Positions 1 through 64,000 of a stretch of 64,000 nucleotides of DNA are shown piece after piece; position 1 is the stretch's first letter, and each line of letters opens with the position of its first letter. Below the pieces are notes generated by a model. It was not told where the DNA came from and did no database searches. It saw nothing but the letters and a program-made list of their open reading frames with translations. The position numbers and the translations under genes are program-made. Origin of the DNA: Actinoplanes sp. L3-i22 (GTDB taxonomy: Bacteria > Actinomycetota > Actinomycetes > Mycobacteriales > Micromonosporaceae); NCBI RefSeq assembly GCF_019704555.1, contig NZ_AP024745.1, positions 8,192,501 to 8,256,500 on the forward strand. The letters run 5' to 3'.

Positions 1-306
1 GTGAACACGCTCGCCGAGGCCGCCCGTGGTCTCGGGGCCGGCTGGTTCACCGTGATGTGGCGGGTGGTGCTGCCGAACATCCGCTCGGCGGTGCTGTCCG
101 CGGCGTTCCTGACCGTGGCGCTGGTGCTCGGCGAGTTCACCATCGCCTCGCTGCTGCACCGCACCAACCTGCAGGTCGCCATCGAGTTCCTGGGCAAGAG
201 CAGCGCCACCATGTCGGTCGCGGTCTCGCTGACCGCGCTGCTGCTCGCGTTCGTGCTGCTCCTGCTGCTGTCTCTGGTCGGCTCCACTCGAAGGGTCAAG
301 AAATGA
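1..306 (+). CDS. ABC transporter permease, C-terminal part (5' end outside window)
   Basis: This is the last 101 residues of a binding-protein-dependent importer permease whose start lies upstream of the window. Residues 5-24 read as the cytoplasmic EAA loop (EAARGLGAGWF...VVLP) that docks onto the ATPase. Two membrane segments follow, at about 31-52 and 72-93. The stop codon overlaps the start of the ATPase gene in an ATGA arrangement, so the two are translationally coupled. The ATPase is of the PotA/FbpC type, which suggests polyamine, iron(III) or a similar small ligand; the substrate cannot be read from this fragment. The GTG at position 1 is only the first in-frame codon, not a true start. 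Confidence 0.85.
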   Translation: MNTLAEAARGLGAGWFTVMWRVVLPNIRSAVLSAAFLTVALVLGEFTIASLLHRTNLQVAIEFLGKSSATMSVAVSLTALLLAFVLLLLLSLVGSTRRVKK

Positions 307-1319
307 GCGTCGCCGTCCACCTCAAGGGCCTTCGCCGTACGTTCGGTGCCGTGCACGCCCTCGACGACCTCGACCTGGAGATCGCGCCGGGCGAGCTGAT
401 CGCGCTGCTCGGCCCGTCCGGCTGCGGCAAGACCACCGCGCTGCGGGTGCTCGCCGGCCTGGAGGACGCGGACCAGGGACAGGTGCTGGTCGGCGGCAAG
501 GACGTCACCCGGCTGCCGGCCAACAAGCGCGACATGGGCATGGTGTTCCAGGCGTACAGCCTGTTCCCGCACCTGACCGCGCTGCAGAACGTCGAGTTCG
601 GGATGCGCCTGCGTGGGCGGAAGAAGCCGGCCGGGCGCGCGCAGGAGATGCTCGACCTGGTCGGGCTGAGCACGCACGCGAGCCGGTACGCCAGCCAGCT
701 CTCCGGCGGCCAGCAGCAGCGGGTCGCGCTGGCCCGGGCGCTGGCCATCGAGCCGACCGTGCTGCTGCTCGACGAGCCGCTGTCCGCGCTGGACGCCAAG
801 GTCCGGGTGCAGCTGCGCGACGAGATCCGCCGGATCCAGACCGAGGTCGGCACCACCACCCTGTTCGTCACCCACGACCAGGAGGAGGCGCTCGCCGTCG
901 CCGATCGGGTCGGCGTGATGAAATCCGGGAAATTGGAGCAGCTCGCCGCCCCGGCAGAGGTCTATCTGCGCCCCTCGACGGCTTTCGTGGCCGATTTCGT
1001 CGGGCTCAGCAACCGGCTGCCCGGCACCGTCGAGGGCGACGTGATCGAGGTGCTCGGCGATCGGCTCCCGCTGGTCGCACCGCACGCCGGGGGCGCCGCG
1101 ACGGCGTTGGTCCGGCCCGAGTCGGTGGGCGTCGTCCCTGATCCGGACGGGTCCGGCCGGGTGCTGACGGCCAGCTTCCTCGGCCCGACCAGCCGGGTCA
1201 CGGTGACCGTCGGTGATCATCTCGTGGTCGCCCAGGTCGCCAGTGGTGAGCTGCCCGGACTGGCCCCGGGCACCGCGGTGCGCCTGGAGCTGCGTCCGGT
1301 TCCGGTTGCGACCGAATAA
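303..1319 (+). CDS. ABC transporter ATP-binding protein, PotA/FbpC type
   Basis: A 338-residue ATPase that energises uptake together with the overlapping permease. Walker A is GPSGCGKTT (residues 37-45), the Q-loop is in VFQAYSLFP, the signature is LSGGQQQR, Walker B is LLLLDEP, and the switch histidine is in FVTHDQEEA. After about residue 240 comes the TOBE-like regulatory region seen in polyamine, iron(III) and sugar importers. The ATG at 303 is chosen because it overlaps the permease stop; the reading frame is open further upstream but that part is a shadow of the permease. The substrate is uncertain: the family includes spermidine/putrescine, iron(III) and 2-aminoethylphosphonate importers. 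Confidence 0.9.
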   Translation: MSVAVHLKGLRRTFGAVHALDDLDLEIAPGELIALLGPSGCGKTTALRVLAGLEDADQGQVLVGGKDVTRLPANKRDMGMVFQAYSLFPHLTALQNVEFGMRLRGRKKPAGRAQEMLDLVGLSTHASRYASQLSGGQQQRVALARALAIEPTVLLLDEPLSALDAKVRVQLRDEIRRIQTEVGTTTLFVTHDQEEALAVADRVGVMKSGKLEQLAAPAEVYLRPSTAFVADFVGLSNRLPGTVEGDVIEVLGDRLPLVAPHAGGAATALVRPESVGVVPDPDGSGRVLTASFLGPTSRVTVTVGDHLVVAQVASGELPGLAPGTAVRLELRPVPVATE

Positions 1320-1332
1320 ATCTACATAGGGC

Positions 1333-1360
1333 TTGACCCGCGCGTATCCACGTCTACCGT
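1333..1360 (+). promoter_or_regulatory. Predicted sigma-70-like promoter for a leaderless transcript
   Basis: TTGACC (1333-1338) and TACCGT (1355-1360) are separated by 16 bp. The ATG of the next gene begins only 7 nt after the -10 box and has no Shine-Dalgarno sequence, as expected for a leaderless actinobacterial transcript. Confidence 0.55.
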
Positions 1361-1367
1361 TCTGGTT

Positions 1368-1814
1368 ATGGACGGCGAGGAGTTCATCCACACGGCCCTC
1401 GTCGTGGCGTTCACGGCGGACGCGGGTCACCCCCGCGGCCTGCAGCACGCCATTGACGAGATCTACCGGCTGTTGCACGAGGCCCCGGCGGGCCACCCCG
1501 ATCTCGTCATCGGCTGGGGAGTTCTCTTCGACCTGCTCCAGGACCGGGCCGAGCGGTCCGGCGACCTGGGCGACTGGGACGCGCTGGTGCACGCGGCCGG
1601 GTGCATGGTGCTGGTCGCCGAGCCCGGCACCGAGCTGGCCGTGCGGGCCTGGCGGCGGCAGTGGCAGGCGCTGCTGCTGCGCCACCAGGTGACCCGGGAG
1701 CCGGCCGACCTGAAGGACGCCACCGTGGCCGCCGCGGCCCTCGCCGCGGCGGCCGCCGCCGTGCCCGCCCCGCCCCCGCAGCCGCGGTTGCGCCGGCTGT
1801 GGCGTTGCGATTGA
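1368..1814 (+). CDS. Hypothetical protein, 148 aa
   Basis: I do not recognise this protein. It is acidic and predicted helical over residues 1-110, with an Ala-rich stretch (about 120-135) and a Pro/Arg-rich tail ending in a Cys. There is no signal peptide or membrane segment. A promoter with a -10 box ending 7 nt before the ATG suggests a leaderless mRNA and supports this start. Several overlapping frames are also open, but only this one has a promoter and the codon bias of its neighbours. It stands alone between the ABC genes and the cellulase. Confidence 0.6.
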   Translation: MDGEEFIHTALVVAFTADAGHPRGLQHAIDEIYRLLHEAPAGHPDLVIGWGVLFDLLQDRAERSGDLGDWDALVHAAGCMVLVAEPGTELAVRAWRRQWQALLLRHQVTREPADLKDATVAAAALAAAAAAVPAPPPQPRLRRLWRCD

Positions 1815-1870
1815 TCCGCGGGGCGCTGTTTACACGTATCTGAGGTCGGGTTACAGTCGTCACCCCCGCA

Positions 1871-1884
1871 TGGGAGCGCTCCCA
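1871..1884. promoter_or_regulatory. CebR-type operator in front of the cellulase gene
   Basis: TGGGAGCGCTCCCA is a perfect 14-bp palindrome identical to the CebR operator known from cellulose-responsive genes of Streptomyces and other actinomycetes. It lies 27 bp before the TTG start of the GH5 cellulase, consistent with repression released by cello-oligosaccharides. The regulator gene is not in the window. Confidence 0.9.
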
Positions 1885-1911
1885 TAGCCATCCCCCAAAG
1901 GTGACGAAGCG

Positions 1912-3360
1912 TTGAAGCGTAGCTTGAAACTCATCCTGGCCTCGGCGCTCGCCGTGGCCACCGTCTCCACAGTGGCGTTCTTCGCCCTGCCGGCCAGCGC
2001 GGAGGCCGCCTCGTTCACCGTGACGAACTCGTGGAGCTCGGGCTACCAGGGCGAGGTCACGGTCACCAACCCGGCATCCTCCAAGATCGACACCTGGACG
2101 GTGGAGCTGACGCTCCCGGCCGGGTCGACGGTCGGCCAGAGCTGGAACGCGACGCTCACCGCGACCGGGCAGACGTTCCGGTTCACCCCGGCCGGGTGGA
2201 ACGCGACGATCGCCGGCGGCGCGGCGACCAGCTTCGGCTTCCTGGTGAACGGGACCGGGCGGCCGACGTCGTGCACGGTCAACGGGGAGTCCTGCACCGG
2301 CCTGACCGGGACGCCGTCAGCGACCGCGACCACCCCCAGCGCCGCACCGGCCACCACGTCGGCCTCCCCCGCGCCGTCGGTCACCAGCACCACCACCAGC
2401 GCCTCCCCGACGCCCACCTCGGCGGCGGGCACCACCCCGCTGGCGATCAACGGGCAGCTCAAGGTGTGCGGCACGAACCTCTGCAACGCGGCCGGCAAGA
2501 AGATCCAGCTGCGCGGGGTCAGCAGTCACGGCATCCACTGGTTCCCCAGCTGCTACACCGGCGCGGCACTCGACGCCCTCGCCACGGACTGGAACGCCGA
2601 CCTGTTCCGGATCGCGATGTACGTCCAGGAGGGCGGCTACGAGTCCGACCCGAGCGGGCTCACCACCAAGGTGAACAGCCTGGTCGACATGGCCGACGAC
2701 CGCGGGATGTACGCGTTGATCGACTTCCACGTCCTGAACCCCGGCGACCCGACGGTCAACCTGGCCCGGGCCAAGGAGTTCTTCGCCAAGGTGGCCGCCC
2801 GCAACGCGGCCAAGAAGAACGTGATCTACGAGATCGCCAACGAGCCCAACGGGGTCAGCTGGGCCACCATCAAGAGCTACGCCGAGCAGGTCATCCCGGT
2901 GATCCGGGCCAACGACCCGGACGGCGTCGTGATCGTCGGCACCCGCGGATGGTCGTCGCTGGGGGTCTCCGAGGGGTCGTCGTCGGCCGAGATCGTCGGC
3001 AACCCGGTGAACGCGTCGAACATCATGTACGCGTTCCACTTCTACGCGGCGTCGCACCAGGACAACTACCGGGCCGAGGTGACGACGGCGGCCGCCTCGC
3101 TGCCGCTGTTCGTCACCGAGTTCGGCACGGTCAGCGCCAGCGGGGACGGGGCGGTCGACACCGCGAGCACGAACGCCTGGCTCGACCTGCTCGACCGGTT
3201 GAAGATCAGTTACGCGAACTGGAACTTCGCCGACAAGAGTGAGGGCAGCTCGATCCTGAAGCCCGGCGCGTGCGCGGCCGGGACGTTCTCCGGCACGGGC
3301 GTGCTCACCGAGTCCGGCCAGCTGATCCGATCCCGGATCCGCACCGCCGACGACTTCTGA
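1912..3360 (+). CDS. Secreted endoglucanase: CBM2 - linker - GH5
   Basis: A 482-residue secreted cellulase that would cut beta-1,4-glucan. It has a Sec signal peptide (about 1-31, cut after ALPASAEA), a CBM2 cellulose-binding module (about 33-128, with the paired Cys of the family and surface Trp residues), a Thr/Ser/Pro linker (about 133-175) and a GH5 catalytic barrel (about 180-470). The acid/base is Glu311 in YEIANEPNG and the nucleophile is Glu403 in FVTEFGT. The TTG at 1912 is taken as the start because AAAGGTG precedes it and it opens directly into the signal peptide (KRSLKLI). The CebR operator just upstream indicates cellobiose-responsive control, and a strong hairpin follows the gene. 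Confidence 0.93.
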   Translation: MKRSLKLILASALAVATVSTVAFFALPASAEAASFTVTNSWSSGYQGEVTVTNPASSKIDTWTVELTLPAGSTVGQSWNATLTATGQTFRFTPAGWNATIAGGAATSFGFLVNGTGRPTSCTVNGESCTGLTGTPSATATTPSAAPATTSASPAPSVTSTTTSASPTPTSAAGTTPLAINGQLKVCGTNLCNAAGKKIQLRGVSSHGIHWFPSCYTGAALDALATDWNADLFRIAMYVQEGGYESDPSGLTTKVNSLVDMADDRGMYALIDFHVLNPGDPTVNLARAKEFFAKVAARNAAKKNVIYEIANEPNGVSWATIKSYAEQVIPVIRANDPDGVVIVGTRGWSSLGVSEGSSSAEIVGNPVNASNIMYAFHFYAASHQDNYRAEVTTAAASLPLFVTEFGTVSASGDGAVDTASTNAWLDLLDRLKISYANWNFADKSEGSSILKPGACAAGTFSGTGVLTESGQLIRSRIRTADDF

Positions 3361-3399
3361 TCGCCGATGGCCCGCCCTCCCCTGCGCGGGCCGTCGACT

Positions 3400-3428
3400 G
3401 CGGGCCGGGGCCCTACACCCCGGCCCGC
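3400..3428 (+). terminator. Hairpin terminator after the cellulase gene
   Basis: GCGGGCCGGGG (3400-3410) and CCCCGGCCCGC (3418-3428) form an 11-bp perfect stem with a 7-nt loop, followed by a modestly T-rich stretch, 40 bp after the stop codon. Confidence 0.7.
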
Positions 3429-3496
3429 TTCGGTTTTCCGGGTTTTCCACCGCAACCACCCGCGGACAGAAAAGGCCTACGCGGCTCGTGGTCCTT

Positions 3497-3630
3497 GGGT
3501 TTTCCGCAACCACCCGCGGACGTCGCCCTTTCGCTCCGAGCGTTCTGGGCGCCCCGCGCCCTGCTCGGATCGGAAGGGTCCCCGCGGGAGCGACGATCAG
3601 TTATCGGCCGCAGCGTAGGCAATATTCTTT
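3497..3630 (+). repeat. Dispersed palindromic intergenic element, copy A
   Basis: One of five copies of the same element (others at 7682, 13558, 33910 and 47878). It begins with GGGTTTTCCGCAACCACC, has the hairpin core TTCTGGGCGCCCCGCGCCCT, the invariant block GGTCCCCGCGGGAGCGACGA, then CAGTTATCGGCCGCAGC and an AT-rich tail. A second copy of only its left end lies at 3440-3467. Unlike the other four, this copy sits between two genes of the same direction (cellulase and ArsR). The rest of the 3361-3681 gap holds only the terminator. Confidence 0.85.
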
Positions 3631-3681
3631 ATGGTTATTGAAGTTGCTCCTTATATAAGCCTCCTCTGATAGGATTCCTCC

Positions 3682-4044
3682 GTGCATGCGTTCGATGTGC
3701 TCGGCGATCCGGTCCGGCGCCGCATCCTGGAGCTGCTCGCCGAGGGTGAGCAGAGTTCCGGCGCCGTGACCGCGGTGATTCGCGCCGAGTTCGGCATCTC
3801 CCAGCCGGCGGTGTCGCAGCATCTGCGGGTGCTGCGCGACAACGGCTTCGCCACCGTCCGGCCGGACGGAGCACGGCGGCTCTACGCGGTCGACGACACC
3901 GCGCTGCGCCAGGCCGACGAGTGGCTGAGCCGGTTCCGCAGATTCTGGACGCCACACCTCGCCGCGATGGCCACCGAGGTGGCCCGCGGGAAAAGAATGC
4001 GGCGCCTGGCCGCATCCGACGATCTCAGGAGCACCGATGATTGA
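3682..4044 (+). CDS. ArsR-family transcriptional regulator
   Basis: A 120-residue winged-helix DNA-binding protein. The N-terminus FDVLGDPVRRRILELLAEG is the classic ArsR opening, and the recognition helix lies in ISQPAVSQHLRVLRDNG (about 40-57), followed by the wing. There are no metal-binding Cys pairs, so this belongs to the ArsR group that partners AHSA1/SRPBCC proteins rather than the metal sensors. The next gene is such a partner and overlaps it by 8 bp. A second, unrelated-looking ArsR/AHSA1 pair occurs at 49165-49979. Confidence 0.88.
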   Translation: MHAFDVLGDPVRRRILELLAEGEQSSGAVTAVIRAEFGISQPAVSQHLRVLRDNGFATVRPDGARRLYAVDDTALRQADEWLSRFRRFWTPHLAAMATEVARGKRMRRLAASDDLRSTDD

Positions 4045-4678
4045 CGCGACCGAGCAGGTCAACAGCGTCCGGCGCACCCTCGCCGGCACGACCCTCGAGG
4101 CCGGCGAGGCCCGGGTGCTGACCATCAGCCAGGTCTACGACACCGACCTCGACGACATGTGGGACGTGGTCACCGACCCGGCCCGGATCGAGCGCTGGTT
4201 CCTGCCGATCTCCGGCGAGCTACGCGAGGGCGGAAAATACCAGTTCGAGGGGAACGCCGGCGGCACGGTCACCGGCTGCGACAAGCCGAACTCGTTCACC
4301 GCGACCTGGGAGTTCGGCGGCGGGATCAGCTGGATCGAGGTGCGGCTCACGCCCGAGGGCGACGGGCGCACCCGATTCGCCCTGGCGCACACCGCGCTCG
4401 CCGACGACGGCGACGAGCACTGGAAGCAGTTCGGGCCCGGCGCCGTCGGCGTGGGCTGGGACTCCGGGCTGCTCGGCCTGGCCATGCACCTCTCCGCGCC
4501 GGACGCGCCGCGCGACAACGACGCGATCATGGCGTGGATGGTGTCCGAGGACGGGAAGCGCTTCATGAAGCTGAGCAGCGAGGCGTGGGCCGCGGCGGAC
4601 GTCGCCTCCGGCGCCGATCCCGCCACGGCGGAGAAGCAGGCGGCGGCGACCTATGCGGCTTACACCGGGGCCGCTTGA
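4037..4678 (+). CDS. SRPBCC (AHSA1-like) domain protein
   Basis: A 213-residue protein of the START/Bet v1-like AHSA1 family, small-molecule-binding helix-grip folds. The segment with DMWDVVTDPARIERWFLPISG (about 36-56) is the family's N-terminal signature, and the central beta sheet (FEGNAGGTV...WEFGGGISWIEVRL) is typical. The C-terminal extension (about 160-213) is longer than in minimal members. The start codon lies inside the preceding arsR gene, so expression is coupled. These pairs are common in actinobacteria, but their ligand is generally unknown and I cannot assign one. Confidence 0.85.
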   Translation: MIDATEQVNSVRRTLAGTTLEAGEARVLTISQVYDTDLDDMWDVVTDPARIERWFLPISGELREGGKYQFEGNAGGTVTGCDKPNSFTATWEFGGGISWIEVRLTPEGDGRTRFALAHTALADDGDEHWKQFGPGAVGVGWDSGLLGLAMHLSAPDAPRDNDAIMAWMVSEDGKRFMKLSSEAWAAADVASGADPATAEKQAAATYAAYTGAA

Positions 4679-4915
4679 TTTCTTTCGGTACGGCGGTGGG
4701 CCCGGCCGGGTCGTGAGGTGACCGGGCCGGGCCGCGCCGTTCCGGTCGGCGGTCACGCCGCTGGGTCGGGGTCGGATCGCCGGCTGCACCGCGGGGCCGG
4801 GCCGCCGGTTGCGACGTCGGGTCATGTCGGGTCGCTGGGTTGTGCCGGGTCGCCGCTGCGGTGCCGGGCCGTGTCGTGGTTGCTTTCGTGGGCGGGATGC
4901 CGTATGCCGGGCGGT

Positions 4916-5263
4916 ATGGACGGGGAGAAGCTGCGGCAACACTGTCTCGCGAAGCCCGGGGCCTGGCAGGACGAGCCCTGGGAGGGCGACGTCGTGGTCA
5001 AGGTCGGCCCGAAGATCTTCGCGTTCCTGGGGAGCACGGGCACGACGGTCGGGGTGAAGTGCGGCAAGGGGCGGGACCTGGCCGACGAGTGGGTGACCCG
5101 GTTTCCCGAGGACGCTTCGGCCAGCGCCTACATCGGGCGATACGGCTGGAACACGCTGCGCCTGGGAGGCCGGATCCCGGCGGACGAGATCCTGGAGGCG
5201 GTCGACGCGTCCTATGACGCGGTCGTGGCCGCCCTCCCGAAGAAGGACCGGCCGCGGGAGTAG
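4916..5263 (+). CDS. MmcQ/YjbR-family DNA-binding-like protein
   Basis: A 115-residue protein of the MmcQ/YjbR family (CyaY-like fold, double-wing-like). The sequence has the expected N-terminal helix, the PWEGDVVVKVGPKIFAFLG strand pair, the KCGKGRDLADEW stretch and a WNTLRLGG region followed by a final helix ending in KKDRPRE. Function in the family is poorly defined. The ATG at 4916 gives the usual family length. An in-frame ATG at 4904 would add four residues; neither has a strong ribosome site. The frame is open further upstream, but that translation is Arg/Gly-rich and unlike protein. Confidence 0.75.
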   Translation: MDGEKLRQHCLAKPGAWQDEPWEGDVVVKVGPKIFAFLGSTGTTVGVKCGKGRDLADEWVTRFPEDASASAYIGRYGWNTLRLGGRIPADEILEAVDASYDAVVAALPKKDRPRE

Positions 5264-5310
5264 TCCCCCGGGGGCAGATCATCCACCACAGACGGTCCAG
5301 TGGCGCCACT

Positions 5311-5394
5311 GCCGGCTTGCCTGGCGTCGCCGCCTGCTTGCCTGGCGCCGCCGCCTGCTTGCCTGGCGCCGCCGCCTGCTTGCCTGGCGCCGCT
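5311..5394. repeat. Tandem repeat, 21 bp x 4
   Basis: Four adjacent copies of GCCTGCTTGCCTGGCGCCGCC (units start at 5311, 5332, 5353 and 5374, with one or two changes each). Several frames stay open across it, but the products (ACLPGAAACLPGAA...) look like repeat translations, not genes. Confidence 0.9.
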
Positions 5395-5584
5395 GCCCGC
5401 CGGTCGGTCACGGCTCCGGCCTGCTCGCTGTTTTGCTTGCCAGGCACCGCCCGCTCCTGGTCACGGCTGCGGCCGCCGCTAGCGGGAGTTGCCGCCTGCG
5501 GTGACTTCCGGGGGTACGCCGTGGGCCCGCTCCGCCGACGCCGCAAGCTCCCGGCTGGTGCTCAGGGCTGTCCCGGCGCGCTTG

Positions 5585-5759
5585 AACAGCCCTGAGCACC
5601 AGCCGAGCCGAGTGAGCTGGTGACCACGGCTGCCCAAGGCGCCCAGAACAGCCCTCACGACCAGCCGCGCCGAACGAGCTGGTGACCACGGCTGCCCAAG
5701 GCGTCCGGAACAGCCCTCACGACCAGCCGCGCGGGAGGAGCTGGTGACCACGGCTGCCG
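5585..5759. repeat. Direct repeat, 62 bp x 2.8
   Basis: Three copies start at 5585, 5647 and 5709, exactly 62 bp apart. Each begins AACAGCCCT and contains GAGCTGGTGACCACGGCTGC. With the 21-bp array this fills most of the 623-bp gap between the YjbR-type gene and the tetR gene. I see no credible gene in the gap. Confidence 0.9.
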
Positions 5760-5886
5760 TGAGGATCGCTTGCGGTTCTGGGCGGCTGGAGCCGGGGTGG
5801 TGCCATGGGCGCCGGGCCGCGGCTCGTTCCAGGCGAAACGGATCCACCGCGCGCTGTGGACAACCGCCGCGGGGGCGCTCGAGTCC

Positions 5887-6480
5887 CTAGGCTCGGGTGG
5901 ACGAGAGCACGAAGTCGACCAAGGCCGTGGCGTAGTGATCAGCGCCCGCGGCCACCTGATCGCGCAGGTGGGGAGGGGTAGCCAGCACATGATTCAGGAC
6001 GCCGCCGCAGACGCAGTCCAGCAGCAGGGTCACGCTCGTGTCGGGCCGCAGCTCGCCCCGGTCGATGGCCCGGCGGACGATCGCGCGGGCCGCCAGGACC
6101 TGGGACTCCTGTAACCGCTGCAGGTGGTCGCGGACCTCGGGCACCCGCTGGGCGTCGACCCGGAGCTGGAGCGCGGCGCGGCCGGCCTCGCCGAGGTAGG
6201 AGCGCTGGATCTGCCGGGCCAGGCTGATCAGGTCGTCGCGGACCGCGCCCGTGTCGATGTCCTCGATGCCGTTCAGGCGGGCTGTCAGGGCGGCCGCGAG
6301 CAGGGCTTCCTTGTTCGGCCAGCGGAGGTAGACGGAGGCTTTGCCGACCGCGGCCCGGCGGGCGACCGAGTCGACGGTGAAGCGGTGCCAGCCGTTCTCG
6401 CCGAACACCTCGGCGGCGGCCCGGGTGATCCGTTCGTCGACGTCGGGGTCGCGGGGACGCCCTTGTGGGGTTGCTGACAT
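5887..6480 (-). CDS. TetR-family transcriptional regulator
   Basis: A 197-residue TetR repressor. The helix-turn-helix is in residues 14-60 (DERITRAAAEVFGENGW, then FTVDSVARRAAVGKASVYLRWPNKEAL). The C-terminal ligand-binding half carries the TetR_C-like pattern of Arg-rich helices. It is divergent from the metallo-hydrolase gene, and the 84-bp gap holds three GTCTAGG half-sites that are the obvious target. The likely role is repression of the hydrolase and of itself, relieved by an unknown small molecule. Confidence 0.9.
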   Translation of the reverse strand: MSATPQGRPRDPDVDERITRAAAEVFGENGWHRFTVDSVARRAAVGKASVYLRWPNKEALLAAALTARLNGIEDIDTGAVRDDLISLARQIQRSYLGEAGRAALQLRVDAQRVPEVRDHLQRLQESQVLAARAIVRRAIDRGELRPDTSVTLLLDCVCGGVLNHVLATPPHLRDQVAAGADHYATALVDFVLSSTRA

Positions 6481-6515
6481 CGGGCCGCCTTCCGTTGCCG
6501 CGTGGATGTCGATCA

Positions 6516-6551
6516 GTCTAGGGTCGGTTTCCTAGACAAGAGTCGTCTAGG
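6516..6551. promoter_or_regulatory. Predicted TetR operator, three alternating half-sites
   Basis: GTCTAGG (6516-6522), CCTAGAC (6531-6537) and GTCTAGG (6545-6551) form two overlapping perfect inverted repeats with spacers of 8 and 7 bp. The middle arm is shared. The site ends 13 bp before the ATG of the hydrolase and 35 bp from the tetR start. Confidence 0.8.
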
Positions 6552-6564
6552 AAGTGGGGTTCGG

Positions 6565-7692
6565 ATGGCACCGGTGACCCGTGCGGCCGGCGACGCGATC
6601 GTCGTGACCGGTGTCGCGCAGCGTGAGGCCTGGAAGGCGCGCGTGCTGCCGCCGGTGGAGCACCTCACCGACGAGGCCGGGCGCCTGGCCGGCGGGATCT
6701 GGTCGGTGCCGGCGGAGCAACTCACCGACGGGGGCGGACACCCGGCAGGCGGGGGCGGGCGCCCGGCGGGTGGGATCTGGTCGGTGCCGGTGCCGATTCC
6801 GCGGAGTCCGTTGCGGTACACGCTGTCCTACCTGATTCCCGGGGATGACGGGCTGGTCGTCGTGGATCCGGGGTGGGACAGCGACGAGGGCTGGGCCGCG
6901 CTGCTCGACGGGCTGGCGGCGGCCGGGGCCGGGCCGGGGGATGTCACCGGCGTGGTCGTCACGCACGTGCACTCGGATCATCACGGGCTCTCCAAGCGGC
7001 TCCAGCAGGCCGGCGCCTGGGTGGCCATGCACCCGGCCGAGCGGGACGCGCTGGTCCCGACCGACTCCCCGGCCGACTGGCTGCGGGCGCATCACGTCCC
7101 GGAGGACGAGATCGCCGTGCTGGCCGGGACGATCGGGCAGCACCGGCTCGCCGCGCCCGCCCAGCCCGACCTGCTGCTGGAGGACGGCGACCCGGTGCCG
7201 CTCAAGGGGCGGAAGCTGCGTGTGGTGTGGACGCCGGGGCACACGCCCGGGCACATCTGCCTGGTCGACGCCGAGGCGGGGGTGCTGCTCACCGGGGATC
7301 ATCTGCTGCCGCGGATCAGTCCGAACATCGGGCTTCAGCGGCCGGGTTCGTCGCCGCTGGAGTCGTTCCTGGAGTCGCTGGCGAAGGTGGCCGAGCACGA
7401 CGGGCTGGACGCGCTGCCCGCTCATGAGTACCGGTTCCGTGGCATCGCGGCCCGCGCCCGTCAGCTGCGGGCGCACCACGAGCAGCGCTGCGAGGAGATC
7501 GTGGCGGTCGTCGAGAAGCTGGGCGCGCCGACGATCTGGCAGCTGGCCGAGCAACTGACCTGGTCACGGCCGTGGGCGGAGATCGGGACGATGCGGGTCG
7601 GCGCGGTGGCCGAGACCATGGCGCACGTCCGCTACCTGGCCGACCGGGGCGCGCTGCACTGGTCCGGTGACGCGGTAACCCGGGTTTTGTGA
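6565..7692 (+). CDS. MBL-fold metallo-hydrolase
   Basis: A 375-residue metallo-beta-lactamase-fold hydrolase. The metal motif THVHSDHHG is at about 133-141, with further ligands in TPGHTPGHICL and TGDHLLP. The C-terminal 70 residues form a winged-helix-like region often seen in the CPSF/LACTB2-like group. The ATG at 6565 follows AAGTGGGG and sits just after the operator; an earlier in-frame GTG at 6502 would run through the operator. Residues about 33-75 contain an imperfect internal duplication (LTD...GGIWSVP twice). The last codons and stop lie inside repeat element copy B. The substrate is unknown; the TetR pairing suggests an inducible detoxifying or thioester-type hydrolase. Confidence 0.85.
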   Translation: MAPVTRAAGDAIVVTGVAQREAWKARVLPPVEHLTDEAGRLAGGIWSVPAEQLTDGGGHPAGGGGRPAGGIWSVPVPIPRSPLRYTLSYLIPGDDGLVVVDPGWDSDEGWAALLDGLAAAGAGPGDVTGVVVTHVHSDHHGLSKRLQQAGAWVAMHPAERDALVPTDSPADWLRAHHVPEDEIAVLAGTIGQHRLAAPAQPDLLLEDGDPVPLKGRKLRVVWTPGHTPGHICLVDAEAGVLLTGDHLLPRISPNIGLQRPGSSPLESFLESLAKVAEHDGLDALPAHEYRFRGIAARARQLRAHHEQRCEEIVAVVEKLGAPTIWQLAEQLTWSRPWAEIGTMRVGAVAETMAHVRYLADRGALHWSGDAVTRVL

Positions 7693-7830
7693 AGTAACCG
7701 TGCCCACCCTCGGACGTCGCCCTGGAGGGTCTCGCGTTCTGGGCGCCCCGCGCCCTGCGAGGCCCGTAAGGGTCCCCGCGGGAGCGACGATCTGTACCCC
7801 GGCGGACCGAGGAAATGAAGATTTTGATCA
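7682..7830 (+). repeat. Dispersed palindromic intergenic element, copy B
   Basis: Same element as copy A, in the same orientation as the hydrolase gene before it. The left end GGGTTTTGTGAAGTAACC supplies the hydrolase stop codon (TGA 7690-7692). It keeps TTCTGGGCGCCCCGCGCCCT and GGTCCCCGCGGGAGCGACGA but is diverged in the segment corresponding to AGTTATCGGCC. It lies between convergent genes. Confidence 0.85.
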
Positions 7831-7844
7831 TTCGCTCGAAACCG

Positions 7845-7879
7845 CGACCGCCGCCGGCGAATGGCACCGGCGGCGGTCG
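7845..7879 (-). terminator. Hairpin terminator of the siderophore-binding lipoprotein gene
   Basis: CGACCGCCGCCGG (7845-7857) and CCGGCGGCGGTCG (7867-7879) form a perfect 13-bp stem with a 9-nt loop, starting 12 bp beyond the stop codon. There is no clear T tract, as is usual in actinobacteria. Confidence 0.75.
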
Positions 7880-7891
7880 GGATGGCGCGGA

Positions 7892-8932
7892 TCAGGCGAG
7901 CTTCTTGGACTTCTTGATCGCGGCGGTGAGCGACTCGAGCAGCGGCGCGGCGCCGTTCCAGGAGTAGATCGGGACGGCCTGCCACGGGAAGACCTGGTTG
8001 GCCTTGACCGCGGGCAGCGCGTTCCAGGCCGGCTTCGCGGTCAGGTCCTTCGGCTGCAGGGTCCCGGTGCGGGCGTCCAGGAAGATGATGTCGGCCTGGT
8101 ACTTGTCGGCGTTCTCCCAGCTCAGGGACTCGTAGTAGTCCTGGCCCTTGACCTCGGGGAGGATCAGGTCGACGCCGAGCTCCTTGAAGTACATCAGGTC
8201 GGAGCTGACCGCCGCGCTGGAGACGTAGAAGATGTCCGCGGCGCCGGAGCCGAACAGGACCTTGATGCCGCCGGAGGCCTTCGCGGCGTCGGTCAGGTCC
8301 TGGGCGGCCTTCTCGAAGCGGGCCTTGGCCTCGGCGACCTTCGGCGCGGTCAGGTCGGCGCCCAGCGACTTGGCCAGCTCGGCGTAGCGCTCGATCGGCT
8401 TGTTCAGCGGGACGCGACCGACAGTGATCAGGGCGTTGTTCGGGGCGACGGCGAGGATCTTGTCCTTCGACTCGTCCGGGACGTACCACCACGAGCCCGG
8501 GTCGAACTGGTGGGTGACCAGCAGGTCCGGGGTGAGCGCGGCGTACTTCTCGACGGAGAACTCGCCCCACGCGTTGCCGATGATCTGGACCTTGTTGACG
8601 TCAAGCGAGCCGGCCTGTGCCTCGGCGGTGCCGTCGGCCTTCTTGGTCTCACCGAAGACGCCGACGATCTGGTCCTGGAGGCCCAGGTCGGCCAGGGCGG
8701 CGGCGGTGCCGGTGAAGGCGACGATCTTCGACGGGGCCTTGTCGGCCTTCAGCTCCTTGGGCTGGTCGTCGGTGAAGCTCCACGGGCCGGCGGCAGCGGC
8801 GGACGCGGCCGGCGCGGACGTGTCGTCGTCCTTACCGCCACACGCGCTCAGCACCGCGCCGGCAGCGACGGCGCCACCGGCCGCGAGCAGGCCACGACGG
8901 GACAGGGGCAGGGCGGAAAAAGACATGCTCAC
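7892..8932 (-). CDS. Iron-siderophore ABC transporter substrate-binding lipoprotein
   Basis: A 346-residue periplasmic-binding protein of the FecB/FepB type. The N-terminus has twin Arg (SRRGLLAAGG) and a lipobox ending LSACGG, with the acylated Cys at about 31, so it is a Tat- or Sec-exported lipoprotein. The mature part has the two-lobe pattern of this class, including VAFTGTAAALADLGL, GEFSVEKYAALTPDLLVT and PNNALITVGRVPLNKPIERYAELA. It is divergent from two FecCD permeases and an ATPase, with an iron box between them, so iron-loaded DtxR/IdeR should repress all four genes. The actual siderophore is not evident. Confidence 0.92.
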   Translation of the reverse strand: MSMSFSALPLSRRGLLAAGGAVAAGAVLSACGGKDDDTSAPAASAAAAGPWSFTDDQPKELKADKAPSKIVAFTGTAAALADLGLQDQIVGVFGETKKADGTAEAQAGSLDVNKVQIIGNAWGEFSVEKYAALTPDLLVTHQFDPGSWWYVPDESKDKILAVAPNNALITVGRVPLNKPIERYAELAKSLGADLTAPKVAEAKARFEKAAQDLTDAAKASGGIKVLFGSGAADIFYVSSAAVSSDLMYFKELGVDLILPEVKGQDYYESLSWENADKYQADIIFLDARTGTLQPKDLTAKPAWNALPAVKANQVFPWQAVPIYSWNGAAPLLESLTAAIKKSKKLA

Positions 8933-8971
8933 ATCTTTCGCAGGACAACAACCCGGTCGTTCGAACGGGTG

Positions 8972-8990
8972 GATGGTTAGGCTAACCTAA
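8972..8990. promoter_or_regulatory. DtxR/IdeR-type iron box
   Basis: GGTTAGGCTAACCTAA matches 16 of 19 positions of the actinobacterial iron-box consensus TTAGGTTAGGCTAACCTAA. It lies in the divergent gap of the siderophore-uptake genes, 40 bp before the lipoprotein start, where it can control both directions. Confidence 0.9.
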
Positions 8991-9105
8991 CGAGCCGAAC
9001 GCGCGTCAACAGGATCCGCCGGAAGCGAACGGGAGCCCACCACTGTCCACCATCGACACCCTCGCTGAGCAGCGGGTTCGCACGGGCGCGGTCCGGGCGG
9101 CCGGA

Positions 9106-10056
9106 TTGGTCGCCGCGCTGGCGGTGCTCGCCGTCGTGCTCGTGCTCGGCATCGGCTTCGGCGCGCGCTTCCTGTCCCCCGGCGAGGTCTGGGCCGGCCT
9201 GGTCGACAGCGGCTCGCCGTACTACCGGATCGTCCACGAGATGCGGCTCCCCCGGACGCTGCTCGGCCTGCTCGTCGGCCTGGCACTGGGCCTGGCCGGC
9301 GCGATCATGCAGGCGCTGACCCGCAACCCGCTCGCCGACCCGGGCCTGCTCGGCATCAACGCCGGGGCGTCCGCCGCGGTGGCGACGTCCGCCGCGTTCT
9401 TCGGCGTGGCCACCTTCTCCGGGTACGTGTGGTTCGCGCTCGCCGGTTCGGCCGCCGTCACCGCGCTGGTCTACGCGGTCGGCGGCGGGCGCGCGGCGAC
9501 ACCGGCCCGCCTCGCCCTGGCCGGCGCGGCCCTCAACGCGGCGCTCTACTCGTACGTCAGCGCGGTGCTGCTCGCGAACACCGCCTCGATCCAGAAGGTT
9601 CGCTTCTGGACGGTCGGCTCACTGGCCAGTGCGGACTTCGACACGCTCGGGAAGCTCACCCCGTTCATCGCGGCCGGCGTCCTGCTCGCGCTGGCGACGG
9701 CCCGGCCGCTGAACGCGCTGTCGCTCGGCGACGACGCGGCCCGCGCGCTCGGCGCCCGGCCCGGCGTGATCCGGGCCATGGTGATCGTCGCGGTCACCCT
9801 GCTCTGCGGGGCGGCGACCGCGGCGTGCGGCCCGATCGTCTTCGTCGGCCTGCTCATCCCGCACCTGGTCCGCCCGATCACCGGGCCCGACCTGCGCTGG
9901 ATGCTGCCGTACACGGCGGTGCTCGCCCCGGTCCTGCTGGTCGGCGCGGACGTGCTCGGCCGGGTTGTCGGCAGCCCCGGCGAGCTGCAGGTCGGCGTGG
10001 TCACCGCGGTGCTCGGCGGTCCCCTCTTCCTCTACCTGGTGCGAGTCGCGAAATGA
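9106..10056 (+). CDS. Iron-siderophore ABC transporter permease (FecCD family), first subunit
   Basis: At least 316 residues with about nine membrane helices, typical of FecCD/BtuC permeases. Family marks are ITRNPLADPGLLGINAGAS-like (here LTRNPLADPGLLGINAGAS), GRAATPARLALAGAALNA and GPIVFVGLLIPHLVRP. The TTG at 9106 opens directly into the first helix, which is short for the family. An in-frame CTG at 9043 follows GGGAG by 7 nt and would add 21 residues (STIDTLAEQRVRTGAVRAAG) like the cytoplasmic leader of homologues; I think this is the likelier start. The gene overlaps the next permease by ATGA. Confidence 0.9.
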   Translation: MVAALAVLAVVLVLGIGFGARFLSPGEVWAGLVDSGSPYYRIVHEMRLPRTLLGLLVGLALGLAGAIMQALTRNPLADPGLLGINAGASAAVATSAAFFGVATFSGYVWFALAGSAAVTALVYAVGGGRAATPARLALAGAALNAALYSYVSAVLLANTASIQKVRFWTVGSLASADFDTLGKLTPFIAAGVLLALATARPLNALSLGDDAARALGARPGVIRAMVIVAVTLLCGAATAACGPIVFVGLLIPHLVRPITGPDLRWMLPYTAVLAPVLLVGADVLGRVVGSPGELQVGVVTAVLGGPLFLYLVRVAK

Positions 10057-11045
10057 TGACCGTCCGACCCCGCGCCGTCGTCATCGGCGTCGCCGCGCTG
10101 CTCGCCATGGCCGCGACGGCCGTGCTCACCCTGGGCACCGGCGACTTCCCGATCGCCCCCGCCGACGTGATCCGGACCCTGGCCGGCCAGGGCACCGCCG
10201 CGCAGGCGTTCATCGTCAACGAGCTGCGCCTGCCCCGGGTGATCACCGCGATCCTGGTCGGGATGGCCCTCGCGGCCGGTGGCGCGGTCTTCCAGTCGAT
10301 CACCCGCAACCCGCTGGGCAGCCCGGACGTGCTCGGCATCACCAGCGGCGCGGGGGCCGCGGCGCTGGCCGTGGTGGTCCTGGGCGGCAGCAGCACCCAG
10401 CTCTCCCTCGCCGCGGTGGCCGGCGGCATCGCCACCGCCCTGCTGATCCAGCTGATCGGCGGCCGGCGGGGGCTGCAGGGCTACCGGTTCATCCTGATCG
10501 GCGTCGGGATGACCGCGATCCTCAACGGGATCATGGGCTGGCTGCTGACCAAGGGCGTCCAGATGGAGAACGCCCGGGCGATGCTCTGGCTCACCGGCAG
10601 CTTCGACGGGCGGGGCTGGGAGGACGCGTTGCCGCTGCTCGGCGTGCTGATCGTGACCATCCCGATCCTCGCCGTCGGCTGCGGCCCGGGCCTGCGGATG
10701 CTGGAGATGGGCGACGACCTCGCGGCCGGGCTGGGCGTCCCGGTCCGGCGGCTGCGCAACGGCACGCTGCTGATCGCCTCGCTGGTGGTGGCGTGCGCGA
10801 CGGCCGCGGCCGGGCCGGTCAACTTCGTCGCGCTGATCGCCCCGAACATCGCCCGGCGGCTGACCCGCGCGCCCGGCCCGAACCTGCTGCCGTCGATGGC
10901 GATCGGCGCGCTGCTCGCGGTCGGCGCCGACTGGCTGGCCATGCACTCCGGGTATCCGCTGCCGGTCGGGGTGGTCACCGGCGCGCTGGGCGGCGGCTAT
11001 CTCGTGTGGCTGCTGGTCAGCGAGCGCAAGGCGGGTCGAATCTGA
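10053..11045 (+). CDS. Iron-siderophore ABC transporter permease (FecCD family), second subunit
   Basis: A 330-residue partner permease of the same family. It contains LRLPRVITAILVGMALAAGG, ITRNPLGSPDVLGITSGA and GPVNFVALIAPNIARRLTR, the last being the family's cytoplasmic coupling region. Its ATG overlaps the stop of the first permease, so the two should be made in equal amounts as a heterodimer. The ATPase follows after 28 bp. Confidence 0.93.
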   Translation: MMTVRPRAVVIGVAALLAMAATAVLTLGTGDFPIAPADVIRTLAGQGTAAQAFIVNELRLPRVITAILVGMALAAGGAVFQSITRNPLGSPDVLGITSGAGAAALAVVVLGGSSTQLSLAAVAGGIATALLIQLIGGRRGLQGYRFILIGVGMTAILNGIMGWLLTKGVQMENARAMLWLTGSFDGRGWEDALPLLGVLIVTIPILAVGCGPGLRMLEMGDDLAAGLGVPVRRLRNGTLLIASLVVACATAAAGPVNFVALIAPNIARRLTRAPGPNLLPSMAIGALLAVGADWLAMHSGYPLPVGVVTGALGGGYLVWLLVSERKAGRI

Positions 11046-11073
11046 TGATCAACTTTAGGTGTGGGGTGCGGAG

Positions 11074-11892
11074 ATGAGCCGACTGAGCGGGACCGGGATG
11101 ACCCTGGCGTACGACAAGCGGGTCATCGCGGAGGAGCTGAGCGTCGAGATCCCGGACGGCTCGTTCACCGTGATCATCGGCCCGAACGCGTGCGGCAAGT
11201 CGACCCTGCTGCGCGCGCTGTCCCGGCTGCTCAAGCCGACCGTCGGGACGGTCCTGCTGGACGGGACGGACGTGCACTCGCTGCCGACCCGGACCGTCGC
11301 GAAGACCCTCGGCCTGCTCCCCCAGTCGTCCACCGCGCCGGACGGGATCAGCGTCGCCGAGCTGGTCGCCCGCGGCCGCTACCCGCACCAGGGCCTGCTG
11401 CGCCGCTGGTCGGCCGAGGACGAGCGGGTGGTCACCGAGTCGATGGCCGCGACCGGGGTCGGCGACCTGGCCGACCGCAACGTCGACGAGCTCTCCGGCG
11501 GGCAGCGCCAGCGCGTCTGGATCGCCATGGCGCTGGCCCAGCAGACCCCGTTGCTGCTGCTCGACGAGCCGACCACGTACCTGGACATCGCGCACCAGAT
11601 CGAGGTCCTCGACCTCTGCGCCGAGCTGCACGAGCGCCAGGGCCGGACGCTTGTCGCGGTGCTGCACGACCTGAACCACGCCGCCCGCTACGCCACCCAC
11701 CTGATCGCCATGCGGGACGGGAAGGTCGCGAAATCCGGACAGCCGGGCGAGGTGCTCACCGCGGCGCTCGTCGAGGACGTCTTCGGACTTCCGTGCCGAG
11801 TCATCGACGACCCGGAGACCGGCACCCCTCTGGTCGTTCCCGCCGCACGCAAGCGCATCCAGGCGGAAACCTCAGCAAACGCAGAAGTCTGA
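11074..11892 (+). CDS. Iron-siderophore ABC transporter ATP-binding protein (FecE/FepC type)
   Basis: A 272-residue ATPase. Walker A is GPNACGKST (about 37-45), the signature is [10 protein letters not shown], Walker B is [16 protein letters not shown], and the switch His is in [11 protein letters not shown]; the TTYLDI segment is characteristic of FecE-type ATPases. ATG 11074 is preceded by GCGGAG. An upstream in-frame TTG-like start at 11059 would add five residues without a ribosome site. A strong intrinsic terminator follows 2 bp after the stop. Confidence 0.93.
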
Positions 11893-11894
11893 CG

Positions 11895-11919
11895 AAAAGG
11901 GGGATGCAGTCCCCTTTTT
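11895..11919 (+). terminator. Intrinsic terminator of the siderophore-uptake operon
   Basis: AAAAGGGG (11895-11902) pairs with CCCCTTTT (11911-11918) around an 8-nt loop, ending in a T run. It lies directly after the ATPase stop and before the chemoreceptor gene. Confidence 0.9.
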
Positions 11920-11939
11920 CCGGGCTTATGGGAGCAACC

Positions 11940-13538
11940 ATGTCCATCGAACCCGTGCCGAACGGCAACGTGCTGGCCCGCTGGTTCAGCGACCTCCGGG
12001 TGCGCACCAAGATCCTCGCGTCGGTGCTGCTCATCGCGGTGGTCGTCACCGGCGCCTGCGTGCTCGCGGTGGTGCGGATGGGCGACATGGACGAACGCAT
12101 GGCCGGCGTCCGCAACCAGAACATGACGAACATCGACCTGCTCGGCAGGATCCGGGGCGCGCAGGCCGAGATCGCCCACTTCGCCGCGATGTCCGGCTCG
12201 TCGTCGACGGCGGCCGAGCGGGCGACCGCGGGGCAGGGCACGGCCAAGGCGGTCCAGGCGCTCGACGAGACGCTCAAGCAGTACGACGCGCAGCCGAAGA
12301 GCGCCGAGGCGGCCACCGTCACCGAGAAGCTGCTCGACTTCGTCGCCACGTTCGAGCAGGCGCTGACCGACGCCCAGTCCGGCAAACCGGTCCAGCCGTC
12401 GGTCTTCAACACCTCGGTCGGCGGCATGTCGGAGACCGTCGGCGAACTGTCCCGGGTCGAGAACACCGGCGCGCTCGCGGCGCTCGACCAGGCGCACGCC
12501 AACTACGTCTCGGCCCGCCGGGACGTGATGATCACGCTCGGCCTGGCGCTGCTCGCCGGCATCGGGTTCGCGCTGCTCATCTCCGGTTCGATCACCCGCC
12601 GCCTGCACCCGGTGGCCGAGGCGATGGAGGCGATGGCGGCCGGCAACCTGAACCTGAGCGTCCCCGCGTCCGGCCGCGACGAGATCGGCGCGATGGCCCG
12701 CGCGGTCAACAAGGCCACCACCTCGGTGCGGGACACGGTCACCGCACTCGCCGAGGGCGCCCAGCTGCTCGCCCACAGCTCCCAGGAGCTGGCCCGGGTC
12801 AACGACCAGACGGTGGCCGGCTCCCGGGCGGTCACCGACCAGGCCGAGGCGGCGAACGGCTCGGCCGCCGAGGTCTCGTTCAACCTGCAGACCGTCGCCA
12901 CCGGCGCGGACGAGATGGCCCAGGCGATCCAGGAGATCTCGCAGAGCGCCACCGCCAGCGCCGGCGTCACCATGGAAGCGGTCGAGGTCGTCGCGCAGAC
13001 CACCCAGACGGTCAGCAAGCTCGGCGCCAGCTCCCAGGAGATCGGCGCCGTGGTCAAGGTGATCACCTCGATCGCCGAGCAGACGAACCTGCTCGCCCTG
13101 AACGCGACGATCGAGGCGGCCCGGGCCGGCGAGTCCGGCAAGGGCTTCGCGGTCGTCGCCGGCGAGGTCAAGGAGCTCGCGCAGGAGACCGCGAAGGCGA
13201 CCGAGGACATCTCGCAGCGGGTGCAGGCGATCCAGTCCGACACCGAGAGCGCGGTCGCCGCGATCGTCCGGATCGGCGAGGTGATCGAGAAGATCAACCA
13301 GTTCCAGACCACGATCGCGTCGGCCGTCGAGGAGCAGACCGCGACGACCGCCGAGATGAACCGCAACGTGGCCACCGCGGCGGCCGGGGCGTCGGAGATC
13401 GCCCGCAACATCAACGGCGTCTCCAGCGCGGCCGAGCAGAGCACGATGACGGTGGCGGCGGGCCAGCGGGCCGCCGCCGAGCTGGCCACCCTCGCCTCCG
13501 ACATGAACCAGCTGGTCAGCCGCTTCACCTACCGCTGA
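11940..13538 (+). CDS. Methyl-accepting chemotaxis protein
   Basis: A 532-residue chemoreceptor. It has a short cytoplasmic leader, TM1 (about 24-45), a roughly 150-residue extracellular four-helix-bundle-like sensor, TM2 (about 195-215), a HAMP domain (about 216-270, [21 protein letters not shown]), and a long coiled coil ending in the signalling hairpin. The hairpin tip reads [24 protein letters not shown]...[14 protein letters not shown], the near-invariant MCP motif. GGAG precedes ATG 11940 by 5 nt; an in-frame ATG at 11928 lacks this. No chemotaxis genes adjoin it. Its ligand is unknown, although its place behind the iron genes may be fortuitous because a terminator separates them. Confidence 0.93.
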
Positions 13539-13557
13539 GTGAATTCCCCGACGAACC

Positions 13558-13710
13558 TTCAAGATCAAATTCTTTATTGCCTCGGCTGCGGCCGATAACT
13601 GATCGTCGCTCCCGCGGGGACCCTTCCGGGCCTCGCAGGGCGCGGGGCGCCCAGAACGCGAGACCCTCCAGGGCGACGTCCGCCGTTGGTCACGGTTTCA
13701 AAGACCCGGT
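13558..13710 (-). repeat. Dispersed palindromic intergenic element, copy C
   Basis: Same element as copies A and B but inverted, matching the direction of the Ldh-type gene whose 3' end it covers. On the minus strand it runs from GGGTCTTTGAAACCGTGACC, which encodes the gene's last residues and TGA, through the hairpin core and GGTCCCCGCGGGAGCGACGA to GGCAATAAAGAATTTGATCT. It lies between the convergent chemoreceptor and Ldh-type genes. Confidence 0.88.
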
Positions 13711-14751
13711 CGGCTGGGGGACGCCGAGCTTCTCCGCGGCCACCTGGAGTTCTGACCAGACTTTCGCGGCCACCGGGATGCCCTTGGCAGCGCGGGACTC
13801 GGCGACCGCCGCACTGTTCTCGCCCGGGTAACGGATCTCCGTGTCCTCGTCGGCCCGGGCAAGACTCTTCAGCGTGTCCAGCGTGGCGCCGACGGCTGGA
13901 CCGAAGTCCGAGGACGAGCCGAAGGCGGCCGGGTCCAGGGCGAGGATCAGCGCGTTCTGACGGTGCACCCGGCCCTGCGGGTCGTCCGAGTGGAACGAGC
14001 TGAGGATCGGCGCGCCGACCAGGACGCTGGTGAGCAGCTCGAAGACCAGCGACATGCCGGCGCCCTTGACGCCGCCGAGCGGGAGCGGGAGCTTCGCCAA
14101 GTTCGGGTCGGTGGTCGGCACGCCGTCGGCGGTGGCCGCGGTGCCCGGCGGAAGCTCCTTCCCGGCGTTGCGGAACTGGGCGATCTTGCCGAGGGCGATG
14201 CCGGCGGTGGCCATGTCGAGCAGGGCCGGGGCGTGGCCGGGCGCCGGGACGGCGATCGACAGCGGGCTGGTGGCCACCGCCGCGCCCTTGACCCCGGGGT
14301 AGGCCATGTTCGGCATCCCGGCGACGAACGCGATCCCGATCAGCCCCCGCGCGGCGATCGTCGAGGTGTAGTAGCCGATCGCTCCGGTGTGGACGGTCTG
14401 CCGGACCCCGACGATGCCGGCCCCGCTGGTGCGGGCGCGGGCGACCGCCTCGTCCGCCGCCGCGCTCAGCGCGACCGGCCCCGGCGCACGGTCGGCGTCC
14501 AGCACGGCGACCGCCGCGGTGGTCGACGTGAAGCTCAACGAGGGAGCGCGGTTGGCCTCCCCCGAGTCGAGCAGTTCCAGGTAGCGCGGCACCCGGGAGG
14601 CGCCGTGCGAGTCGACCCCGCGCAGGCTGGCCCAGGTGAGGACGTCGGCGGTCACCGCGGCGTGCTCCGCGCCGAGGCCGGCCGCGATGAACAGGGCGGT
14701 GGTGAAGGAGCGCAGGTCGTCGGCGGGGACGAGCAACTTGGGTGCGGGCAT
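13690..14751 (-). CDS. Ldh-family (malate/L-lactate/ureidoglycolate) oxidoreductase
   Basis: A 353-residue NAD(P)-dependent dehydrogenase of the Ldh_2 family, unrelated to classical lactate dehydrogenase. The family pattern is clear: DSHGASRVPRYLELL (substrate and catalytic His region, about 50-64), VRQTVHTGAIGYYTSTIA, MPNMAYPGVKGAAVATSPLSIAVP and GGVKGAGMSLVFELLTSVLVG. It should interconvert a 2-hydroxy acid and a 2-oxo acid. It is the last gene of the operon amidohydrolase - ThDP enzyme - Ldh, 11 bp after the ThDP gene. The C-terminal GSLKP and stop lie in the repeat element. Confidence 0.88.
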   Translation of the reverse strand: MPAPKLLVPADDLRSFTTALFIAAGLGAEHAAVTADVLTWASLRGVDSHGASRVPRYLELLDSGEANRAPSLSFTSTTAAVAVLDADRAPGPVALSAAADEAVARARTSGAGIVGVRQTVHTGAIGYYTSTIAARGLIGIAFVAGMPNMAYPGVKGAAVATSPLSIAVPAPGHAPALLDMATAGIALGKIAQFRNAGKELPPGTAATADGVPTTDPNLAKLPLPLGGVKGAGMSLVFELLTSVLVGAPILSSFHSDDPQGRVHRQNALILALDPAAFGSSSDFGPAVGATLDTLKSLARADEDTEIRYPGENSAAVAESRAAKGIPVAAKVWSELQVAAEKLGVPQPTGSLKP

Positions 14752-14762
14752 GGGGGAAGGTC

Positions 14763-16442
14763 CTAACGGGAGACGCGGACGTTGACGATCGCGGTGGTGC
14801 CGCCGCGGACGGCCTTGACCGCCCGATCCAGCGCGGGCCGCAGCTCGGCCGGGGCGGCGACGGTCTCGCCGTGCATGCCGAACGGTTCCGCGAACGCGGC
14901 CAGGTCGGGCTGGTCGGTCAGGTCGTTGCCGAGGAACTCACCGGTCTCCACGGCCGCGCCCTGCGGGTAGAAGCGCAGGTGGTTCAGCTTCATCGACCGG
15001 TACTCGGCGTTGTTGAAGACCACGATCAGCAGCGGCAACCCGTTGGCCCGGGCGGCCTGCAGCGACTGGACGATCGGGTTGTAGAGGAACGCGCCGTCCC
15101 CGATGGTCAGCGCGACCGTCCGGTCCGGCAGAGCCAGCTTCACGCCGAGCGCGACGGCGAGCCCCTGGCCGAGGCCACCCTGCACGTAGAAGTACGCGTC
15201 GGGCCGGGTCGCCCGCAGGTGCCGCTGGACGACGCGGCTGTGCGTGATCGTCTCGTCGACCACCACCCCCTCGCCGCCCAGAACCGCACGCAACTCGGCG
15301 GCCAGCAGAACGGGGTCGATCACCGGGGCGGCGGCGGCCCGGGCCTCGGCAGCGGCGACGGAGGCGACCTCGGCGTCGTGGCGGGACGGGTCCGATGGCC
15401 GTACCGGAAAGCCTTGTTCTTTGAATCTGACCGCGAGCTCGCGCAGGGTCGCCGCGACGCCGCCCTCGAGGTAGTGATCGGCGTTGAGGACCTGGTAGGC
15501 GATGTGCGGCCGCTGCGGCTGCTCGTCGATCACGACGATCCTGGCGAGGGCCGGCCGGCGCGACGGCGGGTAGAACGGCGCGCGGCAGTTGAGCAGCACG
15601 ATCACGTCGGCGGTGTCGACGAACGGCTCGATCTCGCCGCCGGCGTGCAGCTCGTGGTCGCGCGGGAAGTTCACGCAGACCGCGGAGTTCGGCTCGACGA
15701 CCGGGATGCGCAGCGCCTCGGCGAACTCGACCAGCGCTTCCAGGCCGCCGGGCTCGCGACCGGTCGTCTCGGTGATGATCACCGGGTTCGCAGCCGACGC
15801 CAGCAGGTCCAGAACCGCCTGGATGTCCTCGGCCGTGCTGACCGTGTTGCCGTGCGGCACGACCGGCTTCGGGTCCGGAGCATCCCACGGGTCGAGCAGC
15901 ACTTCGAGCGGGATGTTGAGGTAGACCGGGCCGGCCGGCGACTTGGCCGCCAGCTCGGCCCCACGGGTGATCATGGTGGGCAGCGTGTGGACGCTGGCCG
16001 CCTGCGAGGACCACTTGGTGAACGGCGCGGCCATCAGGTGCGGACCGCCGACCACCGACAGGTTGCGGTACCACTGGCCGCCCGGGTCCGGCCCCGGACC
16101 GTCGCCGTAGGTGATCGACTCGGACGAGGCGACCACCATCGGCGCGCCGGCCAGCAGCGCGCCGTGGATCGCCATCGAGCCCTGCAGCAGGCCCGGCCCG
16201 GCGTGCAGGAGCACGCCCTGGGCGCGGCGGGTGACCAGGGCGTACCCGGTCGCCATGCCGACCGCCACGGTCTCATGGAGCAGGTCGAGGTACGACGGGC
16301 AGGGCAGTCCGTCCCGGTGGCGGCGGGCCAGCGACTCCCACACCGGGGCCCATTCGGACCCCGGTGAGGAGAAGATGTAGTCCGCCCCGACCGCGTTGAA
16401 CGCGCTGACGACCGCGTCGCCGCCATCGGAGTGCGAAGCCAT
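14763..16442 (-). CDS. ThDP-dependent 2-oxo acid decarboxylase/acetolactate synthase-like enzyme
   Basis: A 559-residue enzyme with the three-domain layout of the pyruvate decarboxylase/benzoylformate decarboxylase/acetolactate synthase superfamily. The catalytic Glu is in LLHETVAVGMATGYA (about 50), the central domain spans about 190-330, and the ThDP motif is GDGAFLYN...NN (TIGDG to VVFNNAEY) in the last third. ATG 16442 follows the amidohydrolase stop by one base; the upstream open frame is antisense-like. The neighbours, a hydrolase before it and a 2-hydroxy acid dehydrogenase after it, suggest decarboxylation or condensation of a 2-oxo acid from ring-fission. The exact substrate is not deducible. 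Confidence 0.85.
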   Translation of the reverse strand: MASHSDGGDAVVSAFNAVGADYIFSSPGSEWAPVWESLARRHRDGLPCPSYLDLLHETVAVGMATGYALVTRRAQGVLLHAGPGLLQGSMAIHGALLAGAPMVVASSESITYGDGPGPDPGGQWYRNLSVVGGPHLMAAPFTKWSSQAASVHTLPTMITRGAELAAKSPAGPVYLNIPLEVLLDPWDAPDPKPVVPHGNTVSTAEDIQAVLDLLASAANPVIITETTGREPGGLEALVEFAEALRIPVVEPNSAVCVNFPRDHELHAGGEIEPFVDTADVIVLLNCRAPFYPPSRRPALARIVVIDEQPQRPHIAYQVLNADHYLEGGVAATLRELAVRFKEQGFPVRPSDPSRHDAEVASVAAAEARAAAAPVIDPVLLAAELRAVLGGEGVVVDETITHSRVVQRHLRATRPDAYFYVQGGLGQGLAVALGVKLALPDRTVALTIGDGAFLYNPIVQSLQAARANGLPLLIVVFNNAEYRSMKLNHLRFYPQGAAVETGEFLGNDLTDQPDLAAFAEPFGMHGETVAAPAELRPALDRAVKAVRGGTTAIVNVRVSR

Positions 16443-16443
16443 G

Positions 16444-17319
16444 TCAGTTCCCGGTCGAGGTCGGCGTGATCGGCCAGCCGAGGACCTCGCAGATGCCCCG
16501 GCCCATGATCCACTCAAGCTCTTCGGCGGTGAAGTCGTAGTGCTTGGTGAACTGCTCGATGGTCTCCACGTAGCTGAGGCCGTGGCCCAGCAGACGGGTG
16601 ATGTCGGTGCCCCAGAAGCAGCGCTCCGGGCCCATCTTGTCCACCATCTCACGGACGTACTTCTCGATGTTCAGGTTCGGGAACGGCTGCGTCGAGTAGC
16701 CGGGCAGCGCCGAGACCTTCACGTAGATGTTCGGGTACTTGTGCAGGTCGGCGGTCTCCGACACCCAGTAGCCGATGGCGTCGTCGACGCACCGGGCCAT
16801 GATCCCCATGTGGTCGATGATCAGCTTCAGGCCGGGGTGCTTCCCGGCGATCGCGCCCAGCTCGGCCTTCCAGATCGGCGCGTGCACCATGGTCGGGATG
16901 TTCAGCTCCTCGGCCAGCGGCCAGTACCAGTCGTTGGTGCCGTCGATCATCCAGTTGCGGTCGATCGGGCGGTGGAACGTCAGCCGGGTGCCCTTGATGT
17001 ACGGGTTCTGCGCGAAGTCCCGCAGCATCGCCGTCCCCTCGGCCGGCTTGTTCTGCGGGATCCGCGCCATGATCCCGAACCGGTCCGGGTACGCCTCGCA
17101 CGCTTCGAGGGCGTAGTCGATGCGGTCGCCCTCCCAGGACGGCGGGAGGATCAGCGCGCGGTTGACGCCGGCCTCGTCCATCAGCGCGAGGCACTCCTCG
17201 TACGAGAAGGGGTCCTCCCGGTGTCCGTTCAGCCGGATCCGTTCGCGGGCTCCCGGAACCCAGGGGCGGTCCGGGGTCTCTTCCTTCCAGATGTGCACCT
17301 GGGAGTCGACGACGAACAT
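16444..17319 (-). CDS. Amidohydrolase-2 family (TIM-barrel) hydrolase or decarboxylase
   Basis: A 291-residue protein of the amidohydrolase_2 family (COG2159/COG3618 type), which includes lactonases such as LigI and nonoxidative decarboxylases such as gamma-resorcylate decarboxylase. The N-terminus is VDSQVHIW, so the first His of the usual HxH pair is Gln here. Other expected elements are IPTMVHAP (strand-5 His), IIDHMG and FWGTDITR with the catalytic Asp. It is the first gene of a three-gene operon, and a palindrome matching one before the dioxygenase operon lies 70-86 bp upstream. Confidence 0.85.
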   Translation of the reverse strand: MFVVDSQVHIWKEETPDRPWVPGARERIRLNGHREDPFSYEECLALMDEAGVNRALILPPSWEGDRIDYALEACEAYPDRFGIMARIPQNKPAEGTAMLRDFAQNPYIKGTRLTFHRPIDRNWMIDGTNDWYWPLAEELNIPTMVHAPIWKAELGAIAGKHPGLKLIIDHMGIMARCVDDAIGYWVSETADLHKYPNIYVKVSALPGYSTQPFPNLNIEKYVREMVDKMGPERCFWGTDITRLLGHGLSYVETIEQFTKHYDFTAEELEWIMGRGICEVLGWPITPTSTGN

Positions 17320-17388
17320 ATGAGTTTCCTTTCGATCCGGTTGTGAAAGACGCTAGGGAAGAAATCGCGTGGTGCGGAGTCCGTAGCG

Positions 17389-17405
17389 TGCAATCGGTTC
17401 TTGCA
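17389..17405. promoter_or_regulatory. Predicted LysR-type operator, site 2
   Basis: TGCAA (17389-17393) and TTGCA (17401-17405) flank 7 bp, giving the core GCAA-N7-TTGC. The core ends 71 bp before the amidohydrolase start. The same core lies 72 bp before the dioxygenase operon, so one LysR regulator may serve both. Confidence 0.55.
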
Positions 17406-17413
17406 TGAATGCG

Positions 17414-18607
17414 TCAGTCGAAAACCGCGCCGACCACGTGCTCGGCGATCGCCAGGGATGACGTCGCCGCTGGTGAGGGCGCATTCCGGACGGCCGTGAT
17501 CGCACCCAGCCGGTGAATGCGGAAGTCGTCGACGAGGCTGCCGTCGCGGTCGAGGGCCTGGGCCCGCACGCCCGCTCCGGCCCGCACGACATCAGCCGCG
17601 CCGATCTCCGGGACGTACTGCATCGCCTCGGCCATGTATCGGCTCTTGGAGAGCGAGCCGCGGACCTCTTTGACCCCGGTGCGCCAGTGCTGTTTCGCCA
17701 TCCGCCAGGCACCCGGCCACGCGGCGAGCGCGGCGAGGTCCGGAACGGAGAAGTTCGAGCGTTTGTAGCCTTCCTTCGCGGTGGCCAGCACCGCGTTCGG
17801 GCCGACCTCCACGATCCCGGTCACGCGGCGGGTGAAATGCACGCCGAGGAATGGGTACCGCGGGTCCGGAACCGGGTAGATCATGCCGCGGACCATGTCC
17901 GCTTTATCGGCTTTTACGCGCATGTATTCGCCCCGGAACGGGATGATGATCGGCTCCTGCTGATCGCCGGCCAGCCTGGCCACCCGGTCCGAATGGATCC
18001 CGGCACAGATGATCAACCGGTCCACGACCAGCCGGTTCTCCCCCGAGGTGACCTCGGTGCGGCCGGCCTGCGCGCTGATCCCGTCGACCGGCCAGTTGAA
18101 GCGGACCTCGCCCCCGGCGGCAACGATGTCGTCGGCGAAGGCCCGCGCGATGCCCGGGAAATCGGTGATCGCGGTTTCCGGGGAATGCAGCGCGGCGAGG
18201 CCGGCGGCGTGCGGTTCGATCTCGCGGATCCCTGCGGGATCAACACGACGCAATCCGGGTACGTCGTTCTCCCGCGCCCGTTTCTCCAGATTGTCGAGCC
18301 GCCCCAACTCGTCGGCCCGCACCGCGACGACGAGTTTGCCGCACTCGTCGTAGGCGATCTTCCGCTCCTGGCAGTACTCCTTGAGCAGCGACCGCCCGCG
18401 CGTGCACAACCGCGCCTTCAAACTGCCCGGCGGGTAGTAGATGCCGGCGTGCACCACCCCGGAGTTGTGCCCGGTCTGGTGCAGCGCGACGTCGTTCTCC
18501 TTCTCCAGCACCACGATCCTGGTCCCGGGCCGCCGGAGGGTGATCTCCCGCCCGATCGCCAGCCCGACGATGCCGGCGCCCACGATCCCGATGGTCTCGT
18601 CAGCCAT
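17414..18607 (-). CDS. lhgO: L-2-hydroxyglutarate oxidase (LhgO/LhgD type)
   Basis: A 397-residue FAD-dependent enzyme of the DAO family that oxidises L-2-hydroxyglutarate to 2-oxoglutarate. The dinucleotide fold GIVGAGIVGLAIGRE is at about 6-20, followed by VLEKENDVALHQTGHNSGVVHAGIYY (about 33-58), a signature of LhgO. Further family marks are FRGEYMRVK, YPVPDPRYPFLGVHFTRR and GAGVRAQALDRDG near the C-terminus. ATG 18607 opens directly into the FAD fold. It follows the aldehyde dehydrogenase by 32 bp in the same direction and is probably co-transcribed. The 2-hydroxy acid substrate in this cluster could be a relative of 2-hydroxyglutarate. Confidence 0.9.
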   Translation of the reverse strand: MADETIGIVGAGIVGLAIGREITLRRPGTRIVVLEKENDVALHQTGHNSGVVHAGIYYPPGSLKARLCTRGRSLLKEYCQERKIAYDECGKLVVAVRADELGRLDNLEKRARENDVPGLRRVDPAGIREIEPHAAGLAALHSPETAITDFPGIARAFADDIVAAGGEVRFNWPVDGISAQAGRTEVTSGENRLVVDRLIICAGIHSDRVARLAGDQQEPIIIPFRGEYMRVKADKADMVRGMIYPVPDPRYPFLGVHFTRRVTGIVEVGPNAVLATAKEGYKRSNFSVPDLAALAAWPGAWRMAKQHWRTGVKEVRGSLSKSRYMAEAMQYVPEIGAADVVRAGAGVRAQALDRDGSLVDDFRIHRLGAITAVRNAPSPAATSSLAIAEHVVGAVFD

Positions 18608-18639
18608 CAATGTCCTGCCTCTTTCGATAGGTCGCGCGT

Positions 18640-20049
18640 TCAGCCGAAGTGGACGGCGAACGTCTTGACCTTGGTATAGAACCGCAACGCCTCGGCGCCC
18701 TGCTCCTTGAAAGCTGAGCCGGAGTCCCGGAAGCCACCGAACGGCTGATGCACGTCCCAGCCACTCGTCGTGGTGTTGACGGCGATCTGTCCACAATCGG
18801 CCTCGGCGATGAACCGATTCGCCGCCGCGAGGCTGTCGGTGAAAATCGCCGCGGCGAGCCCGAACCGGGAGTCGTTCACCGCCTCGATCGCCTCTTCCAG
18901 ACCATCGATCCGGCGTACGACGACGACCGGTCCGAAAACCTCATCCCGCCAGATGTCCATGTCGGGAGTGACGTCGGTGAGCACGGTCGGCTCGACCCAA
19001 CAGCCCGGTCCGGGCACCTCCGCGCCGCCCAGCTCGACCCGGGCGCCCTGCTTGACCGCGCCCGCGAGATGCGCGAGCACGCTGCCCTGATGTGCCTTGC
19101 TGACCAGCGGTCCGGTGGTCAGCTCGGCGACCCTCGCGCGCAGCAGGGGTAGGAACTCGTCGTAGACCGCCCGGTCGACCAGCACCCGGCTGGTCGCCGT
19201 GCAGCGCTGCCCGGCCTGCCCGAACGACGCCGCGACGACCCCGGTGGCCGCCTTCGCCAGGTTCGCGTCGGCGAGGACCACCGACGCGTTCTTGCCGCCC
19301 ATCTCCGACTGGAACCGCACGCCGCGCGCGGCGAACCGCACCCGCAGCGCCTCGCCGACCTCGTTGCCGCCGGTGAACGTGACCGCCGCGATCCGCGGAT
19401 CATCCAGAAGGGCATCAGAGATTTCCGACGTACGGCCGGTGACCACGTTGACCACGCCGGCCGGCACGCCCGCGTCGTGCAGTGCCCGGGCCAGGTGCAG
19501 CGCCGACGTCGGCGTCTCGGTGGCCGGCTTGAGCACGACGGCGTTGCCGGCCGCCAGCGCCGGGGCCAGCTTGCGGGCCGGGGTGATCATCGGGTCGTTC
19601 CACGGGGCGATCGCCAGCACCACGCCGAGCGGTTCGCGCTGGTAGCCGGCCCGGGTGTCCGGGCGGGCGTCGTGGATCAGCGAGCCGTACTCCGCCCGGC
19701 CGGCCGCCGCGTAGTACTCGAAGAAGTCGGCCACCTTCTCCGCCTCGCCGCGCGCCTCGGCCGGGGTCTTGCCGTTCTCCCGGGTGATCGCCTCGGCGAT
19801 CTCGGCGGCCCGCACCCGCAGCAGCACCGACGCCTTCGCCAGGATCTTCGAGCGCTCGATCGCCGAGGTGGCCCGCCAGACCTTGAATCCGGCCTGCGCG
19901 GCCGCGTAGATCTCGATGACCTGCGCGGCGGTGAGCGCCGGGACCCGGACGAAGGGCGCCCGCACGTCGCTCGGGTCGAACACGTCGACCCAGCTGTCCG
20001 AGCCGACCCAGTGGCCGCCGGCCAGCGTCTCCATCGTGCGAACGGACAT
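18640..20049 (-). CDS. NAD(P)-dependent aldehyde dehydrogenase (semialdehyde-type), first of two
   Basis: A 469-residue aldehyde dehydrogenase. The cofactor-binding segment IAPWNDPMITPARKLAPALA, the Glu-bearing EMGGKNASVVL, the catalytic Cys in GQAGQRCTATSR, and the C-terminal PFGGFRDSG are all present. The start ATG 20049 is preceded by GAGGAG at a good distance; longer upstream frames lack one. It likely oxidises a (semi)aldehyde to the acid, and the following lhgO gene is co-oriented 32 bp away. It is divergent from a small monooxygenase-like gene. Confidence 0.9.
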   Translation of the reverse strand: MSVRTMETLAGGHWVGSDSWVDVFDPSDVRAPFVRVPALTAAQVIEIYAAAQAGFKVWRATSAIERSKILAKASVLLRVRAAEIAEAITRENGKTPAEARGEAEKVADFFEYYAAAGRAEYGSLIHDARPDTRAGYQREPLGVVLAIAPWNDPMITPARKLAPALAAGNAVVLKPATETPTSALHLARALHDAGVPAGVVNVVTGRTSEISDALLDDPRIAAVTFTGGNEVGEALRVRFAARGVRFQSEMGGKNASVVLADANLAKAATGVVAASFGQAGQRCTATSRVLVDRAVYDEFLPLLRARVAELTTGPLVSKAHQGSVLAHLAGAVKQGARVELGGAEVPGPGCWVEPTVLTDVTPDMDIWRDEVFGPVVVVRRIDGLEEAIEAVNDSRFGLAAAIFTDSLAAANRFIAEADCGQIAVNTTTSGWDVHQPFGGFRDSGSAFKEQGAEALRFYTKVKTFAVHFG

Positions 20050-20197
20050 CTTGCACTCCTCGGATCGGGTCGGTAGGCGAATGTTAGGAACCGTCGAGCG
20101 GGCCGGACCATGCGTTGCGGCGGATGCATTGGTTGCGCCCGGCGCACCGATTTCTTTGCTGGAATCGGCGCACCGACAAACTGTGTGGAGGAAGCTC

Positions 20198-20476
20198 GTG
20201 GCATACGCCGTCATCGCGCACTACCGGTGCGAGCCGTCGGACGCGTCGCTGATCCGGAAGGCACTGCTGAAGATGCGCGAGCACACCCGGGCGGAGCCCG
20301 GGAATCTCGAGTACGTGGTGCACACCGCCGAGGACGGGTTCGTGCTCTACGAGGTCTACCTGGACCGGGCCGGATTCGACGCGCACGCGGCGAGTGAGCA
20401 TTTCGCCGAGTACATCGTGGGGACCGTGCGGCCCTTGCTGACCGATCGTCAGGTCACGTTCGCCGAGGTCATCTAG
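20198..20476 (+). CDS. Antibiotic-biosynthesis-monooxygenase (ABM) domain protein
   Basis: A 92-residue dimeric ferredoxin-like protein of the ABM superfamily. The pattern YAVIAHYRCEPSD, LLKMREHTRAEPGNLEYVVH, GFVLYEVYLDRAGFDAHAAS and HFAEYIV is typical; the family contains quinone-forming monooxygenases and heme-degrading enzymes. The GTG at 20198 follows GGAGGAAGC and gives the normal family length. It is the only plus-strand gene within the catabolic block and is divergent from the first aldehyde dehydrogenase. It may act on a hydroquinone or similar intermediate; this is inference. Confidence 0.85.
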   Translation: MAYAVIAHYRCEPSDASLIRKALLKMREHTRAEPGNLEYVVHTAEDGFVLYEVYLDRAGFDAHAASEHFAEYIVGTVRPLLTDRQVTFAEVI

Positions 20477-20484
20477 TTCCTCTT

Positions 20485-20509
20485 CCGGGGCCGGCCGGTC
20501 CGGCCCCGG
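20485..20509. terminator. Bidirectional hairpin terminator between convergent genes
   Basis: CCGGGGCCGG (20485-20494) and CCGGCCCCGG (20500-20509) form a perfect 10-bp stem with a 5-nt loop, between the ABM gene (+) and the MetE-like gene (-). Confidence 0.75.
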
Positions 20510-20516
20510 AGCAGAG

Positions 20517-21482
20517 TCAGAGCTCGTTGCCCCAGCACATCCGGGCGATGGTCTCGACGTGGATCAGCTTGCGCCACTGGTCCTCGACGCCGATCGTGGT
20601 GCCGCCGGCGGTCGGGGAGAAGCCGGCGCTCGGGCTGACCGCCACGTCCTCCAGGTCGCGGATGTCGCCGGCGACGTCCATCCGGTCCATGATCGTGTCG
20701 ATGTCCTCCAGTTCGGCGCTCGTCGGGTCGACGATGCCGAGGCAGACGTCCTTCTCCGCCGGGACGGCCCGGAGCAGGGCGACCTCACCCGGGGTGCCCT
20801 TGTCGAACGGGAGACTCCATCGGTCGACGGGGACGCCGGCGAACAGCTTCTCGGCGACAGCAGCGTCGACCTCCGCTTCAGCCGAGAAAATGGGACATAT
20901 CCCGATTCGTACGTTGAAAGGCTTGTCTTTGAGGGTGACCGCGAGCGAGTCGATCTCGATGGCCTCGTCGAGGTCGAAGGGCTGCCCGGTGAGCGCGGCC
21001 GCATACCCCGGGTTGTCGATCTGGAGGTAGCGGACCCCGCGGGCGATGATCGCCTCGATCTCGTCGTTGATGATCTTCGCGAGGGCCAGGCCCAGCTCAC
21101 GGGTGCTCCCCCAGGCGCCGCCGGGCGTGTAGAGCTTCGCCGCGAGGTAGGCCGGCGACGGCAGCGTGGCCTTGGCCGGGATCTGGGTCAGCGCGGTGAG
21201 CGCGGAAGCGTCCTCGGCGACCAGCGACCGGTGCGGCTTCAGCTCACCGCGGTCGAACCCGTCGACCGCGTCGAGGACCGCGCTGCGGAAGTCGGCCCGC
21301 CGGAACTCGCCGTCGGTGACCACGGTCAGGCTCAGTCGGCGCTGCCGGCGCACGGCCTCGGCGATCGCCGCGTCCTCGATCGCGCGCAGGCCGGGTGCGT
21401 TCACGGCCCGGGCGGCGAGCAGCTCGGGCGGCCGGACCAGGCTGCCGTGGTGGTCGATGCGGAACTTGAAGGTGTCAGCCAC
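20517..21482 (-). CDS. MetE C-terminal-like TIM-barrel protein lacking the zinc ligands
   Basis: A 321-residue homologue of the cobalamin-independent methionine synthase catalytic barrel. The N-terminus FRIDHHGSLVRPPELL matches the folate-binding motif of the intact paralogue at 48033-49142 (FRADHVGSLLRPPHLL). However, the zinc site is gone. Where the paralogue has THMCRGN, FLEFD and SPQCGF, this protein has RIGICPIF, SLPFD and SPSAGF, so His, Glu and one Cys are replaced. It cannot activate homocysteine in the normal way. It is the last gene of the seven-gene dioxygenase operon, overlapping the HbpS/GlcG gene by 8 bp, so a catabolic role, perhaps in methyl or C1 transfer or as a repurposed barrel enzyme, is likely. 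Confidence 0.8.
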   Translation of the reverse strand: MADTFKFRIDHHGSLVRPPELLAARAVNAPGLRAIEDAAIAEAVRRQRRLSLTVVTDGEFRRADFRSAVLDAVDGFDRGELKPHRSLVAEDASALTALTQIPAKATLPSPAYLAAKLYTPGGAWGSTRELGLALAKIINDEIEAIIARGVRYLQIDNPGYAAALTGQPFDLDEAIEIDSLAVTLKDKPFNVRIGICPIFSAEAEVDAAVAEKLFAGVPVDRWSLPFDKGTPGEVALLRAVPAEKDVCLGIVDPTSAELEDIDTIMDRMDVAGDIRDLEDVAVSPSAGFSPTAGGTTIGVEDQWRKLIHVETIARMCWGNEL

Positions 21483-21933
21483 GGTTCTCCCCCCGGTTTC
21501 TGCCCCACGCTGCGAAGGTCAACTCGTAGCCGAGCTCGGTCAGCACTTCCTCACAGGCCTTCTGGTCCTCGGCGGGCGTGCCGCCGGAGACGCCGAGACC
21601 GCCGAGGATCTCGCCGTCCCGCTTGATCGTCACGCCGCCCTCGGTCGCCACGATCGGGTGCGCGGCCATCGTGGACAGCTGCGCGAAGAACCCCGGGTTG
21701 CTGTTCGCCCAGTCGTAGAGCATGTTGGTCGGCCGCTCCATGATCGCCGAGCTGTACGCCTTGGCGATCGCGATGCTCGGGGTCAGCGCGCGGGCGCCGT
21801 CCGAGCGCTTGACCGAGATCAGGTGGCCACCGGCGTCGACGATCGCGACGCTGAGCGCCTTGCCCAGCTCGGCGCCACGCGCCAGGGTTCCGGTCAGGAT
21901 CTCTTCCGCTTCCGCGAGAGTCAGTCTGGTCAT
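21475..21933 (-). CDS. HbpS/GlcG-family heme-binding-like protein
   Basis: A 152-residue protein of the GlcG/HbpS family (Haem_degrading domain). The sequence LTLAEAEEILTGTLARGAELG, SVAIVDAGGHLISVKRSDGA, AKAYSSA and GGVTIKRDGEILGGLGVSGG is the family fingerprint; the last stretch ends with GVSGGTPAEDQ. Members occur widely in glycolate and aromatic catabolic operons with no firm biochemical role. It overlaps both neighbours by a few bases, so it is translated as part of the operon. Confidence 0.9.
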   Translation of the reverse strand: MTRLTLAEAEEILTGTLARGAELGKALSVAIVDAGGHLISVKRSDGARALTPSIAIAKAYSSAIMERPTNMLYDWANSNPGFFAQLSTMAAHPIVATEGGVTIKRDGEILGGLGVSGGTPAEDQKACEEVLTELGYELTFAAWGRNRGENRG

Positions 21934-22700
21934 GCGAGGGCCTCCCGGATCTCGGCGACGGCGGCGTTGTAGAGGTCGGGCGACTCCCAGTACATCGAGT
22001 GCGGGGCGCCCGGCACGATCGCCAGGTGCGAGCCCTTGACCAGCTCGTGTGCCCGCTTGACGGTGGCGACGCTGAGCACCGCGTCGGTCTCGCCGGCCAG
22101 GAACCAGAGCTGCACGCCCGAGGCGACGATCTCCTCGATGGTCGGCCCGCCGGTCGACAGGTTGCGCAGGTCGGCCATCTTGGCCACGTTGAACGTGCCC
22201 ATCTGCTGGAACAGGAACGTCTTCGCGGGCTGCTCGGCCTGGAACTTCCTGCTCATCAGCCGGTCGATCACCGGCAGTTTGACCGCTTCGGCCCGGTCGG
22301 CGGCGACCAGCTCGGACAACTCCGGGTGGTCGAGCCCGCCGAGCGAGTGGCCGAGCGCGACGCCGGCCACCCGGTCCGGACGCTGGAGCGCGGCGCGCAG
22401 CGCGGCCACCGAGCCGATCGACTGGCCGACCAGCAGCACGTCACGCAGGTCCTCGGCGTCGAGGACGGCGATCAGGTCACCGGGGAAGTCCTGCCCGTCG
22501 AACTCCGGCATCGAGGAGTCGGACCGGCCGAAGCCGCGCAGGTCGACGGTGACCACGGTGTAGCGGTCGCGCAGCGCGGTGACCTGCTGCCACCAGGCCG
22601 CGTGGTGCCCGCCGGAGCCGTGCACGAAGAGGATCGCGGGCCCGGCGCCGTGGCGCTCGTAGTAGATCCTGGCCCCGTCGGGGGCGGCGGCGAACGGCAT
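21930..22700 (-). CDS. Alpha/beta-fold hydrolase
   Basis: A 256-residue alpha/beta hydrolase of the meta-cleavage-product hydrolase/epoxide hydrolase type. The oxyanion loop is FVHGSGGHHAAWW (about 24-36), the nucleophile elbow is VGQSIGS (about 98-104, Ser), with an acidic residue in GETDAV and the catalytic His in PGAPHSMYWE. A second Gly-x-Ser-x-Gly sequence (GHSLGG) follows some 25 residues later but is in the wrong place for the elbow. The start ATG overlaps the stop of the VOC gene. In its operon it could open a C-C or ester bond of the ring-fission product. Confidence 0.88.
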   Translation of the reverse strand: MPFAAAPDGARIYYERHGAGPAILFVHGSGGHHAAWWQQVTALRDRYTVVTVDLRGFGRSDSSMPEFDGQDFPGDLIAVLDAEDLRDVLLVGQSIGSVAALRAALQRPDRVAGVALGHSLGGLDHPELSELVAADRAEAVKLPVIDRLMSRKFQAEQPAKTFLFQQMGTFNVAKMADLRNLSTGGPTIEEIVASGVQLWFLAGETDAVLSVATVKRAHELVKGSHLAIVPGAPHSMYWESPDLYNAAVAEIREALA

Positions 22701-23071
22701 CAGGCGGGCCGCTTTCCGTGGAAGACGAGCTCGATCATGGTGTGGTCCGGGTCGTGGATGTAGCAGAACTTCGACTGGTTCTCCGGCCGCTCGATCGGCC
22801 GGGTGTGCCGGATGCCGAGGTCGGCGAGGTGCTTCAGGAAGCCGTCCCAGTCCTCCACCTCGATGGCGAAGTGGTACGGCGCCATCCGGTCCATCTCCTC
22901 GACCGGCGTGAAGTGCAGGTCGAAGTTGCCCCGGGTCATCAGCACCACCTTGGTGTTGCTCTTCGGCGTGATCGCCTTGAGCCCGAAGACCTTGGAATAC
23001 CACTCCTTGGTGCGCTCGGGATCGGTGGTCGGGAAGTTCACGTGGTGGATGTACTTCGGAGCGTTGCTCAT
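22700..23071 (-). CDS. VOC-family (glyoxalase/dioxygenase-fold) protein
   Basis: A 123-residue single-domain vicinal-oxygen-chelate protein. Metal ligands can be placed at His in YIHHVNFPT, His in PYHFAIEVEDW and Glu in HTMIELVFHG. The pattern DPERTKEWYSKVFGL is the family's first helix. It lies between the FAH-family and hydrolase genes and overlaps both by 1-4 bases. It may be an isomerase or lyase of the pathway, or a small dioxygenase; the sequence does not decide. Confidence 0.88.
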   Translation of the reverse strand: MSNAPKYIHHVNFPTTDPERTKEWYSKVFGLKAITPKSNTKVVLMTRGNFDLHFTPVEEMDRMAPYHFAIEVEDWDGFLKHLADLGIRHTRPIERPENQSKFCYIHDPDHTMIELVFHGKRPA

Positions 23072-23841
23072 CAGGGGTGCCTCTCTTCCAGGACAGGATT
23101 CGACAACGTGCCGATGCCGCTGATCTCGATCTCCACGGTTCGGCCCGGTTCCAGCTGGACGTTGCTGTCGGCGCCCATCCAGAGCACGTCGCCGGGGTGC
23201 ATGGTGAGGTACTTGGTTGCCTCGACGATGAAGTCGAACGGGTCGAAGAGCATGTCGCCGGTGGCGAACCTGGCCCGCACCCCGCCGTCGACCCGGACCG
23301 TGGTGGTCTGCGCCAGCGGGTCGACGTCGGTCTCGATCCACGGGCCCATCGGCTTGAACGTGTCGCTGTTCTTGCTGCGCCAGAACGTGCGGTCGGCGTG
23401 CTGCCACTCGCGGGCGGAGACGTCGTTGCCGATGGTCCAGCCGAAGATCGACTCCTGCGCTTCCGACCGGCTCGCGCGGCGCAGGGTCCGGCCGATGACC
23501 GCGACGACCTCGCCCTCGGCCTCGAAGCGGCCGGTCACCTCGGCCGGCTTGACGATCGGCTGGTGGTGGCCGGTCAGGGCGTTGTTCGCCCGGTAGCCGA
23601 CCTCGGGCCGGTCGGGCGCCTTCGCCCCGTAGTGTTCGACGTGCGACCGGTAGTTGAAGCCGACCGCGTAGAAGACGCCGGGGATCACCGGGGGCAGGAA
23701 GTCGACGTCGGCCAGCGGCAGCCGCCGGCCAAGGCGTAGCGGCTCTGTTTCAATCGGCGAAATGTCCATAATGTGAGCCAGGCCATCGGCGATCTCGGCC
23801 CAGACCGGACGACCGTCGACCCTGATGCGGCTGTATCTCAT
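23071..23841 (-). CDS. Fumarylacetoacetate-hydrolase-family protein
   Basis: A 256-residue FAH-superfamily enzyme; relatives hydrolyse fumarylpyruvate or acylpyruvates, hydrate 2-hydroxypentadienoate, or decarboxylate 4-oxalocrotonate. GVFYAVGFNYRSHVEHYG is the conserved N-terminal core motif, and the acidic metal ligands are in FEAEGEVVAVIGR and the later Asp of NDVSAREW. The final part PGDVLWMGADSN matches the family's closing strand. It overlaps the VOC gene and lies 2 bp from the second aldehyde dehydrogenase. In a meta-type pathway it would act after ring fission and semialdehyde oxidation. Confidence 0.9.
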   Translation of the reverse strand: MRYSRIRVDGRPVWAEIADGLAHIMDISPIETEPLRLGRRLPLADVDFLPPVIPGVFYAVGFNYRSHVEHYGAKAPDRPEVGYRANNALTGHHQPIVKPAEVTGRFEAEGEVVAVIGRTLRRASRSEAQESIFGWTIGNDVSAREWQHADRTFWRSKNSDTFKPMGPWIETDVDPLAQTTTVRVDGGVRARFATGDMLFDPFDFIVEATKYLTMHPGDVLWMGADSNVQLEPGRTVEIEISGIGTLSNPVLEERHP

Positions 23842-23843
23842 CC

Positions 23844-25268
23844 TCAGTCCACCAGCAGGTGTGAGACGCGCTTGGTGACCAGGTAGGCGTCCAGCCCCTC
23901 GGGCCCGCCCTCCCGGCCGTACCCGCTGGACTTCACCCCGCCGGACGGCGCCTCGTGGACCGACCCACCACAGTGGTTGATCGACAGGATGCCGGCCTCG
24001 AAACCCCGGATCAGCTTCTCCGCGGTCTTCGACGACCGGGTGAAGCCGTAGGCGGCGAGCCCGTAGGGCAGGGAGTTCGCGATCCGGAGCGCGTCGTCGA
24101 GATCGTCGAACGCGACGATCGGCGCGATCGGCCCGAACGGCTCCTCGACCATCACCCGCGCGTCGGCCGGCACGTCGGTCAGCACGGTCGGCGCGAAGAA
24201 GAAGCCGGGCCGGTCCAGCCGCCCGCCGCCGGTCCGCACCGAGGCCCCGCGACTGACCGCGTCGGCCACCAGCTCCTCCATCGCCTTGAGCCGGCGCGGG
24301 TTCGCGAGCGGGCCCATCGTGACGCCCTCGGCGAGCCCGTCGCCGACCACGACCCGGCCCGCGGCCTCGACGAACGCCGCGACGAACGCGTCGTGCAGCG
24401 ACGAGTGGACCAGGAAGCGACTGGGCGCCGTGCAGACCTGACCGGCGTTGACGAACTTGGCGAACGCGGCCTTGCGCGCGGCCTGGACCGGGTCGGCGTC
24501 CGCGGCGACGATCACCGGGGCGTGGCCGCCGAGCTCCATCAGGGACGGTTTCATCGCGGCGCCGGCCTGCGCGGCGAGCAGCTTGCCGACCGGGATCGAG
24601 CCGGTGAACGCGACCAGGCGGATCCGCGGGTCGGCGATCAGGTGCTTGGACACCTCGGCCGGCTCGCCGAAGACCAGGTTGAGCACGCCGGCCGGGAGTC
24701 CCGCGTCGGCGAAGCAGCGGACCAGCTCGACGGCGGTGCCGGGGGTCTCCTCGGACGCCTTGATCACGATCGAGCAGCCGGCCGCGAGGGCGCCGGCCAT
24801 CTTGCGCATCGGGGAGCCGGCCGGGAAGTTCCACGGGGTGAACGCGGCGACCGGGCCGATCGGCTCCTGCCGCACGCTCAGCACCGTGTCGTCGGCCGAG
24901 GGGATGATCCGGCCGTACGCGCGGCGGGCGTCCTCGGCGTCCCAGCGCAGCGCGCCGGCCACGCGCAGGGCCTCGCCGCGCGCTTCCGCGAAGGGTTTGC
25001 CCTGTTCCAGGGTCATCACCCGGCCGACGTGGTCGGCCCTGTCGGTGAGCAGCGCGGCCGCCTTGAGCAGGATCGCGGTGCGCTCGGCGATCGGGGTGGC
25101 CGTCCAGACGGCGAAGCCCCGCTCGGCCGCGTCGAGAGCCTGGTCGAGATGTTCCGTCGTGGCCAGCGCGACCCGTCCGATGACCTCCTCGGTCGCGGGG
25201 TTGAGCACCGGCGCGGTGTCTTCCGTGGCGACCCAGGCGCCATCGATATAGAGGGACAAATCCGTCAT
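23844..25268 (-). CDS. NAD(P)-dependent aldehyde dehydrogenase (semialdehyde-type), second of two
   Basis: A 474-residue aldehyde dehydrogenase close to the succinate-semialdehyde/2-hydroxymuconic-semialdehyde group. FTPWNFPAGSPMRKMAGALA binds NAD(P); the base Glu is in MELGGHAPVIV and the catalytic Cys in NAGQVCTAPSR. PFGPIAPIVAF and the ending SGYGREGG are normal. The start overlaps the stop of the dioxygenase gene by 4 bp. Position directly after an extradiol-type dioxygenase makes a ring-fission semialdehyde the natural substrate (inference). Confidence 0.9.
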   Translation of the reverse strand: MTDLSLYIDGAWVATEDTAPVLNPATEEVIGRVALATTEHLDQALDAAERGFAVWTATPIAERTAILLKAAALLTDRADHVGRVMTLEQGKPFAEARGEALRVAGALRWDAEDARRAYGRIIPSADDTVLSVRQEPIGPVAAFTPWNFPAGSPMRKMAGALAAGCSIVIKASEETPGTAVELVRCFADAGLPAGVLNLVFGEPAEVSKHLIADPRIRLVAFTGSIPVGKLLAAQAGAAMKPSLMELGGHAPVIVAADADPVQAARKAAFAKFVNAGQVCTAPSRFLVHSSLHDAFVAAFVEAAGRVVVGDGLAEGVTMGPLANPRRLKAMEELVADAVSRGASVRTGGGRLDRPGFFFAPTVLTDVPADARVMVEEPFGPIAPIVAFDDLDDALRIANSLPYGLAAYGFTRSSKTAEKLIRGFEAGILSINHCGGSVHEAPSGGVKSSGYGREGGPEGLDAYLVTKRVSHLLVD

Positions 25269-26161
25269 GAGGTCTCCCGGGAGCTGCGCAGGGTCCAGAT
25301 GTGGTGCGGCGGCGCGGTCTCGTGCACGCGGGTCCCGTACGTGTCGTCGATCCGGTCCATGTCCGCGGCCAACTCCACCCGCCCGCCGCAGGGGGCGTGG
25401 ACGAAGCGGAAGACGTTCGAGCCGACCGTGTGCCGGCCGAGCTTGCGCGCCTCCTGCCAGCCCTTCTCGATCATGTGGTTGCCGCCCTCGATCACGTCGT
25501 CGAAGCCGGCCACCTCGTACGAGACGTGGTTGATCCCGGCTTTGTCCGGCCGGTGGCAGAGCAGGAAGTTGTGCTGGTCGGCGTCGCCCTCGACGCGCAT
25601 GAACGTGCCCATCGGCTGGACCACGTCGGTCGGGATGAACTCCAGCCCGTCGACGTAGAACGCGACGGCCTCCTCCTGACCGGCCTTGGGAATGTTCAGC
25701 GCGACGTGGCACATCCGGATCGGGCGGACCCGGCCGACCGGGCCGAGGGCTTCGTTCACCCTGGTCACCGCGCCGCTGGTGTTCGCCTTGCGCGGCGCGG
25801 AAGGGACATAGTCCGAAATATCGGCAAGAGTCAGGCCGACACCGAACCCGGTCCGGTCCACAGCGCGGAAGACGCCGTCCTCGCCTGGCGAAGCGCCGAC
25901 TCTGGCCGCCAGCCGCGCCAGCTCTTCAACCGTGTCGACGCCCCAGACGATCTCTCGCGCGGTCGGCCCCTTCTCGACCGCCGGCGGCAGATCGGAACGG
26001 TCGCCGGCGTGCAGCACCAGCGTCTGGCCGATCCGGGTGCGGAACACCGCGGTCGTCTCGTCCTGCGATTCCAGCGCGAGGCCGAAATCGTCGAAGAATC
26101 GAACGTTCGTGGCGAGATCGTCGACGGTGTAAATCACCGACTCGATGCGCTGGACTCCCAC
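25265..26161 (-). CDS. Two-domain extradiol-type (VOC) dioxygenase
   Basis: A 298-residue protein with two VOC modules, the length and layout of type I extradiol catechol dioxygenases. The second module keeps the 2-His-1-Glu iron site: His in MCHVALNIP, His in GINHVSYEVAGF and Glu in CGGRVELAADMD. The first module is degenerate, as usual. It heads an operon of seven overlapping or near-overlapping genes (dioxygenase, aldehyde dehydrogenase, FAH, VOC, hydrolase, HbpS/GlcG, MetE-like). A LysR-type palindrome ends 72 bp upstream of the core. Ring cleavage of a catechol-like compound is the best guess; the substrate is unknown. Confidence 0.88.
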   Translation of the reverse strand: MGVQRIESVIYTVDDLATNVRFFDDFGLALESQDETTAVFRTRIGQTLVLHAGDRSDLPPAVEKGPTAREIVWGVDTVEELARLAARVGASPGEDGVFRAVDRTGFGVGLTLADISDYVPSAPRKANTSGAVTRVNEALGPVGRVRPIRMCHVALNIPKAGQEEAVAFYVDGLEFIPTDVVQPMGTFMRVEGDADQHNFLLCHRPDKAGINHVSYEVAGFDDVIEGGNHMIEKGWQEARKLGRHTVGSNVFRFVHAPCGGRVELAADMDRIDDTYGTRVHETAPPHHIWTLRSSRETS

Positions 26162-26229
26162 CGTCGCCTGCCTTTCCGATCAGTCATTTCCGATCCTAGG
26201 AGCGCATTCCGCCGCCCGACCCCGCGAAA

Positions 26230-26250
26230 TTCGCAACCCTTCATTGCGAA
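26230..26250. promoter_or_regulatory. Predicted LysR-type operator, site 1
   Basis: TTCGCAA (26230-26236) and TTGCGAA (26244-26250) are perfect inverted arms around 7 bp that include the lysR stop codon region. The GCAA-N7-TTGC core starts 72 bp before the dioxygenase start, the usual position for a LysR activator. It could also act as the lysR terminator. Confidence 0.6.
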
Positions 26251-27161
26251 GGCTGCTCGAAGACGGGGAGCGGATTCTCGGCGAACCATTTCGTCAGGAA
26301 GCCCAGGAACACCTCGACCTTGCGGGGCACCTGCGCGGACGGGCCGTAGATCGCGTACAGCGAACGGCTGGGCACCGGCAGCTCGGGCAGCAGCACCCGG
26401 AGCCGCCCGTCCACCAGCTCGTCGTACGCGGAGCGGCTGGGCAGCAGCGCGATGCCGCGCCCGTGCACGGCCGCCTTCAGCAGCGCGATGTACGAGTTCG
26501 ACTGGAACGCGATGTTCCGGATCTTGTGCAGCGTGCTGGCGTGCCCGTGCCCGATCCGCCAGACCGGATCGTTGACGTGCACCAGGCAGTCGTGATCGCC
26601 CAGATCGTTCGGGTCGGTCAGCGATCCGTGCTTCTCCACGTATCCCGGCGACGCGCAGAGCACGAACGGCAGCGACGCGATCCGCTTCAGCCGGACACTG
26701 GAGTCCCGCAGGTCACGGGTGTGGAACGCGACGTCGAAGCCGGAGTCGAGGAAGTCGTACGTGCGGTCGGACATGCCGCCGAGCTCGTACCGCACGGCGA
26801 TCCGCGGATGGCTCACCGCGAACTCGGCGATCGCGTCCCCGAGGTCCATCCCGCCGATCCACTTGGGACAGATGATCGAGAGCGGACCCTCGGGGCGGTC
26901 GTGCGCCTCGGCGATCTTCGCGTCCTCGGCGTCGATCTCGTCGAGGATCCGTTGCGCGAACTCGCTGTACCGGACGCCCGGCTCGGTCAGGCTGACCGAG
27001 CGCGCGGTCCGGTTCACCAGGTGCACGCCGAGTTGTTTCTCCAGGTCGGCGACGTGCCGGGAGATCAGCGAGCCGGACGTGCCGAGCTGCTTGGCGGCGC
27101 CGCTGAAACTGCCGACCTTCGCGACCGTCACGAAACTGCGCATGACCAGAATGCGATCCAT
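26241..27161 (-). CDS. LysR-family transcriptional regulator
   Basis: A 306-residue LysR regulator. The winged helix is at residues 1-60 (ILVMRSFVTVAKVGSFSGAAKQLGTSGSLISRHVADLEKQLG), followed by a linker helix and a periplasmic-binding-like effector domain starting at RPEGPLSIICPKW. It lies directly before the dioxygenase operon in the same direction, and after the ABC importer operon, from which a strong hairpin separates it. It is the likely activator of both operons that carry the GCAA-N7-TTGC site, with a pathway intermediate as effector. Confidence 0.92.
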   Translation of the reverse strand: MDRILVMRSFVTVAKVGSFSGAAKQLGTSGSLISRHVADLEKQLGVHLVNRTARSVSLTEPGVRYSEFAQRILDEIDAEDAKIAEAHDRPEGPLSIICPKWIGGMDLGDAIAEFAVSHPRIAVRYELGGMSDRTYDFLDSGFDVAFHTRDLRDSSVRLKRIASLPFVLCASPGYVEKHGSLTDPNDLGDHDCLVHVNDPVWRIGHGHASTLHKIRNIAFQSNSYIALLKAAVHGRGIALLPSRSAYDELVDGRLRVLLPELPVPSRSLYAIYGPSAQVPRKVEVFLGFLTKWFAENPLPVFEQPSQ

Positions 27162-27180
27162 GGATCCTCCTGCAGATCCG

Positions 27181-27207
27181 TGGCGGAGCGGGGCCCCGCT
27201 CCACCAC
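27181..27207 (-). terminator. Hairpin terminator of the ABC importer operon
   Basis: GGAGCGGGG (27185-27193) and CCCCGCTCC (27194-27202) form a perfect palindrome extended by TGG/CCA outside. It lies about 20 bp after the binding-protein stop and before the lysR start. Confidence 0.7.
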
Positions 27208-27222
27208 GCTCGAAACGAACCG

Positions 27223-28167
27223 TCAGTCCTTCAGGCAGTACTGCGGCGCCTTGTCCAGGTTGTCCTTGGTGATGAGCTCGATGGGCACGTTCGCGATTTT
27301 CTCCGTGCCGCTGCCCGGCTTCAGCAGGGCGAGCGAGTTCTTCACGGCCAGCTGGCCCATCACCGTGGCCGAGTTGGCGACCGTGGCGGCGAACTTGCCG
27401 TCCTTGACCGCGGCCAGACCGTCGTCGGTGCCGTTCGCGGTGACGATCTTGACGGTCTTGCCGGCCGCCTGGAACGCCTGGTACGCGCCGAACGCCATGT
27501 CCTCGTTCGCGACGAAGGCGTACTTGAGGTTCGGGTGCGCCTGGATCATGTTCTCCGCGACGTCCTGGGCCTTCTGCCGGTTGAACATGCCCGGCTGGTT
27601 GGCCACCACGGTCAGGTTCACCGGCAGCGCGTCCTTGAACCCGGCGACCATCTGGTCGGAGGCCGCACCCGGGGCGCCGGCGATGATGCCGACCTCGGCG
27701 GCGGTGTTGCCGGCGTCCGTCGAGACCCAGCCGGCGTCCAGCTTGCCGAGGCCCTTCAGGTCGACCACGACCGCGCCCAGGATGTCGGTGGTGTCGTCGG
27801 TGAGCACCGAGGTCAGGAAGATCGGGATGTGCGCCGCCTTGGCCTTGGCGACGTCGTTCTTCAGCGCGTCCGAGTTCACCGTCTGGACGATCATCGCGTC
27901 GACGTTGCGGGAGATCATGTCCTCGATGTTGCTGAGCTCGGCGGCCGGGTCCTGCTTCGAGTTGGCCGAGACGACCTTGGCGCCGCTCGTCGCGGCCTGA
28001 CTGTTGATCGCCTTCTCCAGGCAGGTATGGAACTCGGTGGTCGCGCCGTTCACGAAGCCGAGAGTGACCGTGTCGCCGCTCCCACTGGCGGCCTCGCCCT
28101 TGTCGCAGGCGGCCACGGAGGTCAGGCAGAGCGCCGCTATCGCCGTACCATAAATCAGTTTTTTCAT
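27223..28167 (-). CDS. Ribose-type ABC transporter substrate-binding lipoprotein
   Basis: A 314-residue binding protein of the Peripla_BP_4 (RbsB/XylF) class. A lipoprotein signal ends in SVAACDKG with the acylated Cys at about 21. The body has the RbsB-like features ISRNVDAMIVQTVNSDALKNDVAKAKAAHIPIF, a hinge at NPNLKYAFVANEDMAFGAYQAF, and TVKIVTANGTDDGLAAVKDGKFAATVANSA. It is last in the operon CMD - ATPase - permease - binding protein. The class binds sugars mostly, but the setting among ring-cleavage genes suggests uptake of the cluster's own growth substrate. Confidence 0.9.
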   Translation of the reverse strand: MKKLIYGTAIAALCLTSVAACDKGEAASGSGDTVTLGFVNGATTEFHTCLEKAINSQAATSGAKVVSANSKQDPAAELSNIEDMISRNVDAMIVQTVNSDALKNDVAKAKAAHIPIFLTSVLTDDTTDILGAVVVDLKGLGKLDAGWVSTDAGNTAAEVGIIAGAPGAASDQMVAGFKDALPVNLTVVANQPGMFNRQKAQDVAENMIQAHPNLKYAFVANEDMAFGAYQAFQAAGKTVKIVTANGTDDGLAAVKDGKFAATVANSATVMGQLAVKNSLALLKPGSGTEKIANVPIELITKDNLDKAPQYCLKD

Positions 28168-28221
28168 GTTATATCTCCCTTTCGAAGGATGCGAGGGGTG
28201 AGCGAAGCCTGTGCGGAAAGG

Positions 28222-29193
28222 TCAGTGGCGCCGGCGCTGCAGGAGGTTCGCGATCGCGGCGATCAGCAGCACCGCGCCGACCGAGATCTGCTGGTAGTAC
28301 GACGAGATCTGGAGCAGGTTCAGCACGTTGGCGACCACGCCGAGCAGCAGCACGCCCAGCACCGTGCCGACCACCGTGCCGCGCCCACCGGCCAGCGACG
28401 TGCCGCCGATGACCACCGCGGCGACCGCGGTGAGTTGCAGTTGCAGGCCACCCGTGCCGGGGCTGCTGGCGGCCAGCCGGGAGAGCAGCATGATCCCGGC
28501 GAGCCCGGCGAGCGCGCCGGCGAGACCATAGAGAAGAAGCTTGTCGCGTACGACGTTGATCCCGCTCAGCCGAGCCACGTCCTCGTTGCCGCCGATCGCG
28601 AACGCGTCCCGCCCGAACGTGGTGTACCGCATCACCAGCGCGGTCAGCACCAGCACCAGCGCCGCCACGAAGACCAGGTTGGGCAGGCCGAACGTGCGGC
28701 CGTTGCCGAGCGCGAACAGGTGCCCGCCGATCGAGACGCTCATCCCGTTGATCACCAGCAGCGCCACCCCGTCCAGCAGCGTCGCGGTGGCCAGCGTCGC
28801 GACGAACGGCGCCACCCCGGTGAACGTCACCACCGCACCGTTGACCAGGCCGATCACGACGGCCAGGGCGATCGAGACGAGCAGGGTCAGCCCGGTGCCG
28901 TAGCCGTGGGCCAGCATCTGCGCGGCGACCGCGGTGGTCACCGCGACGTTGCCGCCCATCGAGAAGTCCATCCCGCCGGCGGTCATCAGCAGGGTCAGGC
29001 CGGCCGCGATCACCGCCACGACGCTGACCTGGCGGAGCACGTTGAGCAGGTTGTTCGAGCTGAGGAACGAGTCGGTCTGGACGCTGGCGTAGATCACGAT
29101 CAGCGCGAGGACGAACAGCAGGCCGAGGTGCTGGGTCCCGCGGATCTTGGAGACTTTCGTCGCTTTCGGGCGGGCGATGGTCGACGCGGTCAC
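28222..29193 (-). CDS. Ribose-type ABC transporter permease
   Basis: A 323-residue BPD_transp_2-class permease (RbsC-like) with about nine or ten hydrophobic segments. It shows GLTLLMTAGGMDFSMGGNVAVTTAVAA, a hallmark of this class, and DAFAIGGNEDVARLSGINV, the coupling loop. GTG 29193 is chosen because it overlaps the ATPase stop (GTGA). The upstream frame extends much further but into the antisense of the ATPase. Confidence 0.92.
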   Translation of the reverse strand: MTASTIARPKATKVSKIRGTQHLGLLFVLALIVIYASVQTDSFLSSNNLLNVLRQVSVVAVIAAGLTLLMTAGGMDFSMGGNVAVTTAVAAQMLAHGYGTGLTLLVSIALAVVIGLVNGAVVTFTGVAPFVATLATATLLDGVALLVINGMSVSIGGHLFALGNGRTFGLPNLVFVAALVLVLTALVMRYTTFGRDAFAIGGNEDVARLSGINVVRDKLLLYGLAGALAGLAGIMLLSRLAASSPGTGGLQLQLTAVAAVVIGGTSLAGGRGTVVGTVLGVLLLGVVANVLNLLQISSYYQQISVGAVLLIAAIANLLQRRRH

Positions 29194-30677
29194 AGGGCTC
29201 CTCCCAACGTGGCGGCGATCAGGTCGTCCCGGGTGATGGCGTCCACCCGGTACTCGGCGACGCGGCGCCCGCCGCGGACCACCACGACCCGGTCGGCGAG
29301 GCGCATCACCTCCTCGGCGGACGAGGACGCGAGCAGGACGGCGACGCCCTCGGCGGCGAGCGCGTCGACCAGGGTGTGGATCTCGGCCATCGCCGCCACG
29401 TCGACGCCGTTCGTCGGGTCCTCCAGCAGCACCGCGGCCGGGGCGGTGCCCAGCCACTTGGCGAGCAGCACCTTCTGCTGGTTGCCGCCGGAGAGATGCT
29501 CGACCGGCGGGTTGCGGGCCAGCGAGACGACGCGGTAGTTGTCGCGCAGCGGGGCGGCGCGCTTCGCCAGCAGGCCCCAGCGGTGCAGCTTGCGGCGGTC
29601 GAGGCGATCCTGGGCGAGCAGGACGTTCTCGTCGATGGTCAGGCCCGGGATCAGCCCCAGTCTGCGGCGGTCTCCGGTGACGCAGCGCAGCCCGCTCGCG
29701 AGGCTCCGCCCGATTTTCCCGGATTTAACGGCTTTTCCGGCGACAGCGACCTCGCCGCCGCCTGCCCGCCGCCGCCCGGAGAGCAGATCGAACAACCGCG
29801 ACTGCGCGTCCCCGGCCGGCCCCAGCACCGCGACGATCTCGCCCCGGCCCACCTCGATGTCGAAGTTGTCCAGAAACCGCCCGTCAGACAACTGCGAAAT
29901 GCGAAGACCGATTTCCGACGGTACGGCGTTCCGCACCGGCCGAGCCGACACCACGTCCCGCCCGACCATGTCCCGGACCAGGCCCCGCTCGTCGGTCTCC
30001 TTGCCCAGCCCGGTCCAGGTGACCTGCCCGTCGCGCAGCACGGTGATCCGGTCGGCGAGCGCGAGCACCTCGGAGATGTGGTGCGAGATGAACACCACCG
30101 CCACCCCGCTGTCCCGCAGCCGGATCACCAGGTCGCGGATCTGCTGGGCGGCCTCCGGCCCGAGGCACGCGGTCGGCTCGTCGAGGATCAGCACTCTGCC
30201 GCCCCGGCGAACCTCGCGGGCCACCTCCACCATGGTCTGCTCGGCCACGGTCAGGTCGCCGGCGACCGCGTCCCCGTCGATGTCCAGCCCGAGCGCCTGC
30301 AGCGCCCGCTGGGCGGTCTCCCGGACCGTCCGCCAGCGGACCACCGAGCCGCCGGCCGGCAGGTCGCCGAGCATGATGTTCTCCGCGACGGTCAGCGTCA
30401 TGACCAGCTCGCGGCGCTGCGGGACGATCGAGACGCCGAGCCTGCGGGCCTGCCGCGGGTTCCGGGGCGTGCCCCCGCCGATCTCGCAGGTGCCCTCGTC
30501 CGGGGTGAGGACCCCGCTGATGATCTGCACCAGCGTGGACTTGCCGGCGCCGTTCATGCCCATCAGGGCGTGCACCTCGCCCGGGAAGAAGTCGGCCGAG
30601 ACGCGGGTGAGGGCCGCGGCGCCGCCGAAGCTCTTGGTCACCTCCCGGACGGTCAGGACCGGGGTCTCGGCGGTCAT
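29190..30677 (-). CDS. Ribose-type ABC transporter ATPase with two nucleotide-binding domains
   Basis: A 495-residue RbsA/MglA-like fused ATPase. Domain 1 (about 1-235) has Walker A GMNGAGKST, signature LTVAEQTMVEVA and Walker B ILDEPTACL. Domain 2 (about 250-495) has the usual degenerate Walker A (GPAGDAQSR) and signature LSGGNQQKV, but its Walker B reads LLEDPTNGVDV where the family has LLDEPT, so Asp and Glu are exchanged. That could weaken or abolish hydrolysis in the second site. The start overlaps the CMD gene's stop and is preceded by the cluster's usual short ribosome site. Confidence 0.9.
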   Translation of the reverse strand: MTAETPVLTVREVTKSFGGAAALTRVSADFFPGEVHALMGMNGAGKSTLVQIISGVLTPDEGTCEIGGGTPRNPRQARRLGVSIVPQRRELVMTLTVAENIMLGDLPAGGSVVRWRTVRETAQRALQALGLDIDGDAVAGDLTVAEQTMVEVAREVRRGGRVLILDEPTACLGPEAAQQIRDLVIRLRDSGVAVVFISHHISEVLALADRITVLRDGQVTWTGLGKETDERGLVRDMVGRDVVSARPVRNAVPSEIGLRISQLSDGRFLDNFDIEVGRGEIVAVLGPAGDAQSRLFDLLSGRRRAGGGEVAVAGKAVKSGKIGRSLASGLRCVTGDRRRLGLIPGLTIDENVLLAQDRLDRRKLHRWGLLAKRAAPLRDNYRVVSLARNPPVEHLSGGNQQKVLLAKWLGTAPAAVLLEDPTNGVDVAAMAEIHTLVDALAAEGVAVLLASSSAEEVMRLADRVVVVRGGRRVAEYRVDAITRDDLIAATLGGAL

Positions 30678-31246
30678 GCCTCGACCCGGGCGTATCCGCG
30701 GATGTCCGGGAACGGCGGCTCCCGGTCGGCCTGCAGGTCGACCTCGAACGCGTTCAGGCACATCGCCAGCATGCTGAAGTTGCCGAGCGAGCCGACCGTG
30801 TCGACCAGCCCCTGATCCCCGAAGTACGTCCGCGCCGCCGCGAACGTCCCGGCCGAGACGAAGTGGTTCTCCAGCAGCTCCACGCAGAACCGGTGGAACA
30901 CGGCGTCCTCGGGCCGGTCGAACGACGGTTCCGTCCGCTCGGCGATCGCGCGGACCGCCTCGTACGGAATCCCTTCTTGAACGGCTTTTTCGAAGTGCGC
31001 GTTCCAGGAGTACTGGGCGTCGAAATGGCGGGCCGCGATCAGCAGCGACAACTCCCGCAGGCGCAGCGGCAGGCTCGAGTCGAAACGGAGGAACGCGCCG
31101 AGCGACTCCACCCGGTCACAGAGCTCGGGGCTCTGCAGCCAGACACGGAACGGGCCGCGGACGGCGCCCCGGCGGCCGGCGATCCGATCGGCCACCTCCC
31201 GCTGCCGTGGCGACATCTCATCCGGGGAAATAACGGGAAGTCTCAT
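30674..31246 (-). CDS. Carboxymuconolactone-decarboxylase-family protein
   Basis: A 190-residue CMD/AhpD-like protein. The core LRLRELSLLIAARHFDAQYSWNAHFEKAVQEGI (about 60-92) carries the family's YxWxxH motif; the redox CxxC of AhpD is absent, so this is the lactone-decarboxylase-like branch rather than a peroxidase partner. It is the first gene of the ABC importer operon, overlapping the ATPase by 4 bp. Such proteins often accompany aromatic degradation genes and some act on beta-keto-acid lactones. Exact reaction unknown. Confidence 0.85.
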   Translation of the reverse strand: MRLPVISPDEMSPRQREVADRIAGRRGAVRGPFRVWLQSPELCDRVESLGAFLRFDSSLPLRLRELSLLIAARHFDAQYSWNAHFEKAVQEGIPYEAVRAIAERTEPSFDRPEDAVFHRFCVELLENHFVSAGTFAAARTYFGDQGLVDTVGSLGNFSMLAMCLNAFEVDLQADREPPFPDIRGYARVEA

Positions 31247-31396
31247 CGACGACTAGCCCCTCTTTTGCTTGTGATCCCGAACACTCGGGCTGGGTGTTTC
31301 GCAAGAACGTAACAACGCGGTGTTAGGGCCTCACACGTCGTCGAGTGCAAGGTAAGGCTGCATCTCGCGTGGCCCGCCCGGGCCTACAGTCGGGCG

Positions 31397-31807
31397 ATGA
31401 CCGTGATCATCAAGTCCGCGCTCGTCCCGGTGCTCGACCGCGGCGGGGCCGTCGCCACCACGCCGCTGATCACCACCGCGTCGGCCGGCGGCGAGAACCG
31501 GATCACCAGCGGGATCAGCGTCTACCCGGTCGGGACCGGGGCGCCGATGCACTCGCACAACTGCGACGAGCACGTGACGGTCCTGGACGGCGCCGCGGAG
31601 GTGGTGGTCGAGGGCTCGGTGACGCGGCTCGGCCGGTACGACACGACGTACATCCCGGCGCCGATCCCGCACCTGTTCCGCAACGTCGGCGACACGCCCC
31701 TGCGGATCCTCTGGGTCTACAGCTCCGGGCACGTCACCAGGACGTTCACCGCGACCGGCGTGACGGTCGAGCACCTCTCGCCGCAGGACCAGATGGTCGA
31801 GGACTGA
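31397..31807 (+). CDS. Cupin-domain protein
   Basis: A 136-residue single-domain cupin. Motif 1 is present as [20 protein letters not shown] (about 50-69, with His, His and Glu), and motif 2 as [13 protein letters not shown] (about 92-104). TACAGT (31382-31387) is a good -10 box 9 nt before the ATG, and there is no Shine-Dalgarno sequence, so the mRNA is probably leaderless. It stands alone between the divergent CMD operon and the convergent PrpF-like gene. It could be a small metal-dependent isomerase or oxygenase, or a sensor, in the same pathway. Confidence 0.85.
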
Positions 31808-31900
31808 CATCCCGGACCTCACCTCCGCCCGGCGGCCCCACGGCGCCGCGTCGACCCAGATGTGGCCCGGCCGAGGTGCCGCCCGCCGGGCGTAACCGGC

Positions 31901-31929
31901 ACGTTACGAATAGTCGCCATTAATGTCAA
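31901..31929 (-). promoter_or_regulatory. Consensus-like promoter pointing antisense to the cupin gene
   Basis: Read on the minus strand, TTGACA (31929-31924) and TAACGT (31906-31901) are separated by exactly 17 bp. No gene on the minus strand follows for over 600 bp; transcription would run antisense into the cupin gene. Flanking inverted repeats (GTAAC/GTTAC at 31892-31907 and TCGCCA/TGGCGA at 31914-31941) suggest control by a protein. Confidence 0.45.
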
Positions 31930-31997
31930 CAAAATTGGCGATAGAAATCAGTCGGTGCTCTGACCTGCGCCTTTCACCCTTTTTGCGGCCCGGCCGA

Positions 31998-32077
31998 CGT
32001 CACCCGAACGCCGGGCCCGCCAGCGGCAGCCGGCCCGCGTCATCCGAAGGCGAGGCCCGTCAGCAGGAGGCGGGCCG
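31998..32077. repeat. 40-bp direct duplication across the 3' end of the PrpF-like gene
   Basis: The block beginning CGTCA at 32038, which includes the stop codon and last codons of the minus-strand gene, is repeated 40 bp further on at 31998 with about 80% identity (shared: CGTCA.CCGAA.GC..GGCCCG.CAGC.G.AG.CGGGCCG-like pattern). Confidence 0.7.
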
Positions 32078-33026
32078 TGCTGACGATCGCCGACCGCCCC
32101 ATCCGGATCGCGCCGGCCCGCCCGGTCACCTCGGCCTGCACGTCGAGGAACCCGCCCGGATGCTCAAGCCGCAGCACGTCCCGCGGCACATCGGCCCCCG
32201 CCGGACGCCGGGCCCGGGCCGCCACGCTGCCGAGCAGACCCGCCGCGGCCGCCAGGCTCATCGCCGGGAACGCCCCGATCGACGGGTCCACCCGATCCTG
32301 GCCGACCACCCGCACGCACAGGCCGCCGCCCGCGACCGGCGGCGCGACCAGGCAGATCGCCGGCACGTCCCGGTCCGTCACGTCGCCGAGCCCGAGCATC
32401 GCCCCGGCCTTCAGGCGCAGCGTCCCGAGCCGGGCGCGCAGCCGTTCGTCGTACTCCAGCCGGGCCGGCGTCTCGTACCCGCTGACGCCCAGTGCCGCCG
32501 CCGGGATCACCACCACCGGCGCGCCGTTGCCGATCAGGGTGGCCGGCACCCCGCCCAGGTCGTCGACCACCCGGCCGGTCGGCAGCAGGACGGAATCCGC
32601 ACCATGCGCGAACTCGATCAGCACCCGCGCCCCGGTGCCGGGCACGCCGCTGATCGCGGTGTCCCCCGCGTACTCGGCCCGCCCGCCCCGCACCGGCACG
32701 TAAACGGTCGCGGTCCGGGAATCGCCCTCGAGGATCATCCGGACCCGGACCGGCACGACACCGGTCCGCGCCGCCACCAGATCCCGCTCCACCGCGAACG
32801 CGCCCACCCCGGCGAGCAGCTCCACCCACCCGTCAGCACCGCGCACCACCAGGCAATCCACGTCCGCGTCAGGGTCCTCGGAGCACCCGGCCACCGCCAC
32901 CCGCCCGACCCCCAGCCCGTCAAGCAGCTCCCCCGGGTCCGCCGGCAGGTCCCCGGCCAGGAAGTACGCACACTTCGCCGCCCCGCCGCGCATCACCAGC
33001 ACCGGCACCCCAGATGCGACCAGCAT
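32040..33026 (-). CDS. PrpF/4-oxalomesaconate-tautomerase-like protein
   Basis: A 328-residue protein of the PrpF family (two diaminopimelate-epimerase-like lobes), which includes 2-methylaconitate isomerase and GalD, the 4-oxalomesaconate tautomerase. It begins VPVLVMRGGAAKCAYF, with the catalytic Cys usual at this place offset (the family has RGGTSKG-x-F; here RGGAAKCAYF). AVAGCSEDPDADVDCLVV, the AGVGAFAVE stretch and PTGRVVDDLGG...VTLIGNGAPVVVIPA-like regions fit the fold. The start follows GGGAG. It is divergent from a GntR regulator. It probably shifts a double bond in a dicarboxylic intermediate. Confidence 0.82.
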   Translation of the reverse strand: MLVASGVPVLVMRGGAAKCAYFLAGDLPADPGELLDGLGVGRVAVAGCSEDPDADVDCLVVRGADGWVELLAGVGAFAVERDLVAARTGVVPVRVRMILEGDSRTATVYVPVRGGRAEYAGDTAISGVPGTGARVLIEFAHGADSVLLPTGRVVDDLGGVPATLIGNGAPVVVIPAAALGVSGYETPARLEYDERLRARLGTLRLKAGAMLGLGDVTDRDVPAICLVAPPVAGGGLCVRVVGQDRVDPSIGAFPAMSLAAAAGLLGSVAARARRPAGADVPRDVLRLEHPGGFLDVQAEVTGRAGAIRMGRSAIVSTARLLLTGLAFG

Positions 33027-33074
33027 GTCGTCTCCCCTCGACCAGGCAACCCCCGCAGTGTTACCCCTAGAGGT

Positions 33075-33088
33075 GATTGTTGACAATC
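33075..33088. promoter_or_regulatory. Predicted GntR operator overlapping a -35 box
   Basis: GATTGTTGACAATC has perfect 5-bp arms (GATTG/CAATC) around TTGA and contains TTGACA. It lies in the gap between the divergent PrpF-like (start 33026) and GntR (start 33207) genes, so it can control both. Confidence 0.6.
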
Positions 33089-33206
33089 TTGTAAGCGCTG
33101 GGCAGGCTCCCGGACATCGATCCACCCCGGAGCTGCGCGAATCGGCGGCGTTCGGGCATGATGAGGGGTCCGGCACCGGCATCGACCAGGAAGACGACGA
33201 CTACAG

Positions 33207-33896
33207 ATGGCGTCTGAGCACGACACCGATCGGCGAGCGGGGCGCGTGGCCGCCCCCACCACGGCGGCCCAGGCCCGCGACACGCTGCGCGACGCCATCC
33301 TCCGCGGGGAATATCTGCCCGGCGAGCGCCTGGTCGAGGCGCAGTTGTGCGAGCGTCTGCAGGCGAGCCGCTTCAACGTCCGCGCCGCGCTGCAGGACCT
33401 GGCCGCCGAGGGCCTGGTCGAGGTGCAGCGCAACCGCGGGGCCCAGGTCCGCAAGGTGTCGATGGCCGAGGCCGTCGAGATCACCGAGGTCCGCATGGTC
33501 GTCGAGGGCCTGATCGCGGCCCGCGCCGCCGAGCGCGTCGCCCCGGAGCAGGCCACCGAGCTCGACGAGATCGGCGTCCTGATGCGCCGCGCCGTCGAGG
33601 CGGGTGAGTACCGGCGGTACAGCGACCTCAACGTCCGCCTGCACGCCCTGATCCGCGTCATCGCCGGCCACCAGACCGCCGACCGCATCGTCGAGACCCT
33701 CCGCGGCCAGCTGGTCCGGCATCAGTACATGTTGTCCCTGCTCCCGGGCCGCCCGCAGACCTCGCTGCCGCAGCACGAGCGGATCATCGCCGCCATCCGC
33801 GACCACGACGGCAAGGCCGCCGAGGCCGCCATGCGCGACCACATCGCCAGCGTCATCGAGGCGTTGCGCTCCATGGACTACTTGGGCCCGGCCTGA
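33207..33896 (+). CDS. GntR-family regulator, FadR (FCD) subfamily
   Basis: A 229-residue regulator. The winged helix (about 18-85) includes ILRGEYLPGERLVEAQLCERLQASRFNVRAALQDLAAEGLVEV, and the all-helical FCD ligand domain (about 95-220) has the metal-binding pattern with Asp in YSDLNVRLHALI and His in LPQHERIIAAIRDHD and MRDHIASV. It is divergent from the PrpF-like gene, with a palindrome in between. It probably represses that gene and perhaps other parts of the catabolic island until an organic acid binds. Confidence 0.92.
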   Translation: MASEHDTDRRAGRVAAPTTAAQARDTLRDAILRGEYLPGERLVEAQLCERLQASRFNVRAALQDLAAEGLVEVQRNRGAQVRKVSMAEAVEITEVRMVVEGLIAARAAERVAPEQATELDEIGVLMRRAVEAGEYRRYSDLNVRLHALIRVIAGHQTADRIVETLRGQLVRHQYMLSLLPGRPQTSLPQHERIIAAIRDHDGKAAEAAMRDHIASVIEALRSMDYLGPA

Positions 33897-33909
33897 CCAT
33901 CTCCGCGTT

Positions 33910-34072
33910 CTTCAAGATCAAATTCAAGGGCTTTTTGTCCTACGCTGCGGCCAATAACTGATCGTCGCTCCCGCGGGGACCCTTCCGGGCCTCGCAGGGC
34001 GCGGGGCGCCCAAAAACGCGAGGCCCTACAGGGCGATGTCCGAGGGTGGTTGCGGTCAACCCGCAAAAACCG
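33910..34072 (-). repeat. Dispersed palindromic intergenic element, copy D
   Basis: Inverted copy lying between the convergent GntR and histidine-kinase genes, in the kinase's direction. It keeps GGTCCCCGCGGGAGCGACGA and GGGCGCCCCGCGCCCT, has a short A-run change (TTTTTGGGCG for TTCTGGGCG), and ends GAATTTGATCTTGAAG exactly like copy C. Its left end supplies the last codons and the stop of the kinase gene. Confidence 0.88.
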
Positions 34073-35498
34073 GTAGCCGGATCGCCACCACGGTTCCGCC
34101 CTCGTCCGCGGGGGCGGCCGTGACCGTCCCCCCGTGCTGCGTCGCGGTCTGCGCGACGATCGCCAGGCCCAGCCCAGAGCCGGGCATCGAGCGCGCCGCG
34201 GTGGCCCGGTAGAAGCGGTCGAACACGTGCGGCAGGTCCTCGGAGTCGATCCCCGGACCACTGTCGGTCACCGTGAGCGTGGCCAGGTCCGGCTCCGCGG
34301 CGGCGACCAGCCGGACCCGGACCACGGCACCCGGCGGGCTCCACTTCGCCGCGTTGTCCAGCACGTTCACCACCATCCGCTCCAGCTCGCCGGACCGGCC
34401 CGACACGGTGACCGGCTCCAGCTCCGCGTCGTACGTCAGCCCCGGCGCCCGGATCCGCACCCGGGCCACCGCCGCACCCACCACCTCGGCGAAGTCGACC
34501 GGCTCGATCGCCTCCCGGGTCGCCTCCTCACGGGACAGCTCGACCAGCTCGGTGGTGAGCGTCGCCAGCTCGCGCACCTGCGCGTCCAGGTCGGCGAGCA
34601 GCTTGGCACGCTCCTCGGGCGGCAGCCGGTGCGCCAATTCGGGCCGGCGCTCCAGCTCCAGCAGCAGCTCCACATTGGTCCGGATGCTGGTCAACGGCGT
34701 CCGCAACTCGTGCCCGGCGTCCTCCACCAGGGTCCGCTGGGCGCGGCGGGACGCGTCGATCGCGGCGAGCATCGCGTTCACCGACCGGCCCAGCCGGGCG
34801 ATCTCGTCGACCCCCTGCACCTCGATCGGATGGTCCAGGTCCTGGGTGACGGCGACCGCCTCGACCGACGACGTGAGCCGGTCGACCGGGGCCAGCCCGG
34901 CCTTGGCGACCGTACGCCCGAGGAACGCCGCACCCGCGATCCCGGCCGCGCAGCCGAGCGCGAGCAGCGCCGCGAACGCCCCGAGCACCCGGGAGCTGGC
35001 GTCCTGGTCCACGCCGACCTGCACCGCGCCGCCCCCGGTCAGCGGGAGGGTGAGCATCACGTACGAGTCCGGCCCGAGCGTGATCTTCTCCTGCACCGCC
35101 TGCTGGAGGTTCCCGGCGGCGATCTGCTTGGCGGTGTCGGTGACCGGCAGCGTGGTCCGGCTGCCACCGGACGCGGCGCCGCTCGCGTCGAGGATCTGCC
35201 AGCACGGCCCGATCTCCCGCCCGTGGTTGCCCGGCCCGCCCTTGCCCCACCCCGGGTGGTCGCCGCCGCCCCGGGTCCGGGAGGACTCGGTGGCCAGCCA
35301 CTGGGCCGGGTTCGCCGCGATCGACGCGGCGTCGCTGCTCAGCTCGGTGGTGACCTGGTGCCGCTGGATCTCCCGGACGGCGATCCAGGCGCCGGCCGCG
35401 ACGAGCAGGACGGCCGCCCCGACCGCGCCGGTGACCAGCAGCGACAGGCGGGCGTGCAGGGTGCGGGCCCGCCACCAGCGCCCGGGAAGCAGGTTCAC
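34056..35498 (-). CDS. Two-component sensor histidine kinase
   Basis: A 480-residue membrane kinase. TM1 is at about 17-40 and TM2 at about 170-195, bounding an extracellular domain with an Arg/Gly/His-rich stretch (about 88-110). HAMP follows (about 196-250), then the dimerisation domain with the phospho-acceptor His in [15 protein letters not shown], and an ATPase domain with N box VLDNAAKW, G1 DSGPGID and G2 GLGLAIV. It overlaps the response regulator by 4 bp. With the flavoprotein genes upstream it forms a four-gene operon, suggesting that it senses redox or metal conditions outside the membrane. Confidence 0.92.
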
Positions 35499-36196
35499 AG
35501 CGGCTCCTCACGCAGCACGAATCCGACGCCGCGCACGGTGTGCAGCAGCCGCGGCTCGCCTTCGGACTCCAGCTTGCGCCGCAGGTAGCCCAGGTAGACG
35601 TGCAGGCTGTTGGACTGCTCGCCGAAGTCGTAGCCCCAGACCTGCTCGAACAGGGCGGCCCGGGTCAGCACCTGGCGCGGGTGCCGGAGGAACGCCTCGA
35701 GGATGTCGAACTCGGTCCGCGTCAGCTTCAACGGCCGCTCGCCGCGCTGCGCCTCCCGGGTGCGGGGATTGAGTCGTACGTCGGAAAAGATCAGCCACTC
35801 GGTCTCCACCGGCGTGCCGGCGGCCGGCGCGGTCAGCGCCGACCGGCGCAGCAGCGCCCGCATCCGGGCCAGCAGCTCCTGCAGCGCGAACGGCTTGATC
35901 AGGTAGTCGTCGGCGCCGGCGTCGAGCCCGGCGACCCGGTCGCCGACGCTGTCCCGGGCGGTGAGCATCAGCACCGGCAGCAGGACGCCGTCGGCGCGCA
36001 GCCGCCGGCAGGCCTCCAGCCCGTCCATCCGCGGCATGCTGACGTCGAGGATCAGCGCGTCCGGCTCGCCGGCCCGGACCGCGTCGAGGGCCTGCAGCCC
36101 GTCGCCGGCGATCTCCACCTGGTACCCCTCGAACCGAAGCGTGCGCGCGAGCGAGTCACGCACCGCCGCGTCGTCCTCCACCACCAGGATCCGCAT
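35495..36196 (-). CDS. OmpR/PhoB-type response regulator
   Basis: A 233-residue regulator: receiver domain (about 1-120) with phospho-acceptor Asp in [12 protein letters not shown], acidic pair VVEDD and Lys in IKPF; then a winged-helix DNA-binding domain (about 135-230) with [31 protein letters not shown] and [11 protein letters not shown]. It is coupled to the kinase gene downstream. TAAG-type direct repeats with 11-bp spacing in the promoter region at 38069-38106 may be its target. ATG 36196 opens straight into the receiver. Confidence 0.93.
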
Positions 36197-36225
36197 GCCC
36201 TCCACCCTGCCAGCACCCCCCGCGG

Positions 36226-36666
36226 TCAGGAGAGGTGGGCGGCGTCGAGCGCGGACTGCAGCGACTGCAGGTACCCGCCGCTGGTGACGGTCGCGCCGGA
36301 GACGGTGTCGATGTCCGCGCTCTGCGCGGCCAGGGTCTCCTGCACCAGGGTCGGCAGCGCGGAGGCGTTGATCTCCTGGTCCCGGCCGTTCTCGCTGGGG
36401 TAGACCGGCACCGTGACCGCGGTGATCTTGCCGTCCGCCACGGTGATCGCCACCTGCACGTCGCCCCACCGGGTCGACGCGCTGTCCCCGGTGTAGGTCT
36501 TGCCACCGGAGGCGCCGGAAGCGCCGGAAGCGCCGGTGGCGCCGCCGGTGCCCGTGGCGACCGCCGCCGTGCTGGCCGCGGCCGGGCTGTTCGTGCTGGT
36601 GCGGTAACTGAAGAGCAGCACCAGCACGGCGACGGTGGAGAGCATCCACAGGGTGATGCGACGCAT
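36226..36666 (-). CDS. Exported FMN-binding domain protein, likely flavinylated
   Basis: A 146-residue protein with an N-terminal membrane anchor (about 5-22), a Gly/Ala/Ser-rich linker and an FMN_bind domain (about 58-146). The end of the domain has [13 protein letters not shown], which matches the motif in which ApbE links FMN to a Thr. So this is an extracytosolic electron carrier. It is next to a ferric-reductase-like membrane flavoprotein (10 bp gap), the expected electron donor. An apbE gene is not present in the window. The terminal electron acceptor is unknown. Confidence 0.87.
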
Positions 36667-36676
36667 CAGAGTCCTT

Positions 36677-38044
36677 TCACCAGGAGAAGAGTTCGGTGTG
36701 CAGCCGGTCGGCACGCACCCCGGCGGCCAGCGCCGCGTCGCGGGCCGACCCGGTCCAGGCCTCCGGCCCGCAGAGGTACACGTGGGCGTCCGCGATCCGC
36801 GGCTCGATCCGCCGGAGCGGGTCCGGCTGTCCGGCCAGGTCCCCGGGCAGCCAGGACGACCGGTCGCCGCGCGGCCCGAGCAGCGTCACCAGCCGCACCC
36901 CGCGGTGGGTGGCGAACCACTCCAGCTCGTCCCGGAAGGCCAGCTCGGCCTCGCTGCGGGCGCGGTAGATCAGCGTCGCCTCGCCAGGCAGGTAGGGCAG
37001 CTCGCCGAGCAGCGACAGCAGCGGCGTGACGCCGATCCCGCAGGCCATCAGCACGACCGGCCCGCCGGTGTAGCTCTCCCCGGTCAGCTTCCCGTACGGC
37101 CCCTCGACCAGCACCTTCGTACCGGGGCGCAACCGGGCGACCCGCGAGCTGCCGTCCCCCAGGTCCTTCACGGTGATCCGGAGCTGGTCCCCGTACGGCG
37201 TGGCCGACAACGAGTACGGATTCGCCCGCGTCCACCCCGCCCCGTCCAGGAACCGCCACTGGAAGAACTGCCCGGCCCGGGCCGGCAGCTCGCCCAGCCG
37301 CTCCCCGGTCAGGTAGACCGAGGTCAGCCCCGGCCCCTCCGGAACCACCCGGGTGACGACCAGCCGGTGCCGCCAGTTGCGCCAGGCCGGCACGCCGATC
37401 CGGTACGCCAGCACGGCCCCGGCCGAGACCAGGTAGAGCGTCCACCAGTACATCCGGGACCACGCCGAGCCGACGAAGTCCGTCCCGGTCCAGATCTGGT
37501 GCGGCAGCGCCAGTCCCACCCCGAGGTACGCGTAGAGGTGCAGCAGGTGCCACGACTCGTACCGCAGTTTCCGCCGCGCCGCCCGGATCGACGTCCCCAC
37601 CACCAGGACCAGCAGCAGCGTCCCGGCCGTGGCCAGCAACATCCCCGGGTACGTCCAGATCATGTCCCACAGCTCGGCGAACACGTTCGCGTGCGCCGCC
37701 GCCGCGTACCCCAGGGTGATCGTCACGATGTGCGCGACCATCAGCCAGAACGAGGTGAACCCGGTCCACCGGTGCCAGCGCGCCAGCCGGTCCTGCCCGA
37801 AGGCCCGTTCGACCAGCGGGATCCGGGCCATCAGCAGCACCTGGAGCAGCAGCAGGTCGGACGCGATCAGCCCGGTGAGCCGGCCGGCCGAGGAGAACCC
37901 GAACTGCTGCAGGCCACCGTTGCCCACCCAGAGCGCCACGACGATCAGCAGGCTGATCCCGGCCGCGACGCCGCCGGCGTCGGCGTACCAGCGCGGGGTG
38001 GCGCGTCTCGGGGTGACGTGAACGGGCACGGCGGTCGTGGTCAT
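36677..38044 (-). CDS. Ferric-reductase-like transmembrane flavoprotein with NAD(P)H-oxidoreductase domain
   Basis: A 455-residue protein. The N-terminal half has about six helices with paired His (WHRWTGFTSFWLMVAHIVT, and YESWHLLHLYAYLGVGLALPHQIW) that would hold two b-type hemes. The C-terminal half is ferredoxin-reductase-like: FAD motif NPYSLSATP, then VVLMACGIGVTPLLSLL and YLCGPEAW for NAD(P)H. Electrons would flow from cytosolic NAD(P)H through the membrane to the adjacent flavinylated protein. The ATG at 38044 (TTTAVP) is the better start; an ATG at 38062 would add six residues. It opens the operon that ends with the two-component system. Confidence 0.9.
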   Translation of the reverse strand: MTTTAVPVHVTPRRATPRWYADAGGVAAGISLLIVVALWVGNGGLQQFGFSSAGRLTGLIASDLLLLQVLLMARIPLVERAFGQDRLARWHRWTGFTSFWLMVAHIVTITLGYAAAAHANVFAELWDMIWTYPGMLLATAGTLLLVLVVGTSIRAARRKLRYESWHLLHLYAYLGVGLALPHQIWTGTDFVGSAWSRMYWWTLYLVSAGAVLAYRIGVPAWRNWRHRLVVTRVVPEGPGLTSVYLTGERLGELPARAGQFFQWRFLDGAGWTRANPYSLSATPYGDQLRITVKDLGDGSSRVARLRPGTKVLVEGPYGKLTGESYTGGPVVLMACGIGVTPLLSLLGELPYLPGEATLIYRARSEAELAFRDELEWFATHRGVRLVTLLGPRGDRSSWLPGDLAGQPDPLRRIEPRIADAHVYLCGPEAWTGSARDAALAAGVRADRLHTELFSW

Positions 38045-38208
38045 GTCCCCAAGAATCGGCATCCCGACTAAGACCCGGAGCAGTGGAAACGTAAGGGTTC
38101 GCTAAGAGCCCCGCTCTCCCAGAACCAGGACAGACGACGCACAGGTCGCACTCAGGCTGACCACCCTCAATGGGAAACACCACATGAACACAGCCTGAAG
38201 GAAACCTT

Positions 38209-38778
38209 GTGAACGCACTCCTGGCCGCAGCCGCGGACCTCTTCGCGATCGCCGTCCTCACGTTCGGCGTCTACTTCCCCCGGCACCATCGCCGCGACCT
38301 GGTCGCCGCGTTCCTCGGCGTGAACATCGGCGTGCTGGCCGTCGCCACCGTGCTCGGCCAGGAGAACGTCGGCGCCGGCCTGGGTCTCGGCCTGTTCGGC
38401 GTGCTGTCGATCATCCGGCTGCGCTCGGACGAGATCGCCCAGCACGAGGTCTCCTACTACTTCGCGGCGCTCGCGCTCGGCCTGCTCACCGGCCTCGGCG
38501 GGCTGGACGTGCTGACCGTGTCGCTGATGGCGCTGATCGTTGCCGCGCTCTGGATCGGCGACCACCCGGGCCTGTTCAAGAGCTACCGCGCGCAGACGGT
38601 CCGGCTGGACACCGCGCACACCGACGAGACCGCGCTGCGCGCCCATCTGGAGCGGGTCCTCGGCGGCACCGTGGTGAACCTGTCGATCAAGCAGGTCGAC
38701 CTGGTCAACGACAGCACGCTGGTCGAGGTCCGGTACCGCGCCCCGGCCGCGCGCACCGAGCGGATGCCGGTCGGATGA
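38209..38778 (+). CDS. DUF4956 membrane protein
   Basis: A 189-residue integral membrane protein with four or so helices in residues 1-125 and a cytosolic C-terminal ferredoxin-like part (about 130-180). YFPRHHRRDLVAAFLGVNIGVLAVATVL and GLGLFGVLSIIRLRSDEI are the family's signature stretches. The GTG at 38209 follows AAGGAAA. Its stop overlaps the VTC-domain gene, and the three-gene operon DUF4956 - VTC - Cthe_2159-like is a recurrent bacterial association. The function of the family is not established; the neighbourhood suggests membrane-bound polyphosphate or polymer chemistry at the cell surface. Confidence 0.88.
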   Translation: MNALLAAAADLFAIAVLTFGVYFPRHHRRDLVAAFLGVNIGVLAVATVLGQENVGAGLGLGLFGVLSIIRLRSDEIAQHEVSYYFAALALGLLTGLGGLDVLTVSLMALIVAALWIGDHPGLFKSYRAQTVRLDTAHTDETALRAHLERVLGGTVVNLSIKQVDLVNDSTLVEVRYRAPAARTERMPVG

Positions 38779-39506
38779 TCGCCGCGATCTCGCTGGACCG
38801 GCTGGTCGCCGCGGCCGAGCTGCTCACCCGCGTCGACCGGAAATACCTGCTCCCGGCGGCACTGCTGCCTACGGTGCTGGCGCGGCTGCCGCACGACACC
38901 CGGGCGCTGGAGATCGACGGGCGGCGCGACTTCGCGTACCGCTCGCTGTACTTCGACACCGACCGCCTGGACTGCTATCTCGGCGCGGCGCACCGGCGCC
39001 GCCGCCGCTTCAAGGTGCGGATCCGCAGCTACCTCGACTCCGGCACGGACTTCCTCGAGGTCAAGACCCGCGGTTCCCGCGGCGAGACGATCAAAAACCG
39101 GCTTGTGTACGACGCGAGCCCGGCCCTGTTGAAGCAGGTCCTGGTCACCGCCGGAGTCACCGCCGACGAGCACGCGTTCCGTCCGGTCCTGTCCACCGAC
39201 TACCGCCGGCAGACGCTGTACCTCCCGTCGACCGGCAGCCGGGTGACCGTCGACCGCGAGCTGACCTGGTCGCTGCCGGACGGCCCCGAGGTGCGCGTCC
39301 CGGACCACCTGATCGTCGAGACCAAGTCGGCCGGCGCCGCGTCCGAGATGGATCGCGTCCTCTGGGCGCTGGGCCACCGCCCGTGCTCGCTCTCCAAGTA
39401 CGCGACCGGGCTGGCCGCGCTGCGCCCCGAGCTCCCGGCGAACCGCTGGCACCCCGTTCTCAAGCGCCATTTTTCCCCGCAAAGGACTGCTCATGAGACT
39501 GCGTAA
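38775..39506 (+). CDS. VTC-domain (polyphosphate polymerase-like) protein
   Basis: A 243-residue triphosphate-tunnel enzyme of the VTC family, whose yeast member makes polyphosphate from ATP. The basic and acidic residues that line the tunnel are visible in VDRKYLLP, YRSLYFDTDRLDCY, RRRRFKVRIRSY, FLEVKTRGSRGETIKNR, VDRELTW and LIVETKS. The start overlaps DUF4956 (ATGA), and its end overlaps the lipoprotein gene by 14 bp. Polyphosphate synthesis is likely but unproven for this bacterial branch. Confidence 0.9.
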   Translation: MIAAISLDRLVAAAELLTRVDRKYLLPAALLPTVLARLPHDTRALEIDGRRDFAYRSLYFDTDRLDCYLGAAHRRRRRFKVRIRSYLDSGTDFLEVKTRGSRGETIKNRLVYDASPALLKQVLVTAGVTADEHAFRPVLSTDYRRQTLYLPSTGSRVTVDRELTWSLPDGPEVRVPDHLIVETKSAGAASEMDRVLWALGHRPCSLSKYATGLAALRPELPANRWHPVLKRHFSPQRTAHETA

Positions 39507-41280
39507 GAGATTCGTCGCCGCCGTCAGCTCGGCCGCGCTGGCCGCCGTTCTCCTCGCCGGCTGTTCGAGCGGCGCCACCGAGACCGCGACCGCGGCCACC
39601 ACCGTCGCCGCCACCTCGGTCGACGGCACCCAGAGCGCGAAGACCGTGCTCGCCGCCAACAAGCAGGCCACCGCGGCCGGCGACGTCGCCACCGACGGCG
39701 CCACGACCATCACGCTCGCCGGCACGTCGGCGAGCAGCTCGTCCGACGCTGTGAAGATCGACGGCTCGACGGTCACCATCACGGCGGCCGGCACCTACCG
39801 GATCACCGGCACGCTCAGCGACGGCCAGATCGTCGTGACCGCGCCCGACGCCACCGTCACCCTGATCCTCGACAACGCGTCGATCACCAGCTCGACCACC
39901 GCCGCGATCGCCGCGACGGACGTGGACTCGCTGGTCGTGGACCTGGCCGACGGGACCACCAACACGCTCGCCGACGCGGCCACCTACGCCGACGACGCCG
40001 ACGTGAACGCCGCCCTGTTCAGCGCCGGCGACCTGACCCTGACCGGCTCCGGGTCACTGACCGTGACCGGGAACGGCAACGACGGCATCACCAGCAAGGA
40101 CGGCCTGGTCATCGCGTCCGGGACGATCACCGTCAAGGCCAAGGACGACGGCATCCGCGGCAAGGACTACGTGGTGGTCGACGGGGGGACAATCACGGTC
40201 ACCGCGGGCGGCGACGGCCTGAAGGCCGACAACGACGAGGACGCCGATTCCGGGTACGTCGCGATCACCGCCGGCGCCGTGGCGCTGACCACCACCGGGG
40301 ACGGCGTCGACGCCGCCACCGACCTCGTCGTCACCGGCGGCGACCTGGTCGTCAAGGCCGGCGGCGGGCACACCGTCAAGCCGTCCGGCGACACGTCCGC
40401 GAAGGGCCTGAAGTCCGGCGTGATCACCGTCCTGGAGGGCGGCACGGTCACCGTCGACGCCTCCGACGACGCGATCCACAGCGACGGCGCGGTCCACCTG
40501 AACGGCGCGACGGTGAGCGTGGCCAGCGGCGACGACGGGGTGCACGCCGAGGGCCAGCAGATCATCGACGGCGGCACGGTCGAGGTGACGTCGTCGAACG
40601 AGGGCCTGGAGGGGGCCGACATCGTGCTCAACGACGGCACGGTGCACGTGGTCTCCAGCGACGACGGCGTCAACGGCGCCGGCGGCTCGTCCACCGGCTC
40701 CCAGCAGGGCGGCGGCGGTGGCGGCGAGCAGGTCGGCCCGTACAAGATCACGATCAACGGCGGGACGCTGGTCATCGACGCCGGCGGCGACGGGCTGGAC
40801 TCCAACGGGACCGCGGAGATCACCGGCGGGACGGTGGTGGTCAACGGCCCGGAGGGCAACGGGAACGGCGCGCTCGACGTCAACGGCACGTTCACGATCA
40901 GCGGCGGGACGCTGCTCGCGGCGGGCAGTGCCGGCATGGTCGTCTCGCCGGGGACCGACTCGGCGCAGGGCTGGCTCTCGGCGACGCTGGACAGCGCGGT
41001 CGCGGCCGGGACCACGATCCAGGTCGTGGACAGCGACGGAACGGTCGTGGCCAGCTATGTGACGAGCAAGTCCATTCAGAACGTGGTGTTCTCCAGCTCG
41101 AAGATCACGAGCGGGAAGACCTACACGATCTACACCGGTGGGACGGCGAGCGGGACCAGCACCGGCGGGCTCGCGGCCGCCGGGGCGCTCGGCTCGGCGA
41201 CCAAGGTCGCCACGGTCACCGCCGACCAGGCCGCCGCGGGCAGCGGCTTCGGCGGCGGAGGCGGGCGCGGGCCGCGCTGA
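39493..41280 (+). CDS. Cthe_2159-like carbohydrate-binding beta-helix lipoprotein
   Basis: A 595-residue surface lipoprotein. The signal peptide ends in VLLAGCSS (acylated Cys about 25). The body is a right-handed beta-helix built of short repeats such as DGSTVTITAAGTY, GNDGITSKDGL, DDGIRGKDYVVVDGG, DDAIHSDGAVHLNGA and DDGVHAEGQQIIDGG, typical of the Cthe_2159 family; a founding member binds cellulose or polygalacturonate and calcium. A Gly/Gln-rich hinge lies at about 405-415. It is translated with the VTC and DUF4956 genes. Glycan or polyanion binding at the cell surface fits the operon. Confidence 0.88.
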   Translation: MRLRKRFVAAVSSAALAAVLLAGCSSGATETATAATTVAATSVDGTQSAKTVLAANKQATAAGDVATDGATTITLAGTSASSSSDAVKIDGSTVTITAAGTYRITGTLSDGQIVVTAPDATVTLILDNASITSSTTAAIAATDVDSLVVDLADGTTNTLADAATYADDADVNAALFSAGDLTLTGSGSLTVTGNGNDGITSKDGLVIASGTITVKAKDDGIRGKDYVVVDGGTITVTAGGDGLKADNDEDADSGYVAITAGAVALTTTGDGVDAATDLVVTGGDLVVKAGGGHTVKPSGDTSAKGLKSGVITVLEGGTVTVDASDDAIHSDGAVHLNGATVSVASGDDGVHAEGQQIIDGGTVEVTSSNEGLEGADIVLNDGTVHVVSSDDGVNGAGGSSTGSQQGGGGGGEQVGPYKITINGGTLVIDAGGDGLDSNGTAEITGGTVVVNGPEGNGNGALDVNGTFTISGGTLLAAGSAGMVVSPGTDSAQGWLSATLDSAVAAGTTIQVVDSDGTVVASYVTSKSIQNVVFSSSKITSGKTYTIYTGGTASGTSTGGLAAAGALGSATKVATVTADQAAAGSGFGGGGGRGPR

Positions 41281-41296
41281 CCCCGGCCGCCCCGGG

Positions 41297-41367
41297 CCTG
41301 GTCAGTGCTCGACGCTGACCAGGGCCTCCCCGGGTGTGGTCAGTGATCGACGCTGACCACACCCGGG
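41297..41367. terminator. Duplicated bidirectional hairpin between convergent genes
   Basis: Two hairpins share the sequence GGTCAGTG.TCGACGCTGACC, 38 bp apart. The first has arms CCTGGTCAG/CTGACCAGG (41298-41323). The second has 15-bp arms CCCGGGTGTGGTCAG/CTGACCACACCCGGG (41329-41367) and covers the last codons of the LytR-CpsA-Psr gene. They can end transcription from both sides. Confidence 0.8.
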
Positions 41368-42446
41368 TGCGCGGTCAGGAACGGGCCGATCCGGTCCTGA
41401 TCCACCGCGGCGAAGAACGGGCCGACCGTACCGGGAAGCTTCTCGCCCTTGTAGATTCCGCCCTCGAACAGCGCCGATCCGGGCAGGCCCAGGCCGGTCA
41501 TCTGCCGGATCCGCAGTACCGCGAGCGTCTGCGCCCAGTCGGCGATGCCGTGGTTGTTGCCCACGAACGTCAGCGAGGTCCCGAGCGCACCGGTCAGCCG
41601 CACCAGCCGGCCGGGATCGGTGACGACCTTGCGCTTCAGCTTCTTCGCCAGCGCCGTCACGAACTGCCGCTGGTGCCGCTGCCGGTCGTAGTCGGAGTGC
41701 GGCAGGCCGTACCGCTGCCGCACATAGTCGAGCGCCTCCCAGCCGGTGAAGTGCACCGGTTTGTCGCTCCGGGGGTACGTCTTCTGCGCTCCGACGTACG
41801 GCCGATGGCAGTTGTCGTGTCCCGGGCACTGCGGCAGCCGGTCGCGGGACGAGCCGTCCGGTTTGCGATGCTCGGAGACGACGTTCTGATCGACGGCGAC
41901 GCTGATCCCGCCGATCGCCTCGACCAGCTCGGTGAACCCGCCGAAGTTGAGCACCGCCCCGGCGTCGAACCGCTTGATCCCGGTCACCCCGCCGATCGTC
42001 CGGGAGAGCAGCTCATAGCCCTGCTCGGGGTTGTACTTCCGCTCGCCGATCCGGCTGCCCAGCGCCATCGCGGCGTTGATCTTGGTCCGCTGGGCCGGGC
42101 TGCCGGACTTCGGGAACGCCGGGATCGTCACGACCAGGTCGCGCGGGATCGAGATCAGGTAGGCGGCGCTCCGGTCGGCCGGCACGTGCGCCACGATGAT
42201 CGAGTCGGCCAGCGGCGCGGTGTGGTCGTCCCGCGGGTCGATGCCGACCAGCAGAATGTTCAGCGGCCCGCTGATCGTCGTCAAGTTCAGCGGCCCGCGG
42301 ATCGTCGTCATGTTCAGCGGCCCGCGGATCGTCGTCATGTTCAGCGGCCCGCGGATCGTCGTCGCCGCGACCGCGACGCCCGGTGCCGCCAGGACACACG
42401 CGAGGGCGGCCCCGCACCACGCCCACCGCTTCTTCACCCTCGTCAT
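41340..42446 (-). CDS. LytR-CpsA-Psr (LCP) family cell-wall glycopolymer ligase
   Basis: A 368-residue membrane-anchored LCP protein, a class that joins wall glycopolymers to peptidoglycan. A short cytosolic start (MTRVKKRWAW) and one membrane anchor (about 9-30) are followed by four copies of a nine-residue unit (TTIRGPLNM, with small changes) and then the LCP domain: ILLVGIDPRDDH, ADSIIVAHV, LISIPRDLVV with the catalytic Arg, and FTGWEALDYVRQRYGLPHSDYDRQRHQRQF. The repeat is unusual and lies just outside the membrane. ATG 42446 is preferred over 42482. The stop codon is inside a duplicated hairpin. Confidence 0.9.
   Translation of the reverse strand: MTRVKKRWAWCGAALACVLAAPGVAVAATTIRGPLNMTTIRGPLNMTTIRGPLNLTTISGPLNILLVGIDPRDDHTAPLADSIIVAHVPADRSAAYLISIPRDLVVTIPAFPKSGSPAQRTKINAAMALGSRIGERKYNPEQGYELLSRTIGGVTGIKRFDAGAVLNFGGFTELVEAIGGISVAVDQNVVSEHRKPDGSSRDRLPQCPGHDNCHRPYVGAQKTYPRSDKPVHFTGWEALDYVRQRYGLPHSDYDRQRHQRQFVTALAKKLKRKVVTDPGRLVRLTGALGTSLTFVGNNHGIADWAQTLAVLRIRQMTGLGLPGSALFEGGIYKGEKLPGTVGPFFAAVDQDRIGPFLTAHPGVVSVDH
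42257..42364. repeat. In-frame tandem repeat, 27 bp x 4, inside the LCP gene
   Basis: Four units (42257, 42284, 42311, 42338) of 27 bp read TGTTCAGCGGCCCGCGGATC plus GTCGTCA with only one to three changes. On the minus strand they encode four TTI(R/S)GPLN(M/L/I) units. The near-identity of the DNA points to a recent expansion. Confidence 0.93.
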
Positions 42447-42550
42447 CAGCGGATCGTGGCACGCGGAACGGACATCCCGCACTTTATCCGCTTATATCTC
42501 GATCAAGCGAGGGAGCGCCAACCCAACGCCTGCCGGCCAGGCGCCGCGCT

Positions 42551-42640
42551 GGCCAGGCGCCGGCGAACCACGCTGTGCCGGTCAGGCGCCGCACTGGCCA
42601 GACGCCGGGCGAACCACGCCGTGCCGGTCAGGCGCCCAGA
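42551..42640. repeat. 45-bp duplication across the 3' end of the metallo-hydrolase gene
   Basis: The block GGCCAG.CGCCGG.CGAACCACGC.GTGCCGGTCAGGCGCC occurs at 42551 and again at 42596, 45 bp apart. The second copy contains the stop codon (minus strand, TGA 42630-42628) of the next gene. The rest of the 42447-42627 gap shows no gene. Confidence 0.75.
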
Positions 42641-43236
42641 GCGTCGCGCTCCGCGCCGATCGTGGTGTCGTCGCCGTGCCCGGTGTGCACGACGGTCTCG
42701 CCGGGCAGCGCGAACAGCCTCGCCCGGATCGACGCCACGATCAGGTCCGAGTCCGAGAACGATCGGCCGGTCGCCCCCGGCCCACCCTGGAACAGCGTAT
42801 CCCCGGTGAACACCGCACCCAGCTCCGGCGCGTACAACGAGACCGCGCCGGGCGCGTGCCCCGGCGTGTGCAGGACGGTCAGCGCACCCCCGCCCACCTC
42901 GATCCGGTCCCCGTCCGCGAGGTCCTCGTCCCAGCTCACGCTGTCACCGTGGGTGAGTTCCCAGAGCGGCCGCTCGGCCGGGTGCAGCAGGATCGGCGCC
43001 CCGGTCCGCTCCCGCAGGGCCGGCGCGACCCGCACGTGATCGTCGTGCGCGTGGGTGCAGACGATCGCGGTGACCCGCCGCTCCCCCACGATCGCCAGGA
43101 TCGCGTCCACGTCGTGCGGCGCGTCGATCACCACGCACTCGGCGTCGTCCCCGACCACCCACACGTTGTTGTCGACGTCGAACGTCTGGCCGTCGAGGCT
43201 GAAGGTCCCGCTCACCACACCGTGATCCACGCGCAT
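42628..43236 (-). CDS. MBL-fold hydrolase (glyoxalase II-like)
   Basis: A 202-residue metallo-beta-lactamase-fold hydrolase. The metal site THAHDDHVRVAPAL (about 60-73), TPGHAPGAVSLY and FTGDTLFQGGPGATG place it with the hydroxyacylglutathione-hydrolase-like group common in actinobacteria, which probably acts on thioesters of mycothiol or related compounds. ATG 43236 gives the usual length; the long upstream frame is the translation of a tandem repeat. It is alone in its direction and divergent from the phosphodiester glycosidase gene across a minisatellite. Confidence 0.88.
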   Translation of the reverse strand: MRVDHGVVSGTFSLDGQTFDVDNNVWVVGDDAECVVIDAPHDVDAILAIVGERRVTAIVCTHAHDDHVRVAPALRERTGAPILLHPAERPLWELTHGDSVSWDEDLADGDRIEVGGGALTVLHTPGHAPGAVSLYAPELGAVFTGDTLFQGGPGATGRSFSDSDLIVASIRARLFALPGETVVHTGHGDDTTIGAERDALGA

Positions 43237-43300
43237 ACCCGCGATTCTGCCCTCCCCGCTCCCCGCCGCCCGAGTCAGGGCCGGGCCGCCACCCACGCGC

Positions 43301-43568
43301 GCCACCACCCACCGCACGCCACCACCCACCGCACGCCACCACCCACCGCACGCCACCACCCACCGCACGCCACCACCCACCGCACGCCGCCACCCACCGC
43401 ACGCCGCCACCCACCGCACGCCACCACCCACCGCACGCCACCACCCACCGCACGCCACCACCCACCGCACGCCACCACCCACCGCGCGGCCACCACCCAC
43501 CGCGCGCCACCACCCACCGCGCGGCCACCACCCACCGCACGCCACCACCCACCGCACGCCACCACCGG
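43301..43568. repeat. Minisatellite, 17 bp x about 15.5
   Basis: GCCACCACCCACCGCAC repeats from 43301 with starts every 17 bp (two units of 18 bp near the right end). Some units carry GCCGCC or GCGCGG variants. It fills the gap between two divergent genes and therefore their promoter region. The unit length is not a multiple of three, so the open frames across it are artefacts. Confidence 0.95.
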
Positions 43569-43669
43569 CGCTTCGCGGCGTGGTGACGCCGCGGGCCCGG
43601 GCCCGGCCGACAGAGGGTGGACGGCCGCAGCACAGATCCGGCACAAGAACCGCGGCTTACATCGTGGTC

Positions 43670-44617
43670 GTGAGCACTGACAACGCACCGAAACGCAAGC
43701 TTTCGCGGCGCGGCTTCCTGGCCGGTGGGCTGGGTGCGCTGGCCGCCGCCGGCGGGGCCGGCGCCTGGGCGCTGGACCGCTACGTCATCGACCACGTCGA
43801 GGTGTCCAGCGCCTCGGCCCTGACCGCGGCGAACGTCGTCGCCGCCGAGGCCGCGAGCGACGGGACCGCCACCGCGACCTCCTACACCAGCGACACCGCG
43901 ACGGTCTCGATCGAGACCGTCGCGACCGGCTCGGGCAGCGACAAGATCACCTACTTCGTCGCGGACGTCACGGTCGGCAACGCGACGATCGTGCGGTCCG
44001 CGTTCGCGAACGACCAGTTCGGCGAGAACATCATCGCGAATCCGTCGACGATCGCGAAGAGCCTCGACGCGGTGCTGGCGATCAACGGCGACTACTACGG
44101 GTTCCGGGACACCGGGATCGTGATCCGCAACGGGGTGAAGTTCCGGGACTCCGGGGCGCGGCAGGGGCTCGCGTTCTACGCCGACGGGACCGCGAAACTG
44201 TACGACGAGACCGCGACGACCGCGGACGCGCTGATCGCCGCGGGCGTCTGGAACACGTTGTCGTTCGGGCCGGGACTCGTCGAGAACGGCAAGGTGCTCA
44301 CCGGCATCGACCAGGTCGAGGTGGACACCAACTTCGGCAACCATTCCATTCAAGGGCAACAACCGCGTACCGGCGTCGGCCTGATCGCCGCGAACCACCT
44401 GCTCTGGATCGTCGCGGACGGGCGCAGCAGCGGATACAGCCGGGGCGTCACGATGACCGAGTTCGCCCAGATCTTCGCGGACCGGGGCGCGCAGCTCGCG
44501 TACAACATCGACGGCGGCGGCTCGTCCGCGATGGTGTTCCGGGGGAATCTGGTCAACAACCCGCTCGGCAAGGGCCAGGAGCGCGGGACCAGCGACATCC
44601 TCTACGTGGCGGGCTGA
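43670..44617 (+). CDS. Phosphodiester glycosidase (NAGPA/DUF2233) family exported protein
   Basis: A 315-residue protein with a Tat signal (LSRRGFLAGGLGALAAAGG, about 11-29) and an NAGPA-like domain. Conserved features are VLAINGDYYGFRDTGIVIRNG, LSFGPGLVENG, QPRTGVGLIA and YNIDGGGSSAMVFRG; the DGGGSS motif is diagnostic. The family removes covered sugar-1-phosphodiester caps or acts on exopolysaccharide. GTG 43670 is chosen as the start nearest the Tat motif; GTG 43664 is possible. It is 3 bp upstream of the glycosyltransferase gene and probably works with it on a surface glycan. Confidence 0.9.
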   Translation: MSTDNAPKRKLSRRGFLAGGLGALAAAGGAGAWALDRYVIDHVEVSSASALTAANVVAAEAASDGTATATSYTSDTATVSIETVATGSGSDKITYFVADVTVGNATIVRSAFANDQFGENIIANPSTIAKSLDAVLAINGDYYGFRDTGIVIRNGVKFRDSGARQGLAFYADGTAKLYDETATTADALIAAGVWNTLSFGPGLVENGKVLTGIDQVEVDTNFGNHSIQGQQPRTGVGLIAANHLLWIVADGRSSGYSRGVTMTEFAQIFADRGAQLAYNIDGGGSSAMVFRGNLVNNPLGKGQERGTSDILYVAG

Positions 44618-44620
44618 GCG

Positions 44621-45805
44621 ATGCTGGTGCTGATCCCCGCCTACCAGCCCGATCACCGGCTCGCCGGGCTGGTCCGCGCCCTCGATCATCATCACGTGCT
44701 GGTCGTGGACGACGGGAGCGGCTCGGCGTACGCCGAATTCTTTGAAGAAGCCCGGATCGCCGGCGCCGAAGTCATCCACCTGGACCACAACCGGGGTAAG
44801 GGTTTCGCCCTGCGCACCGGATTCGCGCACGCCTCGGCGCGCTACCCGGGGCACGACGTGGTCTGCGCGGACAGCGACGGGCAGCACCGGCCGGCCGACA
44901 TCGAGGCGGTCGCCGCCCGGGTCGGTGTCACCGACGCGGCGATGGTGCTCGGGGTCCGCGCGTTCACCGGGCCGGTGCCGGCCCGCAGCCGGTTCGGCAA
45001 CACCGCCACCCGCGTGCTGTTCCGGCTGGTCACCGGGCTGACGGTGACCGACACGCAGACCGGGCTGCGCGGCTATCCGGCGTGGATGCTCGACTTCCTG
45101 ACCGGCGTGCCCGGGGATCGGTTCGAGTACGAGCTGCGGCTGCTGCTGCGCGCGGCCCGGCAGCGGCTGCGGGTCGAGGAGGTCCGGATCGCGACCGTCT
45201 ACCTGGACGGGAACCGGTCGTCGCACTTCCGGCCGCTGCGCGACTCGGCGCGGATCTACGGCCCGCTGCTCGCGTTCGCGGCGTCGTCGCTGCTGGCGTT
45301 CGCGGTGGACGCCGGCCTGCTGGCGATCCTGGTGACCGTTACCGGTCAGCTGGCGCTGTCCGCGGTGCTGGCCCGGACGGTCAGCGCGACGCTGAACTAC
45401 TCGGTGAACCGGGCGGTGGTCTTCGACCGGGTGCCGCACCGGCGGGCGGCGCCGCGCTACGCCGGGCTCGCGCTGCTCTCGCTGAGCGCGAACGTGCTGC
45501 TCCTGAGTCGGCTCAGCGACGTGCTGGGGTCGCTCGTCGCCGCCAAGCTGGTCACCGAGGTGACCCTGTTCGCGGCCGGCTTCGCGATCCAGCGGGCGTT
45601 CGTCTTCGGGCGCCGGAGAGCAGGCGATGCGGCGTTCGTCTTCGGCCACCGCGGAACGGGCGATGCGGCCGGCGCTTGGCCGCCGGCCGCATCAGTTCCC
45701 GAAGGGTTCGACCGTACCCGCTCCAGTGGTTCCCCGAAGCGGCCGCCTTACACCGGGGTCACTCCGGGAGAGCGGCGTCGGCCGTCGCCGAGTGCTTCGG
45801 GATGA
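44621..45805 (+). CDS. Family-2 glycosyltransferase fused to a GtrA-like membrane domain
   Basis: A 394-residue protein. The GT2 domain (about 1-215) has VLIPAYQPD, VVDDGSG and CADSDGQHRP (DxD-like), as in polyprenyl-phosphate mannosyl/glucosyltransferases. Four helices (about 220-330) form a GtrA-like flippase domain ending in AFVFGRR. A further 60-residue Pro/Arg/Gly-rich tail starts with a tandem 12-residue duplication and overlaps the 3' end of the opposite MFS gene by 47 bp. Homologues usually end near residue 335, so the tail probably arose through loss of a stop or repeat expansion. Confidence 0.9.
   Translation: MLVLIPAYQPDHRLAGLVRALDHHHVLVVDDGSGSAYAEFFEEARIAGAEVIHLDHNRGKGFALRTGFAHASARYPGHDVVCADSDGQHRPADIEAVAARVGVTDAAMVLGVRAFTGPVPARSRFGNTATRVLFRLVTGLTVTDTQTGLRGYPAWMLDFLTGVPGDRFEYELRLLLRAARQRLRVEEVRIATVYLDGNRSSHFRPLRDSARIYGPLLAFAASSLLAFAVDAGLLAILVTVTGQLALSAVLARTVSATLNYSVNRAVVFDRVPHRRAAPRYAGLALLSLSANVLLLSRLSDVLGSLVAAKLVTEVTLFAAGFAIQRAFVFGRRRAGDAAFVFGHRGTGDAAGAWPPAASVPEGFDRTRSSGSPKRPPYTGVTPGERRRPSPSASG
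45596..45667 (+). repeat. In-frame 36-bp tandem duplication in the GT2-GtrA gene
   Basis: Units at 45596 and 45632 both start GCGTTCGTCTTCGG and end GGCGATGCG, encoding AFVFGRRRAGDA and AFVFGHRGTGDA. The first copy is the normal end of the last GtrA helix; the second is additional. Confidence 0.85.
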
Positions 45806-47207
45806 CCAGGGCCAGCAGCGCGGCCAGGATCGCGGCGCCCGCGCAGAGCCCGAAGAGCAACTGGTACGCGCCGAGCGTGGGCAGCTCGTGGCCGCCCAGG
45901 TCCAGCGTCTTCGCGGCCAGGACCGCGCCGCCGATGGCGCTGGCGAGCGAGCTGCCGACGCTGCGGAACAGCGCGTTCAGGCCGTTCGCGGCGGCCAGCT
46001 CGGACAACGGGGTGGCGTGCGAGATCAGGCCCGGCATGGCGGCGTACGCGATGCCCGTGCCGGCGCCGGCGATCGTCGCGCCGAGGATGACCTCCCACAG
46101 GCTGTCGGTCAGGAAGATCCGGGAGGCGAACCCGACCGCGATGATCAGCGAGCCGATGATCAGGGCGGTGCGCGGGGCCAGCTTCGCGGAGACCGGGGAG
46201 AGTAGCAGCATGATGATGCCGCCGGGCAGCATGCACAGGCCGCCGACCAGGATCGACTTGCCGAAGCCGTACCCGGTGACGGTCGGCATCTGCACGTAGG
46301 TCGCGGTGCCGATCAGCGTCGCGAACAGCGCGAAGCCGACGAACAGCGACGCGATGTTGGTCAGCAGCAGCGCCGGGCGGGCCGTCGTGCGCACGTCCAC
46401 CAGCGGGGACTTGAGCTTCAGCTCGACCACCACGAAGACCACCAGCAGCACCGCCGCGGCGACCAGCAGGCCGATGGTCAGCGGGTCGCTCCAGCCCCAC
46501 TTCGAGCCCTGGGCCAGCGGGAGCAGCAGCGACAGCATGGCCGCGCCGAGCAGGACCGTGCCGATGTAGTCCATCTTGCCCTTGCCGGCCGTCGCCGGGT
46601 TCGGCACCAGCTTGACGATGCCCGGGATGACCAGGATGCCGCCGACCACGCAGATCCAGAACAGGACGTGGTAGTCCGCGTACTCCGCGATCAGGCCGGA
46701 GAGCGGCAGGCCGAGCGCGCCGCCGACCCCGAGCATCGCGCTGATCAGGGCGATGCCGGCGCCGGAGTGCTCGCGGGGCAGGGTCACGCCGACCAGGCTG
46801 ATGCTCAGCGGGACGGTGGCGACCGAGAGGCCGACGATCGCCCGGCCGACGATCATCGGGGTGAGCGAGTCGGACAGCGCGCAGACCAGCGAGCCGATGA
46901 TCAGGGCGCCGAGCGAGACCAGCACCATCCGCTTGGTGCCGTACAGGTCGCCGAGCCGGCCGAACGCGGGCACCGCGACCGCGCCGACCAGCAGGGTCGA
47001 GGTGAGCAGCCAGGCGATGCCGTCGCTGCTGGCGTTGAGGTCCACGCCCAGCTCGGACATCACCGGGACGAGCAGGGACTGGGTGAGCGACACCATCAGC
47101 GCGGCGGTGCCGATCACCAGCAGGACGATGATCTGCTTACCGGTCCAGGAGGATTTCGGCTTCGCGCCGGACTCCTGCGACTGCGCCACAGCGGCGGCTT
47201 GGGACAT
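45759..47207 (-). CDS. MFS drug-efflux transporter (DHA2/14-TMS type)
   Basis: A 482-residue exporter with about 14 helices. Motif A appears as GRLGDLYGTKRMVLVSL (about 78-94), and the N-terminal half has the DHA2 features LGVDLNASSDGIAWLLTSTLLVGA and FSGVGGALGLPLSGLIAEYADY-like regions. The ATG at 47207 follows AAGGAGCCCTC (reading on the minus strand), a good ribosome site. It is divergent from a TetR regulator whose operator lies in the 91-bp gap. Substrates are probably toxic organic molecules. Its 3' end overlaps the GT2-GtrA gene. Confidence 0.92.
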   Translation of the reverse strand: MSQAAAVAQSQESGAKPKSSWTGKQIIVLLVIGTAALMVSLTQSLLVPVMSELGVDLNASSDGIAWLLTSTLLVGAVAVPAFGRLGDLYGTKRMVLVSLGALIIGSLVCALSDSLTPMIVGRAIVGLSVATVPLSISLVGVTLPREHSGAGIALISAMLGVGGALGLPLSGLIAEYADYHVLFWICVVGGILVIPGIVKLVPNPATAGKGKMDYIGTVLLGAAMLSLLLPLAQGSKWGWSDPLTIGLLVAAAVLLVVFVVVELKLKSPLVDVRTTARPALLLTNIASLFVGFALFATLIGTATYVQMPTVTGYGFGKSILVGGLCMLPGGIIMLLLSPVSAKLAPRTALIIGSLIIAVGFASRIFLTDSLWEVILGATIAGAGTGIAYAAMPGLISHATPLSELAAANGLNALFRSVGSSLASAIGGAVLAAKTLDLGGHELPTLGAYQLLFGLCAGAAILAALLALVIPKHSATADAALPE

Positions 47208-47224
47208 GAGGGCTCCTTCAACTT

Positions 47225-47260
47225 CGTGGCAGACTGTGCCACGAGGCAGAGCGTGCCACG
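47225..47260. promoter_or_regulatory. Predicted TetR operator of the MFS exporter
   Basis: CGTGGCA (47225-47231) and TGCCACG (47237-47243) are perfect inverted arms around 5 bp, and a third TGCCACG is at 47254-47260. A further GTTGCC/GGCAAC pair is at 47266-47281. All lie between the divergent starts of the exporter and the TetR gene. Confidence 0.75.
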
Positions 47261-47298
47261 AGATGGTTGCCGGCAGGCAACGCGGGAGAATGTGTGAG

Positions 47299-47928
47299 AT
47301 GGGGATCACCAGCCTTCGGGACCGGAAGCGTGAACAGAGCCGGATCGCCACCGTGCGGGCGGCCTGGCAGCTGTTCATCGAGCGCGGCTACGACAACGTC
47401 ACGGTGGGCGACATCTGCGCCAAGGCGGAGATCGCGCCGCGCACGTTCCACCGGTATTTCGCCAGCAAGGAGGACGTGGTCGCGGAGCCGGTCCGGCAGA
47501 TGACCACGATCGTCACCGAGTACCTGTCCGCCGGCGCGCCGGACGGGGCGGACGATCGCGCGGTGATGCGCGGGGCGATGATCCGGGTGGCCGAGTTCGT
47601 GGTGGAGCGGCGGGAGCTGCTGGTCGCCCTGCGCACGGTGGCCCAGCAGTCGGCGCACCTCCAGGTGTCCGCGGTGGTGGTCCGGACCGACAGCGACCCG
47701 AACATCGCGGCGCTGCTCGCGGCGCGGACCCCCGGCGCCGACCCGGGTGACTGGCGGCGCCGGCTGCTGGTCGGGTGCGTCACCCAGGCGTTCCGGATCT
47801 GGTACGAGGACTTCCTGCCCGGCGACCTCCCCGACCCGATGTCCCACCTCACCGAGATCATGGACGCCGCGGTCACCGGGTTTTCGGGTCCTTTGAAACC
47901 GCAACCACCCACGGACGTCGCCCTGTAG
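47299..47928 (+). CDS. TetR-family regulator of the MFS exporter
   Basis: A 209-residue TetR regulator. The helix-turn-helix is at about 8-58 (QSRIATVRAAWQLFIERGYDNVTVGDICAKAEIAPRTFHRYFASKEDVV). The effector half has a typical helical pattern. ATG 47299 is favoured because GGGAG lies 10 nt before it; an ATG at 47290 is too close. The last 14 residues (SGPLKPQPPTDVAL) and the stop are encoded by repeat element copy E, so the native C-terminus was probably replaced by the insertion. Confidence 0.9.
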   Translation: MGITSLRDRKREQSRIATVRAAWQLFIERGYDNVTVGDICAKAEIAPRTFHRYFASKEDVVAEPVRQMTTIVTEYLSAGAPDGADDRAVMRGAMIRVAEFVVERRELLVALRTVAQQSAHLQVSAVVVRTDSDPNIAALLAARTPGADPGDWRRRLLVGCVTQAFRIWYEDFLPGDLPDPMSHLTEIMDAAVTGFSGPLKPQPPTDVAL

Positions 47929-48028
47929 GGCCTCGCGTTCTGGGCGCCCCGCGCCCTGCGAGGACCGGAAGGGTCCCCGCGGGAGCGACGATCAGTTATC
48001 GGCCGCAGCCGAGGCAATAAAGAATTTG
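47878..48028 (+). repeat. Dispersed palindromic intergenic element, copy E
   Basis: The copy with the clearest structure. After GGGTCCTTTGAAACCGCAACC come nested arms CCTCGC (47931-47936) and GCGAGG (47958-47963) enclosing GGGCGC/GCGCCC, then GGACC/GGTCC (47962-47976), then CGAT/ATCG around CAGTT, and the tail GGCAATAAAGAATTTG. It overlaps the end of tetR and reaches to within 5 bp of the end of the convergent MetE-like gene. Confidence 0.9.
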
Positions 48029-48032
48029 CTTC

Positions 48033-49142
48033 TTATCCCCAGATCTCTTCGGCGGTTTCGACGATCAGGCGGAGTTTGGCGATTTCCTCGTCGTAGGTGA
48101 GGGCGTTGCCTTCGACGGTCGAGGAGAAGCCGCATTGCGGGGAGAGGCAGAGCTGGTCGAGCGGCACGTATTTCGCGGCCTCGTCGATGCGGCGTTTCAG
48201 GGTGTCCTTCGATTCGAGCGCGCCGCGTTTCGTGGTGACCAGCCCGAGCACGACCATCTTGCCGGGCGGGACGAAGCGCAGCGGGGCGAATCCGCCGGAC
48301 CGCTCGTCGTCGAACTCGAGGAAGAAGCCGTCGACGGCGAGCTCACTGAAAAGCGCCTCGGCGACGAAGTCGTAACCGCCCTCGGCCGCCCAGGAGGATC
48401 GGAAGTTTCCGCGGCACATGTGCGTGGTGACGCGCAGCTCCGCCGGGCGATCGACGATCGCGGCATTGATCTGGCGGATGTAGCGCAGATGCTGATGTTC
48501 CGCGTCGTCGCCGCGTTCGGTGAGCTGACGGCGCTGGTCCGGGTCGTTGAGGTAGGCCAGGCTGGTGTCGTCCAGCTGCAGATAACGACAGCCCTGCGCG
48601 GCGACCCGGCGGACCTGTTCGGCATAGGCGGCGCTGAGATCGGCCCAGAACTGCTCCTCGTCCGGATAGACCGCCGGATCGATGGCCGCCCGGCCGCCCC
48701 GATAATGCACCATGCTCGGCGACGGAATGGTCAGCTTGGCGGTGATTCCCTCGCCGACGTTCTCCTGAAGAAAGGCCAGGTCGTCGCCGAAAATGGTCTC
48801 GGTGAGACGGATCGGCGCGTCGACGGCGAGGGCCGCCGACTCGAAGTCCAGTTCCCCGTCCGCATTCCGGAAATGGACCTGGATCTTCTCGTCGGTCGGC
48901 CGGATCCCGCCGAGGCGGTAGATGAAGTCCATGTGCCAGGCGGTACGGCGGAATTCGCCGTCGGTCGCCGAGCGCAGGCCGACGTCGCGCTGGGCCCGGA
49001 TCACGTCCCGGATCGCGTCGTCCTCGATCGCGCGCAGCTCGCCGGCGGTGATCTCGCCGGTGGCGCGCCTGGCACGGGCATCGAGCAGGTGGGGCGGGCG
49101 GAGCAGACTCCCGACATGATCCGCCCGGAACGGTGGCGTCAT
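48033..49142 (-). CDS. Cobalamin-independent methionine-synthase-family protein (MetE C-terminal type, YxjG-like)
   Basis: A 369-residue single-barrel homologue of the MetE catalytic domain. The folate motif is FRADHVGSLLRPPHLL (about 5-20). All zinc ligands are present: THMCRGN (His and Cys), FLEFD (Glu) and SPQCGF (Cys). Such short proteins, as in the YxjG/YxjH group, may transfer methyl from simple donors to homocysteine. The start ATG 49142 is preceded by a G-run; GTG 49157 would add five residues. It provides the intact comparison for the zinc-less paralogue at 20517-21482. The 3' end touches repeat copy E. Confidence 0.9.
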   Translation of the reverse strand: MTPPFRADHVGSLLRPPHLLDARARRATGEITAGELRAIEDDAIRDVIRAQRDVGLRSATDGEFRRTAWHMDFIYRLGGIRPTDEKIQVHFRNADGELDFESAALAVDAPIRLTETIFGDDLAFLQENVGEGITAKLTIPSPSMVHYRGGRAAIDPAVYPDEEQFWADLSAAYAEQVRRVAAQGCRYLQLDDTSLAYLNDPDQRRQLTERGDDAEHQHLRYIRQINAAIVDRPAELRVTTHMCRGNFRSSWAAEGGYDFVAEALFSELAVDGFFLEFDDERSGGFAPLRFVPPGKMVVLGLVTTKRGALESKDTLKRRIDEAAKYVPLDQLCLSPQCGFSSTVEGNALTYDEEIAKLRLIVETAEEIWG

Positions 49143-49164
49143 CCCCCCACTCAACACCCTCCGG

Positions 49165-49653
49165 TCAGCTGTTGGAAAGGATCTGATCGATCTGGCCGAG
49201 GGCCAGGCGCATGCCCTCCTGCATGCCCATCTTCAGCTGCCGTTCCAGCGTGTCCACGTCCGGGAAGTGGCTGACCACGGTCATCCGGGTCGTCCCGCCG
49301 GTCTCGTCGAGGGTGACGACGGCGTGCATCGGCCGGTCGGCGTCGATCGGCTCGCCGTCGGCGTTCGCGAACCCGTCGTCGAACTCCAACCGGTACGGCG
49401 CCTCGATCGCGGTGATCGTCCACCAGCCGTGCGCCCTGGTGCCGTCCGGCCCGGTCATGTAATAGCGCGCGGCGCCGGTCGGCACGAACTCGTGGCGGAC
49501 GAACGTGGCCGGCCAGGTCGGCGGGCCCCACCAGCGCTCCAGCTTGCGCGGGTCGGCCCAGACCGTCCAGACCTTCTCGGCCGGGGCGTCGAACTCGGTG
49601 ACGAACGTGAGGGTCAGCTCCTCGAGGTTCGTGGTCGTGTCGGTCACGGTCAT
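49165..49653 (-). CDS. SRPBCC (AHSA1-like) domain protein
   Basis: A 162-residue AHSA1-family helix-grip protein. FVTEFDAPAEKVWTVWADPRKLERWWGPPTW (about 17-47) is the family's N-terminal hallmark and DETGGTTRMTVVSHFPD its later strand pair, followed by the long C-terminal helix. Its start overlaps the ArsR gene before it by 4 bp. The pair resembles the SdpR-like/AHSA1 operons of many actinobacteria; the bound ligand is unknown. Confidence 0.9.
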   Translation of the reverse strand: MTVTDTTTNLEELTLTFVTEFDAPAEKVWTVWADPRKLERWWGPPTWPATFVRHEFVPTGAARYYMTGPDGTRAHGWWTITAIEAPYRLEFDDGFANADGEPIDADRPMHAVVTLDETGGTTRMTVVSHFPDVDTLERQLKMGMQEGMRLALGQIDQILSNS

Positions 49654-49979
49654 GACTCCTCCTCCAGAATCGCGGTGATCCGGCCGGCTCGGTCCCGCCA
49701 GATCCGTTCGTAGCTGTTCATCAGGCCACCGATCACGCCGCGCAGCGCGTCCGGATCGCCGTGCACGATCTGCTCCCGGCCCCGCCGCTCCTTGGTGACG
49801 AGCCCGGCCTGCTCCAGCACCGCGACGTGTTTCTGCACCGCGGCGAAGCTCATCGGATAGAGCCGGGCCAGCGCGGAGACGGACATCCCGGACCGGAACA
49901 CGCGCGACAGGATGTCGCGCCGGGTGGCGTCGGCGAGCGCGTGGAAGACCCGGTCCTCCCGCTCCTCACCTACAACCAT
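49650..49979 (-). CDS. ArsR-family transcriptional regulator (SdpR-like)
   Basis: A 109-residue winged-helix repressor: VFHALADATRRDILSRVFRSGMSVSALARLYPMSFAAVQKHVAVLEQAGLV (about 9-60) is the full DNA-binding unit. There are no metal-binding Cys. ATG 49979 lies within a TACAACCA/TGGTTGTA palindrome, and TAACGT occurs 10-15 nt upstream on the same strand, so the mRNA is likely leaderless and self-repressed. Confidence 0.9.
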   Translation of the reverse strand: MVVGEEREDRVFHALADATRRDILSRVFRSGMSVSALARLYPMSFAAVQKHVAVLEQAGLVTKERRGREQIVHGDPDALRGVIGGLMNSYERIWRDRAGRITAILEEES

Positions 49980-49988
49980 GTGGTTGTA
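49971..49988. promoter_or_regulatory. Predicted ArsR auto-operator over the start codon
   Basis: TACAACCA (49971-49978) and TGGTTGTA (49981-49988) are perfect 8-bp inverted arms around TG. The start codon of the arsR gene lies in the centre and the promoter -10 box partly overlaps it, so binding would block initiation. Confidence 0.7.
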
Positions 49989-50036
49989 CGTTAGTCGGCC
50001 AGTCCCTAGATCACAACATCCGATAGCGTGCCGCTC

Positions 50037-50891
50037 ATGACGTTCTCGATCGTGGGCCGGTCCGCGGACGGCAAGGCCCTGGGCGTGGCGGTGGCCAGCA
50101 AGTTCCTCGGCGTCGGCGCGGCGGTGCCGGCCGCGCTCGCCGACGTGGGCGCGCTGGCGACGCAGTCGTACGCGAACCTCGCCTACCGTCCGCAGGGCCT
50201 CGCCCTGCTCGCCTCCGGGGTGCCGGCCGACTTCACCGTGCGGGCGCTGACCGCCGGCGACGACGGCCCGGTCGGCCACCGGCAGGTCGGCGTGGTCGCC
50301 GCGACCGGCGACGGGGCCACGTTCACCGGCGACGACTGCCACCCGTGGGCCGGCGGGACGGCCGGCGACGGATACGCGATCCAGGGCAACATGCTGGCCG
50401 GAGCCGCCGTCGTCACCGACATGGCGACCGCGTGGCTGGGCTCCACGACCGAGGCACGGCTGGCCTATCGCCTGGTGGCGGCGCTGCGCGCCGGAGATCA
50501 GGCGGGCGGCGATCGCCGTGGGCGGCAGAGCGCGGCGTTGCTGGTGGTCGCCAAGGGCCTGGGGTACGGCGGCACCAGCGACGTCCTCGTCGACCTGCGC
50601 GTCGACGACCACTCGGACCCGGTCACCGAGCTGGCCCGGCTGCTCACCATGCACTCGCTGTATTTCGAGCGGCCCGATCCCGCCCTGCTGATGCCCCTGC
50701 ACGGTCCGCTCGCCGACGAGGTGCGGACGCGGCTCACCGAGCTCGGCGAGCGGGACGCCGACCTCGACGCGGCGCTCGCGTCCTGGGCCGGGATCGAGAA
50801 CCTGGAGATGCGGATCGTGCCCGGTGCCATCGATCCGCTGGTCCTGGCACATTTACGGGTCGCGAATATTTCCGGCAAACAGCACATCTAA
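50037..50891 (+). CDS. DUF1028-family protein
   Basis: A 284-residue protein of the DUF1028 family (Ntn-hydrolase-like fold, uncharacterised). The N-terminal TFSIVGRSADGKALGVAVASKFLGVGAAVP and ATQSYANLAYRPQGLALL are the conserved core, then GDDCHPWAGGTAGDGYAIQGNMLAG and the Asp-rich VDLRVDDHSDPV. The C-terminal part has a helical tail with an ELGERDADLDAAL segment, similar to the putative peptidoglycan-binding region in longer members. ATG 50037 is chosen over GTG 50028. It stands apart from the divergent ArsR gene and 60 bp before the next gene. Confidence 0.88.
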   Translation: MTFSIVGRSADGKALGVAVASKFLGVGAAVPAALADVGALATQSYANLAYRPQGLALLASGVPADFTVRALTAGDDGPVGHRQVGVVAATGDGATFTGDDCHPWAGGTAGDGYAIQGNMLAGAAVVTDMATAWLGSTTEARLAYRLVAALRAGDQAGGDRRGRQSAALLVVAKGLGYGGTSDVLVDLRVDDHSDPVTELARLLTMHSLYFERPDPALLMPLHGPLADEVRTRLTELGERDADLDAALASWAGIENLEMRIVPGAIDPLVLAHLRVANISGKQHI

Positions 50892-50953
50892 GTCTTTCCG
50901 TCCTGGAATGATCATTTACGGGGACGTAAGTGTCAGGGGACGGTGGGACATCA

Positions 50954-51568
50954 ATGGCATTCGAGGAGCGCGCCACCGCGCCGGTGATGAGCCGGCGCAG
51001 CATCATCACGCTGGATTTTCCGGGAGCGGTGCCGGCCATCTGCCAGCTCCGTCCGGCGGATCCGGCCACTTCCGGTCCGCCGACCGCTTCCGGTTCTTCC
51101 ACATCGGAAAACCGGTTCGTCGTACGGCGTGAGCTGGCGCCCGCCGACGCGGGCGTGCCGATGATGCTCCGCGTGCGGGTACTGGACGCGGTCGACCGGC
51201 CACTGCCGGGCGCCGTCCTGGAGATCTCGCACCGGGCGCCGGGGCCCGCGGATCCCGTGCTGAGCGGGGCTCAGGTGACCGATCCGCACGGGTACGCCGA
51301 GTTCAAGACGGTGTTCCCGGGCTGGTCCGCATCCGAGCCGGCCGGCATCGACCTGACCCTGTACCTGGCCGGCTCGCGGGACTGCGGACGGCTCCACTTC
51401 ACCGGCCAGGTGATCACGCAGGTGGCGGGCCTGGCTTGGTACCGCGAAAACCCGCGCCCGATCGCACCGCCCGAGGCACCCGCCGGTTTCCCGCAGGTGG
51501 TCCCGCGAGACCGCTACGACCTGACCGCCGGCCTGCTCGCCACAATAAGCGCCGTCACCGACCGCTGA
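50954..51568 (+). CDS. Uncharacterised protein with an intradiol-dioxygenase-like beta fold
   Basis: A 204-residue protein (212 from the alternative GTG at 50930). Residues about 70-180 resemble the beta-sandwich of intradiol ring-cleavage dioxygenases: MMLRVRVLDAVDRPLPGAVLEISH, then a loop, VTDPHGYAEFKTVFPGW and RLHFTGQVIT. The Tyr/His iron ligands of true protocatechuate dioxygenases are not clearly present: only Tyr in HGYAEF and His in LHFTG can be proposed. So it may be a non-catalytic relative. Both starts have a purine-rich site. No signal peptide. Confidence 0.6.
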   Translation: MAFEERATAPVMSRRSIITLDFPGAVPAICQLRPADPATSGPPTASGSSTSENRFVVRRELAPADAGVPMMLRVRVLDAVDRPLPGAVLEISHRAPGPADPVLSGAQVTDPHGYAEFKTVFPGWSASEPAGIDLTLYLAGSRDCGRLHFTGQVITQVAGLAWYRENPRPIAPPEAPAGFPQVVPRDRYDLTAGLLATISAVTDR

Positions 51569-51691
51569 CCCAAACACCACCACGCCACAGCCACCACCGT
51601 CGCACCGCCACCGCACCGCCACCGCCTCGGCCGCCGCACCGCCACCACCGCCGCACCGCCACCGCCGCCGCACCGCCACCGCCACCACGCC

Positions 51692-51835
51692 TTCGCCGCC
51701 ACCGCCTCGGCCGCCGCGCCACGGCTTCGCCGCCACCGCCTCGGCCGCCGCGCCACGGCTTCGCCGCCACCGCCTCGGCCGCCGCGCCACGGCTTCGCCG
51801 CCACCGCCTCGGCCGCCGCGCCACGCCTTCGCCGC
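51692..51835. repeat. Minisatellite, 34 bp x about 4
   Basis: Units starting TTCGCCGCCACCGCCTCGG are found at 51692, 51726, 51760, 51794 and, partly, 51828, exactly 34 bp apart. More diffuse CCACCGCCG repeats occupy 51580-51691. Together they fill the gap between the uncharacterised gene and the response regulator. No gene is seen. Confidence 0.93.
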
Positions 51836-51874
51836 CAAGCCGCCACACCTTGGCCACCAGCGCCACAGTCCTCC

Positions 51875-52528
51875 TCAGCCACGCAGATAGGCCAGAACCG
51901 CCCGGACCCGCCGATGATCATCGGAGTCGGGCGGCAGGTCGAGCTTGGTCAGCAGGCTGTTGATGTGCTTGGCCACCGCCGCCTCGGACACCCTCAGCCC
52001 ACGGGCGATCCCGGTGTTCGACCGCCCCTCCGCCATCAACCCGAGAACCTCACGCTCCCGCGCAGTCAGCCGATTCAGCGGATCCCGCCGCCGATTCAGC
52101 AACTGCCGAACCACCTCCGGATCCACCACCGTCCGCCCGCCGGCCACCGCGACAAGCGCCTCGACGAAATCGGTGACCTCCCCGATCCGTTCCTTCAGCA
52201 GATAGCCGACCCCCGCGCCCGGCCCGGAGTCGAGCAGCTCCGACGCATAGGTCTGCTCCACGTACTGACTGAGCACCAGCACCGGAAGCTCCGGATCCTC
52301 GGCCCGCAGCGCGATCGCCGCCTGCAGCCCCTCGTCACTGAACCCCGGCGGCATCCGCACATCGGTCACCACCACGTCCGGCTTGTGCTCGGCCACGGCC
52401 ACCCGCAGCTCATCGGCATCCCCCACCGCGGCCACCACCTCATGCCCGAACTTCCGAAGCATCCCAGCCACGCCTTCCCGAACAATCACCCCATCCTCAG
52501 CGATCACCACCCGCAGCCCGCCGCTCAC
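51875..52528 (-). CDS. NarL-type response regulator
   Basis: A 217-residue regulator with a receiver domain (about 1-125: VVIAEDGVIVREGVAGML, phospho-Asp in VVVTDVRMPP, Lys in LLKERIG) and a LuxR-type helix-turn-helix (about 150-210: LTAREREVLGLMAEGRSNTGIARGLRVSEAAVAKHINSLLTKL). GTG 52528 is the start nearest the receiver; alternatives lie at 52534 and 52558. The cognate kinase is upstream in the same direction, after a minisatellite gap. With the ABC exporter beyond, this is a typical envelope-stress or antimicrobial-peptide response module. Confidence 0.9.
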   Translation of the reverse strand: MSGGLRVVIAEDGVIVREGVAGMLRKFGHEVVAAVGDADELRVAVAEHKPDVVVTDVRMPPGFSDEGLQAAIALRAEDPELPVLVLSQYVEQTYASELLDSGPGAGVGYLLKERIGEVTDFVEALVAVAGGRTVVDPEVVRQLLNRRRDPLNRLTAREREVLGLMAEGRSNTGIARGLRVSEAAVAKHINSLLTKLDLPPDSDDHRRVRAVLAYLRG

Positions 52529-52557
52529 GTCCACACCCCCAACTCCCAGCCCCACCA

Positions 52558-52680
52558 CTCAAACCCACACCGCAGCCCACCGCTCAAACCCACACCGCAG
52601 CGCACCGCTCAAACCCACACCGCAGCGCACCGCTCAAACCCACACCCACAGCCCGCCGCTCAAACCCACGCCCCAACCCT
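52558..52680. repeat. Minisatellite, 25 bp x about 5
   Basis: CTCAAACCCACACCGCAGC begins at 52558, 52583, 52608, 52633 and 52659, mostly 25 bp apart. More diverged copies continue to about 52760. It separates the kinase from the regulator (52529-52799), so the two are spaced unusually far for a two-component pair. Confidence 0.9.
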
Positions 52681-52799
52681 CAGCCCCACCACCCAAACCA
52701 CACCGCAGCCCACCGCTCAGCCCACACCCCAACTTCCAGCCCCACCGCTAAGCCCGCACCCCAACTTGCCCGTGAGCTGCGCACGGACGATGCGGGCGC

Positions 52800-54092
52800 T
52801 CATGCGCGTGTTTCCGCAGGCCGGCCGGTGCGGGCGGCTGGCGGGGAGCGATCGGCTGGTGGGACGGGGATCTCGACACGCAGGACGGTGGGGCCGCCGG
52901 CCGGACTGGCGACCGCTACCGTGCCGTCGAGGACCGCAGCGCGGTCGGCCAGGCCGACGAGGCCGGAGCCACCGGCCGGTTTGGCGCCGCCGCGGCCGTC
53001 GTCGCGGATCTCGAGGATCAGGCGGCCCTGGTCGACGGTGCCGGAGACGCTGGCGCTGGTGGCGCCGCTGTGTTTCGTCACGTTGGCCAGCGCCTCGACG
53101 ATCACGAAGTAGGCGGTGATCTCCAGCGCCGCCGGCAATCGGCCGGGCAGCGAGAACTGCAGGTCCACCGGCAGCGGCGTGATCGACGCGACCTCGCCGG
53201 CGGCCGCGGCCAGGCCCCGGTCGGTCAGCACCTTGGGATGCACGCCGCGGATCAACTCCCGGATCTCGGTCAGCGCCTGCTTCGCCAGGGTCTGCGCCTC
53301 CACCAGGTATTTCTCGGCCGGACTGCCCGCCGGCAGCTCCAGCCGGGCCATGCCGAGCTGGATGTTCATCGCCACCATCCGCTGCTGGGCGCCGTCGTGC
53401 AGATCCCGCTCGATCCGCCGGCGCTCCAGCTCGAACGCGTCGACCAGGCGGGCCCGGGACCGGGTCACCTCGATCAGCCGCTCGTCGGCGTCGTGCGCGC
53501 GCGGAGCCAGGATCGCGCGGGCCATCGCGGCTCGCGCCCCGGCCCAGGCGGTCACCGGCCAAGCCAGGATCAACGTCAGCGGCACCCCGGCCGCGGCCAG
53601 GGCGAGCCGGGCGGACATCGGCTCGTCGACCATGTAGAACGGTGCTCCGAAGGTGGTCAGCACCTCGTAGAAGACCGCGCCGACGACCAGCGAGTCCATC
53701 CAACACAGCAAACTGGCCAGGAGCGTCGCGTAACCCAGCTCGCGCCAGGTGGCCTGCTCGCGCAGGCGGACGGCCAGCCAGCCCCGCACACCGGGCCGGG
53801 TCACCGGCCGATGCGGGTCGGGCAGCTCGTCCAGGTCGACCAGGCGCATGCGGCGCCGCTCCATCCGGGCGACCACGACGCCGGAGAGGATCGTCGCCAC
53901 ATAGCACGCCAGCCCGATCGCCACGATCGACAGCAGGGCGCCGACCAGGATCAGGGCGACCACGCCGAGGACGGTGGCGAACCCGAGCAGGGCACCGCCA
54001 CTGAGATAGACAAGGGAACGCCACGGCCAGGCCGAGCGCAGGAACTCGGTCGGCCGGAGGGTGAGCGCTTCGAGCGCGTTGCGGACCGGCAT
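52800..54092 (-). CDS. NarL/DesK-type sensor histidine kinase
   Basis: A 430-residue kinase. The N-terminal half has four or five membrane segments (about 27-70 and 120-190) with little extracellular sequence, so it probably senses within the membrane or through the ABC transporter. The HisKA_3 region is DAFELERRRIERDLHDGAQQRMVAM with the phospho-His in RDLHDG, and the ATPase domain has ALANVTKHS, IRDDGRGG and GSGLVGLADR. ATG 54092 is used; a GTG at 54101 would add three residues. It is divergent from the ABC exporter genes. Confidence 0.92.
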   Translation of the reverse strand: MPVRNALEALTLRPTEFLRSAWPWRSLVYLSGGALLGFATVLGVVALILVGALLSIVAIGLACYVATILSGVVVARMERRRMRLVDLDELPDPHRPVTRPGVRGWLAVRLREQATWRELGYATLLASLLCWMDSLVVGAVFYEVLTTFGAPFYMVDEPMSARLALAAAGVPLTLILAWPVTAWAGARAAMARAILAPRAHDADERLIEVTRSRARLVDAFELERRRIERDLHDGAQQRMVAMNIQLGMARLELPAGSPAEKYLVEAQTLAKQALTEIRELIRGVHPKVLTDRGLAAAAGEVASITPLPVDLQFSLPGRLPAALEITAYFVIVEALANVTKHSGATSASVSGTVDQGRLILEIRDDGRGGAKPAGGSGLVGLADRAAVLDGTVAVASPAGGPTVLRVEIPVPPADRSPPAARTGRPAETRA

Positions 54093-54202
54093 GTGGGGCA
54101 CGGTACCGCCGCGATTCGCCGCCGTCGGTAGTGCTGGCGTTACCTTCGATCCTCACCCCTGCGTGAATGTGCCGGGCCGCGCGAACCGGTTGGCTGATGC
54201 CC

Positions 54203-54958
54203 ATGACGACGACGCGAGCAGACACAGCCGCCGTGGAGATCCGCGGGGTCACCAAACGGTATGGCCAGGCCGAGAACGCGGTCACCGCGCTCGACGAGGT
54301 GGACGCGCGGTTCGCTCCGGGCACGTTCACGGCCGTGATGGGCCCGTCCGGCTCGGGGAAGTCCACGCTGCTGCACTGCGCGGCCGGGCTCGACCGGGTG
54401 ACGAGCGGTGAGGTGCTGATCGACGGCGTGCCCATCGGGGGTCTGGGCGAGCGTGCCCTCACCCGGCTCCGCCGCAGCCGGGTGGGGTTCGTCTTCCAGG
54501 CGTTCAACCTGGTGCCGGCCCTGACCGCGGCGCAGAACGTGGTGCTGCCGCTGCGCCTGGCCGGCCGTAAACCACAGCCCGGCGAGGTGGCGGCGATGCT
54601 GGCCGAGGTCGGTCTCGCCGAGCGTGCCGGGCATCGGCCCACGGAGCTGTCCGGTGGCCAGCAGCAGCGGGTGGCGATCGCGCGTGCGCTCGTCACCCGG
54701 CCCGCGGTGATCTTCGCGGACGAGCCGACCGGCGCGCTGGACGCGCGCTCCGGGGCCGAGGTGCTGCGCCTGCTGCGCAGCGCGGTCGACCGGCACCGCC
54801 AGACCATCGTGATGGTCACCCACGATCCGGTGGCCGCCGCGCACGCCGACCGGGTGCTGTTCCTGGCCGACGGCCGGGTGGTGGACGATCTGCCCGGTCC
54901 GGTCGGGGCGGAGAAGATCGCGGTGCACACCGCGCGGCTCGAGGAGTCGGCCCGATGA
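54203..54958 (+). CDS. MacB/LolD-type ABC transporter ATP-binding protein
   Basis: A 251-residue ATPase of the MacB/FtsE-like group. Walker A is GPSGSGKST (about 46-54), the family loop is VGFVFQAFNLVPALTAAQNVVLP, the signature is LSGGQQQRVA and Walker B is VIFADEPTGALD. ATG 54203 is preferred; 54197 is possible. It overlaps the FtsX-like permease by ATGA. With the divergent kinase and regulator it forms a sensing and export module probably dealing with peptides or envelope-active agents. Confidence 0.92.
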   Translation: MTTTRADTAAVEIRGVTKRYGQAENAVTALDEVDARFAPGTFTAVMGPSGSGKSTLLHCAAGLDRVTSGEVLIDGVPIGGLGERALTRLRRSRVGFVFQAFNLVPALTAAQNVVLPLRLAGRKPQPGEVAAMLAEVGLAERAGHRPTELSGGQQQRVAIARALVTRPAVIFADEPTGALDARSGAEVLRLLRSAVDRHRQTIVMVTHDPVAAAHADRVLFLADGRVVDDLPGPVGAEKIAVHTARLEESAR

Positions 54959-57411
54959 TGGCGTGGGCGATGGTCCGGCACCGGTTCGCGAGCTTCGCCG
55001 GCACGTTCGTGGCGATCGCGCTGGGCGTGGCCGTGGTGGCCGGCTCGGTGACGCTGTATCTCTCCTCGCAGCCCCGGCCGCCCGAGCGGTACCGAGCCGC
55101 CCCGGTGACCGTGCAGGCGCCGTCGGTGGGCACGAACGACTACGGCGAGCCGGAGATCCGCTCGTGGACGCCGGCCGAGCTGACCGACCTGTCCGCACGG
55201 CTGCGCCAGGATCCGCGGATCACGAACGCGATTCCTGATCCGTTCTTCTACGTCCAGGAACAGGGCACCGACGCCGACCGGATGGCACAACTGGCCGGGC
55301 ACTCCTGGTCCTCGGCAGCACTCGGCGCCTACCGGCTGACCAGCGGAAACGCGCCGGCGAAGCGGGGCGAGGTGGTCGTCGGCACGTCACCGGCCGACGC
55401 CACCACCGCGCACGTCGGCGCGGGCGACACAGCAGCCGTGCAGGCCGGTCCGAGCAGCACGGCGGCCTCGCACGTCGGCGCGGGCGGCACGACAGCTGAG
55501 GACGTCGGGGCGGGCGGCACGACGGCTGAGGACGTTGGGCCGGGCAGCACGATCCAGGTGCTGACCGCGGCTGGGCCGGAGACGTGGCGGGTCACGGGCA
55601 CTACCGACGGTCCCGGCTACTACGTGACGGAGCGTGACGCGCTGGCGCGGGCTTCCGGCGTACGGGCAATGGGTTTGATCGTGGCCGGCGACCGAGCGCA
55701 AGTGGCGGACGCGGCGCAAGCCCTGATCGGCGTGGCCGGGACGGTCCTCGCCGGGGCGGACCGCGCCGCCCTCGAGCCGGCGATGGTGACCCGGACCCGG
55801 TGGATCGGCGCGCAGCTGCTGATCGCGATGGTCACGCTGGGCACCTTCGCGACCGTATTCGTGGTCGCCTCGACGTGTGCGCTGACGGCCGCTCAACGGC
55901 GGCGCGAGCTGGGCCTGCTGCGGGCGGCCGGCGCGACGCCGGGTCAGGTGCGCCGGATGATGTACGCGGAGACGACGCTCATCGCGCTGCTGGCCGGCCT
56001 GGTCGGCGCGCCGCTGGGGACAGCGCTCGCGCCGTTGCTGGCCGGCCCGATGGTCGACCTCGATCTCGAGCCACCCGGTTTCGAGGCGACCTGGCAGCCG
56101 ATCGCGGTGGGTGGGGCGGTTCTGCTCGGCCTGGTCGTGGCGCTGGCCGGGGTGGCCGTGGCGGCGCGCCGGGCAAGCAAGGTTCCGCCACTGGCGGCGC
56201 TGCGCGACGCGGCCGCCGAGACCCGCTCGATGACGCCGTCGCGCTGGGTGTTCGGTCTGCTCAGTGTCGCGCTGGGCGCGGCGCTGCTGGCCGCGATGCC
56301 GTCGATGGCGACGGACAGCAAGACGACCGCCGGGATGGGCGCCGCCATGCTGTGGCTGACCGCGGCGGCGCTGCTCACCCCGGTGGTGATCGGGCCGCTG
56401 GTGCGGTTGGCGACCGGGCCGTGGCGAGGCTCGGCGACCGGGATGGTGGTGCGGGAGGGCACGCTGACCGGGGTCCGCCGGGTTGCCTCGACGGCCGCTC
56501 CGGTGCTGGTGACGGTCGGTATGACGGTGCTGCTCACCGGCATGGTGGCGACGATCGACGAGGCGACCGGGATCGACGAGACGGCGAAGATTCCGGCGGC
56601 CACCGTGCTGGCTCCGGACGGTGCGCCTGGGCTCGGTGAGGCCGCCGTCCGCGCTCAGACCGGGAGCTCGCGGCTCGACACCCGGGTGCTGATCGCGCAC
56701 GGCACGGCGACCACCGGTGAGGATGCGGCCGGCATCGATGGCGCGCCCGTGACGCTCACCCCGGAGGCGGCCAAGGAGTTGGGGGCTTCCGCCGGGTCGG
56801 CGATCAGCCTGCGGTGGGCGGACGGCGCGGTCAGCTCACTGGCGGTCCGGAAGATCGACGCGGCGGCCGCAGCGGCCGTGGTGCTCCCCCGTGACCTGGT
56901 TCGGCAGCACGATCCGGACGCCCTGACCAGCATGGTCGTGCTGACCGGCGAACCGCGGCCGGTCGCCGGGGCCCGGGTGCTGTCGGCTCGGGAGTACGCA
57001 CAGGAGGAGGTCGATGAGGAGGGTGATCTGGTGGATCTGTTCCTGTGGGTGCTGATCGGGCTGACCGCCGGGTACACGGCGATCGCGGTGTCGAACACGC
57101 TGCTGATGGCCACCGCCGCACGACGGCCGGAGTTCCGGTCGCTGCGTCTGGCCGGGGCCGGGCTCGGGCAGGTCCTGCGCATCACCACGGCCGAGGCGTT
57201 GCTCGCTGCGGTCGTCGGCGCGCTGCTGGGCGGTTCGGTGGGCTGGTTCTCGCTGACCGGTGTTCACGCCGCCGTCGAGGACGAGTTGGGTAGCAAGGTG
57301 GCCCTGATCGTTCCGTGGGGCGCGGCGCTCGCGGTCGCAGCGCTGTGTGCCCTGCTCGCGGTCGCCTCCACCGCAGTGCCCGTGCTGCGACGAACCGGCC
57401 TCGCCCGATAG
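54955..57411 (+). CDS. FtsX/MacB-like ABC transporter permease
   Basis: An 818-residue permease with the 2 x FtsX layout: TM1 (about 12-35), a large extracellular domain, three helices (about 283-400), a short cytosolic loop, TM (about 425-460), another helix, a second extracellular part and three final helices (about 690-810). TTCALTAAQRRRELGLLRAAGATPGQVRRM and RRPEFRSLRLAGAGLGQVLRI are the FtsX coupling motifs. Residues about 153-202 are five tandem ten-residue units (HVGAGGTTAE type) inserted where relatives have a single VGDT-like turn. Confidence 0.92.
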   Translation: MMAWAMVRHRFASFAGTFVAIALGVAVVAGSVTLYLSSQPRPPERYRAAPVTVQAPSVGTNDYGEPEIRSWTPAELTDLSARLRQDPRITNAIPDPFFYVQEQGTDADRMAQLAGHSWSSAALGAYRLTSGNAPAKRGEVVVGTSPADATTAHVGAGDTAAVQAGPSSTAASHVGAGGTTAEDVGAGGTTAEDVGPGSTIQVLTAAGPETWRVTGTTDGPGYYVTERDALARASGVRAMGLIVAGDRAQVADAAQALIGVAGTVLAGADRAALEPAMVTRTRWIGAQLLIAMVTLGTFATVFVVASTCALTAAQRRRELGLLRAAGATPGQVRRMMYAETTLIALLAGLVGAPLGTALAPLLAGPMVDLDLEPPGFEATWQPIAVGGAVLLGLVVALAGVAVAARRASKVPPLAALRDAAAETRSMTPSRWVFGLLSVALGAALLAAMPSMATDSKTTAGMGAAMLWLTAAALLTPVVIGPLVRLATGPWRGSATGMVVREGTLTGVRRVASTAAPVLVTVGMTVLLTGMVATIDEATGIDETAKIPAATVLAPDGAPGLGEAAVRAQTGSSRLDTRVLIAHGTATTGEDAAGIDGAPVTLTPEAAKELGASAGSAISLRWADGAVSSLAVRKIDAAAAAAVVLPRDLVRQHDPDALTSMVVLTGEPRPVAGARVLSAREYAQEEVDEEGDLVDLFLWVLIGLTAGYTAIAVSNTLLMATAARRPEFRSLRLAGAGLGQVLRITTAEALLAAVVGALLGGSVGWFSLTGVHAAVEDELGSKVALIVPWGAALAVAALCALLAVASTAVPVLRRTGLAR
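55411..55560 (+). repeat. In-frame tandem repeat, 30 bp x 5, in the FtsX-like gene
   Basis: Units at 55411, 55441, 55471, 55501 and 55531 encode HVGAGDTAAV, QAGPSSTAAS, HVGAGGTTAE, DVGAGGTTAE and DVGPGSTIQV. The third and fourth units are nearly identical in DNA. The last runs on into the normal strand (IQVLTAAG). Confidence 0.9.
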
Positions 57412-57844
57412 AGCCGGACTCGCCGGGTCGCGGCCGAGGAGCCGACCTCCGGCGATGCCGGATCCGGGCCCGGCCGCAACCCGAGCAGCGTGGGCAGCGG
57501 GCTCGGCCGGCCAGGTGCCACGCAGTGCCGGTGTGCGCGGATGGGCCGGTGCGACGCGCCCGGCGCCCGTGGCACGACACGGGCGCGGCGCGGCCTGGCC
57601 GGGCGCGGCGCGGCCTGGCCGGGCGGGGCGTGGCCGCGGCACGGCCTGGCCGGGCCCCAGCGTGGCCGAGCCGCCGGGCCGGGCGTTGCGAGCCGAGGCG
57701 GGCCGGGCCGCGTCGGGCTGTGTGCGGGCGCGGCGCGGCCTGGTCTGGTTGGGCGGGACGCGGCCTGACTCGGCGCGGCGGGGCTGGCCGGGCGAGCGGG
57801 TCGGTTGGGCGGTTGGGCGGTTGGGCGGTTGGGCGGTTGGTTGG
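57412..57844. other. 433-bp gap of GC-rich low-complexity sequence
   Basis: No credible gene. The middle holds GGCGCGGCGCGGCCTGGCCG-type imperfect repeats (about 57580-57660 and 57725-57770), and the right end has TTGGGCGG repeated four times from 57805, 8 bp apart. Open frames across it are Arg/Gly/Ala-rich. It lies between two convergent genes. Confidence 0.8.
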
Positions 57845-59047
57845 CTAGCGGCGGCGTTTGGGGTTGAAGCGGTGGGCGGCGGTTAGGGTTCGGGTGGACC
57901 AGCGCATGGCGTCCAGGGCTGGGACGGCCAGGTCCTCTGAGCCGGGTTCGCCGGATTCGTAGGCTCGGACCGCGTTCAGGACCTGGCCGAGGCGACCGGT
58001 GCCGTGGGTCAGGGCGTCGGAGACGTCGGCGGTCAACGGGAGTTGTTCGCCCATGGCGGCCGGGGTGAAGCCCATCAGGCGGGCCATGCCGATGACCAGG
58101 CCGGCCACGAAGGCGGCGCCCGGGTCGGCGTGGAAGCGCGGGGCCAGGTTCTCGCACAGGCGGGCCTGGGTCAGCGCGGTGAGCAGTTGCCCCTCCGGGG
58201 CCTCGGCCACGTCGTCGACCACCATCAGGGTGGCCCAGCGGCGGATCCGGGTCAGGCCGACCAGCATGACGGCCTGGCGGACCGAGGAGATCCGGCTGAC
58301 CACGCCGGCCGCGACCGAGTTGCTGACCCGGAGTACGCGCAGGGCCAGGGCCGGGTCGCTGACGATGATCGAGGTGATCTTCTCGAGCTGGACGTCCGGG
58401 GACATCAGGGCCGCGACGAGTTCGAGACGGCGCAGACGGGACGGCGACAGGCTGGGCGTGCTCAGCACCTGGGGACGGCTCAGGGCGTACCCCTGGCGCA
58501 GTTCCATGCCGTAACGGTCCGCGATGGCGACCTCGACCTCGGTCTCCAGGCGTTCGGCGACCAGTTGGAGACCCGGGAACTTGCGGCAGGCGGCGACGAT
58601 CTCGTCGAGCCGGCTCAGGTCGCCGTCCAGCAGGTCGAGCTTGACGTAGGAGGCCAGCCCGAGCAGTTGCTCGTGGCCGGAGCCCCAGACGAAGTCGTCC
58701 AGGGCGATCTTGTAGCCGGCTTCGGCCAGCGCGGTGATCCCTTCGATCACCTCGTCGTCCACCGCGACCGTCTCCAACACCTCCAGCACCACCTGTTCGG
58801 GGCCGAACGGCAACGGCAGCCGTCCGGTCACGAACTCACGGGTGAGGTTGATGAAGCACGGCCGATCACCGGCCACCTCGGCGATTCCGAACTCGGTGAA
58901 TGCGTTGATCATCACCGTGCTGGTCGCGTAGGTGTCCTGGCGGCCGGACGCCACATCGTTCATCCGGCCACGGAAGAGCAGCTCGAAGGCGACGATCGAG
59001 CCTTGAGCGTCGAAGATCGGCTGACGGCCGACGTGTACTGCTTCCAT
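57845..59047 (-). CDS. EAL-HDOD domain protein (YuxH/CdgJ type)
   Basis: A 400-residue signalling protein. The N-terminal EAL-like domain (about 1-195) begins VHVGRQPIFDAQGSIVAFELLFRG, where the EAL motif is ELL, and has LALDDFVWG-like (IALDDFVWGSG) and VAERLETEVE segments. The C-terminal HDOD domain (about 200-385) has LRVLRVSNSVAAGVVSRISSVRQAVMLVGLTRIRRW. In relatives the EAL part is usually inactive as a phosphodiesterase and the protein controls motility by another route. The ATG 59047 start is chosen because upstream sequence is Cys/Ser-rich repeat translation. It may relate to spore motility here. Confidence 0.9.
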   Translation of the reverse strand: MEAVHVGRQPIFDAQGSIVAFELLFRGRMNDVASGRQDTYATSTVMINAFTEFGIAEVAGDRPCFINLTREFVTGRLPLPFGPEQVVLEVLETVAVDDEVIEGITALAEAGYKIALDDFVWGSGHEQLLGLASYVKLDLLDGDLSRLDEIVAACRKFPGLQLVAERLETEVEVAIADRYGMELRQGYALSRPQVLSTPSLSPSRLRRLELVAALMSPDVQLEKITSIIVSDPALALRVLRVSNSVAAGVVSRISSVRQAVMLVGLTRIRRWATLMVVDDVAEAPEGQLLTALTQARLCENLAPRFHADPGAAFVAGLVIGMARLMGFTPAAMGEQLPLTADVSDALTHGTGRLGQVLNAVRAYESGEPGSEDLAVPALDAMRWSTRTLTAAHRFNPKRRR

Positions 59048-59204
59048 CACCGGAATTCCCACGTCGGGGCCATCGGCACAAAAACCGGCGACCTGACGAA
59101 TCCGGGCACGGAAACAATGCCGAAACGGATGTTCCCCCTCAGGACCCACTCGTGTTGGGATGAGACCGCGGTCACAAACGACGCCGGCAAAGCACGACCC
59201 CGGC

Positions 59205-59255
59205 AAGCACGACTCAGGCGTAAGCACGACTCAGGCATAAGAGCTACTCAGGCAT
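59205..59255. repeat. Tandem repeat, 17 bp x 3
   Basis: AAGCACGACTCAGGCGT, then two close variants, at 59205, 59222 and 59239. Flanking partial units extend it to about 59190-59268. It lies in the promoter gap between the divergent EAL-HDOD and acyl-CoA ligase genes. Confidence 0.9.
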
Positions 59256-59283
59256 AAGCACCACCCCGAAGGGATTCCACCGG

Positions 59284-60837
59284 ATGCTCAACCTCTCCGT
59301 TCTCCTGGAGGACAGCGCCCGCCGCCACCCCGAGCGCGCCGCCGTGGTGCTCGGCCCGCAACGCCTCAGCTACGCCCAGGTCGAGGCGGCCGCCAACCAG
59401 GTGGCGAACATGCTGGTGGCCCGCGGCATCCAGCCCGGCGACAAGGTGGCGCTCTCCTGCCCGAACCTGCCGTACTTCCCGGTGATCTACTACGGGATCC
59501 TCAAGGCCGGCGCGGTCGTGGTCCCGCTGAACGTGCTGCTCAAGGGCCGGGAGATCACGTACCACCTGAACGACTCGGAGGCGAAGGCGTACTTCTGCTT
59601 CCAGGGCACGCCCGAGCTGCCGATGGGCGCCGAGGGCCACGCCGGCTTCACCGGCGCCCCGGGCTGCGAGCAGTTCTTCCTGGTCACCGCGGACCCGGCA
59701 GCCGCCTCGCCGATCGAGGGGGCGGAGACGCTCGGGCAGGCCCTGGCCGGGCACGGGCCGGTCTTCGAGACCGTGCTGCGCGCCGAGACCGACGCCGCGG
59801 TGATCCTGTACACCAGCGGCACGACCGGGCAGGCCAAGGGCGCCGAGCTGTCCCACTCCAACCTGGTGCTGAACGCGCTGACCTGCAACCGGCTCTTCAG
59901 CTCGCAGCCGGCCACCGACACGCATCTGCTGGTGCTGCCGCTGTTCCACTCGTTCGGCTCGACGGTGAACATGAACGCCGGCTTCTCGGTCGCGGCCACC
60001 CTGGTGCTGCTGCCGCGCTTCGAGGCGAACGCCGCCGTGCAGCTGCTGCAGAGCGAGAACGTGACGTTCTTCGCCGGCGTCCCGACGATGTACTGGGGTC
60101 TGCTGAACGCGCTCAGCACGAACGAGGACATCGACGTGGAGCGGATCGCCCGCAACATGCGGGTGGCCGTCTCCGGTGGTTCCAGCCTGCCGGTCGAGAT
60201 CATCAAAGCGGTCAAGGAGCGCTTCGGGGTCACCATTCTCGAGGGGTACGGCCTGTCCGAGACGTCCCCGGTCGCCACGTTCAGCGACCCGGACGGTGAG
60301 CCCCGCCCGGGTTCGATCGGCATCCCGATCTGGGGTGTCGAGGTGAAGCTGATCGACCCGGAGTGGAACACGGTCGGCGGCGTCGACGAGGTCGGCGAGG
60401 TCGCGGTGCGCGGGCACAACATCATGAACGGCTACTACAACCGGCCGGAGGCGACCGCCGAGGTGATGCGGAACGGCTGGTTCCGCACCGGTGACCTGGC
60501 CCGCCGGGACAAGGACGGCTTCTACTACATCGTCGACCGGGCCAAGGACATGATCATCCGGGGCGGCTTCAACGTGTACCCGCGGGAGATCGAAGAGGTG
60601 CTGATCACCCATGACGCGGTCTCGCTCGCCGCGGTGATCGGGGTGCCGCACGCCAGTCACGGCGAGGAGGTCAAGGCGTTCGTGATCCTCCACCCGGGCG
60701 CCACGGTGACCGAGGACGAGCTGGTGGCGTGGGGCCGGGAGCAGATGGCCTCGTACAAGTACCCGCGGATCGTGAAGATCGTCGAGTCGCTGCCGATGAC
60801 CGCGACCGGCAAGCTGCTCAAGCGCGAACTGAGCTGA
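59284..60837 (+). CDS. Long-chain acyl-CoA synthetase-like AMP-dependent ligase
   Basis: A 517-residue adenylating enzyme. The P-loop is ILYTSGTTGQAKGAELSHSN (about 177-196), the A5 motif is YGLSETSPV, A7 is GWFRTGDLARRDKDGFYYIVDRAKDMIIRGGFNVYP, and the catalytic Lys is in TATGKLLKREL near the C-terminus. It would convert a carboxylic acid to its CoA thioester via an acyl-AMP. It is a single-gene unit with an excellent terminator. Chain-length preference is not evident; a medium/long-chain or aryl acid is possible. Confidence 0.92.
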   Translation: MLNLSVLLEDSARRHPERAAVVLGPQRLSYAQVEAAANQVANMLVARGIQPGDKVALSCPNLPYFPVIYYGILKAGAVVVPLNVLLKGREITYHLNDSEAKAYFCFQGTPELPMGAEGHAGFTGAPGCEQFFLVTADPAAASPIEGAETLGQALAGHGPVFETVLRAETDAAVILYTSGTTGQAKGAELSHSNLVLNALTCNRLFSSQPATDTHLLVLPLFHSFGSTVNMNAGFSVAATLVLLPRFEANAAVQLLQSENVTFFAGVPTMYWGLLNALSTNEDIDVERIARNMRVAVSGGSSLPVEIIKAVKERFGVTILEGYGLSETSPVATFSDPDGEPRPGSIGIPIWGVEVKLIDPEWNTVGGVDEVGEVAVRGHNIMNGYYNRPEATAEVMRNGWFRTGDLARRDKDGFYYIVDRAKDMIIRGGFNVYPREIEEVLITHDAVSLAAVIGVPHASHGEEVKAFVILHPGATVTEDELVAWGREQMASYKYPRIVKIVESLPMTATGKLLKRELS

Positions 60838-60859
60838 CCAGCAGGCAACGTAGCGAAAA

Positions 60860-60890
60860 CGGCGCCCGGCGGGATACCCGCCGGGCGCCG
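60860..60890 (+). terminator. Strong hairpin terminator of the acyl-CoA ligase gene
   Basis: CGGCGCCCGGCGGG (60860-60873) and CCCGCCGGGCGCCG (60877-60890) form a perfect 14-bp stem with a 3-nt loop, 22 bp after the stop. Confidence 0.88.
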
Positions 60891-60916
60891 CTGCTCCATA
60901 CACTCGCGGGCAACAC

Positions 60917-60958
60917 GAGCAGCGAGCAACGAGCAACGAGCAACGAGCAGCGAGCAGC
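60917..60958. repeat. Heptanucleotide tandem repeat, 7 bp x 6
   Basis: GAGCAGC/GAGCAAC repeats six times from 60917 without interruption, with looser GAGCAA copies after it. It lies between the terminator and the glnX-like gene. Confidence 0.9.
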
Positions 60959-61106
60959 GCGGCGAAAGAGCGAGCAAGGCAAGACCCCCCAGCAACCCGG
61001 CAGAGCAATACGCGACGGGGCGCCCCACCACCGAGCCGGACCGATGATCGCTTGCATCGGTGACGCACAGTGGACGGGCAGGCACCCCGGCGTACAGGAG
61101 GCAAGC

Positions 61107-62414
61107 GTGACCACAGCCCTGGCGCAACGGACCCCGCCGACCACGGCCTACCGCCCGCCGTCCAGTGGTGTCGTACGCCGGGTCACCGCCCTGCGCCACA
61201 CCTCCCCCGGCCGCCTGCAGCTGATCCTCGCCGCCCTGCTGACCCTGGGCCTGCTCACCGGCCTGGTCACCGCCCTGACCGCGCACGCCGCGAGCGCCGG
61301 CACCGCCAATCTCGGCGACCGCGCCCAGCCGCTGCTGGTCGAGGCCGAGTCGATCTATTCGGCGCTGGCCGAGGCGGACACCACGGCCGCGCAGGCGTTC
61401 CTGGCCGGCGGGCTGGAGCCGACCAAGCTGACCGATCGCTACAACGACGACCTGGCCCGGGCCGGCACGTCGCTGACCAGCGCGGCCCGCCTGGTGCCGG
61501 ACGGCAGCGAGGCGAGCCGCGCGGTCGAGGCGCTCGCCACCGGCATCGCGAAGTACTCGGCGCTGGTCGCGACCGCCCGGGCGAACAACCGCCAGGGCCT
61601 CCCGCTCGGCGCGTCGTACCTGTCGGCCGCCTCCCAGCTGAACCGGGGGACGTTGCAGCCGCAGGCGCAGGCGCTGTTCAAGATCGCCACCGACGAGATC
61701 GACTCGGGCTACGACGCGGCCCGCAGCTCGTGGTGGCTGATCCTGCTGCTGGTGCTGGTCGTGTCGCTGGGGGTCGCGCTGCTCTGGAGCCAGGGTTACC
61801 TGAGCCGCACCACGCACCGCACGTTCAACGTCCCGCTGGTCGCCGCGACCGGCCTGTTCGCGCTGCTGGCGCTGATGACCGTGACGCTCTTCGCGAACCA
61901 GCGCCACCATCTGAGCGACGCCGCCGTGCAGGGTTCCCGGCCGGTCGAGGCGCTGGCCCAGATCCGGATCCTGGTGCTGACCGAGCGGGCCGACGAGGCG
62001 CTGACGCTGGCCGCGCACGGCTCGGACGACAAGGAGGCGGACTTCACCCGGGCCAGCCAGTCGGTCGACTTCGAGGATGTCCGGCTGGCCGACGCGCGGG
62101 CGTTCGCCGAGCAGGCCGACGACCAGCACCAGGCCTATCTCGCGATCCACGCCCAGGTGCGCAAGCTGGACCAGGACGGGGACTACGACGGCGCGGTCGC
62201 GAAGGCGATCAGCGACGACGCGACCACGAAGTTCGCCGCGCTGACGACGACGCTGGACAGCGCGATCGACGACCGTAAGGGCGCGTTCACCCAGGAGATC
62301 GGCGACGCCGGCGACTGGCTGGACCTGCTGACCGTGCTGGGCCCGCTGCTCGCGCTGGGCGCCTGCGCCCTCGCCGCCGTCGGCATCCGCGCCCGCCTGG
62401 AGGAGTACCGGTGA
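61107..62414 (+). CDS. glnX: GlnX-like membrane protein
   Basis: A 435-residue protein with four membrane segments (about 38-60, 210-230, 247-268 and 405-426) and two helical extracytosolic domains between them. Length, layout and neighbours match mycobacterial GlnX, which pairs with GlnH to signal external aspartate/glutamate to the kinase PknG. The GTG at 61107 has an ideal AGGAGG 5 nt upstream; the open frame continues upstream into antisense of the ligase gene. The stop overlaps glnH. No homology search was possible, so the name rests on topology and gene order. Confidence 0.8.
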   Translation: MTTALAQRTPPTTAYRPPSSGVVRRVTALRHTSPGRLQLILAALLTLGLLTGLVTALTAHAASAGTANLGDRAQPLLVEAESIYSALAEADTTAAQAFLAGGLEPTKLTDRYNDDLARAGTSLTSAARLVPDGSEASRAVEALATGIAKYSALVATARANNRQGLPLGASYLSAASQLNRGTLQPQAQALFKIATDEIDSGYDAARSSWWLILLLVLVVSLGVALLWSQGYLSRTTHRTFNVPLVAATGLFALLALMTVTLFANQRHHLSDAAVQGSRPVEALAQIRILVLTERADEALTLAAHGSDDKEADFTRASQSVDFEDVRLADARAFAEQADDQHQAYLAIHAQVRKLDQDGDYDGAVAKAISDDATTKFAALTTTLDSAIDDRKGAFTQEIGDAGDWLDLLTVLGPLLALGACALAAVGIRARLEEYR

Positions 62415-63391
62415 TGATGCGAACCCGTCTGGCCCCGATCGCGGTCGTGGTGGCCCTGCTGTTCGGCGCGGCCGGCTGCGCCGGTGACTCGTCGCCGCGC
62501 TACGACGCGGCCAGTCCCACCCCCAAGCCCGGCGCGAGCGCGGGCGGCGCGGATTCGTCCGGCACCTCGAAGCCAGCGGTGCCGAGCTGCAACCCCCGGG
62601 CCAGCCTGCGCCCGACCGGCGCACTGCCGGCGCCGGGCCAGATGCCGGCCGGCACCTGGATGGCCGAGATCAAGAAGCGGGGCCGGGTGATCCTCGGCAC
62701 CAGCCAGGACACGTTGTTGTTCAGCTCCCGCAATCCGTTCAACGGCAAGGTCGAGGGGTTTGACGTGGACATGGGCCGGATGGTGGCCCAGGCGATCTTC
62801 GGCGACCCGAACAAACTACAGATCAAGGTCATTGGGTACGACCAACGCGTCAACGCCGTGCTCAAGGGCGACGTGGACCTGGTCGCCGACACGATGACGG
62901 TGAACTGCGCCCGCAAGGTGGACGTCGACTTCTCCTCGATCTACTACGACGCCGGGCAGAAGGTGCTGGTCAAGAAGGACTCGACGGCCAAGAGCATCGA
63001 GGAGATGGGCGGCAAGCGGATCTGCGCGGCGACCGGCTCGACGTCGTACGACAACATCGGCAAGGTGAACAGCAACCCGCCGCCGATCGCGGTCGCGAAG
63101 CCGAGTTTCGGGGACTGCCTGGTCGCGTTCCAGCAGAACGAGGTGGACGCCATCTCCACCGACGACACCATCCTGGCCGGGATGGAGGCCCAGGACCCGT
63201 ATGCGAAGGTGATCGGCAACCGAATCACCCAGGAGCCGTACGGGATGGCGATCAGCAAGCAGCACCCGGAGTTCACCCGGTTCGTCAACGCGGTGCTGGA
63301 GAAGTCCCGGCAGGACGGGACCTGGGCGAAGACCTACGAGCGGTGGCTGGGCGGCAAGGCCCCGCAGCCACCGGCGGCGCAGTACCAATGA
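62414..63391 (+). CDS. glnH: GlnH-like amino-acid-binding lipoprotein
   Basis: A 325-residue SBP_bac_3-type binding protein. The lipoprotein signal ends LLFGAAGCAG (acylated Cys about 22). It has a Pro/Ser/Gly linker (about 30-50) with a Cys pair to the domain, then GRVILGTSQDTLLFSSRNPFNGKVEGFDVDMGRMVA, the opening of glutamate-binding proteins. There are no transporter permease or ATPase genes nearby; instead it lies between glnX and another overlapping gene, so it is a sensor rather than an uptake protein. GTG 62411 is an alternative start. Confidence 0.87.
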   Translation: MMRTRLAPIAVVVALLFGAAGCAGDSSPRYDAASPTPKPGASAGGADSSGTSKPAVPSCNPRASLRPTGALPAPGQMPAGTWMAEIKKRGRVILGTSQDTLLFSSRNPFNGKVEGFDVDMGRMVAQAIFGDPNKLQIKVIGYDQRVNAVLKGDVDLVADTMTVNCARKVDVDFSSIYYDAGQKVLVKKDSTAKSIEEMGGKRICAATGSTSYDNIGKVNSNPPPIAVAKPSFGDCLVAFQQNEVDAISTDDTILAGMEAQDPYAKVIGNRITQEPYGMAISKQHPEFTRFVNAVLEKSRQDGTWAKTYERWLGGKAPQPPAAQYQ

Positions 63392-64000
63392 CGGCTCCTT
63401 CGGTAGCCCCCGCCGACGCCGAACTGGCCCGCCTCGAGACCGCGGTGGAGGCCATGTCGCGCAACCTCGTCGAGCTCGACCAGCTCCCGGCCCGGCACGA
63501 CCTGGACAGCACCACCCTGACCGGCCGCACCGCCACCGAGTGGGCGGACGCGAGCGTCGCGATGGGCACGCTCTGGGACGGCTTCCGGATGCTGTCCGAG
63601 TCGATCGCGCGGGCCCAGTCGCTGCGCACGCAGCGGCGGCTCAGCGACAGCGACCGGGCGAAGTTCGTGCACGAGGTGCTCGGCCCGTCGATCCTGCTCT
63701 CCACCACCACCGTGCCGCTGGCCCAGCGCGGGCTGCTCGGCGCCGGCCAGATCACCACGACCTGCTCGCCGGCCGAGTTGCTGGCCGCGATGGAGCGCTC
63801 GTTCACGGTCGCGATCGACGTCGCGACCCGGGCCGCGGACGCCTGGCAGCGGCTGCTCCCGGCGGCCGGCGACGTGGCGGCGTCGCTGAAGCGGGCGCGG
63901 GACGCGGGCGCCCCGGCCGCGCTGCTGAACCAGGCCGACCGGCTGCTCGGTGACCTGACCGGCACGCTGGCCGGCGACCCGCTCGGCGCGGACCCGTCGG
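63388..64000 (+). CDS. Hypothetical protein downstream of glnH (3' end outside window)
   Basis: At least 204 residues, open to the window end, in the frame of ATG 63388, which overlaps the glnH stop. I do not recognise it. The sequence is soluble and helix-rich: LARLETAVEAMSRNLVELDQLP, VHEVLGPSILLSTTTVPLAQRG and AELLAAMERSFTVAIDVATRAADAWQRLLPAAGDVAASLKRARD. There is no signal peptide or membrane segment. The translational coupling suggests it belongs to the GlnH-GlnX signalling operon, perhaps between the sensors and a pknG gene just outside the window. Confidence 0.75.
   Translation, partial: MTAPSVAPADAELARLETAVEAMSRNLVELDQLPARHDLDSTTLTGRTATEWADASVAMGTLWDGFRMLSESIARAQSLRTQRRLSDSDRAKFVHEVLGPSILLSTTTVPLAQRGLLGAGQITTTCSPAELLAAMERSFTVAIDVATRAADAWQRLLPAAGDVAASLKRARDAGAPAALLNQADRLLGDLTGTLAGDPLGADPS

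Follow-up and report, generated by a model that had tools for sequence, protein, structure and literature searches.

Five similar elements lie behind genes in a 64,000-nucleotide stretch of Actinoplanes sp. L3-i22 DNA (the window), raising the question of whether they are a signal kept at gene ends or copies of a mobile repeat that inserts there. An original prediction from the sequence had located five such elements, and all five were confirmed at their positions:

3497 to 3641, plus strand: copy 1, core at 3577-3596, in the order head, long stem P2, core, tail
7682 to 7836, plus strand: copy 2, core at 7771-7790, with the GATCTGTACCCC type of tail
13557 to 13707, minus strand: copy 3, core at 13603-13622
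33916 to 34071, minus strand: copy 4, core at 33962-33981
47878 to 48032, plus strand: copy 5, core at 47972-47991

The core GGTCCCCGCGGGAGCGACGA was common to five of five copies with 0 mismatches, and its 20 bases, with up to three mismatches allowed, matched the window five times versus a shuffle mean of 0.11. As predicted, four copies had GATCAGTTATYGGCCGCAG, the one at 7682 carrying GATCTGTACCCCGGCGGAC in its place, and four of the five copies occupied intervals between convergent genes, the copy at 3497 lying between tandem genes. The TTTTTGGGCG variant was copy 4. With the boundaries listed above, the stop of the co-directional gene fell inside the element in copies 2 to 5: copy 2 formed the 3' end of gene 6565-7692, whose stop falls within the head; the head of copy 3 held the stop of gene 13690-14751 (minus strand), with the opposing plus-strand gene ending at 13538; the head of copy 4 contained the end of gene 34056-35498 (minus strand); and stem P2 of copy 5 contained the stop of the gene ending at 47928, while its tail adjoined the opposing gene's stop at 48033. 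Copy 1, with a head of GGGTTTT followed by a CCG..CGG-type hairpin, was 142 nt from the stop of its upstream gene. A partial extra head was seen near copy 1 (about 3440-3469), and a terminator-like hairpin, read by eye, preceded copy 1 on the 3' side of its gene.

Actinoplanes genomes contain a short folded DNA repeat, which sits where genes end and can reach hundreds of copies. In the 12.0 Mb genome of Actinoplanes sp. L3-i22 there were 186 cores at one mismatch or fewer, and 0 in the control. A covariance-model search in which at most 47 candidates were scored per genome recovered the family in 57 of 67 Actinoplanes genomes, own genome counted in, and weakly outside the genus, where 11 genomes reached E ≤ 1e-4 and the best value was 2.0e-8; the repeat is found essentially in Actinoplanes. 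Copies were scattered at ordinary genes; integron attC sites, by comparison, have R and L boxes, lie in cassette arrays and go with an integron integrase. Two alignments were used. The copies in alignment A1 were collected by searching for the core or close variants, which accounts for the invariance of the core in A1; alignment A2 represents subfamilies with other cores, which exist in relatives. Rfam 15 gave no match in the window at the gathering score and a best E of 1.9 at a lax setting with one copy as query. Plasmid and phage records gave no match to one copy used as query, and the exact core was absent from viral contigs. In the open literature searched, neither the core string nor a paper on the repeat family was found, so that the statement that no named family matches was borne out in Rfam and in that literature.

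The repeat is about 140-160 nt long and consists of a head hairpin, a long stem (P2) whose conserved apex is bulged, a small core hairpin, and an AT-rich tail carrying degenerate TTGATC units. The long stem covaried in both alignments, with scores of 0.231 in A1 (shuffled mean 0.098) and 0.449 in A2 (shuffled mean 0.123), each reached by 0 of 500 shuffles. Pairs changed on both sides numbered 14 in A1, a count reached by 69 of 500 shuffles, and 24 in A2, reached by none of 500. Read on the head-to-tail strand, P2 contained 73 G·U versus one A·C in A1 and 53 G·U versus one A·C in A2; with G·U so far above A·C, it is the head-to-tail strand that folds, as RNA or single-stranded DNA. The asymmetry was reversed in P1 (26 A·C and two G·U in A1; 14 A·C and 11 G·U in A2) and, in A2, in P3 (28 A·C, three G·U). 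Single copies had a modest folding advantage over shuffles (z -1.25 to -2.87), and their structures were not all alike.

Placement was measured on 102 copies from the same genome, with genes called by codon usage. Convergent-gene intervals contained 57 of the 102 copies versus 19% of intergenic bases, and 93 had at least one adjacent gene 3' end versus 73% expected, which supported the predicted 3'-end bias. The tail lay within 25 nt of the opposing gene's stop in 47 copies (5.7% expected), and the head lay within 25 nt of a co-directional stop in 16. The upstream gene was not co-directional in 36 copies. The elements had been described as lying just 3' of a gene and always in its direction; this captures half of what was seen, copy 1 being 142 nt away and the other four window copies containing the stop. 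A constant gene direction was not supported; the tight contact is that of the tail with the opposing gene, which genome-wide is the closest neighbour. Tail contact with an opposing stop versus head contact with a co-directional stop was 21 of 36 versus one of 33 in A. cyaneus/liguriensis, nine of 20 versus four of 20 in other species, and 20 of 24 versus eight of 23 in diverged subfamilies. Some copies formed head-to-head pairs. Orientation at tandem pairs was 27 versus nine in the genome of the window (p 0.004) and 10 versus seven, seven versus seven and eight versus seven in three other sets; because the latter are near even, this bias is not claimed as general. A separate family of 20-25 bp hairpins was often found upstream, yet it also occurs without the repeat, and a longer composite element was rejected.

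Several of these results are what would be expected of a selected cis-acting 3'-UTR, bidirectional terminator or insulator, the folded RNA of which ends or stabilises transcripts, so that copies are kept. Such an element would account for the convergent and 3'-end placement and for the one-strand constraint on the long stem, and copies whose tail lies at the opposing stop leave no space between for another hairpin. It sits poorly with the 36 copies lacking a co-directional upstream gene and with the many copies that lie 40-95 nt away from an opposing stop and, by eye, behind an existing terminator-like hairpin. Copies read by eye also showed, directly 3' of the long stem on either strand, no U-run of the kind that follows the GC stem of an intrinsic terminator.

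Orthologous sites bear on the same alternative. Window copies 1, 2 and 4 were absent from aligned relatives (four, five and four genomes, respectively). The copy 2 site was empty in G010, G051, G022 and G014, and in G066 held tandem repeats of the gene end instead; the copy 4 site was empty in G010, G035, G051 and G022. At the opposing gene end of copy 5, a copy of another subfamily was present in G010, G035 and G051, split in G010 by an IS110 element. A G010 copy was absent at the corresponding site in G035 and G051, and one gene end with copies of two subfamilies in G035, G051 and G022 was empty in G010. The empty sites indicate gain of copies. Some orthologous sites keep the element across species, as a functional element would. 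The terminator or insulator explanation is judged unlikely, though it is the best of the alternatives.

The leading explanation, given a probability of roughly 0.6, is that the copies belong to a non-autonomous mobile REP/MITE-like repeat of about 140-160 nt, essentially of Actinoplanes, with polar insertion at gene 3' ends. The head-to-tail strand folds and would be the molecule recognised in trans by an enzyme; the tail would then be set at the stop codon of the opposing gene, immediately beside it, or past that gene's terminator-like hairpin, and the variable head end may take the place of a co-directional gene's own stop. Amplification within lineages would yield the species-typical subfamilies, and effects on transcripts may follow. 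The REP/MITE-like label of the original prediction suits a dispersed, structured, 3'-end-placed family (186 cores, the covariation, 93 of 102 copies), with its gene-direction rule dropped. Co-option alone explains the polar placement and the empty sites less well than targeting of 3' ends does. Bacterial MITEs are short, non-coding and multi-copy. The repeat shares these properties and shows lineage-specific insertions; no terminal inverted repeat, target-site duplication or matching transposase was recognised, the empty sites compared being ones at which a duplication only a few bases long may have escaped notice because the flanks of the relatives have diverged.

An enzyme acting in trans was sought among several candidates. 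Under a retroposon explanation, the repeat would move as a bacterial counterpart of SINEs, by reverse transcription of an RNA copy and tail-first insertion. The P2 asymmetry is RNA-like, the tail is rather constant and the head end variable, there is no clear target duplication, and retron-type reverse transcriptases (RTs; 59-82 bits) were present in 27 genus genomes, every one of which carries the repeat, and were absent from the 10 repeat-free genomes, kinship being ignored. That split rests on our own reading of scores and spans and moves with the score cut: the repeat-free G028 had a match of 39.9 bits and similar span, and the genome of the window only 42.7 bits. The repeat-rich G010 and G022 had no RT match at all, G066 and G014 had none of retron type, and no 5'-truncated copy was seen among 35 read. 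The repeat model found no match in 20 RT loci and the motif was absent from the sequence preceding the RT gene at 13 loci, so no retron msr-msd relationship was found. Dispersed msDNA-like repeats of Nannocystis exedens, attributed to Lampson and Rice (1997), are said to be suspected of retrotransposition; at the RT loci searched here, no similarity was found between the Actinoplanes repeat and the sequence preceding the retron RT. With a one-sided co-occurrence and no sequence link, a retron or other RT was rejected as mobiliser, and retroposition is considered improbable. Improbable to the same degree is its elaborated form, in which head-to-tail RNA would be copied by an RT and inserted tail first, antisense to other genes at their 3' ends, the TTGATC units would be a simple-repeat tail, and a bridge-RNA transposon would later have been programmed to the core.

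A REP of RAYT type (HUH Y1 transposase) whose transposase has been lost is more doubtful still. The repeat is extragenic, hairpin-bearing, often between convergent genes and sometimes in head-to-head pairs, as this explanation would have it, but PF01797 (Y1_Tnp) had no match in the genome of the window, which rules out a RAYT mobiliser there, and the domain was present in 21 of 67 genus genomes and absent from 46, including the repeat-rich G051, G035 and G022. The 100 copies listed showed no clear preference for the plus or the minus strand along the contig. The GTAG- and CGTC-tagged REP superfamilies are, in the part of the source drawn on here (PMC3733652), dispersed hairpins of 20-40 bp with proposed roles in termination and mRNA stability. 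The Actinoplanes repeat is likewise a dispersed hairpin repeat, but is far longer, at about 140 nt, and keeps no tag across subfamilies: the complement of the window core has CGTC beside the small hairpin, and another subfamily (GATCGCATGC) does not. Among 467 neighbouring proteins compared all against all, no recurrent recombinase was found in the 15 largest clusters listed.

In G010 the repeat is exploited as a landing pad by an IS110-family element, which was at a single position of the repeat core in 22 of 22 places read. In total, 32 of 54 such cores looked occupied and 22 cores of the same subfamily were uninterrupted, the uninterrupted core being the two flanking halves joined. DEDD_Tnp_IS110 and Transposase_20 domains were found in both copies scanned. 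Protein identity was 99-100% among 27 IS110 copies listed, while the flanking repeat halves differed from place to place; because near-identical copies lie inside differing repeats, the element, suspected as mobiliser from two G010 copies, was rejected in that role. IS110 copies were examined in five genomes: G010 showed docking, and the related elements viewed in G022, G035, G012 and G020 lay outside the repeat. That the repeat is itself a deletion derivative (MITE) of this element, as repeat halves flanking an IS110-family gene in G010 might suggest, is largely refuted by the 22 uninterrupted cores; the variable flanks and the relatives' elements outside the repeat also speak against it.

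At the left end of the G010 element, predicted bridge-RNA guides matched the repeat core, with match lengths to target and donor of 9 (LTG), 7 (RTG), 8 (LDG) and 8 (RDG). The summed length was reached by none of 2000 shuffles, and the single guides by 55 (LTG), 204 (RTG), 85 (LDG) and seven (RDG), for segments spotted by eye before the shuffle test. The predicted bridge RNA folded with z -1.66, and 13 of 200 shuffles folded as well. IS621 is an IS110-family recombinase with a bridge RNA, according to the portion of Durrant et al. (2024; PMC11208160) used here. Both elements have PF01548 and PF02371, a long left end and two predicted loops matching target and donor; unlike in IS621, the bridge RNA of the G010 element is a prediction, and the target is a new repeat. 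Within the sections cited of Tobes and Pareja (2006; PMC1525189), ISPa11, ISPpu9 and ISPpu10 were all inside REPs at a fixed base (6/6, 7/7 and 7/7, respectively). Those targets, like this one, are extragenic folded repeats, often between convergent genes, with a fixed insertion base; the Actinoplanes repeat differs from them, as described there, in its length of about 140 nt, its covarying fold and its actinobacterial host.

If the leading explanation is true, folded mobile repeats form a large family in Actinoplanes and prefer gene 3' ends in a polar manner. No enzyme found here accounts for that preference, and the hunt for one therefore becomes concrete. The IS110 finding provides a naturally occurring element that is predicted to be guided by RNA and inserts at an extragenic site present in many copies in a high-GC actinobacterium; its docking is a direct test case for target choice by bridge RNAs and a possible integration tool.

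The five elements in the window were confirmed, with an identical 20-base core in all five. Searches of this genome and related genomes, as the original prediction had proposed, recovered a genus-wide family of folded, dispersed and polar repeats situated at gene 3' ends. The genome of Actinoplanes sp. L3-i22 (a single contig of 12.0 Mb) contained 95 cores in forward and 91 in reverse orientation with one mismatch or fewer; a reversed-pattern control returned none. In total, 100 core places were listed, each an exact match. Seventy-two of these fell in 0–4 Mb and 22 in 4–8 Mb, so that, provisionally, the 4–8 Mb region is poor in repeats among the listed cores.

The core pattern was found in 23 of 200 genomes searched (own genome included): 20 of the same genus and three of other families, the latter with a single match apiece. 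The exact core string was present in A. cyaneus and A. liguriensis contigs. Another three exact matches (Phycicoccus and two MAGs) came without the remainder of the repeat and are probably chance hits. The covariance model matched 57 of the 67 genus genomes, counting the own genome, at E <= 0.001; copy counts per genome are lower bounds, since at most 47 candidates were scored in each. Among 200 family genomes, 42 had a match at E <= 1e-4, including 11 outside the genus, where the best E value was 2.0e-8. Rfam contained no match to the repeat. Four loci (L038, L054, L057, and L240) shared the core and a similar tail with a different middle hairpin, forming a further subfamily; this hairpin carried CCTGGCAGGGTG... 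in three of them. Head-to-head pairs were seen at L016, L018, and L027; by eye, one pair encloses an apparent tRNA-Leu gene, and one copy in this set has tandem duplicates of the head.

Anatomy of the repeat, in head-to-tail order
Head start: GGGTTTT-like
Head hairpin: short, CCG..CGG-type, after the GGGTTTT-like start
Long stem P2: as many as 16 pairs, bulged at GTTCT, with the apex conserved
Core: 3' of P2, containing a small hairpin
Tail: e.g., CAGTTATTGGCCGCAGCCGAGGCAATGAAGAATTTGATCTTGATC, often with degenerate TTGATC units at its end

Single-copy folding of the five window copies gave a modest gain over shuffles (z -1.25 to -2.87), and the predicted folds were not alike. In an alignment of 64 copies selected by core (A1), 89.6% of cells were paired (at most 48.7% when slid) and 146 cells were changed on both sides vs. 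53.1 when shuffled; 14 of 32 pairs showed change on both sides, a count equalled in 69 of 500 shuffles. In A2, comprising 38 more diverged, model-selected matches, 24 of 32 pairs were changed on both sides (197 cells vs. 57.6 shuffled; 0 of 500 shuffles). Covariation was stronger in A2 on all measures except percentage paired, with A2 biased towards structure because it was aligned by fitting to the model.

For P2, the head-to-tail strand gave 73 G·U cells and one A·C cell in A1; in A2 the figures were 53 and one. As the copies are related, cells in these and the covariation counts are not independent. Because G·U cells are A·C mismatches on the opposite strand, the head-to-tail strand is the constrained one, as RNA or single-stranded DNA. 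This argument is drawn from P2 only, since stem P1 (26 A·C and 2 G·U cells in A1; 14 A·C and 11 G·U cells in A2) and, in A2, stem P3 (28 A·C and 3 G·U cells) had no G·U excess, the asymmetry being reversed in both.

Placement was scored for 102 copies in this genome, made up of the 100 exact cores listed and two further window copies, against the calls of a codon-usage gene caller trained on 62,085 own-genome codons. None of the 102 lay inside a called gene. Gene contexts were convergent (57), divergent (9), and tandem with both neighbours on the opposite strand (27) or the same strand (9). Convergent gaps were enriched (p 2.6e-16) over their 19.3% share of intergenic bases (1.12 Mb, four relatives). 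The opposing gene's stop lay within 25 nt of the tail in 47 of 102 copies vs. 5.7% expected had copies inserted evenly across intergenic DNA in both orientations (p 6e-31), and a co-directional stop lay within 25 nt of the head in 16 of 102 (p 2e-4). Where a copy faced an opposing gene (84 copies), the tail ended at the stop codon or often, by eye, behind a terminator-like hairpin. The predicted bias to gene 3' ends held. Elements had also been expected always to follow the direction of the upstream gene; that gene was not co-directional in 36 of 102 copies, and the tight contact was that of tail with opposing stop (the 47 copies).

Polarity recurred in the loci of A. cyaneus plus A. liguriensis (tail 21/36, head 1/33; 44 classified and 8 dropped), in further loci bearing the core (tail 9/20, head 4/20; 28 classified and 2 dropped), a set sharing a few loci (L036, L056, L164, and L165) with the remaining sets, and in diverged subfamilies (tail 20/24, head 8/23; 35 classified, 3 dropped). 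Gene avoidance does not explain this polarity, because the simulation restricts insertion to intergenic DNA, and a symmetric process would leave head and tail equal.

The element was absent from aligned relatives at the sites of copy 1 (G010, G051, G046, and G066), copy 2 (G010, G051, G022, G066, and G014), and copy 4 (G010, G035, G051, and G022). For copy 3 the opposing flank alone aligned (G046 and G066), and both genomes lacked the element. G066 had other repeats at the sites of copies 1 and 2, and in G014 the gene end was uninterrupted at the position of copy 2. The own-genome reading frame runs into copies 4 and 5; the gene ends with TGA at the element start in four of four relatives for copy 5 and in two of four (G010 and G051) for copy 4. 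The opposing gene end at copy 5 carried a different subfamily in three relatives. One G010 copy was absent from G035 and G051, where the site was clean and no target duplication was recognisable. Another gene end held copies of two subfamilies in G035, G051, and G022 and was empty in G010. At several other shared gene ends, copies appeared to be of the species type, not the locus type (e.g., L018 vs. L044, L049, and L058), as expected either if favoured gene ends were hit repeatedly or if copies had undergone conversion. At L116 (G066), orthologous to window position 7690, the place of the own-genome repeat was taken by several tandem units of about 33 bp from the gene's own 3' end, most carrying a stop codon.

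Y1 transposase had no match in the own genome, and no recurrent recombinase occurred among the largest clusters of 467 repeat-neighbouring proteins. By our reading of scores and spans, a retron-type reverse transcriptase (RT) was present in 27 genus genomes, all repeat-bearing, and in 0 of 10 without repeats; this co-occurrence is cut-dependent, because repeat-free G028 and the own genome gave weaker matches of similar span. Repeat-rich G010 and G022 had no RT match whatsoever. Three RTs examined were PADLOC RT_other and RT_outgroup, with NCBIfam hits below cut-off, and sequence upstream of the retron RT had no resemblance to the repeat. A retroposon is an improbable reading, kept as the boldest case only. 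In many Actinoplanes genomes the retron-type RT gene has a conserved upstream region (GGCAGCGTGTCC ... GGGGCACGCTGCC; L389–L401).

In G010, a 1.4 kb insertion bearing an IS110-family gene (PF01548 and PF02371) lay within repeat copies; the repeat is secondarily a docking site of this element. The 27 of 72 candidates scored encoded proteins 99–100% identical to each other; a copy at L145, additional to these, had about 92–93% DNA identity to that at L144. The insertion point was constant in all 22 distinct places read (two via synteny and twenty fetched from the 27): ...GGCCCGCGC, the element, then GGGAGC... The host repeats differed among themselves, with the left half rearranged at L144 and the stem shortened at L350. 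By pattern, 54 G010 cores comprised 32 with the occupied junction (21 read, the others assigned from junction letters) and 22 intact. Thirteen G010 copies with other core types (L352–L364) were intact, which is no proof that such cores escape occupation, because they were picked as intact model matches. None of the IS110 relatives inspected in G022, G035, G012, and G020 lay inside the repeat. The left end of the insertion had a predicted two-loop fold (z -1.66; 13 of 200 shuffles folded equally well) and contained four segments.

Left-end segments of the G010 element
Copy of left target: 9 nt
Reverse complement of right target: 7 nt
Copy of right end: 8 nt
Reverse complement of left end: 8 nt

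Their summed length was equalled in 0 of 2000 shuffles, the segments having been spotted by eye before the test. They follow the arrangement of target guides and donor guides reported for IS621 (PMC11208160), and the G010 element is predicted to be RNA-guided.

A separate family of near-perfect 20–25 bp hairpins (CCGGCTGG...CCAGCCGG) was often upstream of the repeat and at times alone (window position 5551; L060–L107 upstream regions; L162 near 9150); G051 had several similar units in tandem at one site. A further own-genome repeat with TGTGGATAAC/TGTGGACAAC motifs resembling DnaA boxes lay upstream of the main repeat (L004, L013, L019, L025, L260, L264, L272, and L295).

Judged by the features tested, the main repeat falls outside the RAYT-REP families. 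It is like REPs in habitat and in serving as an IS110 target, for which IS110 elements inside Pseudomonas REPs are a precedent (PMC1525189). A role in termination is possible. Overall, the repeat is most likely a non-autonomous mobile element, which a trans-acting enzyme would mobilise.
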